In this document: in pieces, positions 1 to 48,557 of the stretch
Numbering within the stretch: the stretch's first letter is position 1
Layout of the letters: the number at the start of each line of letters is the position of its first letter
Source: Cognaticolwellia sediminilitoris
Lineage (GTDB): Bacteria > Pseudomonadota > Gammaproteobacteria > Enterobacterales > Alteromonadaceae
NCBI GenBank assembly: GCA_002104535.1
Contig: NBOG01000004.1
Location: 259,453-308,009 of the forward strand
Reading direction: 5' to 3'
DNA length: 48,557 bases
Translations under genes and position numbers: made by a program
The notes under the pieces: generated by a model
The model's database searches: none
Seen by the model: only the letters and a program-made list of their open reading frames with translations
What the model was told of the DNA's origin: nothing

Positions 1-4
1 ATAG

Positions 5-22
5 GTCGGGCTTTAGCCCGAC
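5..22. repeat. REP hairpin, family 1
   Basis: Perfect 7-bp stem (GTCGGGC/GCCCGAC) with a TTTA loop, preceded by TAG and followed by AAA. The same unit recurs at 207-224 and, slightly changed, at 103-118 and 706-721. It is the left-most arm of the repeat cluster around the RAYT gene. Confidence 0.85.
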
Positions 23-102
23 AAATGCACAATAACAAACTATATTGATCTAATAATCTAACCTACAAAATATGCAAAACACAGATTGCAATCACCCGTA
101 GC

Positions 103-156
103 TCGGGCTTTAACCCGACAAAGCATTTAGTGTGTTGGCCTAAAGACCAACCTACA
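103..156. repeat. 54-bp paired REP unit (BIME), left copy
   Basis: Two hairpins in one unit: a TCGGG/CCCGA hairpin (103-118), then a 15-bp linker, then a GTTGG/CCAAC hairpin (134-151) ending in CCTACA. The unit is repeated without mismatch at 706-759, so identical direct copies flank the transposase gene. CTAC at the right foot is the reverse complement of GTAG, so the two hairpins point toward each other. Confidence 0.85.
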
Positions 157-202
157 AAATATGACACCCTATAGAATGCATCTCGAAGGCATTAATTCAC
201 CT

Positions 203-224
203 GTAGGTCGGGCTTTAGCCCGAC
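203..224. repeat. REP hairpin, family 1, immediately upstream of RAYT
   Basis: GTAG foot at 203-206, followed by a perfect GTCGGGC-TTTA-GCCCGAC hairpin (207-224). It lies 22 bp before the RAYT start codon. A GTAG tetranucleotide at the hairpin foot is the recognised mark of REP sequences handled by RAYT enzymes. Confidence 0.85.
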
Positions 225-246
225 AAAACTCATTAAGGATTTATTT

Positions 247-699
247 ATGTCATGGAATGACTTGCGTAAAGGCAGGTATTCACAAAATAACGGTGAATAT
301 TTTATTACTTTTAACACCAATAAGAGGCGGTTAATATTTAACGAATTTACATTAGCTCAACTTTTCTGCCGACAAATCAAAATAAATGAAAAGAAACATC
401 AATGCCTTTGGTTAACTTGGGTTTTAATGCCTGATCACTTTCATGGCTTATTACAATTTAATAAAAATGAGACTCAGTTGTCGACAGTCGTAGGTGAGTT
501 GAAGGGGGCATCAGCACATTTAATTAATCAATTAAATGGCAGTAAAGAAAAGTTATGGCAATCATCTTTTTATGATCATGCATTAAGGCAAGAAGAGAAT
601 CGAAAAGATATTGCACGATATATAGTTTCTAACCCCTTAAGAAAAAAATTGGTAAAAGATATACGAAATTACCCCTTTTGGAATTCCATATATCTATAA
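247..699 (+). CDS. REP-associated tyrosine transposase (RAYT, Y1/IS200-like)
   Basis: A 150-residue single-domain HUH nuclease of the TnpA_REP group. The metal-binding HUH motif is His64-Phe-His66, within MPDHFHGLL. The likely nucleophile is Tyr125 in the conserved YIVSNP segment, and a WQSSFYDHALR block (about 104-114) matches the family. Length is usual for a compact RAYT. The ATG has an AAGGA Shine-Dalgarno about 8 nt upstream. RAYTs cut and join single-stranded DNA at REP hairpins and are thought to spread these as non-autonomous elements while remaining single-copy residents. Here REP hairpins lie on both sides and a 54-bp unit is duplicated around the gene, so the enzyme and its substrate sit together. 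No accessory gene is visible. The reading frame is intact and both catalytic motifs are present. Confidence 0.92.
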   Translation: MSWNDLRKGRYSQNNGEYFITFNTNKRRLIFNEFTLAQLFCRQIKINEKKHQCLWLTWVLMPDHFHGLLQFNKNETQLSTVVGELKGASAHLINQLNGSKEKLWQSSFYDHALRQEENRKDIARYIVSNPLRKKLVKDIRNYPFWNSIYL

Positions 700-705
700 C
701 ACAGG

Positions 706-759
706 TCGGGCTTTAACCCGACAAAGCATTTAGTGTGTTGGCCTAAAGACCAACCTACA
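706..759. repeat. 54-bp paired REP unit (BIME), right copy
   Basis: Identical to 103-156. It begins 7 bp after the RAYT stop codon, preceded by a GG that extends the first hairpin foot. With the left copy it brackets the RAYT as a direct repeat 603 bp apart. Confidence 0.85.
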
Positions 760-831
760 TATGGAATTAATTCAAAGAACAACCTAAATAAATGTGGTCT
801 TAATCTAAGGTTCAACCTACTAGATATTTAT

Positions 832-3300
832 TTAGGTAGTTGGTGGGGTGATTTGACGAGTTAATTGATACCTGAATAGGACCTCTTGAGTCACATCAAA
901 AAGTTGTGCAACGCCAGCAACACTCCATATATCTTGCTCAATTTGTTTGCCACGGTGAATAGCATAAGAGCCAATGTAGCTAAGTTCCGGGTTTAAGTAG
1001 TCCATATCGGGCTCTGCAGCTCGTGATAGTTTCAATAGCACGCAGAAAAACTGACCTTTTTTCAACGCTTGATGTATAAACATCTGCTTTAACTTTTCAC
1101 TACCGAATTCAGACGCTAGCTTAGTCGTTGCTTTCTTCTCTAAATTGTTTTCATCAGCATTAATGGCAATATAAAGTAAATCATCACTTGCTTCATCAGT
1201 TGGCACCATTTTCTTTAACTTTGCTGTCAAGTTAACCATTAGTTCAGGGTGACCAAATATTGGAAATAAGTTGTAATATAAATTATTATCACTGAGCTTC
1301 CTCATCGCTGACATCAAGTTACTGCTAGAAACTCCACTTGCGATAACTTCAGTTTTATATCGACTACCGCTTGTTTGAATAACTACACTCGGAATATTTA
1401 AACTTCTACTGTAAATGTTGCGCAATGCTTTTGCTAAGCCAGGGCTAGACATAGCATATTCATCTGTAGTTAATTTATCACGGTTTTTTTCAATTAACGC
1501 TCTAAAAAACTTCCGGCCGATATGTTGATGCTGTTTAACAAAAACTCTTAGATTTAAAGTTGTTTTTGCGCTATTGATTCGCATGACTTCATAAGGCAAG
1601 CCCGCTAAATCAAAAGCAGAGGTGATTTTTTGTAATGCAGGAAAACTGACCGATACAATGTCCCCTTTCACTAAGGCTGTTGATTTTTCTAGCTCAACTT
1701 TTAGTCCTGACTTCGAAAAATCCAGTGAAGTCCCTTGCCATTTAATGTTATCTATTTCTATTTGCGCTGGCGTTTTATACTTAAAACGCAATTCTTGTCG
1801 GTGATTCCTATAGTTTATGCCTACCTCATCAACACTGAACGGTTCACTCATGCGCTTATGGCCAAATGCTTTTAATTTAGTCGTGTTGATGCCCTCATAA
1901 GGCAATGCTTTATATGCTTTTGAGGCTTCAGAATAGGTAACATCTTCTGCAACAATATAAAAAGGCGTGTTGTTTAACAGTAACTTAACTTCATCTGGAA
2001 CTGGCAAGTTTAAGAATTCATTTTGTCTAGTTAAAGTATTAGATAACGTTAATGGAGATTCAGCTCGACGAGGAAAGACATCAGCCAAGGTTAGTTGCAC
2101 GACTTTAAAGCTATCTTTAGATGCCGCGAAACCTAAATAATATGGTAAGAATTCTTCATCTTCAGCAAGTTGCATTTCATCTGCGGTATAAAAATAACTT
2201 TTACCTAAACTTGTATGAATAAAACTAAAAACCAATAGTGGCTTACCCGAAACAGTCGCTTTTTTAAGTCTTTCTATTCGTTCAGGCGTTAACAAACAAT
2301 ATAATGTTGAATAGCGTTTTTCATCTTGCCAGTATTGAAAAAGCTTTTGGTTATTATTACAAGTTAACGCATATTTTGGCGTTAACTTGTCATCATTACT
2401 TTCAATGAAAATCGGTAATTCATTGGATTTAGGTAGTACATATTGCTCAAAATTACGCGACTGTAACGCTTGAATTGTATTATCTAAATTGATCTTATAT
2501 CGACGTTTATTGCCTTGGATAAAGCCATCGAGGAATTTTGAAAAGCTGTCTGGGCGACTTGTTTGCTCAGTAATTCTTTCTGCGCCTACCAACTGTATGT
2601 TATCAACTGTTTGTATATTTTTTATCTGATAATCAAAGTCACTATTGCCACCAAATTGAAACTCTTCTTCTAAACCAGTAAATCGTAAACTAATTTGCTG
2701 ACCTAATTTGATCGGCTGAATACCGTTGATTCTAAATTTACAGCCTTTAATACTTAGATCTGAACTGGTACATTCGAAACGGTGATTATTATCTAAGGTT
2801 ACTTGAACTGAAACGGCAAAGTTCATTCTCTCTTCACAGCGGTCAAAATAAGGCCCAAAGCTAAAGAATTTTGCCGGATATTGTGATTTTTCTAGACTTC
2901 TACTGTTATCAATTTGAGGATTAACATTGATACGTTTTTTTTCTTTTTGATAAATAACACGAAAGTTATTTTCAGTGTTCATCGTTGCTTCATAAACACC
3001 AAAGGTATAACTTCCATAGTGTCTGAAGGTATCTAAAAAAACATTTTTTGCAATATTGTCTAAAAAGTGAGTTTTATTTTCGTGTTCAAATGGTTTGCAT
3101 TCACCATCGACATGCCCTCGTAAATCAATCAGCCGAGAACAAGGCGCAGCTAAACGTTTCAACTCCATTTTAAGTAAGAAGCGTTCTGATTTAGGGATGT
3201 TTTTTGCCACAGCATTATATCTAGCTTCAAAGTCACTATTTAAGACTTGGCCACTAAATTGTTTAATAATTTTTTGATACTTTGAAAAATCGTTATTCAT
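832..3300 (-). CDS. PilZ-domain c-di-GMP receptor protein (PlzC-like)
   Basis: An 822-residue protein with two PilZ domains. The first (about 152-245) shows RxxxR at Arg154-Arg158 and DxSxxG at Asp181-Gly186. The second (about 498-600) shows RxxxR at Arg501-Arg505 and DxSxxG at Asp527-Gly532. Both therefore keep the full c-di-GMP-binding signature. The remaining sequence, including residues 1-150 and 620-822, has no motif I recognise, and I see no signal peptide or membrane segment, so it is probably cytoplasmic. Size and position beside radA match Vibrio cholerae PlzC (VC2344), whose family affects motility and virulence. It is divergent from radA across a 381-bp spacer. The ATG at 3300 lacks a strong Shine-Dalgarno. 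Its output partner is unknown. Confidence 0.85.
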   Translation of the reverse strand: MNNDFSKYQKIIKQFSGQVLNSDFEARYNAVAKNIPKSERFLLKMELKRLAAPCSRLIDLRGHVDGECKPFEHENKTHFLDNIAKNVFLDTFRHYGSYTFGVYEATMNTENNFRVIYQKEKKRINVNPQIDNSRSLEKSQYPAKFFSFGPYFDRCEERMNFAVSVQVTLDNNHRFECTSSDLSIKGCKFRINGIQPIKLGQQISLRFTGLEEEFQFGGNSDFDYQIKNIQTVDNIQLVGAERITEQTSRPDSFSKFLDGFIQGNKRRYKINLDNTIQALQSRNFEQYVLPKSNELPIFIESNDDKLTPKYALTCNNNQKLFQYWQDEKRYSTLYCLLTPERIERLKKATVSGKPLLVFSFIHTSLGKSYFYTADEMQLAEDEEFLPYYLGFAASKDSFKVVQLTLADVFPRRAESPLTLSNTLTRQNEFLNLPVPDEVKLLLNNTPFYIVAEDVTYSEASKAYKALPYEGINTTKLKAFGHKRMSEPFSVDEVGINYRNHRQELRFKYKTPAQIEIDNIKWQGTSLDFSKSGLKVELEKSTALVKGDIVSVSFPALQKITSAFDLAGLPYEVMRINSAKTTLNLRVFVKQHQHIGRKFFRALIEKNRDKLTTDEYAMSSPGLAKALRNIYSRSLNIPSVVIQTSGSRYKTEVIASGVSSSNLMSAMRKLSDNNLYYNLFPIFGHPELMVNLTAKLKKMVPTDEASDDLLYIAINADENNLEKKATTKLASEFGSEKLKQMFIHQALKKGQFFCVLLKLSRAAEPDMDYLNPELSYIGSYAIHRGKQIEQDIWSVAGVAQLFDVTQEVLFRYQLTRQITPPTT

Positions 3301-3681
3301 TTAAGTTTTAATATCTTTACAATAAAATAAACTACTCGTCTTATATTAATCTAGTATAAGTGCCATGTTAAATAAATAACACCACAATAAAGCATTGATC
3401 AACATTGATTTGTAAACAGTTTGTAATAAATTCTACTAAATTATAAGCAAAAACTGTTCCTATATATTTAAGTTTATATAAGCACAATTACAAATCATGA
3501 CAGTTTAATTTAACACACTGAATATAAAAGAATAAATATAAAATATGTTTTTGACTAACGAAACATATTATTAATTAAACTGGCATTTAACTTGAAGTTA
3601 ATTTGTCATAGTTTTGACTAATTGTTTATTATCTATAACATGCTGGCGGTTAAAATTTAATTTAAGAAAATAGGTATCTCA
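3301..3681. other. Intergenic region between divergent pilZ and radA
   Basis: 381 bp of very AT-rich DNA that must hold promoters for both genes. I see no ORF, strong hairpin or repeat. A TTGACT hexamer lies near 3615 and TATAAC near 3635, but their spacing of about 14 bp is short, so I do not assign a promoter. Confidence 0.4.
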
Positions 3682-5070
3682 ATGGCTAAAGTAGCAAAAT
3701 TAGAATTCGTTTGTACTGATTGCGGTATGAACTATCCTCGTTGGCAAGGACAATGCCGATGCGGAGCCTGGAATACCTTAGCTGAAATGAAGATTCCTGC
3801 GAATCAAAGTAAAAGTCCAACAAAAAGTAGAATATCAACTGGTGGTTATGCTGGTGGTACAGGTGGTGGCTCGAAAAAAATTAATGAAGTTGAATCCACT
3901 GAAGCCGAAAAACAATTAACCGGTATCGGTGAATTAGACCGAGTATTATGTGGTGGAGTAACAACAGGCTCCGTCAATATCATATCAGGCGATCCTGGTG
4001 CGGGTAAAACCACCCTACTTTCTGATTTAGTCGCTCGTATGTCTAAGTTAATGCCTTCACTTTATTGTACTGCGGAAGAATCGCTATCACAGTTTAAAAA
4101 CAGGGTTCAGCGTTTAAAGCTTGATTATAATCCTGACGAATTATACTTACTGTCAGAAACCAGTGTTGAAGCGATCATTGAAGAGTTAGAGCAAAAAAAG
4201 ATCAAGTTTGCTGTCATTGATTCAATTCAAGCTGTAGTTACCGATAATGCGAACGGTAGCCCAGGTTCACCCTCACAAGTTAAAAGTGCAGCCCAAGCAT
4301 TAACGCAATACTGTAAGCAAAATAACGTTACTATGTTTTTAATTGCTCACGTCAATAAAAACAACGAAATTGCTGGCCCACAAACCTTAGTACATATTGT
4401 TGATGCCCTGCTCCATATTGATACTAACGATGGACAAATACGGACACTAAGAGCCAATAAAAACCGTTTTGGCGACATAGATACTGTCGGTATTTTTAAA
4501 ATGTGTGAACGCGGTATGCTCAGTGTTGATAACCCCAGTGAGATATTTCTCTCTGGCTCAAGTACAGAATCTCCCGGCTCAGCGATTACCTGTATCAGAA
4601 AAGGTAATCGTAATTTGCTGCTCGAAATTCAATGCCTCACCACAGAAACCGAAGCTGAATTTCCTCAGCGAGTTTGCGTTGGTCTAAATATGAACCGCAT
4701 TAAAATGTTAACGGGCATTTTGCGTAAACATACCAAAACTAAAATTTATCACGATACCTTTTTCAATATCATTGGCGGCTTAAAAATAGATGAATCGGAA
4801 ACCTGTATCGATCTTGCATTAGTCACTGCACTACTAAGTAGTTTAAATGAATTTGTTATCCCAAGAACAACCTGCATCATGGGAGAACTCAGCTTAAACG
4901 GAGATGTTCGCCCTATTGACAGCGGTGTGCCACGGGTAAAAGAAGCAGCGCAACATGGCTTTTCTGAAATATTTATACCGTTTCGAAATTATCATAAATC
5001 GATGGAAGGCTTAGGTGCAAAAATCATTCCCGTTAAAACCATTCATGAATTACTTGAGTTGATTAAATAA
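3682..5070 (+). CDS. radA: DNA repair protein RadA
   Basis: 462 residues (E. coli RadA has 460). RadA is a RecA-like DnaB-type helicase that drives branch migration in recombination intermediates. Order of parts: N-terminal zinc finger (Cys11, Cys14, Cys25, Cys27), RecA-like ATPase with Walker A GDPGAGKT (103-110), RadA-specific KNRFG motif (260-264), and a C-terminal Lon-protease-like domain (about 290-462). Two oddities: the second cysteine pair is CxC rather than the usual CxxC, and the ATPase core is quite diverged from E. coli. The start ATG has AGG 7 nt upstream. It ends at a strong bidirectional terminator facing metH. The PilZ neighbour is the conserved gammaproteobacterial context. 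Confidence 0.95.
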   Translation: MAKVAKLEFVCTDCGMNYPRWQGQCRCGAWNTLAEMKIPANQSKSPTKSRISTGGYAGGTGGGSKKINEVESTEAEKQLTGIGELDRVLCGGVTTGSVNIISGDPGAGKTTLLSDLVARMSKLMPSLYCTAEESLSQFKNRVQRLKLDYNPDELYLLSETSVEAIIEELEQKKIKFAVIDSIQAVVTDNANGSPGSPSQVKSAAQALTQYCKQNNVTMFLIAHVNKNNEIAGPQTLVHIVDALLHIDTNDGQIRTLRANKNRFGDIDTVGIFKMCERGMLSVDNPSEIFLSGSSTESPGSAITCIRKGNRNLLLEIQCLTTETEAEFPQRVCVGLNMNRIKMLTGILRKHTKTKIYHDTFFNIIGGLKIDESETCIDLALVTALLSSLNEFVIPRTTCIMGELSLNGDVRPIDSGVPRVKEAAQHGFSEIFIPFRNYHKSMEGLGAKIIPVKTIHELLELIK

Positions 5071-5084
5071 CTTCTATTCAAAAT

Positions 5085-5119
5085 AAAAAAGTGCACGTTA
5101 TTATAACGTGCACTTTTTT
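5085..5119. terminator. Bidirectional terminator between radA and metH
   Basis: 10-bp perfect stem GTGCACGTTA (5091-5100)/TAACGTGCAC (5104-5113) with a TTA loop, preceded by six A and followed by six T. It serves the convergent radA (+) and metH (-) transcripts. Confidence 0.9.
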
Positions 5120-5167
5120 AACTTAACGATTATTTCGCTTAATTGTTATTTCGAATAAATTATTAAC

Positions 5168-8100
5168 TTATTCAGGCTCATAGTCTAAGTTAGCTGACAA
5201 CCAACGCTCAGCTTGTGGCATAGTCATTTCTTTACGAATGGCATAGCTTTCTACTTGATCTTTCGCAACTTTAGCAACAGCAAAATACTTCGACTCTGGG
5301 TGAGCAAAATACCAACCACTAACCGCAGCACCTGGCCACATGGCAAAGCTTGAGGTTAATTCCATGCCAATGTTTTCTTCAACATTGAGTAACTGCCATA
5401 ACAAACCTTTTTCGGTATGCTCAGGACATGCAGGGTAACCCGGTGCGGGACGAATACCTTGATACTTTTCACGAATTAAGCTGTCGTTATCTAAATTTTC
5501 ATCTGTTGCATAACCCCAATACTCTTTGCGAATTTTTTCATGCAAATATTCCGCGCTCGCTTCTGCTAACCTGTCAGCGACGGCTTTGATCAAAATACTA
5601 TTGTAGTCGTCGTGGTCTTCGGCAAATGCTTTAACTAACGCTTCAACGCCAAAACCGGCAGATACCGCAAAAGCGCCAACATAATCATCAATTCCTGACG
5701 CTTTATCTGCAACATAATCTGCTAAACATCGGTTAAATTGGCCGGCAGGTTTTTTGCTTTGTTGGCGTAACTGATGCAGTTTCATTAGCTTTTCTGTGCG
5801 CGAATCATCAGTATAAAGCTGCAAGTCATCTTGTTCTCGATTAGCTGGAAACAAACCAAATACTGCTTTTGCCGATAGCTTTTTATTATTGATCACGTCA
5901 TCTAACATGGCATTAGCATCGTTGAATAACTTAGTCGCCTCTTCGCCTACCACTTCATGCTTAAGAATTAACGGATATTTACCCGATAACTGCCATGTCA
6001 TGAAAAATGGTGTCCAGTCGATGTAATTTCTCACAATGTTTAAATCAATGTTATCGAGTACAGTTACGCCTAATTTATTCGGTACCTTAGGGGTATAATT
6101 ATCGAAACTAATCGGAACAGCGTTAGCTCTAGCATCTTTTAATGAAATTAAACTCGAACGCGGTCCTTTTTTGTAATGGCGTTCACGTACTTTGACATAT
6201 TCGGCCTTTTGTCGCTCCATAAAAGCCGCACGGTTTTCATCTGATAATAAAGTACTAACCACAGAGACAGAGCGTGAAGCATTCGGTACGTATACTACAG
6301 GGTGTTGATATTGTGGTTCAATTTTTACCGCTGTATGCGCTTTAGAGGTCGTTGCACCGCCAATCAATAGCGGTAACTCAAACTCTTGTCGCTTCATTTC
6401 TTTCGCCACATGGACCATTTCATCAAGTGATGGCGTGATCAAGCCCGATAAACCAATAATATCGACTTTTTCTTCACGTGCGACACGTAAAATATCTTCA
6501 CATGACACCATCACACCTAAGTCGATAATGTCGTAATTATTACACTGCAACACCACGCCAACGATATTTTTGCCGATATCATGCACATCGCCTTTAACCG
6601 TTGCTAGTAATACCTTACCGTTAGACTTTACTTCGGTTTTTTCTGCTTCAATAAACGGATTTAAATGCGCTACTGCTTGTTTCATCACCCGTGCTGATTT
6701 TACCACTTGCGGCAAAAACATTTCTCCCGCGCCAAATAAATCGCCAACAACATTCATGCCGTCCATCAACGGACCTTCGATTACATCTAATGGTCTAACG
6801 GCTTCTAATCTTGCTGCTTCAGTATCTTCGAGGATAAACTCATTAATACCTTTAACAAGCGAATATTCTAAGCGTTTATTGACCGGTAACTCTCGCCACG
6901 AAAGGTCAGACTTACTATTTTGACTGCCTGCTTGGCCGCGATACTCTTGGGCAATATCGAGTAAGCGTTCAGTAGCGCCATCGTCAGAGTTTTGAATAAC
7001 ATCTTCAACAGCTAAACGCAGATTGTCAGGAATATCTGAATAAATGGCTAATTGACCGGCGTTAACAATGCCCATATCCATACCGTTTTTAATGGCATGA
7101 TAAAGAAATACAGCATGTATAGCTTCTCGTACAGGGTTATTGCCGCGAAATGAAAATGAGACATTAGAGACACCGCCTGAAATCATCGCGTGTGGTAAAT
7201 TTTGCTTTATATCGCCGACTGCTTCGATAAAATCGCGAGCATAATTATTATGTTCTTCAATACCGGTAGCGACAGCAAAAATATTGGGGTCGAATATAAT
7301 ATCTTCCGCGGGGAAACCAATTTCATTCACCAAAATATGATAAGCACGCTGACAAATTTCAAATTTACGTATGCGCGTATCTGCCTGGCCAGTTTCATCA
7401 AATGCCATGACGATAACCGCAGCGCCGTAACGACGAAGCAATTCAGCTTGGTGACGGAAAATTTCTTCACCTTCTTTCAAACTGATCGAGTTAACAACGC
7501 CCTTACCTTGAATGCACTTTAAACCCGCCTCTAAAATATCCCATTTAGAAGAGTCGAGCATGATCGGTACTTTGGCGATATCAGGCTCACCGGCGACTAA
7601 ATTAAGAAATCGCACCATGGCAGCTTGCGAGTCAAGCATGCCTTCATCCATATTGATATCAATAATCTGAGCGCCGTTTTCAACTTGCTGTAATGCTACG
7701 GCAATGGCTTGGTCGTAGTTTTCTTCGGTGATCAAACGCTTAAAAACAGCTGAACCAGTAACGTTTGTTCGCTCACCCACATTAACAAACAAACTATCAG
7801 CTTTTATTGTTAATGCTTCTAAGCCTGATAACCGACAGGCAATTTCTCTAGGTTTAATTTCACGGGGAGCAATGTTTGCCACGGCATCTGCCATGCCTTT
7901 AATATGGGCAGGTGTTGTACCACAACAGCCGCCAATAATATTCAAAAAGCCAGCTGATGCCCACTCAGCAACATGCTTGTCCATATCTTCAACGGTAAAG
8001 TCATATTCACCAAAAGCGTTAGGTAAGCCGGCATTAGGATGCGCCGTAACGGCAACATCTGAAATACGACTTAACTCTTCGACATATTGGCGCAGCTCTA

Positions 8101-8896
8101 CTGGCCCAAGCGCACAGTTCAAACCAAAAGAGATGGGTTTAGCATGACGTAACGAGTTATAAAAGGCTTCGGTAGTTTGTCCTGATAACGTTCGACCTGA
8201 TGCATCGGTTATTGTGCCTGAAATCATTACGGGTAATCGTTCACCGCGGCTTTCAAACACGGTTTCAATGGCAAAAATAGCAGCTTTTGCGTTCAGGGTA
8301 TCAAAAATGGTTTCAATTAAAATGATATCACTGCCGCCATCGATCAACGCGTTGGTTGATTCAATATAGGCATCTTTAAGTTGATCAAAAGTGACATTTC
8401 GAAAAGCGGGATCGTTAACATCTGGCGATATTGAACAGGTGCGATTAGTTGGCCCTAACACGCCAGCAACAAAACGTGGCTTGTTTGGATTTTTAGCGGT
8501 AAATTCATCAGCGACTTCACGAGCTAATTGCGCCGCTTTTAAATTGATCTCAGCACTATGGGCTTCCATGTCATAATCGGCCATAGCAATAGTAGTCGCA
8601 TTGAAAGTATTAGTTTCAAGAATATCAGCACCTGCAATGAGATATTCACGATGAATAGCTTTAATAATATCAGGCTGAGTAAGCACTAACATGTCGTTAT
8701 TGCCTTTGACATCACAATGCCAGTCGGCAAAAGCTTCGCCACGATAATCTTGCTCTTCAAACTTGTATGCTTGGATCATGGTGCCCATTGCACCATCTAA
8801 AATTAAGATGCGTTTATCTAACTGATCTTGTAATAAGCCATATGACGGTGAATGCACGATGGCCGTGCCTGATTGAGAATTTAGTTGCTTAGCCAC
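5168..8896 (-). CDS. metH: Cobalamin-dependent methionine synthase MetH
   Basis: Transfers methyl from 5-methyltetrahydrofolate to homocysteine through cob(I)alamin. The domains are in standard order: homocysteine-binding barrel with zinc ligands in a FGLNC block and in IIGGCCGTT; pterin-binding barrel ([11 protein letters not shown]); cap and cobalamin-binding domain with DVHDIGKN, supplying the lower-axial His; and a C-terminal AdoMet reactivation domain. The frame is open to an ATG at 8935, but that start would overlap metA by 47 bp. I prefer GTG at 8896: AGGGA lies 6 nt upstream and it overlaps the metA stop by 8 nt, giving 1242 residues. A further GTG at 8857 would match the E. coli length (1227) almost exactly. 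It is the second gene of a metA-metH operon under MetJ-type boxes. Confidence 0.95.
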
Positions 8897-9839
8897 GAGA
8901 TTTCCCTGGATGAATTGCTTTAATATGGTCTGCATCTAATTGATACGGCGTAATTTGATAAACGTAGTAATTTAACCAATTGGTGAACAGCAAGCTGCCA
9001 TGGCTTCGCCAAGTGTTTGCCGTTGCAGAATTTGGATCATTATCGATAAAATAATTATCAGGTATTGTTACTGCACTACCTGACTCAAGGTCTCTAAAAT
9101 ATTCTTCACTTAACGTAGTTGCGTCATATTCAGGGTGGCCAGTTAAATAGACTTGCTGCTTGTCTTTACTCGCCGATAAATAAACCCCTGCCTCATCAGA
9201 CTCAGCCAATATTTCGAGATGCCCTAACGATTGATAGTCTGATTTATCAATATAGCCAAAACGAGAATGTGGCACATTAAAAGTTTCATCGAAACCACGT
9301 GTTAACTCCGCGTTTGGCTTTAAGCAGCGATGACGATATACGCCAGAAAGTTTTTGCTTACGCAAATGCCGCTTTAAACCGTAATGATGATATAACGCAG
9401 CGTGTGCTCCCCAGCAAGAGAACATGGTTGATGTTACATTTTTTTCTGCCCAGTCAAATACTTGGCAAATTTTGTCCCAAAAAGTAACCTGCTGATAATC
9501 TAATAACGCTAATGGTGCTCCAGTAATAATTAAGCCATCATATTGCTTATCTTTAACATCATCAAATAAGCGATAAAAATTATCTAAATGCGCCTGTGGT
9601 GTGTTTTTAGATTCATTGGCATGTATACGAATAAACTCAACATTAATTTGTAGTGGCGTGTTGGCCAACATACGTAATATCTGTACTTCGGTTTCAATTT
9701 TATTTGGCATTAAATTTAAAATCGCGACTTCCATCGGGCGTATTTCTTGATCCGCAGCACGACGTTCAGACATGACGAATATATTTTCATTGTCTAAAAT
9801 CGTTAAAGCTGGCAGTTCATTCGGAATTTTAATGGGCAT
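8889..9839 (-). CDS. metA: Homoserine O-acyltransferase MetA (nominally succinyltransferase)
   Basis: 316 residues, aligning without gaps to E. coli MetA over at least the first 150. It activates homoserine for methionine synthesis with an acyl-CoA donor. Visible features are the nucleophile Cys142 in the FSCWGA block and the catalytic GHPEYDA motif (His and Glu). The residue equivalent to E. coli Gly111 is Ala (TGAPLA). Published work on MetA assigns Gly111 to succinyl-CoA and Glu111 to acetyl-CoA specificity, so this intermediate residue leaves the donor less certain, though the rest of the sequence resembles succinyltransferases. AGGTTGA precedes the ATG. The gene is first in the operon, overlaps metH, and lies 95 bp downstream of an array of MetJ boxes. 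Confidence 0.93.
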
Positions 9840-10159
9840 TACATCAACCTAGTTTCAAGTATTATTTATCGATAAAAACAGCTCAGAATAACAGCGTTAT
9901 TATTAACTGTTTAAACACCCATATAATGTGACTTGAATGTCTAGAGATGTCAACCTCTAAACGTATAGACGTCTAAAATAAATTTAATACTCAATAACGA
10001 TACATCTTTCTGCTGTTGACCTTTAAATACCTAGCTTGTAATTAAAATGACAATAGATAAATAGATTGTCATTGTGTTGAAACACTGTACGCTGTTGGCA
10101 AACTAACGTTTTGTCACTTGTCTTATGATAGCTGGCTCAGCGCCAATATAGGCAGCTCC
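9840..10159. other. Intergenic region between divergent metA and a methyltransferase gene
   Basis: 320 bp. Apart from the met boxes I see only AT-rich DNA that presumably holds both promoters. A TTG at 10118 is in frame with the methyltransferase but I do not take it as the start. Confidence 0.4.
9935..9974 (-). promoter_or_regulatory. MetJ operator: five tandem met boxes
   Basis: Consecutive 8-bp boxes compared with the MetJ consensus AGACGTCT: 9967-9974 is a perfect match, 9959-9966 matches 6 of 8, and 9951-9958, 9943-9950 and 9935-9942 match 5 of 8 each. MetJ with S-adenosylmethionine binds such arrays cooperatively. Placement upstream of metA fits repression of the metA-metH operon by methionine sufficiency. 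Confidence 0.85.
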
Positions 10160-10810
10160 ATGACAAAACTTCGCTATAGTTATCAAACCATAGAGTTTGG
10201 TAAAACTGATATTCATCTTTGTACTTTACGTGATAAACAAGAATTTCATGACCCCGAAAACATTGCCAAAGATCTTGGAATATCATCTGCATCTTGGTCA
10301 CTATTTGGTGTTGTTTGGCCGTCTAGTTTAGTACTCGCTCACTTCATTTCGCAGTATCAAGTAGGTTCAAAGCGTGTTCTAGAGCTAGGGTGTGGTATGG
10401 CGTTAAGCAGCTTGCTGTTAAACAAACAAAATGCAGATATTACCGCAACTGACTATCACCCTGAAGTAGGTAAGTTTTTATTACGTAATACAATTCTTAA
10501 TCAAGATAATCCAATTACTTTTGAGCAAACAGACTGGTCCAACAAACACGATAATTTAGGACTTTTTGATTTAATAATTGGCAGTGATTTATTGTATGAA
10601 GACGAGCATATAAACCTATTAGCCAACTTTATTCAGATGCATGCGAATATAAAGTGTGAAGTAATTCTTGTTGATCCAGGCCGTGGACGAAAAGGTAAGC
10701 TAACCACCAAAATGCAAAATTTTGGCTTTAGCTCAGATCATGTAAAACCTTTGCATACTGACTACATTGAGCAAGAATTCAAAGGTCACATTCTGAAGTT
10801 TATTAGGTAA
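10160..10810 (+). CDS. Class I SAM-dependent methyltransferase (methyltransferase-16-like)
   Basis: 217 residues from ATG 10160, with AGG shortly upstream. The reading frame extends to a TTG at 10118, but homologues I recall begin near the ATG (xxLRYxYQTIEFG), so I chose it. SAM motif I is LELGCGMA, followed by an acidic DYHPE (motif II) and FDLIIGSDLLYE (post-I/III region), as in METTL21-like and nicotinamide N-methyltransferase-like families, many of which modify lysines. The substrate is not evident. It is convergent with the HD phosphohydrolase gene, leaving 21 bp between stops. No other operon partner. Confidence 0.8.
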   Translation: MTKLRYSYQTIEFGKTDIHLCTLRDKQEFHDPENIAKDLGISSASWSLFGVVWPSSLVLAHFISQYQVGSKRVLELGCGMALSSLLLNKQNADITATDYHPEVGKFLLRNTILNQDNPITFEQTDWSNKHDNLGLFDLIIGSDLLYEDEHINLLANFIQMHANIKCEVILVDPGRGRKGKLTTKMQNFGFSSDHVKPLHTDYIEQEFKGHILKFIR

Positions 10811-10831
10811 ACGGACAGTTAATAAAACCGC

Positions 10832-11425
10832 TTACTCGTTCAGTAACCAACCATTATCAACCGCAAGTTCAATTTGTTCAGTAACATATGTCCACAGTTT
10901 CGGCGAAATGTCGGCTAAAATTTTGTTCCGGTCAATAACCTTCGATTTGCATACTTTATGTTTAGCCCAACTACCGCCAGCATTTTTCATATTTTGCAAT
11001 AAAGGCAAAACACGATCCATTGCTTTAGCAAATTTAGCATCGTTGGTTTGTGCTGCCTCAAACTCTAACCAAAGATTCCTCATTTCTTCAAATTGCTGCG
11101 TTGGCAGTAAACCAAATATGCGATTAGCCGCATCTAGTTCTTTTGCTTCTTGCGCGTCTAAATCGACTTGTGCAGCAAAGGCAAAAGTGTCACCTGCGTC
11201 AATTTCAACTATGTCATGAATTAGCAACATAATAGTAACCCGAGCAAGGTCAATCGGCGCTTCGGCATAAACATGTAATGTTTGTGCCATCATAGCAATA
11301 TGCCAACTATGCTCTGCGCTGTTTTCATTTCTATTTTTATCTGATTTTACCATCGCTTGACGGTAAACCCCTTTGAGGCGATCTAGTTCTAAAATGAAAT
11401 CTAACTGTTGCTGTAAATCTTGCAT
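10832..11425 (-). CDS. HD-domain phosphohydrolase (YfbR/HDDC2-like)
   Basis: 197 residues. The metal-binding HD signature is complete: His39 in SAEHSWH, His70-Asp71 in LLIHDIVEID, and Asp137 in AMDRVLP. This pattern and length match the YfbR/HDDC2 group of 5'-deoxynucleotidases, which remove phosphate from dNMPs; substrate remains inferred. AGGAG lies at good spacing before the ATG. Single gene, convergent with the methyltransferase, cytoplasmic, no targeting signal seen. Confidence 0.85.
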   Translation of the reverse strand: MQDLQQQLDFILELDRLKGVYRQAMVKSDKNRNENSAEHSWHIAMMAQTLHVYAEAPIDLARVTIMLLIHDIVEIDAGDTFAFAAQVDLDAQEAKELDAANRIFGLLPTQQFEEMRNLWLEFEAAQTNDAKFAKAMDRVLPLLQNMKNAGGSWAKHKVCKSKVIDRNKILADISPKLWTYVTEQIELAVDNGWLLNE

Positions 11426-11580
11426 TATTTCTCCTAAATAAAAATGGGCACGAAAATCTAAACTTGGATAAGTTAATAATATGGGGACTGAAGTTGATAA
11501 CTCTAGTCATTGGGCGTTTAGATTAAAACATCGATATTATTATCAGCAATATAAACTCTATACTTGCGTTTACTACTAAA

Positions 11581-11799
11581 TCACATTTCGCTGATGATCA
11601 TGGCTTTTATCTTTACAGCTTTAACAAAGTGGTCTAATTGATGAGTTTGGATCCACCACGTGGCAGCTTCCATTAGCAACTCAGGGTTGTCATTTTTATT
11701 CTTAAAAAAAGCATAGAAAGACAAACCTACATCGGTGCCTTTAGCAGCAATTTTTGTCTCACAAACTTGTATGATTTTATTTCTTAACTCTACTCGCAT
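11581..11799 (-). CDS. Small conserved protein, DUF6500-like
   Basis: 72 residues, soluble, with no signal or membrane segment. It resembles a small family (which I recall as DUF6500) with a conserved GLSFYAFF centre and an ATWWIQTHxLDHFxKA C-terminal part. Function is unknown. Start ATG follows GAGTTAC. It stands alone between the HD gene and a degenerate REP cluster. The two tryptophans and aromatic core suggest a compact helical fold, but that is a guess. Confidence 0.65.
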   Translation of the reverse strand: MRVELRNKIIQVCETKIAAKGTDVGLSFYAFFKNKNDNPELLMEAATWWIQTHQLDHFVKAVKIKAMIISEM

Positions 11800-11904
11800 T
11801 AGTAACTCATTTGATTTGGTGTGATGGTTTAAAGCTAAACTATTTAGGCGTGGTTCTCATTGCTATAAAACCCAAAGGGGCGCATCTCGATGGAATTAAC
11901 TCCA

Positions 11905-11930
11905 TGTTGGTCGTGTTTTAGTCCGACAAA
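11905..11930. repeat. Degenerate REP element
   Basis: GTTGGTCGTGTTTTAGTCCGAC followed by AAA resembles family 1 (GTAGGTCGGGCTTTAGCCCGAC). The preceding 20 bp (GCATCTCGATGGAATTAACT) also resemble those before the REP at 203 (GCATCTCGAAGGCATTAATT at 178-197), so a longer unit was copied and then decayed. Confidence 0.6.
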
Positions 11931-11964
11931 AACATATTCGTCTGATGGCCTTTAAATTTGACAT

Positions 11965-12006
11965 AAAAAAAGCAAGTCAGGATCGATATAAACAAACCTG
12001 CTTGCT
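11965..12006 (-). terminator. Terminator of the small membrane-protein gene
   Basis: Stem AGCAAG-t-CAGG (11971-11981)/CCTG-CTTGCT (11997-12006) with one bulged base. On the minus strand it is followed by seven T (the A run at 11965-11971). It lies about 60 bp beyond the stop of the gene ending at 12068. Confidence 0.75.
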
Positions 12007-12067
12007 CTTTCTTGACTGTCACAACTTTAGCACCATTATTTAGTGCTGTTCAATAATAAAATAGTTG

Positions 12068-12238
12068 CTAACTTGATGAATCTTTTTCGTTTTTATTCAA
12101 TATAACAACTGAGGTATAGGCTAAAATTGGTAACAGTATTAATGTCAAAAATTGTGGTGCACCTAAAATAGCTGAAGATAAAATGGCACTGGCCCATAAC
12201 AAACTTATCTCAACCGATTTTTTGTTACATTTAATCAT
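12068..12238 (-). CDS. Small membrane protein of unknown function
   Basis: 56 residues from ATG 12238, chosen because GGAG sits 7 nt upstream; an in-frame TTG at 12250 overlaps that ribosome-binding site. Two hydrophobic stretches (about 9-28 and 32-49) separated by a short Gly-Ala-Pro turn suggest a two-helix inner-membrane hairpin with a Lys-rich N-terminus and a charged, Ser-rich C-terminus. I do not recognise a family. It has its own terminator and a good ribosome-binding site, so it is probably a real gene despite its size. It sits in the REP-rich accessory stretch. Confidence 0.55.
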   Translation of the reverse strand: MIKCNKKSVEISLLWASAILSSAILGAPQFLTLILLPILAYTSVVILNKNEKDSSS

Positions 12239-12287
12239 GATGTTCTCCAATTAATGATTACTGTTCAATAAGTACTCTAACTTACAG

Positions 12288-12330
12288 GGTTAACTCAAAA
12301 GGTACAAACCGAGCATATTCCTTCAGAATC
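12288..12330 (-). pseudogene. Remnant of a VOC-family gene 3' end
   Basis: The 43 bp here match, with few differences, the last 43 bp of the intact VOC gene at 12528-12570. Read on the minus strand it encodes DSEGICSVCTF then a stop, compared with DSEGNMFGFHSLK in the intact gene. Nothing upstream continues the similarity. It looks like the leftover end of a duplicated or replaced VOC gene. Confidence 0.5.
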
Positions 12331-12377
12331 ATAGTTATCTTCTGAATCATACTAAAGTGATACTGCCATATTAGTCT

Positions 12378-12400
12378 GATGGCCTAAAGGACAACCTACA
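12378..12400. repeat. Degenerate REP arm, family 2
   Basis: TGATGGCCTAAAGGACAACCTACA resembles the GTTGGCCTAAAGACCAACCTACA arm of the 54-bp unit beside the RAYT. Stem pairing is partly lost. A related half (TCTGATGGCCTTTAAAT) occurs near 11941. Confidence 0.55.
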
Positions 12401-12475
12401 ATGATATGAAACTTATTGCTGTGAAGCCAAATGGGAAAAACTCATTGTTATCAACCCAAAGATATTTAACCCACC

Positions 12476-12500
12476 TGTAGGTCGGACTTTAGCCGACAAA
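12476..12500. repeat. REP hairpin, family 1 variant
   Basis: GTAG foot (12477-12480) then GTCGG-actttag-CCGAC (12481-12497) followed by AAAG. Shorter stem than the copies beside the RAYT, same layout and orientation. Confidence 0.65.
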
Positions 12501-12528
12501 GAAAACGAGTTAATGTCTGTGCTAACGG

Positions 12529-12909
12529 TTATTTCAAAGAGTGAAATCCGAACATATTACCTTCAGAATCAATACCTAAAGTAATAAATCCATATTCACC
12601 AATAGACATTTTTGGTCTTTGTACAACGCCGCCAGCTTGCTCCACCCTACTTTCTTCAACAGCACAGTCGTCACAAGAAAAATAAACTAAAGTACTGTTT
12701 CCACCCGCTTTAAAACCATCCATATGAACTAAGGCACCTGAAGCGCCATATTTTTCCATATTTGCCGGAAATGCCATCATTTCAATAGAATCATCAGTAG
12801 GATCGCCTAACTTTTCAAACTCAACAGCCAACACTGTTTCGTAGAACTGTTTTGCTCTACTCATATCATCAACGTATATTTCGAACCAGCCAACCGGATT
12901 ATTAATCAT
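12529..12909 (-). CDS. VOC-family (glyoxalase/bleomycin resistance-like) protein
   Basis: 126 residues, one complete VOC module of two beta-alpha-beta-beta-beta units. Recognisable are the opening WFEIYVDDMSRAKQFYE block and the closing DSEGNMFGFHS block found in metal-binding VOC proteins of the glyoxalase and PhnB-like groups. No substrate can be named. AAGGAAATAAG precedes the ATG. It is monocistronic, and a 43-bp remnant of a second copy of its 3' end lies 200 bp downstream, suggesting past duplication. Confidence 0.8.
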   Translation of the reverse strand: MINNPVGWFEIYVDDMSRAKQFYETVLAVEFEKLGDPTDDSIEMMAFPANMEKYGASGALVHMDGFKAGGNSTLVYFSCDDCAVEESRVEQAGGVVQRPKMSIGEYGFITLGIDSEGNMFGFHSLK

Positions 12910-13205
12910 CTTATTTCCTTAATTTATGTAATTTTAATTACCAAAAACTTTAGTCATCTAAATGTTGAAAATTAGCATTTATTCACCACTAAAGACTTGT
13001 TAGTAAGTCATAGCCCTGCGATTTAAATATCACTATAACTGCCATGAAATTATCGAATTTTAGTAAAAAGCTGTGCATTTTTAGTCTTTTGCAATAAAGT
13101 AGTAACCTCACTTTAATGTTTTAAACTTTAGCTGATTTAAGTTTTTTCTGTTAGTTTTTTTTATAATTCAGCTGCTGCAAAAACCGACATATTTAGAGAA
13201 TATAT

Positions 13206-13841
13206 ATGGATTTACTGCAAGGCCTACTGTTAATTACCTCTATCCATTTATTAGCCGCAGCATCACCAGGTCCTGACTTTGTATTGGTGTCGCAGCAAAC
13301 GTTAGCAAATGGTAAAAAAACCGGGTTTATGATCAGTATTGGTATCGCCTTAGGCTTATCCGTACACATTATTTATTCTGCATTAGGTCTAGCGACAGTG
13401 ATAGCAAATTCCACTTCGGCATTATGGTTGATCAAGATCATCGGTGGCTGCTATTTAATTTACCTAGGTATTCAAGGCCTTCGAGCTAAAGCTTCAAACA
13501 CAATAAATAAAACCATAGCGCAGAAAGAAGTTAGTGCACAGTCGCCTTTAAGTGCCATTATAAAAGGTTTTTTATGTAACGCCTTAAACCCTAAAGCGCC
13601 AATATATTTTGTTGCTCTTTTTACTGTAGTTTTATCACCGAATTTACCAGCCTTACATTTAGTTATATATGGTATTTGGATGATGATATTACAGCTTTTT
13701 TGGTTTTCAATGGTCGTTGTTTTACTTTCTCGTCCAAGCGTAAATGAAAGATTTCAACGATTAGGTCATTGGATTGACAGAGTGCTAGGTGCTGCGATGA
13801 TCCTTATGGGGTTAAAAGTATTAATCAGTAAAATAAATTAA
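13206..13841 (+). CDS. LysE/RhtB family amino-acid exporter
   Basis: 211 residues, about six membrane helices. The N-terminal block AAASPGPDFVLVSQ is the family signature (SPGPD), followed by GIALGLSVH and a conserved NALNPKAPIYF block. Members export amino acids such as homoserine, threonine or lysine; substrate cannot be told here. The next gene starts 13 bp downstream on the same strand, so a small operon with the DUF962 gene is likely. The ATG has only a weak ribosome-binding site. Confidence 0.9.
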   Translation: MDLLQGLLLITSIHLLAAASPGPDFVLVSQQTLANGKKTGFMISIGIALGLSVHIIYSALGLATVIANSTSALWLIKIIGGCYLIYLGIQGLRAKASNTINKTIAQKEVSAQSPLSAIIKGFLCNALNPKAPIYFVALFTVVLSPNLPALHLVIYGIWMMILQLFWFSMVVVLLSRPSVNERFQRLGHWIDRVLGAAMILMGLKVLISKIN

Positions 13842-13854
13842 ATCGAGGTAGAGT

Positions 13855-14175
13855 ATGATGGCTAATGAGCAAGAAAAAAGGTATGAAAACTTTAAGGCTT
13901 TCTATCCCTTTTATTTAAGTCAACACCAAAATATTACCTGTCGAAGATTGCATTTTGTAGGTTCGACTTTAATTATCATCATGCTTTGCTATATTCTCAT
14001 CAACTCATCATGGCTATTGTTGTGGACTATACCTTTACTCGGTTATGGTTTTGCATGGATAGGCCACTTTTTCTTTGAAAAAAATAAGCCCGCCACATTT
14101 AGCTACCCTTGGTATAGCTTGCTCGGCGATTGGGTTATGTATAAAGATATGTTGATCGGAAAAATTAAATTCTAA
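13855..14175 (+). CDS. DUF962 / Mpo1-like membrane protein
   Basis: 106 residues with two central membrane helices. The blocks FYPFYLSQH, CRRLHFVGS and the YGFAWIGHFFFEKNKPATF segment are those of the DUF962 family. Yeast Mpo1 of this family is an iron-dependent 2-hydroxy fatty acid dioxygenase, and the conserved His residues (in SQH, RLHF, GHFF) are candidate iron ligands. Bacterial members are uncharacterised as far as I know. GAGG lies before a double ATG; the second is also possible. It follows the LysE gene by 13 bp. Confidence 0.85.
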   Translation: MMANEQEKRYENFKAFYPFYLSQHQNITCRRLHFVGSTLIIIMLCYILINSSWLLLWTIPLLGYGFAWIGHFFFEKNKPATFSYPWYSLLGDWVMYKDMLIGKIKF

Positions 14176-14214
14176 TTCATGTCTGTCTTTTCAATGAATT
14201 AATAGGCACTTATA

Positions 14215-14775
14215 ATGACAGTATATATTTCCTTATTACGCGGTATTAACGTTGCCGGCCAAAAAATAATAAAAATGGCTGATTTACGTGCTATTTATCA
14301 ACAACTTTCTTTTGAAGGTGTACAAAGTTACATCCAAAGTGGCAATGTAATATTTAACAGTGATCTTCAAGATTACAATCTTATTGAGCAAAAAATAAAA
14401 GCCGCTATTTTCAGTCATTACCAGTTTCAAGTACCTGTATTTATATTAAGCCCGACAGCGTTAAAAACAGCACGTGACAACTTACCCTTTAGCTCAATTG
14501 ATGTTGCTGAAGATGGTAGTAAAGTGTTGTTATGTTTTTTGTCCGAATTGCCCAGTAATTCAGTTGATTTACTCAGTCCCTACTTAAAAAGTACTGAGCA
14601 ATTGTGCATTGTAGACAACGTGCTTTATCTACACTGCCAAGAAGGTTACGGGCGTTCAAAGTTAACCCATAGTATTATTGAAAAAAAATTACAGGTCAGC
14701 GCGACTTCTCGCAATCTCAAAACCGTTGACAAGCTTATCGCCTTAGCGGAAAAGTCACTTTTACTCCCCTTGTAA
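14215..14775 (+). CDS. DUF1697 domain protein
   Basis: 186 residues. The start YISLLRGINVAGQ and the YIQSGNVIFNS block, with a C-terminal RNLKTVDKLIAL segment, are the hallmarks of DUF1697, an uncharacterised soluble family common in bacteria. Start ATG follows AGG. It is 39 bp downstream of the DUF962 gene on the same strand and may share its transcript. No catalytic motif can be named. Confidence 0.85.
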   Translation: MTVYISLLRGINVAGQKIIKMADLRAIYQQLSFEGVQSYIQSGNVIFNSDLQDYNLIEQKIKAAIFSHYQFQVPVFILSPTALKTARDNLPFSSIDVAEDGSKVLLCFLSELPSNSVDLLSPYLKSTEQLCIVDNVLYLHCQEGYGRSKLTHSIIEKKLQVSATSRNLKTVDKLIALAEKSLLLPL

Positions 14776-14868
14776 AGTCAAAATACTTCAACTCGATGTA
14801 AAAAATATTTGACTAAAAAAGTAGTGTCGACTAAAGTCAAAATATTACTACATGATGTCAAAAATTTT
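14773..14868. repeat. Two direct repeats upstream of a membrane protein/XRE pair
   Basis: Copies at about 14773-14808 and 14832-14868 share TAAAGTCAAAATA, a variable middle, then GATGT(C)AAAAA, with a period of 59 bp. Each copy itself contains two GTcAAAAA-like half sites. They fill the space before the ATG at 14904 and could be binding sites for the XRE regulator encoded second in that operon. Confidence 0.5.
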
Positions 14869-14903
14869 ATACACGAACTATTTTAGAAATAAAGAAGGTC
14901 ACT

Positions 14904-15362
14904 ATGTCATATAAAGAACGCAGTATCTGGGTATCATTAGCCATTACATTATATATTTGGTTCAATTACTTTTCCGAGCTTTATTGGTCAGCTCAACTAG
15001 AAACATTGACAACGGCTAGTATGCAGTCAGCTTTATTATCCGTGGTGGTCATGACCATTGCTCTAGAAATATTACATCACATCGTTATCGCTTTTATTGA
15101 TAATAAAGATGCTAACTATGATGAAGACGAGCGCGATAAACAAATATCACTGATGGGCAGTCAAAATGCTTATTATATTTTAAGTTTTACAACTATTGCG
15201 ACAGTATTACACTTACTCTTTCCGATCATGAGTCAAGGTTTAGTCACCGTGTTAAAATTACCGAATGAATATGTCATCATAAATATGATTATCTTTGGTG
15301 CACTTGTCGCCGAAATTCTTAAGTTTGCGACGCAGGTATTTTACTATCGCAGAGGCTTTTAG
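14904..15362 (+). CDS. Four-helix membrane protein paired with an XRE regulator
   Basis: 152 residues with about four membrane helices (near 9-26, 40-64, 88-112, 120-142) and an acidic loop DANYDEDERDKQI between helices 2 and 3. It resembles DUF2178-type proteins, which are commonly encoded next to a short XRE regulator, as here: the stop is one base before the regulator's ATG. GAAGG lies at good spacing before its own ATG. Function is unknown; the pairing suggests the regulator controls this gene or responds to the membrane protein. Confidence 0.7.
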   Translation: MSYKERSIWVSLAITLYIWFNYFSELYWSAQLETLTTASMQSALLSVVVMTIALEILHHIVIAFIDNKDANYDEDERDKQISLMGSQNAYYILSFTTIATVLHLLFPIMSQGLVTVLKLPNEYVIINMIIFGALVAEILKFATQVFYYRRGF

Positions 15363-15363
15363 C

Positions 15364-15570
15364 ATGACGAAAAAAATAATCAATAATATTCGCCGCCTGC
15401 GTTTTGATCATGATGAAATGACTCAACAAATGTTAGCTGATGCTATTGGTGTTTCTCGCCAGACCGTCGTCGCAATAGAAAAGGATAAATATTCCCCTTC
15501 ATTAGAAGTAGCATTTAAAATAGCTGCGTATTTTAAGGTACCGTTAGAAACCGTTTTTAAGTATCAATAA
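15364..15570 (+). CDS. Short XRE-family transcriptional regulator
   Basis: 68 residues, almost entirely one helix-turn-helix: TQQMLADAIGVSRQTVVAIE is the DNA-binding unit, and the C-terminal AFKIAAYFKVPLETVF closes the five-helix bundle. It belongs to the YozG-like group that accompanies small membrane proteins. I chose ATG 15364 because an AGAGG ribosome-binding site lies at the end of the upstream gene and the frame's earlier start (15295) lies deep inside that gene. Probably autoregulates through the repeats at 14773-14868 (inference). Confidence 0.85.
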   Translation: MTKKIINNIRRLRFDHDEMTQQMLADAIGVSRQTVVAIEKDKYSPSLEVAFKIAAYFKVPLETVFKYQ

Positions 15571-15798
15571 CTAATAAAACATTATTTTTTTGGTGAATTT
15601 TTTTGGAAAATCACTTACAGGCTTACTCTTCGCGCAATATAGTCAATAAGTAATAGCCCTAGAAATATTCAGCGTTACAGCGCTTTTTCATGCCTGCTGT
15701 CGTATCTTTGTCATAGTGTATTCATATGACTTTCGTATGTTATTATAATGACTTGGTATATATTTCCTTGTCTTAATTCAACTGGTTAGTGTTATCTA

Positions 15799-16200
15799 AT
15801 GAAAGTAAACGCAGAATTAATTTTTAAGTTACGTAATGATAACTCTTGGTCCCAAGAAGAGTTATCAATTGCATCAGGCTTAAACTTAAGAACGATACAG
15901 CGAATAGAAAAAGAGGCCACTATTTCTCTTCAGTCTAAAAAAGCATTAGCTGCAGTTTTTGATATAGATATCCATGACCTCGATTTCAAGGAAACTCAGG
16001 TAATGAAAAATTTCGAATATAAAACAGTATCGATTAGTTTTAACCATGGTTGGTTTAAAAAAGGCACTGCTAATGTAGATTCTGCATTAAATGAAGCAGC
16101 TATCAATGGTTGGCGTTATAAGCAAATAATTATGCCAACTGATTCAGCTGGAAGTACCGAAAAGATGATTGCGATTTATGAAAGAGAGTTGTTGGAATAG
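15799..16200 (+). CDS. XRE helix-turn-helix protein fused to DUF4177
   Basis: 133 residues in two parts. Residues 1-58 form an XRE domain (WSQEELSIASGLNLRTIQRIE). Residues 68-133, beginning MKNFEYKTVSI, form a DUF4177 module, a small basic beta-alpha fold usually encoded as a free-standing protein. The internal Met at the junction suggests an ancestral gene fusion, or an internal start that could also yield free DUF4177. No good Shine-Dalgarno precedes ATG 15799. A 228-bp spacer separates it from the previous regulator, so it is probably its own unit. Confidence 0.75.
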   Translation: MKVNAELIFKLRNDNSWSQEELSIASGLNLRTIQRIEKEATISLQSKKALAAVFDIDIHDLDFKETQVMKNFEYKTVSISFNHGWFKKGTANVDSALNEAAINGWRYKQIIMPTDSAGSTEKMIAIYERELLE

Positions 16201-16249
16201 CGTTATAAATCATCTAGAGCGTTATGTTCCTAAACCGCTTTATTGGACA

Positions 16250-16271
16250 CCTCCTCAACACATAGAGGAGG
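16250..16271. repeat. 7-bp-stem hairpin after the XRE-DUF4177 gene
   Basis: CCTCCTC (16250-16256)/GAGGAGG (16265-16271) with an 8-nt loop. No T run follows on either strand, so it may stabilise the mRNA end rather than terminate. Confidence 0.45.
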
Positions 16272-16370
16272 CGACACTGACCCAAAATTCTCTATGCGCA
16301 CAGCAATAAATTCGCGTAAGATAATTTTCGATTCGCCTTAGAAAGTAAAAGGCTTTACAAGTTTGCTATG

Positions 16371-16724
16371 TTAGCTTTTGCTTGTTGGTTCAGTAACCGT
16401 TTTTGATGACAGAACCCGTGCTTTACTTTTGGCTCTTTTTTTCTTTTTTGAATTTTTATTCGCTAAAACTACCGTATTAATAAACTCAGCTGATTTTTTG
16501 CTAGGATTATAAGCTAGCTTAATAATGGTACCGTTATATTCGATAACATCGCCGTCGCGAACTTTTTTACGCTTTTGAACTGCAACTTCATTATTTACTG
16601 ATACTTGACCTTCACTGATCATGGTTTTAGCCTCCCCGCCACCGCCAACCATATTGGCAATTTTGAGTAATTTACAAAGTTCTATAGGTTCGACACAAAT
16701 GTCGAAAGTTGAGTGTTCAGACAT
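16371..16724 (-). CDS. S4-domain RNA-binding protein (YbcJ-like)
   Basis: 117 residues. Residues 10-72 form an S4 RNA-binding fold with the typical GGGGEAKTMISEGQVSVN block and the RKKVRDGDVIEY strand. E. coli YbcJ has only about 70 residues; this protein has an extra 45-residue C-terminal tail rich in Lys/Arg and Ser/Thr with a NSKKKKRAKSKARV cluster, likely added RNA-binding surface. Likely cytoplasmic and ribosome- or RNA-associated by family. Single gene on the minus strand. Confidence 0.85.
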   Translation of the reverse strand: MSEHSTFDICVEPIELCKLLKIANMVGGGGEAKTMISEGQVSVNNEVAVQKRKKVRDGDVIEYNGTIIKLAYNPSKKSAEFINTVVLANKNSKKKKRAKSKARVLSSKTVTEPTSKS

Positions 16725-17129
16725 GAAATACGCCTAATGGTGATAAATAATAATATGGTTAAATTCTAACATACATAGAATAAAACATATATTACCGATG
16801 CTTACTCGGTGAAGGCTCGACGGTTCTTAGTTGTAGTAAATTCTGTAAAAACAACTAACGCTTCAGCTTATGTAGTAAAAGTCAGTAATAATAGCATTAA
16901 AGCTGTTAATCAAACTTGGGGGGCAAGTCATTAACCAATAAGAGTTCGGTTGTTAACATTATTATTGCTGTTAATGCTGAACGCTGAACGTTGAAAACAG
17001 ACAACTGAAAACTAGGCTTCTGATAAAATAATTTATGAGTTGATAGAAATGATAAATCCCCCTTCTTCATCCATGAAGAGGGAGATTATTAGTGGTAAGT
17101 ATTACTTATTAAATTTTACTTTTTACTTT
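16725..17129. other. Intergenic region between the S4 gene and the TonB receptor gene
   Basis: 405 bp without an ORF. It holds a run of TGAACGC-like heptamers (16976-17000) and a 10-bp imperfect hairpin at about 17060-17081 (CCTTCTTCAT/ATGAAGAGGG, CC loop) lying about 50 bp beyond the stop of the TonB receptor gene; on the minus strand it is followed by ATTTATC, so it is at best a weak terminator. Confidence 0.4.
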
Positions 17130-19424
17130 TTAGTAATAGTCATACTTAAATGTCAGACCAATGGTAGTTGGTCTTTGACGGTAAACTGTTCGGCCTGAAA
17201 AACCTGTAAATGAGTACGTTTCGGCATCATTATCAAGTATATTTTTAGCCCAAAGCGTTACCGACCATGGGTCAGAATCTGAACTTAATGAAATCAAGCC
17301 ATCAAGCGAGCTAGTAGAGCCATATTTAGCATTCGCATCAGCCAGTTGAGCATATTGAGAGCTGGCATAGCTATAAGATGTTTGAAACTTCAGATACATA
17401 TCGTCCTCTAATGGCACTTCATAAGCCACTAAAGCATTGTAACTCCACTCTGGTGCTTGTGACAAAACGGTACCATTAGTAAGTGGTGCAGCTAAAGCGT
17501 CAACAAAACCAAATCCATCTTCGTTGGCTTGGTCATTTACTGAAGGATCAGCATTTATACCTCTTAAGTTTGCCGTAGTGGGTGCTTGAGTAACTTTGGA
17601 ATCTAAGTAAGCGATACCTGCTTGAATAGTCAATTCCTCAATAGGTAACCAATGTACATCTAATTCGAAACCTGAGGTTTGAGACTTAGGAATATTTGCT
17701 AATGTGGTATCCGCAACTGCAAAACCGCTAAAGTCGCTAAAGTCGTCAGATACAAAGGTTAATAATGATTGACGGTTTTCATATTCTAAAGCAAATACTG
17801 CGCCGTTTAGTTGCATGCTACCGTCAAGTAAAGTCCACTTAAAACCAAGCTCACTTGAAAGCACATCTTCTGGTTTCACATAACTCCAAGCGTCTGCATC
17901 TAAAACAGCTCCGCCATAGTAAACCCCACTTTTATAACTTGTTGCAACATTACCAAATACCAACAAATCATCGTTAACTTTCCAATCAAGGCCAATTTTG
18001 CCTGTAACGGCACTTTCATCATTACTTTCATTTAAAGCGGTTACAGGATATATATCACCAAAACTTTCATTAACTGCTTCGCCATTGAAACTACGGTCGT
18101 CATAAGAATAACGAATACCAGCGATTAGTTTCCAACTATCATTTAATTGCGTTTCAGTATGTAAGTAAAAACCATAAGAATCAGTTTCTTGAACATAGGT
18201 AGATATAAATTGGTCTAAGCCGAAAGCATCGATATCTTCAGGATATAATACACCGTCAAATGCTGAGTCGGTAACAAAAAAAGAGTCATCAAAGATATCT
18301 TCTGTCTCAACATTTTCATTTGAAATGTTTGCACCGAATACCCAGGTAAAGTCATCGCTATTGGTACTGACAAAGCGTATTTCTTGTGACCATTGATCTA
18401 AGATATTTTCTTGTAATAGGGCTATAGTTGAAGCAGCAGAGCCATCATAGTTATCAACAACGTTTCGTTCATATTCATCTATGGAACTAATGGAAATAAC
18501 ATCAAAATTTTCAAAACTATAATCTAAAGTTAATGATATTCCTGAACCAGACTCATCACGACTAACATCAAGATTACCTACGCTAACTTCACTTGGGTCT
18601 GTTGGCGAATTTAACGCACTAAAAGCGTCATCACCGAAAGTATCTTCATTGCCTACACTGTGAGGTGATAAAGGTTTTGATTTATCCTGATTGGCATAAA
18701 CACGCAGAATACCTGTTCCGCTAGTACCTAATTCAAAGCCTAATTGCCCACGGATTGCAAACGTATCGAGCAAACCAAACTCTTCACCTGTGGTGGTATC
18801 TTTTTGCCAGCCTTCATTAGATTTTGCATACTTTATTGCTAGTCGTCCATTAACGGTATCAGTTAAAGCGCCGCCTACAGCAGAAGTTAACTCAAATGTC
18901 TGGTTACTACTGTATCCAGCCTCTACATATGCTTCAAAGTCTTCTGTAGGCTTGACAGTGATGAAGTTAATTGCACCACCGGTGGTATTTTTACCGTATA
19001 ACGTTCCTTGCGGGCCTTTTAATACTTCAACACGTTCTATATCAAAGAGTTGTCCACCTAAATATGCAGGACTACTGGCAAATATTTCATCGGTATAAAC
19101 ACCAACACCACTGATATTGTTGGCACTAAAATCGTCAAGACCGATACCACGAATGGCAAAAATTGGCGTTCCACCAGAGGTAGCATTTACGGCGACTAAA
19201 CCAGGTGTGTGAGTTCCTAAATCTACAGCACTTTTAACCCCCATATCTTCAAGCATATCACCGGTGAATGCGACAGTTGTCACACCTACTTCATTAATAC
19301 TTTGAGTACGCTTTTGGGCAGTAATTTGAATTTTTTCAATTTCCGCACTGTGGGCAATTGGGGCTAATGTGGTTAAAACTGCTAGTGCGATAACTGATTT
19401 TGAAAAAAGATGCATAGGTTTCAC
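17130..19424 (-). CDS. TonB-dependent outer-membrane receptor
   Basis: 764 residues. A signal peptide (about 1-26, ending in AHSA) leads to a TonB-box-like segment (EKIQITA, 29-35), then a plug domain with GIGLDDFS and the LKGPQGTLYGKNTTGGAINF block, then a 22-strand barrel ending in a hydrophobic strand with terminal Tyr-Tyr. It takes up a ligand across the outer membrane using TonB energy. I chose GTG 19424 because GGAGAG lies 6 nt upstream, whereas ATG 19415 is too far from it. Ligand: family members are often annotated iron-siderophore receptors, but I see no Fur box; instead a C-run/G-run element at 19568-19586 also found before amine-catabolic genes lies upstream, so an organic ligand is possible. 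Confidence 0.9.
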   Translation of the reverse strand: MKPMHLFSKSVIALAVLTTLAPIAHSAEIEKIQITAQKRTQSINEVGVTTVAFTGDMLEDMGVKSAVDLGTHTPGLVAVNATSGGTPIFAIRGIGLDDFSANNISGVGVYTDEIFASSPAYLGGQLFDIERVEVLKGPQGTLYGKNTTGGAINFITVKPTEDFEAYVEAGYSSNQTFELTSAVGGALTDTVNGRLAIKYAKSNEGWQKDTTTGEEFGLLDTFAIRGQLGFELGTSGTGILRVYANQDKSKPLSPHSVGNEDTFGDDAFSALNSPTDPSEVSVGNLDVSRDESGSGISLTLDYSFENFDVISISSIDEYERNVVDNYDGSAASTIALLQENILDQWSQEIRFVSTNSDDFTWVFGANISNENVETEDIFDDSFFVTDSAFDGVLYPEDIDAFGLDQFISTYVQETDSYGFYLHTETQLNDSWKLIAGIRYSYDDRSFNGEAVNESFGDIYPVTALNESNDESAVTGKIGLDWKVNDDLLVFGNVATSYKSGVYYGGAVLDADAWSYVKPEDVLSSELGFKWTLLDGSMQLNGAVFALEYENRQSLLTFVSDDFSDFSGFAVADTTLANIPKSQTSGFELDVHWLPIEELTIQAGIAYLDSKVTQAPTTANLRGINADPSVNDQANEDGFGFVDALAAPLTNGTVLSQAPEWSYNALVAYEVPLEDDMYLKFQTSYSYASSQYAQLADANAKYGSTSSLDGLISLSSDSDPWSVTLWAKNILDNDAETYSFTGFSGRTVYRQRPTTIGLTFKYDYY

Positions 19425-20114
19425 AATTTACTCTCCGGGTTATAGTCTTGTTATAAGTTAAATTCAGTTACTGGCCTTAAATTTAGTAGAGGCAGTTCTG
19501 AATCTAATTTAGTGTTTATGATAGCCAGTGTTCTAAATAGACTATTACAGGTTAATCACATTTTGTTTACCCCCTTAAAGGGGGAGCAGGTAAAAAACTA
19601 AATTAAGCTATGCTTCACAATATAAATTGGTCGTTTAAAATCACTAAAGAAATCATTGAAATAAACACACCTATGCAAGGGTTTGAATAACAATATTAGT
19701 AAGTTAATTAATTGGTATGAATCACTAGCTTTAGTTTTCGCTCAAAATTACAGCTCAGTAAACGGTGCTTATTTACTTGATACTTTTTATAAGATTACTC
19801 TAATTAAAAAACAGAAGATGATTTGAGAATAAAAGAATTAGCTCAAGAATGACTAGAAGGTTCCGGGTATTAGGATTTTTTTATAAAAAAACGGGGTTAT
19901 CGACGAGATTTGCATCTTATTTCAGCTTGAAGACAAAGCAATTAGATATGGTTTACCCGTTAACAAAAATATCTTGGGCAAGGGCGTAAAATTCACTTGA
20001 ATTGAGTATGTGTTGATGATTTATTTAAGGCTGCAAAGGCTAATTAGACACTATAAATTCAAAAGGTTAACGCATGGATTTAGCTATAAATAGCATTGAG
20101 AATAATCGCCTAAT
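19425..20114. other. 690-bp non-coding stretch
   Basis: Between the start of the TonB receptor gene and the end of the kinase gene, both on the minus strand. Besides site a I find no convincing ORF, hairpin terminator or repeat. Around 19800-20010 the base pattern looks less AT-monotonous and could be a decayed gene, but no reading frame supports it. Confidence 0.35.
19568..19586. promoter_or_regulatory. Putative operator, C-run/G-run palindrome (site a)
   Basis: CCCCCTT-A-AAGGGGG (19570-19584), with TTA before and AGCAGG after. It is centred about 153 bp upstream of the TonB receptor start. It shares TACCCCCT and GGGGAG with sites at 25679, 29561 and 35281. The spacing is one base longer than in two of the others. 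Confidence 0.5.
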
Positions 20115-22982
20115 TTACCATAAGACTTGATCTATCTCATTGAGCAAGCTTTGCGTGTGTTCATTTATTTCTGTGCTTTGGCCATTGCTTTTAATGACTT
20201 TTTCCAATTCAAGTGCACAATGCGATAATGCCGCAAAGCCAAACATTTGGCCAGCCCCAGCGATTCGGTGCGCGAGGTAGGCAAGTTTTTCGAATTCACT
20301 ATTGTTGATGTGTAATATTAAGTCTTGTTGCTCTAAAACCAAGTTAGATTTAAATTCTTCAACTAAGTCTGACATATCAACATCTTGGAAACTCTTCTTT
20401 GCTTTTTCAAGTGAGATGTTGTCGTCATAATATTTAACAATAGTTGGAATAAAAATGTCACGTTCAATTGGCTTCGATAAATGCCCGTTAAAACCAAGTG
20501 ATAAATATTGTGTTATTTCATGTGACATCGCATTGGCGGTTAATGCAATTATGGGCGCTTTACAACCTTTTTGACGCAAAGCTTTAAACGCTTCGATTCC
20601 ATCCATTTCTGGCATTTGAATATCCATTAAAATCAGTGTTGGCTGATGGTTTTCAAATAAAGCGATGGCTTCACGGCCATTTCGTGCGGTTAGCACTTCT
20701 AGACCTAATGAGGCTAACAGTCGAGCGATAAGTCGTCGGTTATCATTATGATCCTCGGCAAGTAACACTTTACCCTGAAGTATTTCCTGCTTTGGCGCAA
20801 TTGACTCAGTGTTAGCAAGCACTTTACTTTCAACACATGCTGCAATTTCATTAGCTTTATATGGCAAAATAAAAGCAAAAACACTGCCTTGATTTAGCTC
20901 ACTTTCGACATCAATTTTACCGCCCATAATTTTAGCTAACTGATCAGATAAACATAAGCCTAGACCTGTACCGCCAAAACGTCTGCTGATACTGCTATCA
21001 CCTTGGGTGAAACACTCAAATAAGTTTTGCAATTGTGAGCTACTCATACCGATACCACTATCGGTTATTTTAAAGACTAAATTGTTTAACTGTTGACTAA
21101 TATTTAATTCAACATGTCCTCTAGGGGTGAATTTAATCGCATTTGCACATAGGTTGATGAGTATTTGCTTGACTCGAAAGCCATCCATATCGATTAAAAA
21201 TGGCTTAGGTAAGCTGTGAATAATATCAAAAGTTAAGCCTTTTGACTTGGCTTGTAAGTTGAACATATTGGCGATTTCTTGCAAAATATCATGTAAATCT
21301 TGAGTTTGTATTTCAAGTTCTATCTTATTCGCTTCTATCTTACTTAAATCAAGAATGTTGTTGGTCAGCTCTAATAAATGCAGGCTATTTCCGTGAATTA
21401 TTTTCACTTCTTTGGTGATAAACTCTTCTTCAACATCGCCGCTTAAAATCGCCTCGGCTTGACCAATTACTGTTGTTAAAGGCGTTCTGATCTCATGACT
21501 CATATTTGCAAGAAACTGACTTTTAATATTGTTAGCATTCTTCAATTCTTGCATCAAATATTCTAGCTCATTAGTGCGTTGTTTAACTTTGGTCTCAAGT
21601 GCTTGTTTAGAGCGTTTTTCTATTAAACGGCGTGACAATAAAAAAGCGATCAATAAGGTAGCTAAAGTTCCTAAAATGATAAAAGTTCGCTGTTGATCCG
21701 CTTGCTCCGTTTCAAGCTCTTGTAGACGTTTCTGTTGTTTGAGCTGTTCGACTTCACGCTTTAATTGCTCTGAATTAAACAAGGCTAATTTGGTGTTAAG
21801 CTGGGTATTTTGTAAGTCGTACTGGGCCTGTAAAAATTCACGCTGGTTCTTAATGGCTTTATATGTTTGCTGTTGGGAAGCATAAATAAGTGACATTAAA
21901 GACAGGTTACTGCTTATACTTTTTGTATATTGCATTTTTATTGCTATATCGTTAGCTTCTTTTACAGAATCTAAAGCCAATTCAAACTTACCTTGATAAA
22001 AATAGGCCTCACCCAAGCTATTTAATGCCCCAACATAAGCCGTGTTATGCTGCTGTTCAATACTTAAACGGATAGCCTCTTGTGCATAAGCTATCGCTTG
22101 TTCACTATCTCCATTTATATTACTTAATTCTGCTAAGTTATGCAGGGTATTTGCTTTTAAATAATCATTATTGTATTTCAATTGTAAATTTAAGGCTTTT
22201 TTTAGATAAATATCAGCCTTTTCATAATCCTTCTGAAATTTGTAAGCTGTGCCTAAGTCACTGTAAGCTGCAGCAAGTCCATGCATATCGCCCATTTTAC
22301 TGCGTTTATCCGCCACGTCATGAAATATCGAAATAGCAATATCGAAGCGTTTAAGCTCTAAGTGAAATGTGCCAATATTATATTTAACGTCGACTTTATC
22401 GACTTCAGTACCATAAATTTGATAGAGCGGTTGTGCCATTTCATAGCTTAATAAAGCAGCTTCTAACTCTGACATCGCGGTTTGAACTAAGGCTATATTA
22501 TTGTATAGGTTAGCTTGAGAGATGGGCTCATCGATGGTTAAATAATAATCTAAGGACTTTTGGTATGAGGCTAATGCTAGTGTTTGATTACCGTTATAAT
22601 AGGCATAAACACCAATGCGTTTATAGGCATCAGCTTCAAGTTGCTGTAGTTGAAATTTATGAGCAAGCTTTAGTTCTAGTTGAGCGGTTTCAATAGCTTT
22701 ATCAAGCTGCCCTAATTGATGAAGAATACGGCTTTTACTGACGAATACTGATATTTTATCTAAGGTGGGTAATGTTTGGTCATTACTGAGCGTCGTGATT
22801 AAATCTAAAGCATGTGATTTATCATCCATTGCATCAATTGCTAAAAGCTGTTGGCCTAAGTTATTGCCTAAAAGTTGTAATTGCTTTAGCGATTCATTTT
22901 GACTATGCGCTGTGAAACTTATGCAAATATTAACAGTTAATAACAATACATTTATGAACAATACTCGTCTGGCAATCGCCAT
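20115..22982 (-). CDS. Hybrid sensor histidine kinase with periplasmic TPR domain, REC and HPt
   Basis: 955 residues from ATG 22982; AAGG sits 8 nt upstream, while the frame's GTG at 23003 lacks a site. Order: signal peptide (about 1-27), seven or so TPR repeats (about 80-380) predicted periplasmic, coiled coil (395-430), one membrane helix (433-452), HisKA with phosphorylated His496 in SHEIRTP, HATPase with N-box Asn614, DSGIGMS and GGTGLGL, receiver domain with phosphoacceptor Asp787 (LMDIQMPEMDG), and C-terminal HPt with His905 (AHRIAGAG). This is a complete phosphorelay in one chain, so a separate response regulator would be the final target; none is adjacent. The TPR input suggests sensing through protein contact. 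Monocistronic. Confidence 0.93.
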   Translation of the reverse strand: MAIARRVLFINVLLLTVNICISFTAHSQNESLKQLQLLGNNLGQQLLAIDAMDDKSHALDLITTLSNDQTLPTLDKISVFVSKSRILHQLGQLDKAIETAQLELKLAHKFQLQQLEADAYKRIGVYAYYNGNQTLALASYQKSLDYYLTIDEPISQANLYNNIALVQTAMSELEAALLSYEMAQPLYQIYGTEVDKVDVKYNIGTFHLELKRFDIAISIFHDVADKRSKMGDMHGLAAAYSDLGTAYKFQKDYEKADIYLKKALNLQLKYNNDYLKANTLHNLAELSNINGDSEQAIAYAQEAIRLSIEQQHNTAYVGALNSLGEAYFYQGKFELALDSVKEANDIAIKMQYTKSISSNLSLMSLIYASQQQTYKAIKNQREFLQAQYDLQNTQLNTKLALFNSEQLKREVEQLKQQKRLQELETEQADQQRTFIILGTLATLLIAFLLSRRLIEKRSKQALETKVKQRTNELEYLMQELKNANNIKSQFLANMSHEIRTPLTTVIGQAEAILSGDVEEEFITKEVKIIHGNSLHLLELTNNILDLSKIEANKIELEIQTQDLHDILQEIANMFNLQAKSKGLTFDIIHSLPKPFLIDMDGFRVKQILINLCANAIKFTPRGHVELNISQQLNNLVFKITDSGIGMSSSQLQNLFECFTQGDSSISRRFGGTGLGLCLSDQLAKIMGGKIDVESELNQGSVFAFILPYKANEIAACVESKVLANTESIAPKQEILQGKVLLAEDHNDNRRLIARLLASLGLEVLTARNGREAIALFENHQPTLILMDIQMPEMDGIEAFKALRQKGCKAPIIALTANAMSHEITQYLSLGFNGHLSKPIERDIFIPTIVKYYDDNISLEKAKKSFQDVDMSDLVEEFKSNLVLEQQDLILHINNSEFEKLAYLAHRIAGAGQMFGFAALSHCALELEKVIKSNGQSTEINEHTQSLLNEIDQVLW

Positions 22983-23355
22983 CCATGACACCTTAAAACA
23001 CACGTGTTTTTTAAAACCAAGTGAAATAATTACATCAATTGGTAAAATATTATGATGAAACTAGTTATAGCACTTTGTCATAAGAGTAACAACGCAAAGC
23101 AACACTGATTTTAAAATCACTCCATTAAGATAGTTTTCTTAGTAAAAACAACAGCTATTGCTCATTATTTAAAACATCAATAAGCAATAATTCTCACTGA
23201 ATAACGTCATCCACTCTGACATAACCTGTTATTATTTTGCTTTAATATAAAAAGACACTCGATACGCTAATCACAATAATACGCTAGTAAAATTAGACTT
23301 AAAAAGCTTATAATCCGCATCTTCTAGCTAATAACTCAAATAATAAAGTATACCC
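22983..23355. other. Intergenic region between kinase and channel genes
   Basis: 373 bp between divergent genes. AT-rich; I see no hairpin, repeat or ORF. It must hold both promoters. Confidence 0.35.
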
Positions 23356-24144
23356 ATGTATCAAAACATAAAAACTACTTTTACCAATCTCAAAAACAAT
23401 AAATTTTTTGAATTAAGTGTCATCTGCGTGATTATCATTTCTGCTCTTGAAATTGGCGCTAAAACCTTTCCTTTATCTAATACGGCTGTCTCAATTACCT
23501 CTGTTTTAGATACTTTTATTACAGTATTTTTCTTATTTGAAATTTCGTTAAGGTTTTTAACTGAAGAAAACAAGAAGAGTTTCTTTAAATCGGGCTGGAA
23601 TGTTTTCGATACTTTAGTGGTGGTTATTAGCCTAGTACCGATTAATGATTCTGAAATGGCACTTTTAGCAAGACTGGTCAGAGTGTTTCGAGTATTACGA
23701 ATGGTGTCTGTGGTACCAGAACTTAGAATACTCATTAACTCACTCGTTAAAGCATTACCGCAATTAGGCTATGTCGTATTGTTAATGTTTATTATTTTCT
23801 ATATTTACGCAGCGATTGGCAGCTTTTTATTTAGTGCCATTAACCCTGTTTTATGGGGCGACATTGCCATTTCGATGCTAACACTGTTTCGCGTAATGAC
23901 TTTCGAAGATTGGACTGATATTCAATACGAGACCATGGACGTTTATCCTTATAGCTGGATTTATTACATGACCTTTATTTTCTTTACCGCCTTTGCGTTT
24001 CTTAATATGGTTATTGGTATTGTGGTTAATGTTATGGAAGAAGAACACTCAAAGGAGAGAAACAAAAATGAACCTACCTTGGGTGAATTAAAGCAGGAAA
24101 TTACTGAATTAAAAACGTTGATCATGAAGCTCAACGATAAATAA
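23356..24144 (+). CDS. Voltage-gated cation channel, BacNav family
   Basis: 262 residues (NaChBac has 274). Six membrane helices: S4 carries Arg106, 109, 112 and 115 at three-residue steps, the voltage-sensor pattern. The pore loop has filter Thr182-Phe-Glu-Asp-Trp-Thr-Asp188, and S6 is followed by an acidic neck and a C-terminal coiled coil (about 243-262) that tetramerises such channels. NaChBac and NavAb use TLESW; Asp at the fourth and seventh filter positions instead matches the engineered calcium channel CavAb (TLDDWSD), so calcium permeation is plausible. Inner membrane; may be linked to motility or pH homeostasis by analogy. Monocistronic with weak Shine-Dalgarno, convergent with the FAD oxidase gene. 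Confidence 0.9.
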   Translation: MYQNIKTTFTNLKNNKFFELSVICVIIISALEIGAKTFPLSNTAVSITSVLDTFITVFFLFEISLRFLTEENKKSFFKSGWNVFDTLVVVISLVPINDSEMALLARLVRVFRVLRMVSVVPELRILINSLVKALPQLGYVVLLMFIIFYIYAAIGSFLFSAINPVLWGDIAISMLTLFRVMTFEDWTDIQYETMDVYPYSWIYYMTFIFFTAFAFLNMVIGIVVNVMEEEHSKERNKNEPTLGELKQEITELKTLIMKLNDK

Positions 24145-24222
24145 AACTATTCAGTTGATAACTAACCGATATATTGAAGTTAGTTATCAACTGTTTGCAG
24201 ATATTGGAGCTACTAAAGTTGT

Positions 24223-25620
24223 TTATGGCTTCAACGGGAAGCCCATTTTATCAACCAGATTTAACCAAGGTATTCTCCAGCCCCCTTTTGCATCACATGT
24301 ATCTAATGCATACATAGTGATTTTTGCACCAATCCATCTAAAGGGTTCAGGTGGTATCCACGCCGGCACTGTTTTAGCAAACTCTAATTGTCGCTCTGGA
24401 ATGTCAGCATTATCTACTATGGCCAACGCAACACGGGCTGCGAATCGACTAGCAGTAACGCCAAAACCAGAATATCCGCCAGCATAAATCATTTTTCCGG
24501 CATGAAAATACTGATAATGTACAGCCATACGCGTGGTTAAAGCTATTGGACCACTCCATGCGTGAGAGATGTTAATGCCTTTTAATCCCGGCAGGGTTTT
24601 ATACAAAGTATTAACTAGTTCGATATAAGGAGCTGCTGTTTTATCATGTTCAGGGTCGGTATTATTATCAAAGAAATAACCCAGGCGACCACCAAACAAA
24701 ACCCGATTATCTTTCGTTAAACGCATATAGTTAAGCTGTGTACGTGTGTCGTATATTCCTTGGCGGTTTTTCCAACCAAGTGCGGTTAATTGCTCTGATG
24801 ACAAAGGCTCGGTCATAACAATACGGTCGCGTATTGCGGCAACTCTTCGGCTAATTTTCTTTTTATGTTTAGTAAAGGCATTGGTGGCTAATATCACTTT
24901 ATTCGCGCTAATATCACCATTTGGTGTTTTAACTACGACCTTGTTGCCAACCGTACTACTATTCAACATTGGCGTATTTTCATAGAAAGTAACACCAAGG
25001 CTTTTCGCTACTTTCTTTAAACCCCAAGCCAATTTAGCAGGGTGAATAGTGCCTGAGCGCTGCTTTGACCACAAGCCACCTTCAAAAAGCGGCGAGTTAA
25101 TTTCTTTTCTGATCTCGTCTTTATTTAGTAAATGAGCATCATGACCAAACTTAACATAAAGTTCGTGTTCGCCATTAATATCAGCTATCCCATGCTTACC
25201 TACAGCAACGGTTAACTCTCCTGTCCATTCGAGATCACAATCAATATTATATTTTTCGATGGTTTGACGAAACTGATCCATGTTTTCTTTACCAAGACGC
25301 TCTAACTCAGGCATTTCGTCGGCAAATAAACGATTAGAGTTTTCCATTCCGTGCATTAAAGACGTCGAAAGAATAGCGCCAGGTCGACCAGATGCACCGA
25401 TAGCGGCAGTATTTGCCTCAATAACGGTGACTTCTCTATCCGGATTTTGTTCTTTTGCTTGTACTGCTGTCCATAGGCCAGTAAAACCGCTACCAACGAT
25501 TAATAAATCGGTGCTGATATTGGTGACGAGTTTATCTTCAGCCGGAGGACAATCAGGGTTGTCTAGCCAAAAAGGGGTGAACTTACTGTTTGTTAATGCT
25601 AACTTCGCTTGATCCTGCAC
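24223..25620 (-). CDS. FAD-dependent amine oxidase, DAO family (PuuB-like)
   Basis: 465 residues. The FAD-binding GxGxxG is Gly43-Ser-Gly45-Phe-Thr-Gly48, and a GYSGFGVT block near residue 400 closes the flavin site as in DAO-fold oxidases. The closest type I can name is E. coli PuuB (gamma-glutamylputrescine oxidase) and related enzymes that oxidise a primary amine to an aldehyde with release of ammonia and hydrogen peroxide. Start is GTG 25620, with GGAG 8 nt upstream. A C-run/G-run element is centred 68 bp upstream. It is encoded just beyond a LuxR-type regulator and a permease-dehydrogenase operon, fitting amine catabolism. Exact substrate unknown. Confidence 0.85.
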   Translation of the reverse strand: MQDQAKLALTNSKFTPFWLDNPDCPPAEDKLVTNISTDLLIVGSGFTGLWTAVQAKEQNPDREVTVIEANTAAIGASGRPGAILSTSLMHGMENSNRLFADEMPELERLGKENMDQFRQTIEKYNIDCDLEWTGELTVAVGKHGIADINGEHELYVKFGHDAHLLNKDEIRKEINSPLFEGGLWSKQRSGTIHPAKLAWGLKKVAKSLGVTFYENTPMLNSSTVGNKVVVKTPNGDISANKVILATNAFTKHKKKISRRVAAIRDRIVMTEPLSSEQLTALGWKNRQGIYDTRTQLNYMRLTKDNRVLFGGRLGYFFDNNTDPEHDKTAAPYIELVNTLYKTLPGLKGINISHAWSGPIALTTRMAVHYQYFHAGKMIYAGGYSGFGVTASRFAARVALAIVDNADIPERQLEFAKTVPAWIPPEPFRWIGAKITMYALDTCDAKGGWRIPWLNLVDKMGFPLKP

Positions 25621-25678
25621 TGTACTAACTCCAACTAATTGTCTTGATAGTACTAAGGTAAACTTATTAAATATTTAC

Positions 25679-25698
25679 GATACCCCCTAAAAGGTATC
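25679..25698. promoter_or_regulatory. Putative operator (site b)
   Basis: GATACC (25679-25684)/GGTATC (25693-25698) perfect arms around CCCTAAAA, reading GATACCCCCTAAAAGGTATC. Centre is 68 bp upstream of the FAD oxidase start codon, in the gap between it and the LuxR-type gene. Confidence 0.6.
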
Positions 25699-25723
25699 TA
25701 CGCCATATTTATACCAACATTTA

Positions 25724-26548
25724 CTACTCTTGGACTGACAAAAGTAAATGATCAACATCTTCTGCTAATGAATCTTGCTGTAAAATATCGATAAAAAGTG
25801 CCAGCAGCTCTGATTGGCTTGAAAGATATGTTTTGCCGTAAATGTTCTTCTTATGCATTTTAACTGTTTCATAGCCAATTTCCATAATTGAGGCTATCGC
25901 CTTGGTTGAATATCCTTGTAGCAATAATTGACACACTTGATATTCTTTTTTCGTTAAAATGTCTCGACCGAAATTAATTAATACATTTTCAACGTTTGAA
26001 TGGCTAGCTTCACCAGTATCGTCAAATATAGTTAAATGCGAATTGCATAACGCTCGCAGAGGTTCGAATAGTTGTAAAAGTTGTTGTTTCTCTTCTGTAT
26101 TAAATTTTTTATTGTCGCCAAACCTAGAGATATCGATATGAAAGCAATTGTCATTATCTTGTGAAAATAAATAACCAACTTCATCGGCAACATTCAAAAA
26201 ATTAAAGTATGAGCTATAACTACTTGAAAACTCGTCTGGAGCAACGTCTTCTAGTGAAAAGAAACCAAAGCGGGCTTTATCGACAAAAGCACGGTAGAAC
26301 GGGTCTAACACGTACAAACGCGTTAAGTATCGCCAAGACTCTTCGCCACAAAGGTTATTTTTATTCCCGTCGATACCGAAGCGATAATATAATTTTGCAT
26401 TTGTAGAGCGATTAAACTGAAGAATGAGCAGTTCGTCAAAATCGATTAATGTGGCCATAACGTCTTTTAGTTTTTCATAAAAATCACTTTTCCCTACGCT
26501 TTGGGTAAGTGAGATCAAAGCCGTACTGTAAAGATTTAACTTCATCAT
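25724..26548 (-). CDS. LuxR-type transcriptional regulator
   Basis: 274 residues. The C-terminal GerE helix-turn-helix spans about 198-255 (LTKKEYQVCQLLLQGYSTK then ETVKMHKKNIYGK). The N-terminal 180 residues look like a GAF-like or ligand-sensing domain; I do not see the acyl-homoserine-lactone signature, nor a receiver domain. ATG 26548 follows GGAA. It sits amid amine-catabolic genes, upstream of the FAD oxidase gene on the same strand, separated by 103 bp carrying operator site b. It is the best candidate to read the four C-run/G-run sites. No such site lies before its own start. Confidence 0.88.
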   Translation of the reverse strand: MMKLNLYSTALISLTQSVGKSDFYEKLKDVMATLIDFDELLILQFNRSTNAKLYYRFGIDGNKNNLCGEESWRYLTRLYVLDPFYRAFVDKARFGFFSLEDVAPDEFSSSYSSYFNFLNVADEVGYLFSQDNDNCFHIDISRFGDNKKFNTEEKQQLLQLFEPLRALCNSHLTIFDDTGEASHSNVENVLINFGRDILTKKEYQVCQLLLQGYSTKAIASIMEIGYETVKMHKKNIYGKTYLSSQSELLALFIDILQQDSLAEDVDHLLLSVQE

Positions 26549-26610
26549 GTGTTTAATTCCGACATCGGTATTACGCTAATACTTACATATATTTACTGAT
26601 TTTAAAACAC

Positions 26611-26642
26611 GAAAAAACAGTGACTTTAAAAAGTCACTGTTT
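26611..26642 (-). terminator. Terminator of the aldehyde dehydrogenase-permease operon
   Basis: 13-bp perfect stem AAACAGTGACTTT (26615-26627)/AAAGTCACTGTTT (26630-26642), two-base loop. On the minus strand the stem ends in a run of T. It isolates the operon from the LuxR-type gene downstream. Confidence 0.85.
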
Positions 26643-26678
26643 AGTAATTATTAAATTAATTAAAATTAACGAAATTGG

Positions 26679-28070
26679 CTACTTAATTGCTTTTACTCCA
26701 CGGTATGCGACTAACTCGCCTAAAATAATTACCGATAATGCTCCCCATAGTACTTCCCAAACAACACCTTGGCCTGGGACATAAATAAAGAGTGTAATGG
26801 TTACAAGTAAAATTGCAGCACATAAATAGGCGAATACTTTGACGACTTTTGGACTACCAGGAAACCTAAAGTGACCATCATCTGCAATTCGTCCATTTAT
26901 ACCGATGTGTGACTGACGAATTTTTATAAATGCTGTACACACAGCCACGTATGGCAACATAAATATAACGCCGCTAAAAGCGAATAATGACCAAAATAAG
27001 TCTTCATTACTTCCTGCCAAAAATCCGTAAAGCATCAATAATATAGAGGCTGATATCCCCAATAAAATGGAAGCACCAATTGGCGTACCATGCTTTGATT
27101 CTATTGCAAAAAATGCCGGCAGTTCTTTATCTATTGCCGCTTCTGCAGCTGCTCGATTCGCCCCCATTGCCCAAGTAGCACCATTTGAAAAAAAGGTATA
27201 TAAAGCGCCAACACCTAATAACATAACGAAACCATCGCCGAGCGGAGTGCCACCAAAAAATCGCCCAAGAGTGTCCATCAAACCATCAACGACATCAATT
27301 TTTTCAGCTGGTTGAGCAATCAAAATTGCAAAAGTTGATAGAATATATGCCCCAACGACGACCGCGATTGATGAGAAAACTGCTTTAGGTAAATCTTTTC
27401 GCGGATTTTTCATTTCAGCACTACTGGCACTGGCTAGCTCGAAACCTAACATGCCATAAACAATTGCAGGTAAATATTGCAAACTAAAACCACCATTCTC
27501 CGTAGTCGGCAGCATAGTAGCCAAAGTAAATTCGTTCGCTATGCCATTGTTCATCCCGTAAGTGATACCGCCAATGATAAGCACTGAAAAAATAATTAAC
27601 TTAAAGACAGCACCAATGTTAGGTATCCACTTTCCGATATTTAATGCTACGACATTAACAAAAACTACCACCCAGATGAGTACTTGCCCGAGAATTATTT
27701 GCGCGCTTAAAGACATCTCTGGGAAAAATATTTGTGAAAATATGCCGGCAAACAATATAAATATTGCAGGGATCCAAACCGCCACATTGGCCCAATAATA
27801 CCAGCTAATACGCGAAGCCATTTTTTGGCCATACGCTCGTTTTACCCAGGCATAAATACCACCCTGCTCAGGGTAAACGGAACCTAGTTCAGTGCAAATA
27901 GCACCAAATGGTAACAAGAAGAGTATCGTTAAAACTATCCACCAAAATATAGCTGTGGGGCCCATAACAGCCCCTGCAGCTAAAGTATCTAATAATAAAA
28001 CGGCAGACACACAAAATAGAAAAATATCTCTTTTGCCCAATGTTTTTTCATGCACATGTTTTGCGGTCAT
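26679..28070 (-). CDS. APC-family amino acid/polyamine permease
   Basis: 463 residues with about 12 membrane helices. The family glycine-rich first helix (LDTLAAGAVMGPTAIFWW region) and a FGAICTELGSVYPEQGG block match the glutamate:GABA antiporter/putrescine importer branch of the APC superfamily. It starts 9 bp after the aldehyde dehydrogenase stop with AAGAGA as ribosome-binding site, so the two are cotranscribed from the promoter carrying site c. Likely substrate is the amine or amino acid used by the cluster (inference). A strong terminator follows. Confidence 0.88.
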   Translation of the reverse strand: MTAKHVHEKTLGKRDIFLFCVSAVLLLDTLAAGAVMGPTAIFWWIVLTILFLLPFGAICTELGSVYPEQGGIYAWVKRAYGQKMASRISWYYWANVAVWIPAIFILFAGIFSQIFFPEMSLSAQIILGQVLIWVVVFVNVVALNIGKWIPNIGAVFKLIIFSVLIIGGITYGMNNGIANEFTLATMLPTTENGGFSLQYLPAIVYGMLGFELASASSAEMKNPRKDLPKAVFSSIAVVVGAYILSTFAILIAQPAEKIDVVDGLMDTLGRFFGGTPLGDGFVMLLGVGALYTFFSNGATWAMGANRAAAEAAIDKELPAFFAIESKHGTPIGASILLGISASILLMLYGFLAGSNEDLFWSLFAFSGVIFMLPYVAVCTAFIKIRQSHIGINGRIADDGHFRFPGSPKVVKVFAYLCAAILLVTITLFIYVPGQGVVWEVLWGALSVIILGELVAYRGVKAIK

Positions 28071-28079
28071 AATTTTCTC

Positions 28080-29501
28080 TTACTCTATGATAAAAGCCTG
28101 TACTTCAATAAATTCGCGTAATCCTTCAACGCCCCACTCTCGACCATTTCCTGACTGTTTAAAGCCACCAAATGGAGCATGAGTATTGAAATATGCGCCT
28201 TGAATGTAACATTGCCCAGCGCGAATTTTTTGGGCAATTTTTAGTGCTGAATTTGTGTCTTCTGCAAATACGCCAGAAGACAAACCAAACACTGTATCAT
28301 TGGCAATTTCTATCGCTTCATCGATTTCGATATAAGGTATGATGCAAAGAACAGGACCAAAAATTTCTTCTTGGGCAATGGTCATATCATTAGTCACATT
28401 AGCAAAAATAGTTGGCATAACATAAGCCCCTGCTTGTAAGTCAGCAGGTAAATCTACCCCACCTGTCACAACAGTTGCTCCTTCTTTTATACCGATATTG
28501 ATATAATCTAACACTCTTTTTTGCTGTAAAGCTGAACTCAATGGCCCCATAGTGACGTTTGAACTTTTAGGGTCGCCGACAACATTTTCTTCCGCAACGC
28601 TCTTGGCAATTTCAATCGCTTGTTGATAACAGCTTTGTGGCACTAACATTCGAGTTAGCGCGCTACAAGTTTGGCCTGAGTTGAGCATAACATCTTCAAC
28701 GCCATAGCGGACTGCTGCAGCTAAATCTGCTCCTTCAGTAATAATGTAAGGTGATTTACCGCCAAGCTCTTGGCAAACCCTTTTAACACTTCCTGCTGCC
28801 GACTGTGCAACTTTTATACCCGCGGCTGTTGAGCCGGTAAATGAGACCATATCGACATCTGGATGTGAACATAAATGCTCGCCAATTTCACTTCCAATAC
28901 CAGTTATAACATTAAAAACACCGGCAGGCGCCGCCACTTTATGAAAAATTTCTGCCAAAATTAAATCTTGCAGTGGTGTTTGCTCTGCAGGTTTTGCCAC
29001 TACAGTACAGCCCGTTGCTAACGCCGGCCCTAGTTTTCCAACTAACTGAGATAAAGGATAATTCCAAGGGTTAATTAATACACAAACTCCCACGGGAGCA
29101 TGTCCTTGTATGACGCCATTTTCTGTTGACGTTTGCTCCACATAGCCAGTTAACTCTGCAAAGGCTCTAAACGAATCAATCGCACCTTGAACTTGAATAT
29201 CTTGAGATATATGTTTTGGGCAACCCATGGTGATCGAAATGGCATCAGTAAAGTCATCCCGTCTGTTTTCCATTTCATCAGCAATAGCGTTAATCAATTG
29301 GCTACGTTGTGCAGCAGTGGTTAAAGACCATGCCGTAAACGCCGATTTAGCGGCTAAAACTGCGGCATCTACATCAGCAAAATTCGCACTCACTGATTCT
29401 GCACACAACTCACCATTTGCTGGATTAATAACAGCAATAGTTTCTGCGCTATTAGGCGATTGCCATTGACCATTGATATAAAGCTGATGATATTTAACCA
29501 T
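28080..29501 (-). CDS. NAD(P)-dependent aldehyde dehydrogenase
   Basis: 473 residues. Catalytic Cys279 (NSGQTCSAL), general base Glu245 (CQELGGKSP), oxyanion Asn144 in NPWNYPL and the cofactor block FTGSTAAG (221-228) are all present. Substrate in this context is probably an aminoaldehyde such as 4-aminobutyraldehyde or 4-guanidinobutyraldehyde, giving GABA or 4-guanidinobutyrate. I chose ATG 29501 (MVKYHQLYING) because AGG lies upstream and the family begins there; the frame opens ten codons earlier. First gene of an operon with the permease. Site c is centred 69 bp upstream. Confidence 0.92.
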   Translation of the reverse strand: MVKYHQLYINGQWQSPNSAETIAVINPANGELCAESVSANFADVDAAVLAAKSAFTAWSLTTAAQRSQLINAIADEMENRRDDFTDAISITMGCPKHISQDIQVQGAIDSFRAFAELTGYVEQTSTENGVIQGHAPVGVCVLINPWNYPLSQLVGKLGPALATGCTVVAKPAEQTPLQDLILAEIFHKVAAPAGVFNVITGIGSEIGEHLCSHPDVDMVSFTGSTAAGIKVAQSAAGSVKRVCQELGGKSPYIITEGADLAAAVRYGVEDVMLNSGQTCSALTRMLVPQSCYQQAIEIAKSVAEENVVGDPKSSNVTMGPLSSALQQKRVLDYINIGIKEGATVVTGGVDLPADLQAGAYVMPTIFANVTNDMTIAQEEIFGPVLCIIPYIEIDEAIEIANDTVFGLSSGVFAEDTNSALKIAQKIRAGQCYIQGAYFNTHAPFGGFKQSGNGREWGVEGLREFIEVQAFIIE

Positions 29502-29560
29502 GTTGTAAACCTGTAATTTAATTATGAGCACTAAGACTATGTTAGCCTAAGCAATAAAAG

Positions 29561-29578
29561 TACCCCCTATTGGGGAGA
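29561..29578. promoter_or_regulatory. Putative operator (site c)
   Basis: TACCCCCTATTGGGGAGA: CCCC (29564-29567) and GGGG (29572-29575) around TATT. Centred 69 bp upstream of the aldehyde dehydrogenase ATG, the same distance as site b from its gene. Confidence 0.6.
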
Positions 29579-29649
29579 CCTGCGGAATTACTGACTTTAA
29601 CAATAACAATCTAAGGGCAATTCGGCCCCGATTTGCGCTTTGATATACG

Positions 29650-31005
29650 TCAATTATTACCATTTATTTTCTTTTTAACTCGGCGGCTGAACAACCAAAT
29701 ACTGGCTAAAACCATTGGCATCATTATGGCAATAACAACCGACTTATTTATCGTCACATTAACGCTATGTAGGGCATCTAACAAATAATCGCAAAGCGCG
29801 AGCACGTAAAAAGTCATGACAACAACTGATAGACTTTCAACTGTTTGCTGTAAGTTAAATTGCATTTGTGCCCTGCGATCCATGGATTGCAACAAAGCTT
29901 GATTTTGCGCTTCAATCGCCATATCGATGCGAGTCCGTAAAAAATCACTGGCGCGGTCTACCCTACTCGATAAATCGTCTAACCTTCGCTTTGCTGCCAA
30001 TACGGTTCGATATGCAGGCGATAATCTTCGATCAACAAAAGCACTAAAAGTTTGCAGCTCATCAATTTCACGCTCCTGTAATTCAGCAAAGCGACTTTTA
30101 ACCATTTGATAATACGCGCTACCGGCATCAAAACGATAACGAGAGGACGCAATTAATTCAGCTATATCTGCGGCCATTTCCGAGAGTTGAGCTAACTGCT
30201 CTTTCTCCTCAGATGAAGATTTAATATCTTTTTGCTTTTTAAGTAAGTTAGCTAACTGTGATTCCATCGAACTGACTTTAACACTCACCTTTTGTGCCAA
30301 AGGAAAAGCTAATAATGTCATATTTCGATACGCCTCTATTTCAAGCAACGCTCTTAAAACTCGGCCACTTTGGCACTCATTTAAACTTGAATTTACTAAT
30401 AGAATCCGATTGAAATTATCGTTATGTAGCCGCAATGCGCTCAACATTGTTGCTTCACCATTATGCAAATCGGAGCCCATTAAGCGCTGGCCTTCGAAAT
30501 ACTGGCGCAGTGTATCTCTATCGAGCTCTATGCTATCGGCATTTAAGGCATCAATGTGAACTGCCGCAATGATTTCGCCGGGGATCATTTCAAGCCAATC
30601 AACAGGTACTATGGCTATTGGTGGACATTCGAACGGACTTGGTCCGCTATCATGTATTAAAAAAGTATAACTGCTGAATTCGGTGTGGCGCTCCCATCTG
30701 ATTTCATAGTCACCCACTTTTTGATAAAAGCATGAAGCGCCATCAACTGGCGGATTTACACTATAACGAGAACATAAGGCTTTTAAATGCAATAGTTCAT
30801 CGAACTGACTAGAATCTTTTTGATGCAAAAAACATAGCTGCGAAACCCTTAACGGTACTTTAGAAACAGAAAAAGGCCGAGCATGTAAATCAGCATAGTT
30901 TTGACTAAAATAATGGTGCTTAGTCAATTGGCTATAAAAGTTGGATGGTGATGGTAAAGGACTATTTACTATAGAGTTTCCCAACGTTTTCTTCTCTAAA
31001 ATCAC
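29650..31005 (-). CDS. DUF3422 membrane protein
   Basis: 451 residues. The N-terminal half is soluble with conserved ARPF and RWERHTEFSSYTF blocks; a long helical, probably coiled-coil region follows (about 250-390), then two C-terminal membrane helices (about 396-415 and 422-440) and a basic tail. This layout is that of DUF3422, whose role is unknown. Its GTG start overlaps the aminotransferase stop by 4 bp (GTGA), so translation is coupled to that gene. That coupling suggests a role in the same amine metabolism. An alternative start a few codons further is possible but would lose the overlap. Confidence 0.85.
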   Translation of the reverse strand: MILEKKTLGNSIVNSPLPSPSNFYSQLTKHHYFSQNYADLHARPFSVSKVPLRVSQLCFLHQKDSSQFDELLHLKALCSRYSVNPPVDGASCFYQKVGDYEIRWERHTEFSSYTFLIHDSGPSPFECPPIAIVPVDWLEMIPGEIIAAVHIDALNADSIELDRDTLRQYFEGQRLMGSDLHNGEATMLSALRLHNDNFNRILLVNSSLNECQSGRVLRALLEIEAYRNMTLLAFPLAQKVSVKVSSMESQLANLLKKQKDIKSSSEEKEQLAQLSEMAADIAELIASSRYRFDAGSAYYQMVKSRFAELQEREIDELQTFSAFVDRRLSPAYRTVLAAKRRLDDLSSRVDRASDFLRTRIDMAIEAQNQALLQSMDRRAQMQFNLQQTVESLSVVVMTFYVLALCDYLLDALHSVNVTINKSVVIAIMMPMVLASIWLFSRRVKKKINGNN

Positions 31006-32354
31006 TTGACGAAAAGTCCTTCGCGGGTAACAAAATCTAAGGTTTGGTCTAATGACTTTTCTAGTTTTTCGATCAATTCGTCTATATGCGCTTCAGTTAC
31101 TATTAGTGGTGGACAAAAAGCTAATGATGAACCCGCCACTGTTCTTATAATTAAGCCAATGTTCTGACAAGCTTGCATAGCAAAAATTCCAACAGCCGGA
31201 GTGGTAAAGGCTAAACCTGTCTGTTTATTTGCGACAAGCTCTATCGCTGCAATCAGGCCTTTGCCGCGAACTTCACCGACTAATGGATGTACAGAAAGTG
31301 CCTGTAAACGTTTTTGTAAATATGCGCCCACTATTGCGGCATGTTGAAAAATATTATCGCGTTGATATATCTCTAAAGTTTTTAAAGCGACAGCGCAACC
31401 CAATGGGTGTCCAGAATAAGTATAGCCGTGACCAAAGACTCCAACTTTGTTACTTGGTTCAATCATAGCTTCATACATGTCACCACGAATAATTGAGGCA
31501 CTTATAGGCACGTAACCAGAGGATAGCTGTTTTGCGAAGGTCATCATGTCGGGATTAGAAATCCCCATCGTTGTTGAACCAAAGTCATTACCGGTTCTGC
31601 CAAAGCCCGTGATCACTTCATCGGCCCAAAATAAAATATTATATTTTTGCAACACAGCTTGCACTTTCTGGTAATAACCGTCTGGCGGAACGATAACACC
31701 ACTTGCCCCGGTGATTGGCTCTGCGATAAAGGCGGCAATTGTGTCAGGACCTTCACGTAAAATTAATTGCTCTAAATTATTAACAATACGATCAACAAAC
31801 ATTTGCTCTGATTCATTGTCTATTGCTTGACGATAATAATGTGGAGCATCCGTGCGCAATACACCAAGGGCTTCAAAAGGCAGATCAAAATGTTGATGAT
31901 TAGGGGGTAAGCCGGTTAGTGATGCAGCAGCGACAGTAACGCCATGATATGAGCGTTCACGAGCAATTATTTTATATTTCTCTGGTTTCCCAATTGCATT
32001 AAAGTAATAACGCAGCATTTTGATATGACTATCATTGGCGTCACTGCCTGAATTACCAAAAAATACTTTAGCGTTATCTACCGGTACCATCGCTGTCAGC
32101 TTTTCGGCGAGATCAATACCCACTTGGTGGCTTTTTCCACCAAACATATGAGAATAAGAAAGTTGACCCATTTGTTGGTTAGCGGTTGCGATTAATTCTC
32201 TATTATTATATCCCAACGATGTACACCATAGTCCCGCCAACCCTTCCAAATACTGCTTGCCTTTGTTGTCATAAACATAGGCACCTTCACCACGGGATAA
32301 AATCAGTGTTTCGGTTTGTGTTAAGTTTGTTGTTGGGTAAATTATTTGGCTCAT
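31002..32354 (-). CDS. Class III PLP-dependent aminotransferase (SpuC-like)
   Basis: 450 residues. PLP-binding Lys275 (TFAKQLSSG), Asp245 in WADEVITG, and the FFGNSGSDAND block are all present. Class III enzymes of this subtype include putrescine-pyruvate (SpuC) and omega-amino acid aminotransferases; the amino donor here may be putrescine, agmatine, cadaverine or GABA, which cannot be separated by eye. It is coupled to DUF3422 through a 4-bp overlap. A strong minus-strand terminator hairpin lies at 32440-32500, 85 bp before the start codon, suggesting attenuation or an upstream small RNA. No C-run/G-run site lies upstream. Confidence 0.92.
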   Translation of the reverse strand: MSQIIYPTTNLTQTETLILSRGEGAYVYDNKGKQYLEGLAGLWCTSLGYNNRELIATANQQMGQLSYSHMFGGKSHQVGIDLAEKLTAMVPVDNAKVFFGNSGSDANDSHIKMLRYYFNAIGKPEKYKIIARERSYHGVTVAAASLTGLPPNHQHFDLPFEALGVLRTDAPHYYRQAIDNESEQMFVDRIVNNLEQLILREGPDTIAAFIAEPITGASGVIVPPDGYYQKVQAVLQKYNILFWADEVITGFGRTGNDFGSTTMGISNPDMMTFAKQLSSGYVPISASIIRGDMYEAMIEPSNKVGVFGHGYTYSGHPLGCAVALKTLEIYQRDNIFQHAAIVGAYLQKRLQALSVHPLVGEVRGKGLIAAIELVANKQTGLAFTTPAVGIFAMQACQNIGLIIRTVAGSSLAFCPPLIVTEAHIDELIEKLEKSLDQTLDFVTREGLFVK

Positions 32355-32868
32355 CGTTTTTTATTTCCAAAATTAATTGCACGCAAGGGCATCAACGAAT
32401 ATCAACTGCATAAAAAACATTAGTTAATATTATCTAAATAAAAAAAACCTAACCCGCTGAGAACGTTATCCAAAGGAGTTTAATAAAATTGCGGGTTAGG
32501 CTAAGGAAACACTACTTAATACGGTTTAAGGTGGTTTATTAATTTACAAACGCTTTAACGGTATTGCCGTGTCAGTCGCTTTTAACAATAAGCTCACCAG
32601 TCATCTGAAGTGCTATTGAATATTAAAACTCTCTCATTTTAAATACAAAACATTCAACCTTATGTTTTAGGCGTGTAAAACTTATAATAAAAATTATGAT
32701 GTTAGGCTTAAGCTACCAAGTTACTGAACTAATACTTTGGGAAAATTTAGGAGGCCGAAAATAATAATTAACGCTTTATTAGCTTATAAACGCTATATTT
32801 TTAATGGTTATACAGATAAGATTATCAGGTGATATTTACTCATTATTATTGAAGTATTAAGGAAAAAT
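32355..32868. other. 514-bp gap between divergent aminotransferase and cytochrome genes
   Basis: Holds the terminator hairpin above and a small ACGG/CCGT hairpin near 32558-32571. No ORF of note. I looked for a known riboswitch pattern (glycine, guanidine) on the minus strand and could not match one. Confidence 0.4.
32440..32500 (-). terminator. Terminator hairpin in or before the aminotransferase leader
   Basis: 10-bp perfect stem (CCTAACCCGC 32448-32457 / GCGGGTTAGG 32491-32500), 33-nt loop, followed on the minus strand by eight T (32440-32447). There is no minus-strand gene between it and 33351, so it either attenuates the aminotransferase-DUF3422 transcript or ends a small RNA. Confidence 0.7.
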
Positions 32869-33339
32869 ATGAATTATTTGACGAAAGTGATTTTGACCGC
32901 CTCTGCGATTATTACTGCAACGTCAGTGTTAGCTGAAGGTGCAAAATCTTTAGATCATGCTGAAAAAGCCACAGACAACCGCAAAGCAGTATTTAGCCTG
33001 CTAGGTTCTAATATGGGCCCTTTAGGTGCTATGGCTAAAGGAAAAATACCTTTAGATGCTAAAGTAGTAGAAAAAAACGCTTTAAGAATTAATCAATTAT
33101 CAATGATGATTGCTGATTATACCAAAACCGATACTTCTGCTTTTAAAGTAAAAACAGCCGCGTTAGATAAAATTTGGCAGCAACCAGAAGCGTTTACTAA
33201 ACGTATCAATGCTTTAAGCAAAGCTTCAGCACACTTACAAGTTGCCGCTAAATCAGGTGATGAATCTGAAATTAAAAAAGCAATTTCAGGTGTTGGTAAA
33301 TCATGTGGCGGTTGCCATGATGATTTCAAAGCTGATTAA
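32869..33339 (+). CDS. Cytochrome c' / c556-type monoheme cytochrome
   Basis: 156 residues. Signal peptide (1-22, ending VLAEG region) directs it to the periplasm. The single haem site is Cys146-Gly-Gly-Cys149-His150 at the extreme C-terminus, the mark of the four-helix class II cytochromes c. Residues 27-140 are predicted helical. AAGGA precedes the ATG. It is convergent, 11 bp away, with a cytochrome b561-type gene, a common functional pair in electron transfer. Whether it takes electrons from amine oxidation is unknown. Confidence 0.9.
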   Translation: MNYLTKVILTASAIITATSVLAEGAKSLDHAEKATDNRKAVFSLLGSNMGPLGAMAKGKIPLDAKVVEKNALRINQLSMMIADYTKTDTSAFKVKTAALDKIWQQPEAFTKRINALSKASAHLQVAAKSGDESEIKKAISGVGKSCGGCHDDFKAD

Positions 33340-33350
33340 TAAGACACTAT

Positions 33351-34034
33351 TTAATAATAGTACTCTTCAATAACAGGGGCGTTTATTACCACTAACCAAT
33401 AAACAAAACCTGCAACTGCAAATGATAACAAGATAGCTAGGCCAATTTTTGAATGGCTGATGCTATCTTTTTTATTTACTTCATTAGATGATTTCTTGCC
33501 CGTGATCATAGCTGAAATCAACGCCTGCTTCTTCACTCCAACATAATAAGCAATGGCAATAATGTGCAATGCTACCGCGCCTAAAATAAGATTAAAGCCA
33601 TTACGATGAATAAATATAAATATTGCTTCTAATTCGCTACTAACACTACTGTTATATGGACCGTAGGTGAATATATCGTCATTCATAAATAGGCCACTAA
33701 TCGCTTGTATTAAGACGGTAGATAACATAAAAAACACCATCAAACTGCCTAAAGGATTATGGCCTGGATATTTTAATGCTTTTTCTTGATTAAAGGCCTT
33801 TATATACAAAGCCACTTTGCTCAAGCTTGGAATGAAATTAATAAATTTTGAATGGGTGCTACCAAAAAATCCCCACAATATTCTGAAGATTATTAGTCCT
33901 AGAGTAAAATATCCCACCAATAAGTGATATTCAATATAGCCATTATCTTGATTTGATGTATACCAAGAAGCACTAATACTCAAAACTAGTAGCCAATGAA
34001 AAAGGCGTAGAGGTAAATCCCAGATTAAATGCAT
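33351..34034 (-). CDS. Cytochrome b561-type di-haem membrane protein
   Basis: 227 residues from ATG 34034 (MHLIWDLPLRLFHW), which matches the usual family start; the frame opens at 34103 but those extra residues are poorly family-like. Four main helices plus a C-terminal helix. Conserved His in RLFHW, in a HLLVGY helix, and in later helices (FIHRNGFN, ALHIIAI) are candidate haem ligands, as in the Ni-hydrogenase b-type/b561 family. Likely passes electrons between quinol and a periplasmic c-type cytochrome such as its convergent neighbour (inference). A C-terminal hydrophobic helix (about 200-218) follows a Ser/Lys-rich linker. Confidence 0.85.
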   Translation of the reverse strand: MHLIWDLPLRLFHWLLVLSISASWYTSNQDNGYIEYHLLVGYFTLGLIIFRILWGFFGSTHSKFINFIPSLSKVALYIKAFNQEKALKYPGHNPLGSLMVFFMLSTVLIQAISGLFMNDDIFTYGPYNSSVSSELEAIFIFIHRNGFNLILGAVALHIIAIAYYVGVKKQALISAMITGKKSSNEVNKKDSISHSKIGLAILLSFAVAGFVYWLVVINAPVIEEYYY

Positions 34035-34170
34035 ACGTTCGCTGTTAATTTTTATATTTTGTCTAAATATTATATCAACAATGATGAAAATTGAGCAGAG
34101 CAAAATTGTTATATTTTGTCACTTCTATCGCACTTTAACACAGCCTATATTTTTGCTTTTAAAGCATGGC

Positions 34171-34217
34171 AAACCTAGCGAGCGTTTATACACATAAATG
34201 TTCGCTAGGTTTTTATA
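34171..34217. terminator. Long terminator hairpin after the ureohydrolase gene
   Basis: 19-bp stem with two G-U pairs: AAACCTAGCGA-GCGTTTAT (34171-34189) / ATAAATGT-TCGCTAGGTTT (34194-34212), ACAC loop. It lies 15 bp past the ureohydrolase stop. The T run is better on the plus strand (34208-34216) than on the minus. Confidence 0.75.
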
Positions 34218-34226
34218 CCCGTTTAC

Positions 34227-35180
34227 TTACCTTCGCACGCAACCAGGGAAGCTACAAAGCATTTCAAAGATAAGGTTTGCAGCTAATAAAGAGGTATTGC
34301 CGGAAGTATCATATGGCGGAGAAACTTCAACGAGATCGGCACCGACTAGATTGGTTCCATACATACCACGAATAATTTCTAATGCTTGTGATGAAGTTAA
34401 ACCTGCCGGTTCTGGTGTACCGGTTCCTGGAGCATATGCTGGGTCAATACCATCGATATCAAAAGTTAAGTAAGTTGGCATATCATTGCCAATCAATTCT
34501 CGCACTTCTGCCATCAACGGCTCTAATGATTTAAACCAGCATTCCTCGGCTTGTACTACTCTGACACCACGGTCAACGGCCCATTGAAAATCATCTGAAC
34601 TGTAACCTGTTGCACGTTGACCAATTTGTACCATTTTTTTAGGGTCAACTAAGCCCTCTTCAATCGCGCGTCTGAAAATAGTGCCATGACACTCTTTTTC
34701 ACCAAACATAGAATCATTTATGTCGGCATGTGCATCAATATGTACTAAAGCCATCTTTCCATGCTTTTTATATAAAGCCCTAAGTATTGGTAGAGTTATC
34801 GTATGATCGCCACCAACAGTCATGGTCTTTATATCGCAGGCCATGACTTGATCAAAATGTGCTTCAATTATTTTTATAGATTCAGCTAAATTAAAAGTAT
34901 TAATAGCAACATCACCAATATCTGCAATTTGGAAACTGTCAAAGGGAGCGGCTTGTGTATACATCCCATATGGACGAACCAAAACAGACTCATTTCGAAC
35001 TGAACGTGGTCCAAATCGTGTACCACTGCGGTTACTGGCGCCTATATCGAGAGGGACGCCTATTATGCCAATATCTAAGGTGTCAGTTAATTCGCTACTA
35101 GGTAAACGAAACATTGTTCCTGGGCCAGCAAAACGTGGCATTTCATTACCACCTAACGGCTGATTAAACTCTTTACTCAT
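34227..35180 (-). CDS. gbuA: Agmatinase-family ureohydrolase, closest to 4-guanidinobutyrase
   Basis: 317 residues from ATG 35180; AAGGTGAG lies 5 nt upstream (the frame opens one codon earlier at GTG). Binuclear manganese motifs are GGDHT, HIDAHADIND and DIDGIDPAYAPG. The N-terminal QPLGGNEMPRFAG, the VPLDIGASNRSGTRFGPR block and the VEVSPPYDTSGNTS end closely match Pseudomonas GbuA as I recall it, better than E. coli SpeB. It would hydrolyse 4-guanidinobutyrate to GABA and urea; agmatine to putrescine remains an alternative. Alone on its transcript, with site d centred 110 bp upstream and a strong terminator behind. Confidence 0.88.
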   Translation of the reverse strand: MSKEFNQPLGGNEMPRFAGPGTMFRLPSSELTDTLDIGIIGVPLDIGASNRSGTRFGPRSVRNESVLVRPYGMYTQAAPFDSFQIADIGDVAINTFNLAESIKIIEAHFDQVMACDIKTMTVGGDHTITLPILRALYKKHGKMALVHIDAHADINDSMFGEKECHGTIFRRAIEEGLVDPKKMVQIGQRATGYSSDDFQWAVDRGVRVVQAEECWFKSLEPLMAEVRELIGNDMPTYLTFDIDGIDPAYAPGTGTPEPAGLTSSQALEIIRGMYGTNLVGADLVEVSPPYDTSGNTSLLAANLIFEMLCSFPGCVRR

Positions 35181-35280
35181 CACATCTCACCTTATGAAAT
35201 ATTTTACTTAATTTGTGCTTCTGTAACAGTATTACAAAATACGTTTAACTACTAATGTAACAGCCTTACCCTAGCTTGTT

Positions 35281-35300
35281 TATTCCCCATACGGGGAGTA
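35281..35300. promoter_or_regulatory. Putative operator (site d)
   Basis: TATTCCCCATACGGGGAGTA: CCCC (35285-35288) and GGGG (35293-35296) around ATAC, with T/A symmetry extending outward. Centred 110 bp upstream of the ureohydrolase start. It is over 500 bp from the NSS transporter on the other side. Confidence 0.55.
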
Positions 35301-35355
35301 AGCACAAGCGACGAAGAAAAACATATTACCAATACACATTAACTAGCACTTAACC

Positions 35356-35380
35356 TGTAGGGGCGACTTCAGTCGCCGTA
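35356..35380. repeat. REP hairpin, family 3
   Basis: TGTAGG foot then GGCGACT (35362-35368)-TC-AGTCGCC (35371-35377). Same layout as families 1 and 2 with a different stem. Confidence 0.75.
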
Positions 35381-35431
35381 GTACCAAACTTACATATAAG
35401 ATCCTAAAAAATCGTCAATCACAATAATGTC

Positions 35432-35516
35432 ACAGGGAGAAAACAGGGAGGAAGGCAAGAGATAAGCTTAAAAGCCATTCAAAATCCTCATTGTTTTCTC
35501 ATTCAGTTCTCCCTGT
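35432..35516. repeat. 85-bp inverted-repeat unit
   Basis: Outer arms ACAGGGAGAA (35432-35441)/TTCTCCCTGT (35507-35516), with GAGAAAAC (35437-35444)/GTTTTCTC (35493-35500) overlapping inside. Could be a small non-autonomous element or a folded RNA; no coding content. Confidence 0.5.
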
Positions 35517-35551
35517 AAAATAAATTTGCCAACCAGAATGGTCATTAACTT

Positions 35552-35572
35552 GTAGGGGCGACTTCAGTCGCC
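35552..35572. repeat. REP hairpin, family 3
   Basis: GTAG foot, then GGCGACT (35557-35563)-TC-AGTCGCC (35566-35572). Second copy, same orientation as 35356. Confidence 0.75.
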
Positions 35573-35590
35573 TTTTTAGGCTTGTGACAA

Positions 35591-35612
35591 GGCGACTAAA
35601 GTCGCCCCTACG
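35591..35612. repeat. REP hairpin, family 3, inverted copy
   Basis: GGCGACT (35591-35597)-AA-AGTCGCC (35600-35606) followed by CCTAC. Reverse orientation relative to 35552, so the pair forms a BIME of facing REPs 20 bp apart. Confidence 0.75.
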
Positions 35613-35815
35613 AAGACAAACAACATTATAGCTTCTGAAAACCAATAAACTTTCTCTAAGCGAGGCTTTTTTGTCCCGTTCGGGATTAATGTCAAACTAG
35701 CCAAATTGCTATTTATTTACCCGCATATTCAACAAAATCATAAAAACACTTTGCTAACGAGTGTTAACTAGGTAAGCTCAAACCAAAGTATTCACAACAA
35801 TAATAATTAGATTTT

Positions 35816-37153
35816 ATGAGTAATGTTAGAGATTCATTTCATTCGAGAATAGGGTTTGTTCTCGCTGCAGCTGGTTCTGCAATCGGCTTAGGTAATATTT
35901 GGGGCTTCCCAACGCAGGCGGCTAATAATGGCGGTGGCGCCTTTTTATTCGTTTACTTAATTGTAACGGTGTTATTGGCACTTCCTGCGCTTTATGCCGA
36001 AGTTTATATTGGTAATCAAGCACAGAAAAATCCTGTTTCTGCTCTTGAGGATGCCTGTAGAGAAACGGCACCTAGACTTGGAAAATACGCCGGTTTAATT
36101 GGATTATGCGGCGCTATCATGATGTTAAGTTTTTATACCATCGTCGCCGGTTGGATGCTGGCGCATGCTTTATCACCTATGGCTGAGTTGTTAGGTCACC
36201 ATGATGTTTCGCAATGGCTAGCAACATCAAGTACTTCACGTAATTTATTATTTACCCCAGTATTTATTTTACTAGGTGCGGCGATCATTCATCAAGGAGT
36301 TAACGCTGGGATAGAGAAATGGTCTGCGCGCTTAATGCCAGTTTTATTAGTTATGTTAGTTTTGTTGATTACCTATATTTTGCAACAACCTGGCGCTGAA
36401 AAAGGTCTAAGAACTTATCTAATTCCTGACTTCTCACAAGTCACTGACCCCAAACTGATTATATCTGCGATGGGCCAAGCTTTCTTCTCACTATCAATTG
36501 GTGTTGGCGGCATGATGGTTTATGGCTCATACATGAAAAAAGACCGCGATATTGGCAAGCTTGCGATTTCAATCACAGCACTTGATACTTTTATAGCCTT
36601 TATGGCCGGTTTATTAATTATTCCTGCACTTTATGTTGCTCAAGAAGCCGGACAGCAAGTATTTCAAAATGATAAATTAATTGGTGAAGGACAACTTATT
36701 TTTAATATTTTACCTGAGCTTTTTAACTCCATGGGTAATATAGGGATGGTAGTGGCTGTTGGTTTTTTCTCATTGCTATCAATAGCTGCACTGACTTCAA
36801 CAATTTCATCTACCGAAGTACCTGTTTCTTATCTTGTTGAAGCTAAAAAACTAACCCGAGCTAAAGCGACTTGGTTGGTTTCAGCAATTGTATTAACCGC
36901 AAGCATGACGCTAATCACCTTTTTCGATAGTCTATTCGGTTTGGTAATTCGTTTATTAACTACTATTTTACAACCGCTTAGTTGCTTATTTTACTTTGTT
37001 GTTGTTGGTTGGTTATGGAAACGAGGCAATAAGTTACGTGATGTATCTTTACAAGAAGGAAGAAAGTGGTTGCCAATTTGGGGCAATTATTTACGTTTTG
37101 TTTGTCCATTGCTATTAACAGTTGTGTTTGTCAACGTGGCAATTTTAAATTAA
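35816..37153 (+). CDS. Sodium:neurotransmitter symporter (NSS/SNF) family transporter
   Basis: 445 residues with about 12 membrane helices. The first helix carries AAGSAIGLGNIWGFP and NNGGGAF, the LeuT-type sodium- and substrate-binding segment. Bacterial NSS proteins import amino acids with sodium; GABA or another omega-amino acid is plausible next to a ureohydrolase that could make GABA, but this is inference. No good Shine-Dalgarno before ATG 35816. It ends near a strong terminator shared with the convergent diguanylate cyclase gene. Confidence 0.9.
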   Translation: MSNVRDSFHSRIGFVLAAAGSAIGLGNIWGFPTQAANNGGGAFLFVYLIVTVLLALPALYAEVYIGNQAQKNPVSALEDACRETAPRLGKYAGLIGLCGAIMMLSFYTIVAGWMLAHALSPMAELLGHHDVSQWLATSSTSRNLLFTPVFILLGAAIIHQGVNAGIEKWSARLMPVLLVMLVLLITYILQQPGAEKGLRTYLIPDFSQVTDPKLIISAMGQAFFSLSIGVGGMMVYGSYMKKDRDIGKLAISITALDTFIAFMAGLLIIPALYVAQEAGQQVFQNDKLIGEGQLIFNILPELFNSMGNIGMVVAVGFFSLLSIAALTSTISSTEVPVSYLVEAKKLTRAKATWLVSAIVLTASMTLITFFDSLFGLVIRLLTTILQPLSCLFYFVVVGWLWKRGNKLRDVSLQEGRKWLPIWGNYLRFVCPLLLTVVFVNVAILN

Positions 37154-37196
37154 GTAACCTTAGTTAGGGATAAGTAAAGTGTCCCCGATTAAATTT

Positions 37197-37231
37197 AAAG
37201 GATCATGATCTTCATCATGGTCCTTTTTTTA
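37197..37231. terminator. Terminator between NSS transporter and diguanylate cyclase genes
   Basis: 13-bp stem (one G-T pair) AAAGGATCATGAT (37197-37209)/ATCATGGTCCTTT (37214-37226), CTTC loop, then a run of T. Serves the convergent genes, best on the plus strand. Confidence 0.85.
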
Positions 37232-37272
37232 AACCTAAATTGCAATAGAGCGACTATTTCGAGTGAACGTTA

Positions 37273-38463
37273 TTATTCACTGACATTGTTACGGCCGGAC
37301 TTTTTCGCACGATATAAAGCTTGGTCAGCTAACTTCAAGGTTTCCTCAAAATTCAATTTTGATGATCTTTTAGCCACACCAATTGAAATAGTGACACTGA
37401 CGGTTTTAACTTGCTTACTTTTACTAGCCGCACGCGCTTGTTTAGTTTTACGCTGAGCTTGACGAATGACAATTTTATAATCTTCTACTGCTTGCCTAAC
37501 CGCTTCTAAAGCAGGCTTTGCATGTTCAATGTTTTTACCCGGGAAAACGATGGTAAACTCTTCTCCGCCATAACGGAAAACTTTACCAGCCCCTTTAACT
37601 TGTGCCAATTTACTCGCCACTAGCTTTAAAACTTGGTCACCAATATCGTGACCATAAGTATCGTTAAACTTTTTAAAATGATCGATATCAAGCATCGCCA
37701 AAGTATATTTTCGACCTAATGATAACGCTAATTGATTAAGCGCTCGACGTGACGGCAATGACGTTAGCTCATCACGGTACGCTAAAAAGTATGAGTCGAT
37801 CAGTACAACATAAAGGTAATGTAATATCATCAGCGTTAGCATGACACTCCACGGCATTACTGTTAACTGATAATAATGCGCCACCCATATACAAAAGCTG
37901 GTAATTAGCGCAGTGATCACTAAGCTTTTCTCTTTCACCATTCGCCAAAACAGTAAACTCGCGCAAAGCACTAACGGCAATTCAACACTAAGATAAGACA
38001 ACCAAGGCACTAACAACTCATTTTCTGTAAGCTTAGTTATCAGTACATTAGAGGAATCAAACCAATAAAAACTAGTAACACCGACAACCAATAGTAATAA
38101 AACACGATAAAAGCCATGAATTGACAATAAGCTACGGTCTTTTAATACACTAAGCACCGCTAAAAACGTTGCACCTGTTACCGTTAACCAATCTCCGTGA
38201 GAAAATAACCATGAGTTCCATGGTAACGTCAGTGACATGCTCAGATAAAAGAGTAAAAACCCTAAAGCGGCGAGTGTCAGACGACTGCGATTAAAGTAGT
38301 TAGATAAAACAATGGTCATGCCGAATAGGACATACAAAAGTTGTTCAATCAAAGACACTTTAATTAACCAATAACTTTGAAATTTACTGGTTAATATAAA
38401 AATAAGGAAAAATAGCACAAGACTGATAGCACTACTTTTTAATGCACTGAAAAACGGTATCAA
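37273..38463 (-). CDS. Membrane-bound diguanylate cyclase (GGDEF)
   Basis: 396 residues from TTG 38463; GGAG lies 6 nt upstream, and the frame's other TTG (38475) overlaps that site. The N-terminal 230 residues form about seven membrane helices, an MASE-like sensor. The GGDEF domain follows with DELTSLPSRRAL, LDIDHFKKFND and active-site RYGGEEF (GGEEF at 299-303), so it should make c-di-GMP from two GTP. The inhibitory I-site RxxD is absent (KGAG stands there), so product feedback is probably missing. A Lys/Gln/Ala-rich insertion (about 340-360) interrupts the domain. No EAL domain. The PilZ receptor at the window's left could read its product. Confidence 0.9.
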   Translation of the reverse strand: MIPFFSALKSSAISLVLFFLIFILTSKFQSYWLIKVSLIEQLLYVLFGMTIVLSNYFNRSRLTLAALGFLLFYLSMSLTLPWNSWLFSHGDWLTVTGATFLAVLSVLKDRSLLSIHGFYRVLLLLVVGVTSFYWFDSSNVLITKLTENELLVPWLSYLSVELPLVLCASLLFWRMVKEKSLVITALITSFCIWVAHYYQLTVMPWSVMLTLMILHYLYVVLIDSYFLAYRDELTSLPSRRALNQLALSLGRKYTLAMLDIDHFKKFNDTYGHDIGDQVLKLVASKLAQVKGAGKVFRYGGEEFTIVFPGKNIEHAKPALEAVRQAVEDYKIVIRQAQRKTKQARAASKSKQVKTVSVTISIGVAKRSSKLNFEETLKLADQALYRAKKSGRNNVSE

Positions 38464-38576
38464 GTGTAACTCCAAGCTAAATTCAATGGACGATATATTG
38501 CTGTAAACTCGACTTAATCAACTAACATACAAACAAATTCCGATTAGTTCATAAAGTTAAATCATTAAAAGCGATA

Positions 38577-40037
38577 TTATTTATCTACCGATATTGCGGC
38601 GGCAGATTCTTCTATCTCTGCTTCTTCTTGTTTTAATTCTACCTGCTCAATTTTCTCAAAACGACTACTGATTTTATCTGCAGAGGTGTGTATTTTTTTT
38701 ACATCACTGGCAGCTTGGTCAATATGTTTTGCTAAATTTGCGAATCGCCCCCTAAAGCGGGAAAAGTCTGCAGATAAGTGTGATAAATGCGCCTGAATAA
38801 CATGTATTTGTTTTCGCGTAGCTTCGTCTTTTAATACTGAACGTGCGGTCGTTAATATTGCCATTAATGTGGTTGGCGACGCTAACCAAACCCGTTTATT
38901 ATTTGCAAAGTCTACTAAATCACTATGGTGGGCATGTATTTCAGCGAAAATAGCTTCAGCCGGTATAAACATCACCGCCCCATCTGCGGTTTCTTTTTCG
39001 ATTAAATATTTATCACTGATATCATTAATATGCTTTTTAATATCCAGTTTAAATTGTCTTTCTGCCGCTTTACGTTCGAACTCACCTAGCGTGTTATCGG
39101 CCATTTTTTTATAACTTTCAAGCGGAAATTTTGAGTCAACCACAACATTACCTGTGGGCTCAGGTAAGAATAAAATACAGTCCGCTATTTTTCCGTTCGA
39201 TAATGTATGCTGCAGAGAAAAGTGCTGCTCTGGCAATACATTACGTATTAATGCATTCAGTTGAACTTCACCAAATGCGCCTCTAGAGCGTTTATCAGAT
39301 AACACCTCTTGTAAACTCACAACATTACTTGATAGTTCAGTGATTTTTTTCTGCGCGTCATCAATTAACGCTAAGCGCTGTAAAATATCATTAAATGTTT
39401 TCGTAGTTTTTTCAAAGCCATCAGCCAAGCGTTTTTCTACTTGGCCACTAATATCCTTTAAACGGTTATCCGTTGAAGTAGTCAATTCATCTATTCTTTT
39501 CGCCATTTGCTCGCTAGATAAATGCAGTGACTTAGCCATTTCTTCACGGCCTAACTTATTAGTTGCACTGAGTTGCGTCATCAATTGCTCTAGCGCCTTA
39601 AGTTGATTGTCATTGAAGGTACTGTGATGTTCGTGGAGGGTTTTTTTAAGTTGCTCACTATGACTGTGAAGTTGTTGTAATTGTTTTTCGCCCTGCTCAC
39701 CATGTTGGCGTAAGAGCTTTAATTTAAAGTCAGAAATTTGTTGTTCAAAAAAGCTTTTTAATTCACTTTGTTGATTTGCTAATTGTTGATGATTAAAGCT
39801 CAACTGTTGCTGTAACTGTTGTTGATTGCTAGCACTAACTTCGTAACTAAGATTAACCTTTTCAGCCAATTTCTGTAAAAGTTGTTGCTGTGCCAAAGCA
39901 GCTGATTGACTATTTTTTACCTGTCGAATTAAAACAAAACTGATGATGACCAAAATAAACAACAGTAGGAAAGTTGTCAAAATTAGGCTAGGAAAATTAT
40001 CTAAAGTTAACCAAGGTAAATTGAAAGGAAAATTCAT
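38577..40037 (-). CDS. rmuC: DNA recombination protein RmuC
   Basis: 486 residues from ATG 40037 (MNFPFNLPW); the frame opens five codons earlier at a GTG. An N-terminal membrane helix (about 18-38) is followed by a long Gln-rich coiled coil (about 45-220) and the RmuC nuclease-like domain with DKRSRGAFGEVQ, VVDSKFPLE and FIPAEAIFAEI blocks (PD-(D/E)xK fold in the family). RmuC limits inversions between short repeats in E. coli, of some interest in a genome rich in REP palindromes. Single gene on the minus strand. Confidence 0.92.
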   Translation of the reverse strand: MNFPFNLPWLTLDNFPSLILTTFLLLFILVIISFVLIRQVKNSQSAALAQQQLLQKLAEKVNLSYEVSASNQQQLQQQLSFNHQQLANQQSELKSFFEQQISDFKLKLLRQHGEQGEKQLQQLHSHSEQLKKTLHEHHSTFNDNQLKALEQLMTQLSATNKLGREEMAKSLHLSSEQMAKRIDELTTSTDNRLKDISGQVEKRLADGFEKTTKTFNDILQRLALIDDAQKKITELSSNVVSLQEVLSDKRSRGAFGEVQLNALIRNVLPEQHFSLQHTLSNGKIADCILFLPEPTGNVVVDSKFPLESYKKMADNTLGEFERKAAERQFKLDIKKHINDISDKYLIEKETADGAVMFIPAEAIFAEIHAHHSDLVDFANNKRVWLASPTTLMAILTTARSVLKDEATRKQIHVIQAHLSHLSADFSRFRGRFANLAKHIDQAASDVKKIHTSADKISSRFEKIEQVELKQEEAEIEESAAAISVDK

Positions 40038-40107
40038 TACGCCGCCAAACACTGTAAGTATTAACAGTTATTAGAGCATACTTTATTGATAAGGTTAATA
40101 AGTTTAT

Positions 40108-40317
40108 TTAAACTCTATCGCCGACTTTATTCAGAATTGTTATCTCGCCATCACATACCGCAATTATTGATTTATCAACTTTAAAGTTGTCAGGGATAAC
40201 CACACGCCCCGTTTTGCTTTGAGGAAAGGTATGTACTTCATGCATCAACTCTAACGAGATGTCACTATAATAAACAATAGTAACTAGTCGTTCTTTAACT
40301 TCACTATTTTCATCCAT
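40108..40317 (-). CDS. Small conserved protein (TIGR02922/DUF2375-like)
   Basis: 69 residues, soluble. The TGRVVIPDNF and KSIIAVCDGEITILNKVGDR blocks match a small uncharacterised family found in Colwellia, Pseudoalteromonas and Vibrio relatives. Start ATG 40317. No catalytic motif, membrane segment or obvious partner; it lies 70 bp beyond the rmuC start on the same strand and could be cotranscribed with rmuC. Confidence 0.75.
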   Translation of the reverse strand: MDENSEVKERLVTIVYYSDISLELMHEVHTFPQSKTGRVVIPDNFKVDKSIIAVCDGEITILNKVGDRV

Positions 40318-40507
40318 GGGGCAACTTAACCTTCAATAATATTTTTCTAGATAGTGTAGAACAAGGTATCTAATAGACAAAACAGTGTTGATATTATTTA
40401 CATTACTGCTTGCTAAAAATTAATTGCTCACAAAAGCTCACTGCAGTCTAAATACAAACGCTTTGTTTGATAATCGTTAAACGCTAATTGTTTCAGATTA
40501 TATTTTA

Positions 40508-40540
40508 GTAGATTAAACGCCCTGTGGACGTTTAATCTAC
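40508..40540 (-). terminator. Hairpin after fumA
   Basis: 12-bp perfect stem GTAGATTAAACG (40508-40519)/CGTTTAATCTAC (40529-40540), 9-nt loop, 7 bp past the fumA stop. T run is poor on both strands, so termination may need Rho or the hairpin may protect the mRNA end. Confidence 0.6.
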
Positions 40541-40547
40541 AACTAAA

Positions 40548-42074
40548 TTACTTAGCTTTTAATTTATTATCGAGTTCTTCAATTTTGGCTTGCCAAATTG
40601 CTGGGCCTGTTACATGCGCTGACTCACCTAGACTATCAACAGCAACGGTTACCGGCATATCTTCAACAACAAACTCATAAATTGCTTCCATACCCATGTC
40701 TTCAAATGCGACAACTTTGGCTTTCTTAATCGCTTTAGAAACTAAGTACGCGGCGCCACCAACGGCCATTAAATATACCGATTTGTGATTTTTAATACAT
40801 TCAACAGTTTCAGGGCCACGCTCTGCTTTACCGATTGTGCCTAATAAACCTGTTTGAGACAGCATCATTTCAGTAAATTTATCCATGCGTGTCGCCGTTG
40901 TAGGTCCTGCAGGACCTACCGCTTCATCGCCGATAGCATCAACAGGGCCAACGTAGTAGATAAACTTGTTAGTAAAATCAACAGGAAGTTTTTCTCCAGC
41001 GGCTAACATTTCTTGGATACGTTTATGCGCAGCATCACGACCGGTTAAGATTGTACCGCTCAGTAATACTGTTTCACCCGTTTTCCAAGAGCTTATATCT
41101 GCTTTTGATAATTCATCAACATTAACACGGCGAACGTTTTCGCCCACTTCCCAAGTAATTTCAGGCCAATCTTCAAGTCTTGGTGGCGTTAAATCAGCAG
41201 GACCTGAGCCATCAAGGTGAAAGTGTACATGACGAGTCGCAGCACAATTTGGGATCATCACCACAGGTTTTGAAGCTGCATGTGTTGGTACAGAGTTAAT
41301 TTTAATATCAACAACCGTCGTTAAACCGCCCAAACCTTGAGCACCTATCCCTAGCTTATTGACTCGTTCATATATTTCTAAACGTAATTCTTCTTCAGCA
41401 TTTTCTGGACCACGATCAATCAAGTCTTGAATGTTAACTGGGTCCATTAAGCTTTCTTTGGCTAATACACCTGCTTTTTCAGCTGTACCACCGATACCTA
41501 TGCCTAACATACCTGGTGGACACCAACCCGCTCCCATTGTTGGTAAGGTTTTAACCACCCAATCAGCAATAGAGTCACTCGGGTTTAACATCACCATTTT
41601 AGATTTGTTTTCACTACCGCCGCCCTTCGCAGCGATCATTACTTCAATGTGATCACCTGGCACCATATCAATATGAACAACTGAAGGAGTATTATCTTTA
41701 GTATTGATTCGCTTACCTGCAGGGTCTGCAACAATAGATGCACGTAACGGGTTATCAGGATTTAGATAAGCACGACGCGTACCTTCATCAACCATTTGCT
41801 GAACGGTCATATCAGTTTTGTCCCACTGCACAGCCATACCAATTTTAACAAAACAAGTAACAATACCGGTATCCTGACAGATTGGTCTTTTACCGTGAGC
41901 AGACATACGTGAATTGATCAGAATTTGCGCTATCGCATCTTTCGCTGCTTGACTTTCTTCTTTGTGATAAGCCTTTTCAAGTGCTTGGATAAAGTCTAGT
42001 GGATGGTAGAAAGAAATATATTGCAGTGCATCTGCAACGCTTTCGATTAAATCTTGTTGTTTAATAATAGCCAT
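40548..42074 (-). CDS. fumA: Fumarate hydratase, class I (iron-sulfur)
   Basis: 508 residues from ATG 42074 (MAIIKQQDL) with AAGAGA upstream; the frame opens seven codons earlier at TTG. Converts fumarate and malate in the TCA cycle using a 4Fe-4S cluster. Conserved cysteine-containing blocks are PICQDTGIVTCF, IPNCAATRH and GAGWCPPGMLG; the C-terminal half contains GPAGPTTATRMD, typical of the fused alpha and beta regions. Length fits single-chain class I enzymes (about 505-550). Oxygen-sensitive by family. Divergent from pabB. Confidence 0.93.
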   Translation of the reverse strand: MAIIKQQDLIESVADALQYISFYHPLDFIQALEKAYHKEESQAAKDAIAQILINSRMSAHGKRPICQDTGIVTCFVKIGMAVQWDKTDMTVQQMVDEGTRRAYLNPDNPLRASIVADPAGKRINTKDNTPSVVHIDMVPGDHIEVMIAAKGGGSENKSKMVMLNPSDSIADWVVKTLPTMGAGWCPPGMLGIGIGGTAEKAGVLAKESLMDPVNIQDLIDRGPENAEEELRLEIYERVNKLGIGAQGLGGLTTVVDIKINSVPTHAASKPVVMIPNCAATRHVHFHLDGSGPADLTPPRLEDWPEITWEVGENVRRVNVDELSKADISSWKTGETVLLSGTILTGRDAAHKRIQEMLAAGEKLPVDFTNKFIYYVGPVDAIGDEAVGPAGPTTATRMDKFTEMMLSQTGLLGTIGKAERGPETVECIKNHKSVYLMAVGGAAYLVSKAIKKAKVVAFEDMGMEAIYEFVVEDMPVTVAVDSLGESAHVTGPAIWQAKIEELDNKLKAK

Positions 42075-42240
42075 AACGGTCTCTTTTTTTATCAATTGGG
42101 CGAGAGATAAGTTGAAAGTTATAAATTTGCCGATATCATACCTTGCTTGTTAAATCCCTACCAGTATCAAATGGTCTAATATGATCTTAAGATAGTGGCG
42201 ATAAATTAAAGATTGTGAGAAAACTTTGCCAACAAACTCA

Positions 42241-43644
42241 ATGAAAAAAATGTCTGCAGAACGACTAGAGCTAGATGTCGCATTCGATAGCACCAGCTTG
42301 TTTTCTCTTATCGCTGATCAACCTTGGGCTATGTGGTTAGACTCATGCGAAAGTACACATGTTGATAGCCGATATGACATTATCGTTTGGCAACCTTGTA
42401 TCACTTTAACAACTGATGGTGAAATCACTACCGTTAGAAATAATCAAGAAAATAGCCAGTATCAAAGCCAAGAAGACCCATTACTACTTTTAAAGCGTGA
42501 GCAAACAACTTGCTTTAAAGAGATTAAATTAGCTGACAGTGATTTACCTTTCAAAGCTGGCGCGGTTGGCTATTTCGCCTATGACTTAGGTAAGCGTTTT
42601 GAATTAATTAAACAGCAAACCACGAAAGATATTGCGATACCTGAAATGGCCGTAGGCATATACCAACAAGCGGTGATTTATGATCGAAAATTGCAACAAT
42701 ATTGGCTATTATGCCTAGATGATAAAAGAGCTGAATACATTAGTTTTTTTAATAATGCATTTCAGCAGCAAAAAAATACGACTTTAGCGACAGAAAACAA
42801 ATTCAGCTTATCGACTGCTTGGCAATCAAATATGCCACAATCGCAATATCGCAAAAAGTTTAAGCAAGTTCATGATTATCTGCTTTCTGGCGATTGTTAT
42901 CAAATTAACTTAGCTCAGCGTTTTACAGCACAATATAGCGGAGATGAATATCAAGCGTATTGTGCTTTAAGGCAAGAAAATAAAGCACCCTTTTCAGCAT
43001 TTTTACGCTTTCAAGATAGCGCGATTTTAAGTATTTCGCCTGAGCGATTTTTACGATTAGTTGACAATAAAGTACAAAGTAAGCCAATTAAAGGCACACG
43101 ACCACGCAGTAACGATAGTGAAATAGATCAAGCCAACGCGGCTGAATTGCAACAGGCAACTAAAGACCGCGCAGAAAATTTAATGATTGTTGACCTTTTA
43201 CGTAATGACATTAGTCGCGTTTGTTTACCGGGTACGGTCACTGTTCCAGCTTTATTTGCTATAGAAAGTTTTCCCGCAGTACATCATCTTGTCAGTACTG
43301 TTGAGGGAATATTAAACCCTCAATACGATGGCAGTGATCTACTGCGAGCCTCATTTCCTGGCGGCTCAATTACCGGTGCGCCAAAAATTAGAGCGATGGA
43401 TATTATTGAAGAATTAGAGCCACATCAGCGAAGCGTATACTGCGGCTCTATCGGATATCTTTCCGCTTGTGGTAATATGGATACAAGTATTACGATACGC
43501 ACCTTGGTTTGCCACAATCAGCAAATAAACTGTTGGGCTGGCGGCGGACTAGTTGCTGACTCAAACGTTGACAGCGAATACCAAGAAACTTACGATAAAG
43601 TTAATAAAATCTTACCTGTATTAAGTCAATTGAACTTAACTTAA
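42241..43644 (+). CDS. pabB: Aminodeoxychorismate synthase component I
   Basis: 467 residues from ATG 42241, which gives the same distance to the conserved PWAM block as in E. coli PabB; TTG 42226 is possible and has a GAG at good spacing. Makes 4-amino-4-deoxychorismate from chorismate, for folate. Chorismate-binding domain blocks visible: PIKGTRPR, ENLMIVDLLRND, GGSITGAPK, SVYCGSIGY and the WAGGGLVADS end. The PIKGTRPR Lys is typical of PabB. Heads a likely pabB-nudL-sdaA run, the order seen in Vibrio and Shewanella. Confidence 0.92.
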   Translation: MKKMSAERLELDVAFDSTSLFSLIADQPWAMWLDSCESTHVDSRYDIIVWQPCITLTTDGEITTVRNNQENSQYQSQEDPLLLLKREQTTCFKEIKLADSDLPFKAGAVGYFAYDLGKRFELIKQQTTKDIAIPEMAVGIYQQAVIYDRKLQQYWLLCLDDKRAEYISFFNNAFQQQKNTTLATENKFSLSTAWQSNMPQSQYRKKFKQVHDYLLSGDCYQINLAQRFTAQYSGDEYQAYCALRQENKAPFSAFLRFQDSAILSISPERFLRLVDNKVQSKPIKGTRPRSNDSEIDQANAAELQQATKDRAENLMIVDLLRNDISRVCLPGTVTVPALFAIESFPAVHHLVSTVEGILNPQYDGSDLLRASFPGGSITGAPKIRAMDIIEELEPHQRSVYCGSIGYLSACGNMDTSITIRTLVCHNQQINCWAGGGLVADSNVDSEYQETYDKVNKILPVLSQLNLT

Positions 43645-43691
43645 AAAACTCTGTTGTAACACAACAAAGAAATAATCTATTGGAGGTGTGT

Positions 43692-44273
43692 ATGACTAAA
43701 GACGAATTTATACAACGCTTTCAAATGCAAACGCTACCTGCTTCAATTCATCAATATCGCTATGCACATAAACTTAAAAGTGCCGCGGTGCTTATCCCTA
43801 TTATTAACAATAATAACCAGTTAGATGTACTATTAACAAAACGAGCAAGCCACCTTACCCATCATCCAGGGCAAATCAGCTTCCCGGGAGGTAAAGTTGA
43901 ACCTTTCGACTTTGATATAACGGCTACAGCACTACGTGAAACTGAAGAAGAAATAGGCCTAAAAGCTTCTTTTATCGACGTTATAGGTCAACTTAAACCT
44001 TGTCAAACGCTTTCAGGCTATGAAATAACACCGATAGTCGCGATAGTGCAAAACAATAAAAGCTATCAGATTGACAAAAATGAAGTAGATGAAGTTTTCC
44101 AAGTGCCTTTGTCTCACTTTTTACAGCGACAACACCATATTCAAGTGCCAATTTATTCACAAGGCAAGCAACATAATGTCCATTTTATGCCGTATCAACA
44201 GCATAATATTTGGGGCGCTACAGCTGCGATTATGCATGACCTCACACAATTGCTAAATAAAACCATCCCCTAA
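43692..44273 (+). CDS. nudL: CoA pyrophosphatase, Nudix family (NudL-like)
   Basis: 193 residues from ATG 43692; GGAGG lies 6 nt upstream, so the earlier in-frame TTG is rejected. The Nudix box runs from GGKVEPF to REtEEEIGL, with the metal-binding REtEEE. The preceding TKRASHLTHHPGQISFPGG is the CoA-specific (UPF0035) motif, so it should cleave CoA and its derivatives to phosphopantetheine and adenosine 3',5'-bisphosphate. It follows pabB by 47 bp. Confidence 0.9.
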   Translation: MTKDEFIQRFQMQTLPASIHQYRYAHKLKSAAVLIPIINNNNQLDVLLTKRASHLTHHPGQISFPGGKVEPFDFDITATALRETEEEIGLKASFIDVIGQLKPCQTLSGYEITPIVAIVQNNKSYQIDKNEVDEVFQVPLSHFLQRQHHIQVPIYSQGKQHNVHFMPYQQHNIWGATAAIMHDLTQLLNKTIP

Positions 44274-44323
44274 TTAATTACTCGCTATAATAATAGTCAA
44301 TGAACAAACATTTTGTTTTGCAT

Positions 44324-44339
44324 GCTGAAAGCTTTCAGC
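44324..44339. promoter_or_regulatory. 16-bp perfect palindrome upstream of sdaA
   Basis: GCTGAAAGCTTTCAGC, 61 bp before the sdaA ATG. No T run follows, so it is less likely a nudL terminator than a dimeric repressor or activator site. The regulator is unknown. Confidence 0.5.
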
Positions 44340-44400
44340 TACAATCACCGAACAAAATTCATGTTTACTTCAATTAAACAATATTTATTCAGGTTTCTTT

Positions 44401-45777
44401 ATGATTAGTGTATTTGATATGTTTTCGATTGGAATTGGTCCTTCCAGTTCTCATACCGTAGGCCCAATGAAAGCAGCGAAGCTTTTTGTTGATAATCTTA
44501 TTGCAGAAAACAAGTTGGCTCAAACTGATCGTGTAAAATGTGAGTTATTCGGATCATTAGGTCAAACGGGTATTGGCCACGGTACGGGTAAAGCGGTTAT
44601 TTTAGGTTTAACAGGCCAAAGCCCTGAAACTATTCCTGTTGAGTCAATTGAGTCGATTCTAGCCGAAGTTGTCGCTAGTGAGAAAATCAATTTAAATATG
44701 CAGCATTTGATCGACTTCCCTAAATCTAATGCCATTATTTATCATCGTAGAAAAACCTTGCCTGCACACGCCAACGCTATGACGTTTTTTGCTTATTGTG
44801 ATGATGTAGTTATCTTTGAAGAAACTTATTATTCAATAGGCGGCGGTTTTATTGTTAAAGATTGTGATTTTGAGAAAGAAAAAAATAAAGCTCTCTCCAC
44901 ACATGCCAATATTGATCGTCCACATCGTTTCTCAAGTGCTGATGAGTTACTGCAAATAGCGAACGAAAAAGGATTAAGCATAAGCACAATCATGATGGAT
45001 AATGAAAAGTGCTTACAAGATGAAGCCAGCATTCGTTCTGGTTTGATAGAAATATGGGATGCTATGAAAGCTAGCATTGAACGAGGTATTGTAACTGAAG
45101 GGATTTTACCTGGTGGTTTAAAAGTCACCCGAAGAGCTCCTGGCCTTCACAGAGCCTTATCTGTAGAAAAAAATACCGACCCGCTATCAGCAATGGACTG
45201 GGTGAATTTATTTGCCTTGGCCGTTAATGAAGAAAACGCCGCTGGCAGCCGAGTAGTAACTGCGCCAACAAATGGCGCAGCGGGTATTATTCCTGCGGTA
45301 TTATCTTATTACGATAAATTTATTAAACCAGTATCAGATCAAGATTGTATTCGTTATCTGTTAACAGCAGCCGCTATCGGTATTTTGTATAAAACGAATG
45401 CCACAATTTCGGGGGCTGAAGGTGGCTGCCAAGCAGAGGTGGGCGTTGCATGCTCGATGGCTGCAGGAGCACTAACTGAGATCATGGGTGGAACACCAGC
45501 GCAAGTTGAAAACGCAGCAGAAATCGGTATGGAACACAATTTAGGCCTGACGTGTGATCCCGTTGGTGGGCTCGTACAAGTACCTTGTATTGAACGTAAT
45601 GCTATGGGCTCGGTAAAAGCGATTAATGCTTCACGTTTAGCGTTAAGAGGTACTGGCATGCAGAAGGTATCATTAGATAAAGTGATAAAAACTATGTGGG
45701 ATACCGGAAACGATATGAAAACAAAATATAAAGAAACCTCAAGAGGCGGCTTAGCAGTTAATATAACTGAATGTTAA
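44401..45777 (+). CDS. sdaA: L-serine ammonia-lyase, single-chain (iron-sulfur)
   Basis: 458 residues (E. coli SdaA 454). Deaminates L-serine to pyruvate and ammonia with a 4Fe-4S cluster. The start [17 protein letters not shown] is the family signature, and cysteine-containing blocks [17 protein letters not shown] and [15 protein letters not shown] supply cluster ligands. Beta (about 1-150) and alpha (about 190-458) regions are fused. Preceded by a 16-bp palindrome and followed by a strong terminator facing cysB. Confidence 0.94.
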
Positions 45778-45802
45778 TTTCATATCTGCTTTAGTAACAA
45801 CC

Positions 45803-45836
45803 AAAAAAAACCGTATATAGATATACGGTTTTTTTT
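45803..45836. terminator. Bidirectional terminator between sdaA and cysB
   Basis: CCGTATA (45811-45817)-TAGA-TATACGG (45822-45828), flanked by eight A on the left and eight T on the right. Works for both convergent genes. Confidence 0.9.
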
Positions 45837-45857
45837 CAACTAATGTTTACTGAACAT

Positions 45858-46841
<984 letters not shown>

Positions 46842-47104
46842 TCAGAATTTTCTTATTCGAAAAATATATACTTAAATGGACATTTATTCCATATTAATTT
46901 TTACAATTAGTAAAAAAAGACTGACTTATTAAATTTTGATGATACAACAGACGAATGTAAACACTTAAATGTAGCTTTAAAATCTGATAGTTAAGTAAAT
47001 GTTATAATATTTCAAAAAGAAAGTGCATTATCCTTTGCTTAACCGGCCAATTTTTGTAGACTGATGTATTAGGGATTAATGTTTTTCATTATAGAGAATA
47101 AAAT

Positions 47105-47866
47105 ATGGGTATTATAATAGCTTTAATTATCGCGCTAATTATCGTTGTAGTAGTTATTACTGCGATACAGCAGCGTAATGAAAAAGCATTACAAGAAAAA
47201 CGCGCTAAATCTGCCAAACAAAAAGCAATTATTGATGAAACTGAAGAGTTATTTCAAAACTTAGCTAACTTACCCACCAACCCAGTCTTAGTTTTGATTC
47301 TAAACACCCGTATTTTAAATGCGACAAAAATCATGGCCGAAATTTCACCGGGAAATAAGTTGATTACACGACGCGTGAAAGACATGGAAGAGCTAATTCA
47401 AGAGGGTAAAAAGGAAAATAATCAAAGCAGTGAACAAACTTTTACATTGCCTGATAATGAAGCAACTTTAGTTTCAGTCCTTCAATCAATTAAAAAAATT
47501 AGAGTGATATTAAAGTCAGAACAAGCGAAAGGAAACCTAGACGCACAGACTTTTACCGAAGAAGATAACAAACTATCGGGCATGCAATTAAAGATTAGCG
47601 TAGAGAGTCTACAAAAGCGCGGTATGGTAGCCTATCAAAAAGGTATGCTAGGCTCTGCAAGACAATATTTTGAAAAAGCAGTACAAACAATTTCTACCAA
47701 TCCATTACAAACAGAATATTGTACGGCTAAACGTGAAGAAATAGAGAAAATTCTTACCGAAATCACTTCTACTTTGAAAAACACCAATGCCAGTGATGTG
47801 GCTAAAAAAGCAAAAGACGAAGAAGATGATTTAGATTTGTTATTCCAACCTAAGAAAAAATGGTAA
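47105..47866 (+). CDS. Conserved single-pass membrane protein of unknown function
   Basis: 253 residues. An N-terminal membrane helix (about 3-22, almost all Ile/Val/Leu/Ala) is followed by a charged coiled coil (24-50), two helical segments that look TPR-like (about 52-95 and 170-210, the latter with GMVAYQKGMLGSARQYFEKA), and an acidic/Lys tail (DEEDDLDLLFQPKKK). I do not recognise a named family. Divergent from cysB, a position where Alteromonadales often carry such a gene. Its stop is followed within 20 bp by an intrinsic terminator. Confidence 0.7.
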   Translation: MGIIIALIIALIIVVVVITAIQQRNEKALQEKRAKSAKQKAIIDETEELFQNLANLPTNPVLVLILNTRILNATKIMAEISPGNKLITRRVKDMEELIQEGKKENNQSSEQTFTLPDNEATLVSVLQSIKKIRVILKSEQAKGNLDAQTFTEEDNKLSGMQLKISVESLQKRGMVAYQKGMLGSARQYFEKAVQTISTNPLQTEYCTAKREEIEKILTEITSTLKNTNASDVAKKAKDEEDDLDLLFQPKKKW

Positions 47867-47886
47867 TACACTCCACACTAGAATAA

Positions 47887-47909
47887 ACCAGCATCTTGCT
47901 GGTTTTTTA
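47887..47909 (+). terminator. Terminator just before the RRF-like gene
   Basis: ACCAGCA (47887-47893)-TCT-TGCTGGT (47897-47903) followed by a T run to 47908. It ends 3 bp before the next ATG (47912), so its stem is part of that gene's translation start region. Confidence 0.8.
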
Positions 47910-47911
47910 AT

Positions 47912-48301
47912 ATGAAACAATCAAACATTGATATCCCTCTAATCACCTTACCTTCACTCCTTCGCCGGGTTATAAATTCAAACAAACTTAAAACACTAGT
48001 TCGCACTCAAGGCGGCGAGCTAAAGCGCATAGGTCGTTCGAGAAACTGGCAGTTAAAAGCTACTTTTGAACAATTAGAAATAATTATTACTGCCATTGAA
48101 CAAAGTGATGAATCAACTTGGCAATGGTTAGCTCCTCACCTAGCTAAACAGCGTAAGAATTTAAGTTTTGATATGTTGTTAGCAATCGCTACAGATAAAC
48201 CTAACATAACTGTCTCTGAGCTTATGATGCGCACTGATTGTACGATCGTAGAAGCAAGAAAAGTTATTGATACCTTAGAGTTTGGTGAAAGTGCCACATA
48301 A
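47912..48301 (+). CDS. Short ribosome recycling factor-like family protein
   Basis: 129 residues, soluble. The LPSLLRRV start, the basic GGELKRIGRSRNWQL block and the C-terminal ITVSELMMRTDCTIVEARKVIDTLEF match a gammaproteobacterial family annotated as ribosome recycling factor family protein; it is not the classical RRF, and function is unproven. The C-terminal part reads like a winged-helix or HTH fold. There is no free Shine-Dalgarno: the terminator hairpin of the previous gene lies directly before the ATG. Expression may depend on read-through. Confidence 0.7.
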   Translation: MKQSNIDIPLITLPSLLRRVINSNKLKTLVRTQGGELKRIGRSRNWQLKATFEQLEIIITAIEQSDESTWQWLAPHLAKQRKNLSFDMLLAIATDKPNITVSELMMRTDCTIVEARKVIDTLEFGESAT

Positions 48302-48557
48302 AGATAGCCCTTTTAATATTTATTAAAGTGACACACATACAAATGATTAAAACTCAGTTTCTGTAGGTTTGTCTTCAGGCCAACACACTCATTAGCTTTG
48401 ATTTTTCGGGCTGAAGTCCGACCTAAAAATAATTAAGATCAAAGTCTAATACACCACCGAGAAGCTATTAATCCCGTAGGGGCGAATTTATTCTGAAGTA
48501 TCCCCACAAATATAGAAGATAAGTGCTTGTTTATTATTTAAAATACTTTCACCAAAA
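48302..48557. other. Non-coding end region with REP DNA
   Basis: 256 bp to the window edge. It contains the inverted BIME (48362-48424) and a family 3 half-site GTAGGGGCGAA (48476-48486) whose second arm is eroded. No ORF. Confidence 0.6.
48362..48424. repeat. Degenerate BIME, inverted copy of the RAYT-flanking unit
   Basis: Reads TGTAGGTTTGTCTTCAGGCC, then AACACACT, a linker ATTAGCTTTG, then TCGGGCTGAAGTCCGACC. The reverse complement of the 54-bp unit at 103-156 reads TGTAGGTTGGTCTTTAGGCC, AACACACT, ATGCTTTG, TCGGGTTAAAGCCCGA. Same order of arms and linker, with scattered changes. Confidence 0.7.

Follow-up and report, generated by a model that had tools for sequence, protein, structure and literature searches.

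Four palindromic elements as putative operators of a VqsR-like LuxR-type regulator in an amine gene cluster of Cognaticolwellia sediminilitoris

Introduction

Within a stretch of 48,557 nucleotides from Cognaticolwellia sediminilitoris (contig NBOG01000004.1), here called the window, four palindromes made of a C-run and a G-run precede genes that appear to serve the uptake and breakdown of amine-type compounds. This raises the question whether the four elements are operators of one regulator, and whether the LuxR-type protein encoded in the same cluster binds them. No set of regulator, operator and targets for guanidino or amine use in these bacteria was found among the literature matches listed. 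The present study proposes a regulator and its operator for this use, together with a list of targets that includes an outer-membrane receptor; the circuit is directly testable.

Results

Four palindromes upstream of minus-strand genes

Direct reading of the sequence and its open reading frames placed all four elements where the initial annotation had located them, each in the gap 5′ of a different minus-strand gene (Table 1). The common form given there, TACCCCCT followed by GGGGAG or its weakened form, stood in part: the elements are palindromic and TACCCCCT and GGGGAG are each present in three of the four sites, but neither occurs in all four, and the core motif is rather a NarL-type 7-2-7 palindrome, TAYCCCn-N2-nGGGRTA. 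In the case of site 2, the arms are TACCTTT-TA-GGGGGTA (7-2-7).

Table 1. Positions of the palindromic elements and of the genes of the cluster in the window
Feature	Position	Strand	Sequence as read	Minus-strand sequence	Remarks
Site 1	19568..19586	-	TACCCCCTTAAAGGGGGAG	GCTCCCCCTTTAAGGGGGTA	upstream of TonB-dependent receptor; TAGT 23 nt downstream
Site 2	25679..25698	-	GATACCCCCTAAAAGGTATC	GATACCTTTTAGGGGGTATC	upstream of FAD oxidase; TAGT 25 nt downstream
Site 3	29561..29578	-	TACCCCCTATTGGGGAGA	GTCTCCCCAATAGGGGGTAC	upstream of aldehyde dehydrogenase-permease unit; TAGT 21 nt downstream
Site 4	35281..35300	-	TATTCCCCATACGGGGAGTA	TACTCCCCGTATGGGGAATA	upstream of ureohydrolase; TAGT 26 nt downstream
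TonB-dependent receptor	17130..19424	-			proposed target
Hybrid histidine kinase	20115-23003				
FAD-dependent amine/amino acid oxidoreductase type protein	24223..25620	-			GTG start at 25620; proposed target
LuxR-type regulator, 274 aa	25724..26548	-			VqsR-like N-terminal domain and GerE HTH; proposed binder
APC-type amino acid/amine permease	26679..28070	-			gene 2 of the proposed aldehyde dehydrogenase unit
Aldehyde dehydrogenase	28080..29531	-			likely ATG at 29501 by alignment; proposed target
Class III aminotransferase	31002..32354	-			no upstream site scoring at least 14
Ureohydrolase	34227..35183	-			proposed target

A half-site matrix was compiled manually from the half-sites of orthologous loci, at a time when the window sites were already known. 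With it, sites 1, 2 and 3 take the three top ranks in the window (scores of 17.3, 15.74 and 15.3), the top score in 12 Markov-simulated windows being 14.93. Site 4 is the weakest of the four: it ranks fifth (12.93), such a score is reached in 5 of the 12 simulated windows, and on its own it is not above chance by score. The earlier statement that other gaps of the window hold no similar element is valid at a threshold of 14, because no further place in the window reaches that score. All search patterns used below were likewise composed after the sites had been seen.

Two of the sites had been described as equally distant (68 and 69 bp) from their start codons. This is true of the window, where 68.5 bp separate the site centre from the start for both the oxidase (GTG at 25620) and the aldehyde dehydrogenase (ATG at 29501), but the equality is not conserved in relatives. 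It looks accidental, because five Colwellia records have 110-178 bp between the site and the oxidase start, and it was dropped as evidence. For the ureohydrolase, which had been called 4-guanidinobutyrase-like, the closest solved relative is the guanidinobutyrase 3nio (1.7e-143).

A regulator with a VqsR-like sensor domain

The N-terminal domain of the regulator resembles VqsR of Pseudomonas aeruginosa, a LuxR-type protein (5xhx), by profile (2e-25), by single sequence (5.1e-8) and in the fold comparison (TM of 0.83 and 0.78, taken by target length), but identity in the structural alignment is low (19-22%). AHL receptors such as SdiA and RhlR gave weaker fold matches. The C-terminal domain is NarL-like (PF00196, GerE) and aligns with NarL 1je8, so that the protein combines the VqsR-type ligand-binding domain and the GerE domain by which VqsR-like LuxR proteins are defined. 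GerE was the sole Pfam match at E<=1e-5; neither an autoinducer-binding domain nor a receiver domain was matched in the regulator by the Pfam search. The operator of VqsR is reportedly TCGCC-N8-GGCGA, which differs from the present core in length and letters.

Frequency of the motif

A genome-wide frequency check had been suggested for the motif, and two specific forms came through it. In the genome of the window (3.84 Mb), CCCCN{3,6}GGGGGTA is matched twice, at site 1 and at site 3 (none for the reversed control), and CCCCN{3,5}GGGGAG occurs at three places, sites 3 and 4 and C3:83183 (control 0). These four distinct places fall in two gene clusters, that of the window and one of the putrescine (puu) type, and either cluster has its own LuxR-type gene; both forms are confined to regulator-bearing clusters. 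Site 2 fits neither form, and a looser pattern which includes it, TACCN{3,7}GGGGTA, was discarded as not specific (15 matches vs 10 in the control).

Seven distinct genomes, the window's and those of the orthologues, hold 12 matches of CCCCN{3,6}GGGGGTA, nine of them within the LuxR cluster, vs four of the reversed control; G358 and G396, which yield identical matches, were counted once. G397, which is among the seven, lacks the pattern. Across the family, 117 further genomes yield 105 matches of it, fewer than the 242 of the reversed control. Three matches outside the clusters were seen at L040, L043 and L046, and sites are also present in G054, G061 and G092.

Conservation at orthologous promoters

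The sites are kept at orthologous promoters of the aldehyde dehydrogenase in 5 of 6 records and of the oxidase in 6 of 6, and conservation at these two promoters is evident from the sequence comparison. Site 2 is retained in six relatives; four Colwellia records have TACCTTTTAGGGGGTA at this place, and one further Colwellia record has TACCTCTTAGGGGGTA. At the ureohydrolase promoters of L001-L004 there is only a weak CACCCTCTTTTGGGTA. For site 1 conservation cannot be used, because nine relatives yield no orthologue of the receptor behind it at E<=1e-100.

With the half-site matrix, 24 of the 26 matches scoring at least 14 in all loci are intergenic, 12 of the 26 coming from the loci that supplied the matrix (L001-L006) and four from loci chosen by pattern (L054-L057); one match, L021:10535, lies inside luxR. 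The loci L018-L023 were chosen solely for their LuxR relative and contain five such matches, three in gaps and two in genes, with gaps making up 15% of the DNA. When the window and L016 are included, the latter with a match known before it was chosen, 8 of 10 matches are in gaps. The subclade L018-L021, with a regulator 37-42% identical, has no convincing site in its gaps.

Paralogous cluster and phylum-wide sample

The initial annotation had named the LuxR-type protein as the natural candidate to bind the elements, and this proposal gains support from the sequences of related loci. A paralog of the regulator, 30% identical and encoded in the same genome, is part of a puuA/puuD/aldehyde dehydrogenase/permease/TonB cluster which carries two sites in its permease-TonB gap. 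In distant relatives from Shinella and Halomonas, TATCCCCGGGGGGATA and TACCCCAATGGGGATA are present in gaps beside amine-type genes.

Counts in 28 phylum-wide luxR loci were made after the Shinella and Halomonas sites were known; the sample includes second copies from two genomes and leaves out L092, the paralog of the window's own genome. Exact TAYCC-N6-GGRTA has three matches, vs a simulated mean of 0.067; that of L072 is located downstream of luxR, in the intergenic space which separates it from the following gene. When agreement at 9 of 10 letters is asked for, there are 15 matches, eight within 350 bp upstream of luxR, three within 350 bp downstream and four inside luxR, and none in the other 63 kb. 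In 18 of the 28 loci no 7-2-7 match at this level is present within 350 bp of luxR. Other half-site spacings are likewise in some excess near luxR, e.g. five upstream at spacing 1. A statistical link between this type of regulator and the 7-2-7 palindrome is apparent from these sequence counts. The L090 site may not be intergenic, as two overlapping predicted ORFs (L096) span it.

Discussion

We consider it probable that the LuxR-type regulator uses the four elements as its operators and would activate a small amine/guanidino regulon. Its GerE domain, as a dimer, would bind an inverted repeat of NarL type (the core motif and its spacing variants) which sits just upstream of, or overlaps, the -35 region of weak promoters. 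The bound regulator would then activate genes for uptake (TonB receptor, permease) and for breakdown (FAD oxidase, aldehyde dehydrogenase, guanidinobutyrase) when a pathway intermediate occupies the VqsR-like domain. The substrate would be a guanidino compound or an amine, probably agmatine or 4-guanidinobutyrate. Here we infer the binding by the regulator, the activation rather than repression, and the inducer. The length of the palindrome, which ranges from 16 to 21 bp across the four sites, counts against the proposal, since a rigid dimer is not expected to tolerate such variation.

By eye, a -10-like TAGT follows all four window sites at 21-26 nt, and it is absent from all five orthologous ureohydrolase promoters as well as from the aldehyde dehydrogenase and oxidase promoters of L005. 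The spacing is as expected for a class II activator and, with the putative -10 assignments, the site centres would lie at about -40 to -47. A site close to -35 would in itself also be compatible with binding of the LuxR protein as a repressor which is released by amine inducers. However, these centres and a -10-like element off consensus fit an activator, and the NarL 7-2-7 activation sites of napF and yeaR are described at similar positions, -40 to -49 and -38 to -47 (PMC4549865). Repression is therefore regarded as unlikely.

The operators of the NarL/NarP system are 7-2-7 inverted TACYYMT heptamers. The family-wide core shares the spacing of two and the TACCCCT-like halves with the engineered NarL site TACCCCTAAAGGGGTA (PMC4549865), and site 2 nearly fits, whereas sites 1, 3 and 4 have longer spacing. 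Unlike in the NarL/NarP system, the linked genes serve amine catabolism, not nitrate. A two-component response regulator of the NarL/NarP type could bind the sites in place of the local LuxR protein: the half-sites are similar to TACYYMT as given in PMC4886647, the genome has 12 NarP-model matches at E<=1e-10, of which five are nearly full-length, and the cluster also encodes a hybrid histidine kinase. NarP was rejected as the binder, since no match in the genome passes the cut-off of model NF007708 (best 140.2 of 343 bits). Moreover, in different genera and classes the sites are found together with the LuxR gene. We judge a response regulator of this type to be quite improbable.

A role of the palindromes as RNA hairpins (attenuators or terminators) is very improbable: the folds of sites 4 and 2 surpass those of most shuffled sequences (z -3.05 and -1.97), but sites 1 and 3 are less remarkable (z -0.46 and -1.53), the window sites are not followed by a T-run in gene direction, the palindromes are located upstream of the -10-like element, and at the L005 oxidase site one arm has changed without a matching change in the other. 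Hardly any credence is given to operators of a CsoR/RcnR/FrmR-type metal or formaldehyde repressor, for although the Streptomyces lividans CsoR operators, described as TACCCCCTAGGGGTA (PMC3902906), are letter for letter identical to a site upstream of a TonB receptor in the relative G052 (L022:15004), the genes linked to the sites are mostly amine genes and PF02583, found in 3 of 9 genomes searched (G393-G395), has no match in G052, G040, G392, G396, G397 or the window's genome, where with a completeness given as 100 the absence stands unless the gene is missing from the assembly, so that a binder of the CsoR family was rejected.

With the LuxR-type regulator as the preferred binder, a wider reading can be put forward as a tentative and rather doubtful one: VqsR-type LuxR regulators may ancestrally sense polyamine and guanidino catabolism throughout the Pseudomonadota, an intermediate being read via the VqsR fold and one NarL-like 7-2-7 operator being used. 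If true, VqsR itself would be a derived member of the family. The VqsR-type ligand-binding domain is tied to amine-type gene neighbourhoods in several lineages, and this suggests concrete candidate ligands for the sensor fold.

The ureohydrolase also relates the cluster to the gbuA guanidinobutyrase locus of P. aeruginosa. There, gbuA is under the LysR-type protein GbuR, unlike here, where the local regulator is of the LuxR type. In fluorescent Pseudomonas, the LuxR solos PjeR and PolR (subgroup E) are described as adjoining polyamine transport genes and are thought to respond to non-AHL ligands; their promoters are described there as unresponsive to putrescine, spermidine and spermine, and that description gives no operator (PMC8546723). 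The likeness to the present locus is one of gene context, a LuxR-type gene beside amine-type genes.

The promoter sites and their distribution

Direct reading of the sequence found the four palindromes where the initial annotation had placed them, each in a gap 5′ of a different minus-strand gene. What they have in common is GGGGGTA on the promoter-proximal side (GGGGAATA at site 4), opposite a half that is C-rich or reads TACC, and not TACCCCCT, which had been proposed as common to all four. The enzyme behind site 4 was correctly described as 4-guanidinobutyrase-like, its nearest solved protein being the guanidinobutyrase 3nio, with 481 bits vs 199 to 202 for agmatinases.

Features of the amine cluster and of related loci
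Feature	Position	Strand	Remarks
Site 1	19568-19586	-	upstream of TonB-dependent receptor; read toward gene GCTCCCCCTTTAAGGGGGTA
Site 2	25679-25698	-	upstream of FAD oxidase; read toward gene GATACCTTTTAGGGGGTATC
Site 3	29561-29578	-	upstream of aldehyde dehydrogenase (ALDH), then APC permease; read toward gene GTCTCCCCAATAGGGGGTAC
Site 4	35281-35300	-	upstream of arginase-family ureohydrolase; read toward gene TACTCCCCGTATGGGGAATA
LuxR protein	25724-26548	-	274 aa
Hybrid histidine kinase	20115-23003		TPR repeats, receiver and Hpt domains; between TonB receptor and oxidase
Ion-transport protein	23356-24144		voltage-gated channel type, PF00520
Terminator-like hairpin and T-run	26610-26643	-	between permease and luxR
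DUF3422 and class III aminotransferase genes	29650-32354		overlapping
Inverted repeat	35356-35384		around GGCGACTTCAGTCGCC; near site 4
Sodium:neurotransmitter symporter-family gene	35816-37153		flanks site 4 on its far side at about 525 bp
Paralogous LuxR gene	C3:87.2-88.1 kb		same genome as the window
DUF3422 gene, Colwellia chukchiensis	L006:6800-8143		76% identical

The symporter-family gene could share site 4, and the inverted repeat is possibly a dispersed repeat.

The genome-wide frequency check came out in favour of the motif. CCCCN{3,6}GGGGGTA has two matches in the genome (sites 1 and 3) and CCCCN{3,5}GGGGAG three (sites 3 and 4 and C3:83183), the reversed controls having none in either case; site 2 matches neither. 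The first pattern occurs 105 times in 117 further genomes of the family, vs 242 for its control, and is therefore not one that is favoured in general. Both the patterns and the half-site matrix were drawn up with the sites already seen, the matrix being hand-set and derived from orthologous loci. The matrix puts sites 1 to 3 at the top of the window, exceeding all 12 Markov simulations; site 4 comes fifth, with a score that 5 of the 12 attain.

Conservation in close relatives

When genome contigs were scanned once for the LuxR protein, seven loci came up, six of which (L001-L004 and L006 from Colwellia, L005 from Psychromonas marina) contain the LuxR-oxidase core, with LuxR proteins 60-71% identical to that of the window (L006 oxidase: 84%). 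L007 was rejected as a seventh orthologue (36% over 47 residues). The expected conservation at orthologous promoters held for the oxidase in all six loci (TACCTTTTAGGGGGTA in L001-L003 and L006, TACCTCTTAGGGGGTA in L004, CATTCCCCCATTTAGGGGGTA in L005) and for the ALDH in L001-L004 (TACTCCCCTAAAGGGGGTA) and L005 (CACTCCCCGTTAGGGGGTA), but not fully for the ureohydrolase, where the site is good in L005 (AGCTCCCCACCTTTGGGGGTA; enzyme 88% identical) and weak in L001-L004. In L006 a DUF3422 homologue precedes the permease instead of the ALDH. Within these six genomes and that of the window, the first pattern has 12 matches (control: 4), nine of them inside the cluster; the L006 genome has no match. 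For the TonB receptor of site 1, no orthologue was found at E<=1e-100 among nine relatives.

Candidate regulator and related systems

In the LuxR protein, Pfam gives a GerE domain and nothing else at E<=1e-5. A profile search pairs its N-terminal part with chain 5xhx (2e-25), named by fold search as the VqsR LBD of P. aeruginosa (LuxR model pLDDT 85.6). The GerE part aligns with NarL, whose target is a pair of inverted heptamers two bases apart (engineered site TACCCCTAAAGGGGTA; PMC4549865). The palindromes also resemble CsoR sites (PMC3902906); the CsoR family is absent from the window's genome and from five of eight other genomes searched, and NarP gave no match above cut-off in the window's genome.

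The paralogous LuxR gene on C3 (30% identical over 241 columns) is accompanied by gamma-glutamylputrescine synthetase-like and gamma-glutamyl-GABA hydrolase-like enzymes, an aldehyde dehydrogenase, an aminotransferase, a permease and another TonB receptor. The permease-TonB gap contains TACCCCTAAAGGGGAGTA and TAACCCCTATAGGGGTA, the two top matrix scores in 19.9 kb. Genome G052, with a LuxR protein 47% identical to this paralog, has TACCCCCTAGGGGTA upstream of the gene for a third TonB receptor, and here TACCCCATAGGGGTA separates a DAO-family gene from a GFA-MFS pair; the 70% identical MFS gene of G040 likewise has an upstream site. Six loci chosen solely for presence of a LuxR relative (L018-L023) gave five matches with score >=14, three in gaps (L022, L023) and two within genes. 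In L022 and L023, relatives of the C3 paralog have CrtO-like oxidoreductase genes and MatE transporters as neighbours, in L023 also a GcvT/TMAO-demethylase-like gene.

Phylum-wide, 27 of 398 genomes drawn encode a LuxR relative at E<=1e-35. On a Shinella plasmid the gap between the gene of a relative (31% identical) and a glutamine synthetase gene contains TATCCCCGGGGGGATA; on a Halomonas plasmid TACCCCAATGGGGATA has an M20 peptidase/ALDH pair on one side and an aminotransferase on the other, and is near a peptidyl-arginine deiminase-family gene. The exact 7-2-7 form TAYCC-N6-GGRTA occurs three times in 28 loci of the phylum-wide draw (simulated mean 0.067), twice upstream and once downstream of luxR; seven other spacings gave one exact match in total. 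With one mismatch, spacing 2 gave eight matches <=350 bp upstream of luxR, three <=350 bp downstream and four inside it, from 10 of the 28 loci, whereas the other 63 kb yielded no match; 18 loci have no such match beside luxR. The upstream count at spacing 2 is the highest of 12 spacings tried, followed by five at spacing 1. Neighbours at five marked loci include glutamine synthetase (L095), solute-binding proteins (L098, L099), a TRAP transporter (L096) and a GH3 enzyme (L097); given the last two, the amine context is frequent, not universal. Some genomes (G451, G455, G533) have four to five copies of the LuxR-type regulator.

Promoter layout and proposed mode of regulation

TAGT lies 21-26 nt past the proximal half at all four window sites and is likewise placed at four of five orthologous ALDH and five of six orthologous oxidase promoters; all five ureohydrolase promoters of relatives lack it. 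If TAGT is the end of a -10 hexamer, the site centres would fall near -40 to -47, resembling the napF and yeaR sites from which NarL activates. This resemblance favours, as the likeliest reading, that the LuxR protein would act from these predicted sites as a class II-like activator. Agmatine or 4-guanidinobutyrate would be the candidate inducer, as deduced from the enzymes.

The finding of the initial annotation is sound and its interpretation largely upheld: the proposed amine regulon is new, but it belongs to a regulator type already known and is not a new kind of system. Unexpected is the repeated link of a VqsR-like sensor with a NarL-like operator, often beside amine genes.

Hairpins similar to that between permease and luxR are also visible on inspection by eye in the loci L001, L005 and L006, and the Colwellia chukchiensis cluster also has the DUF3422 gene.
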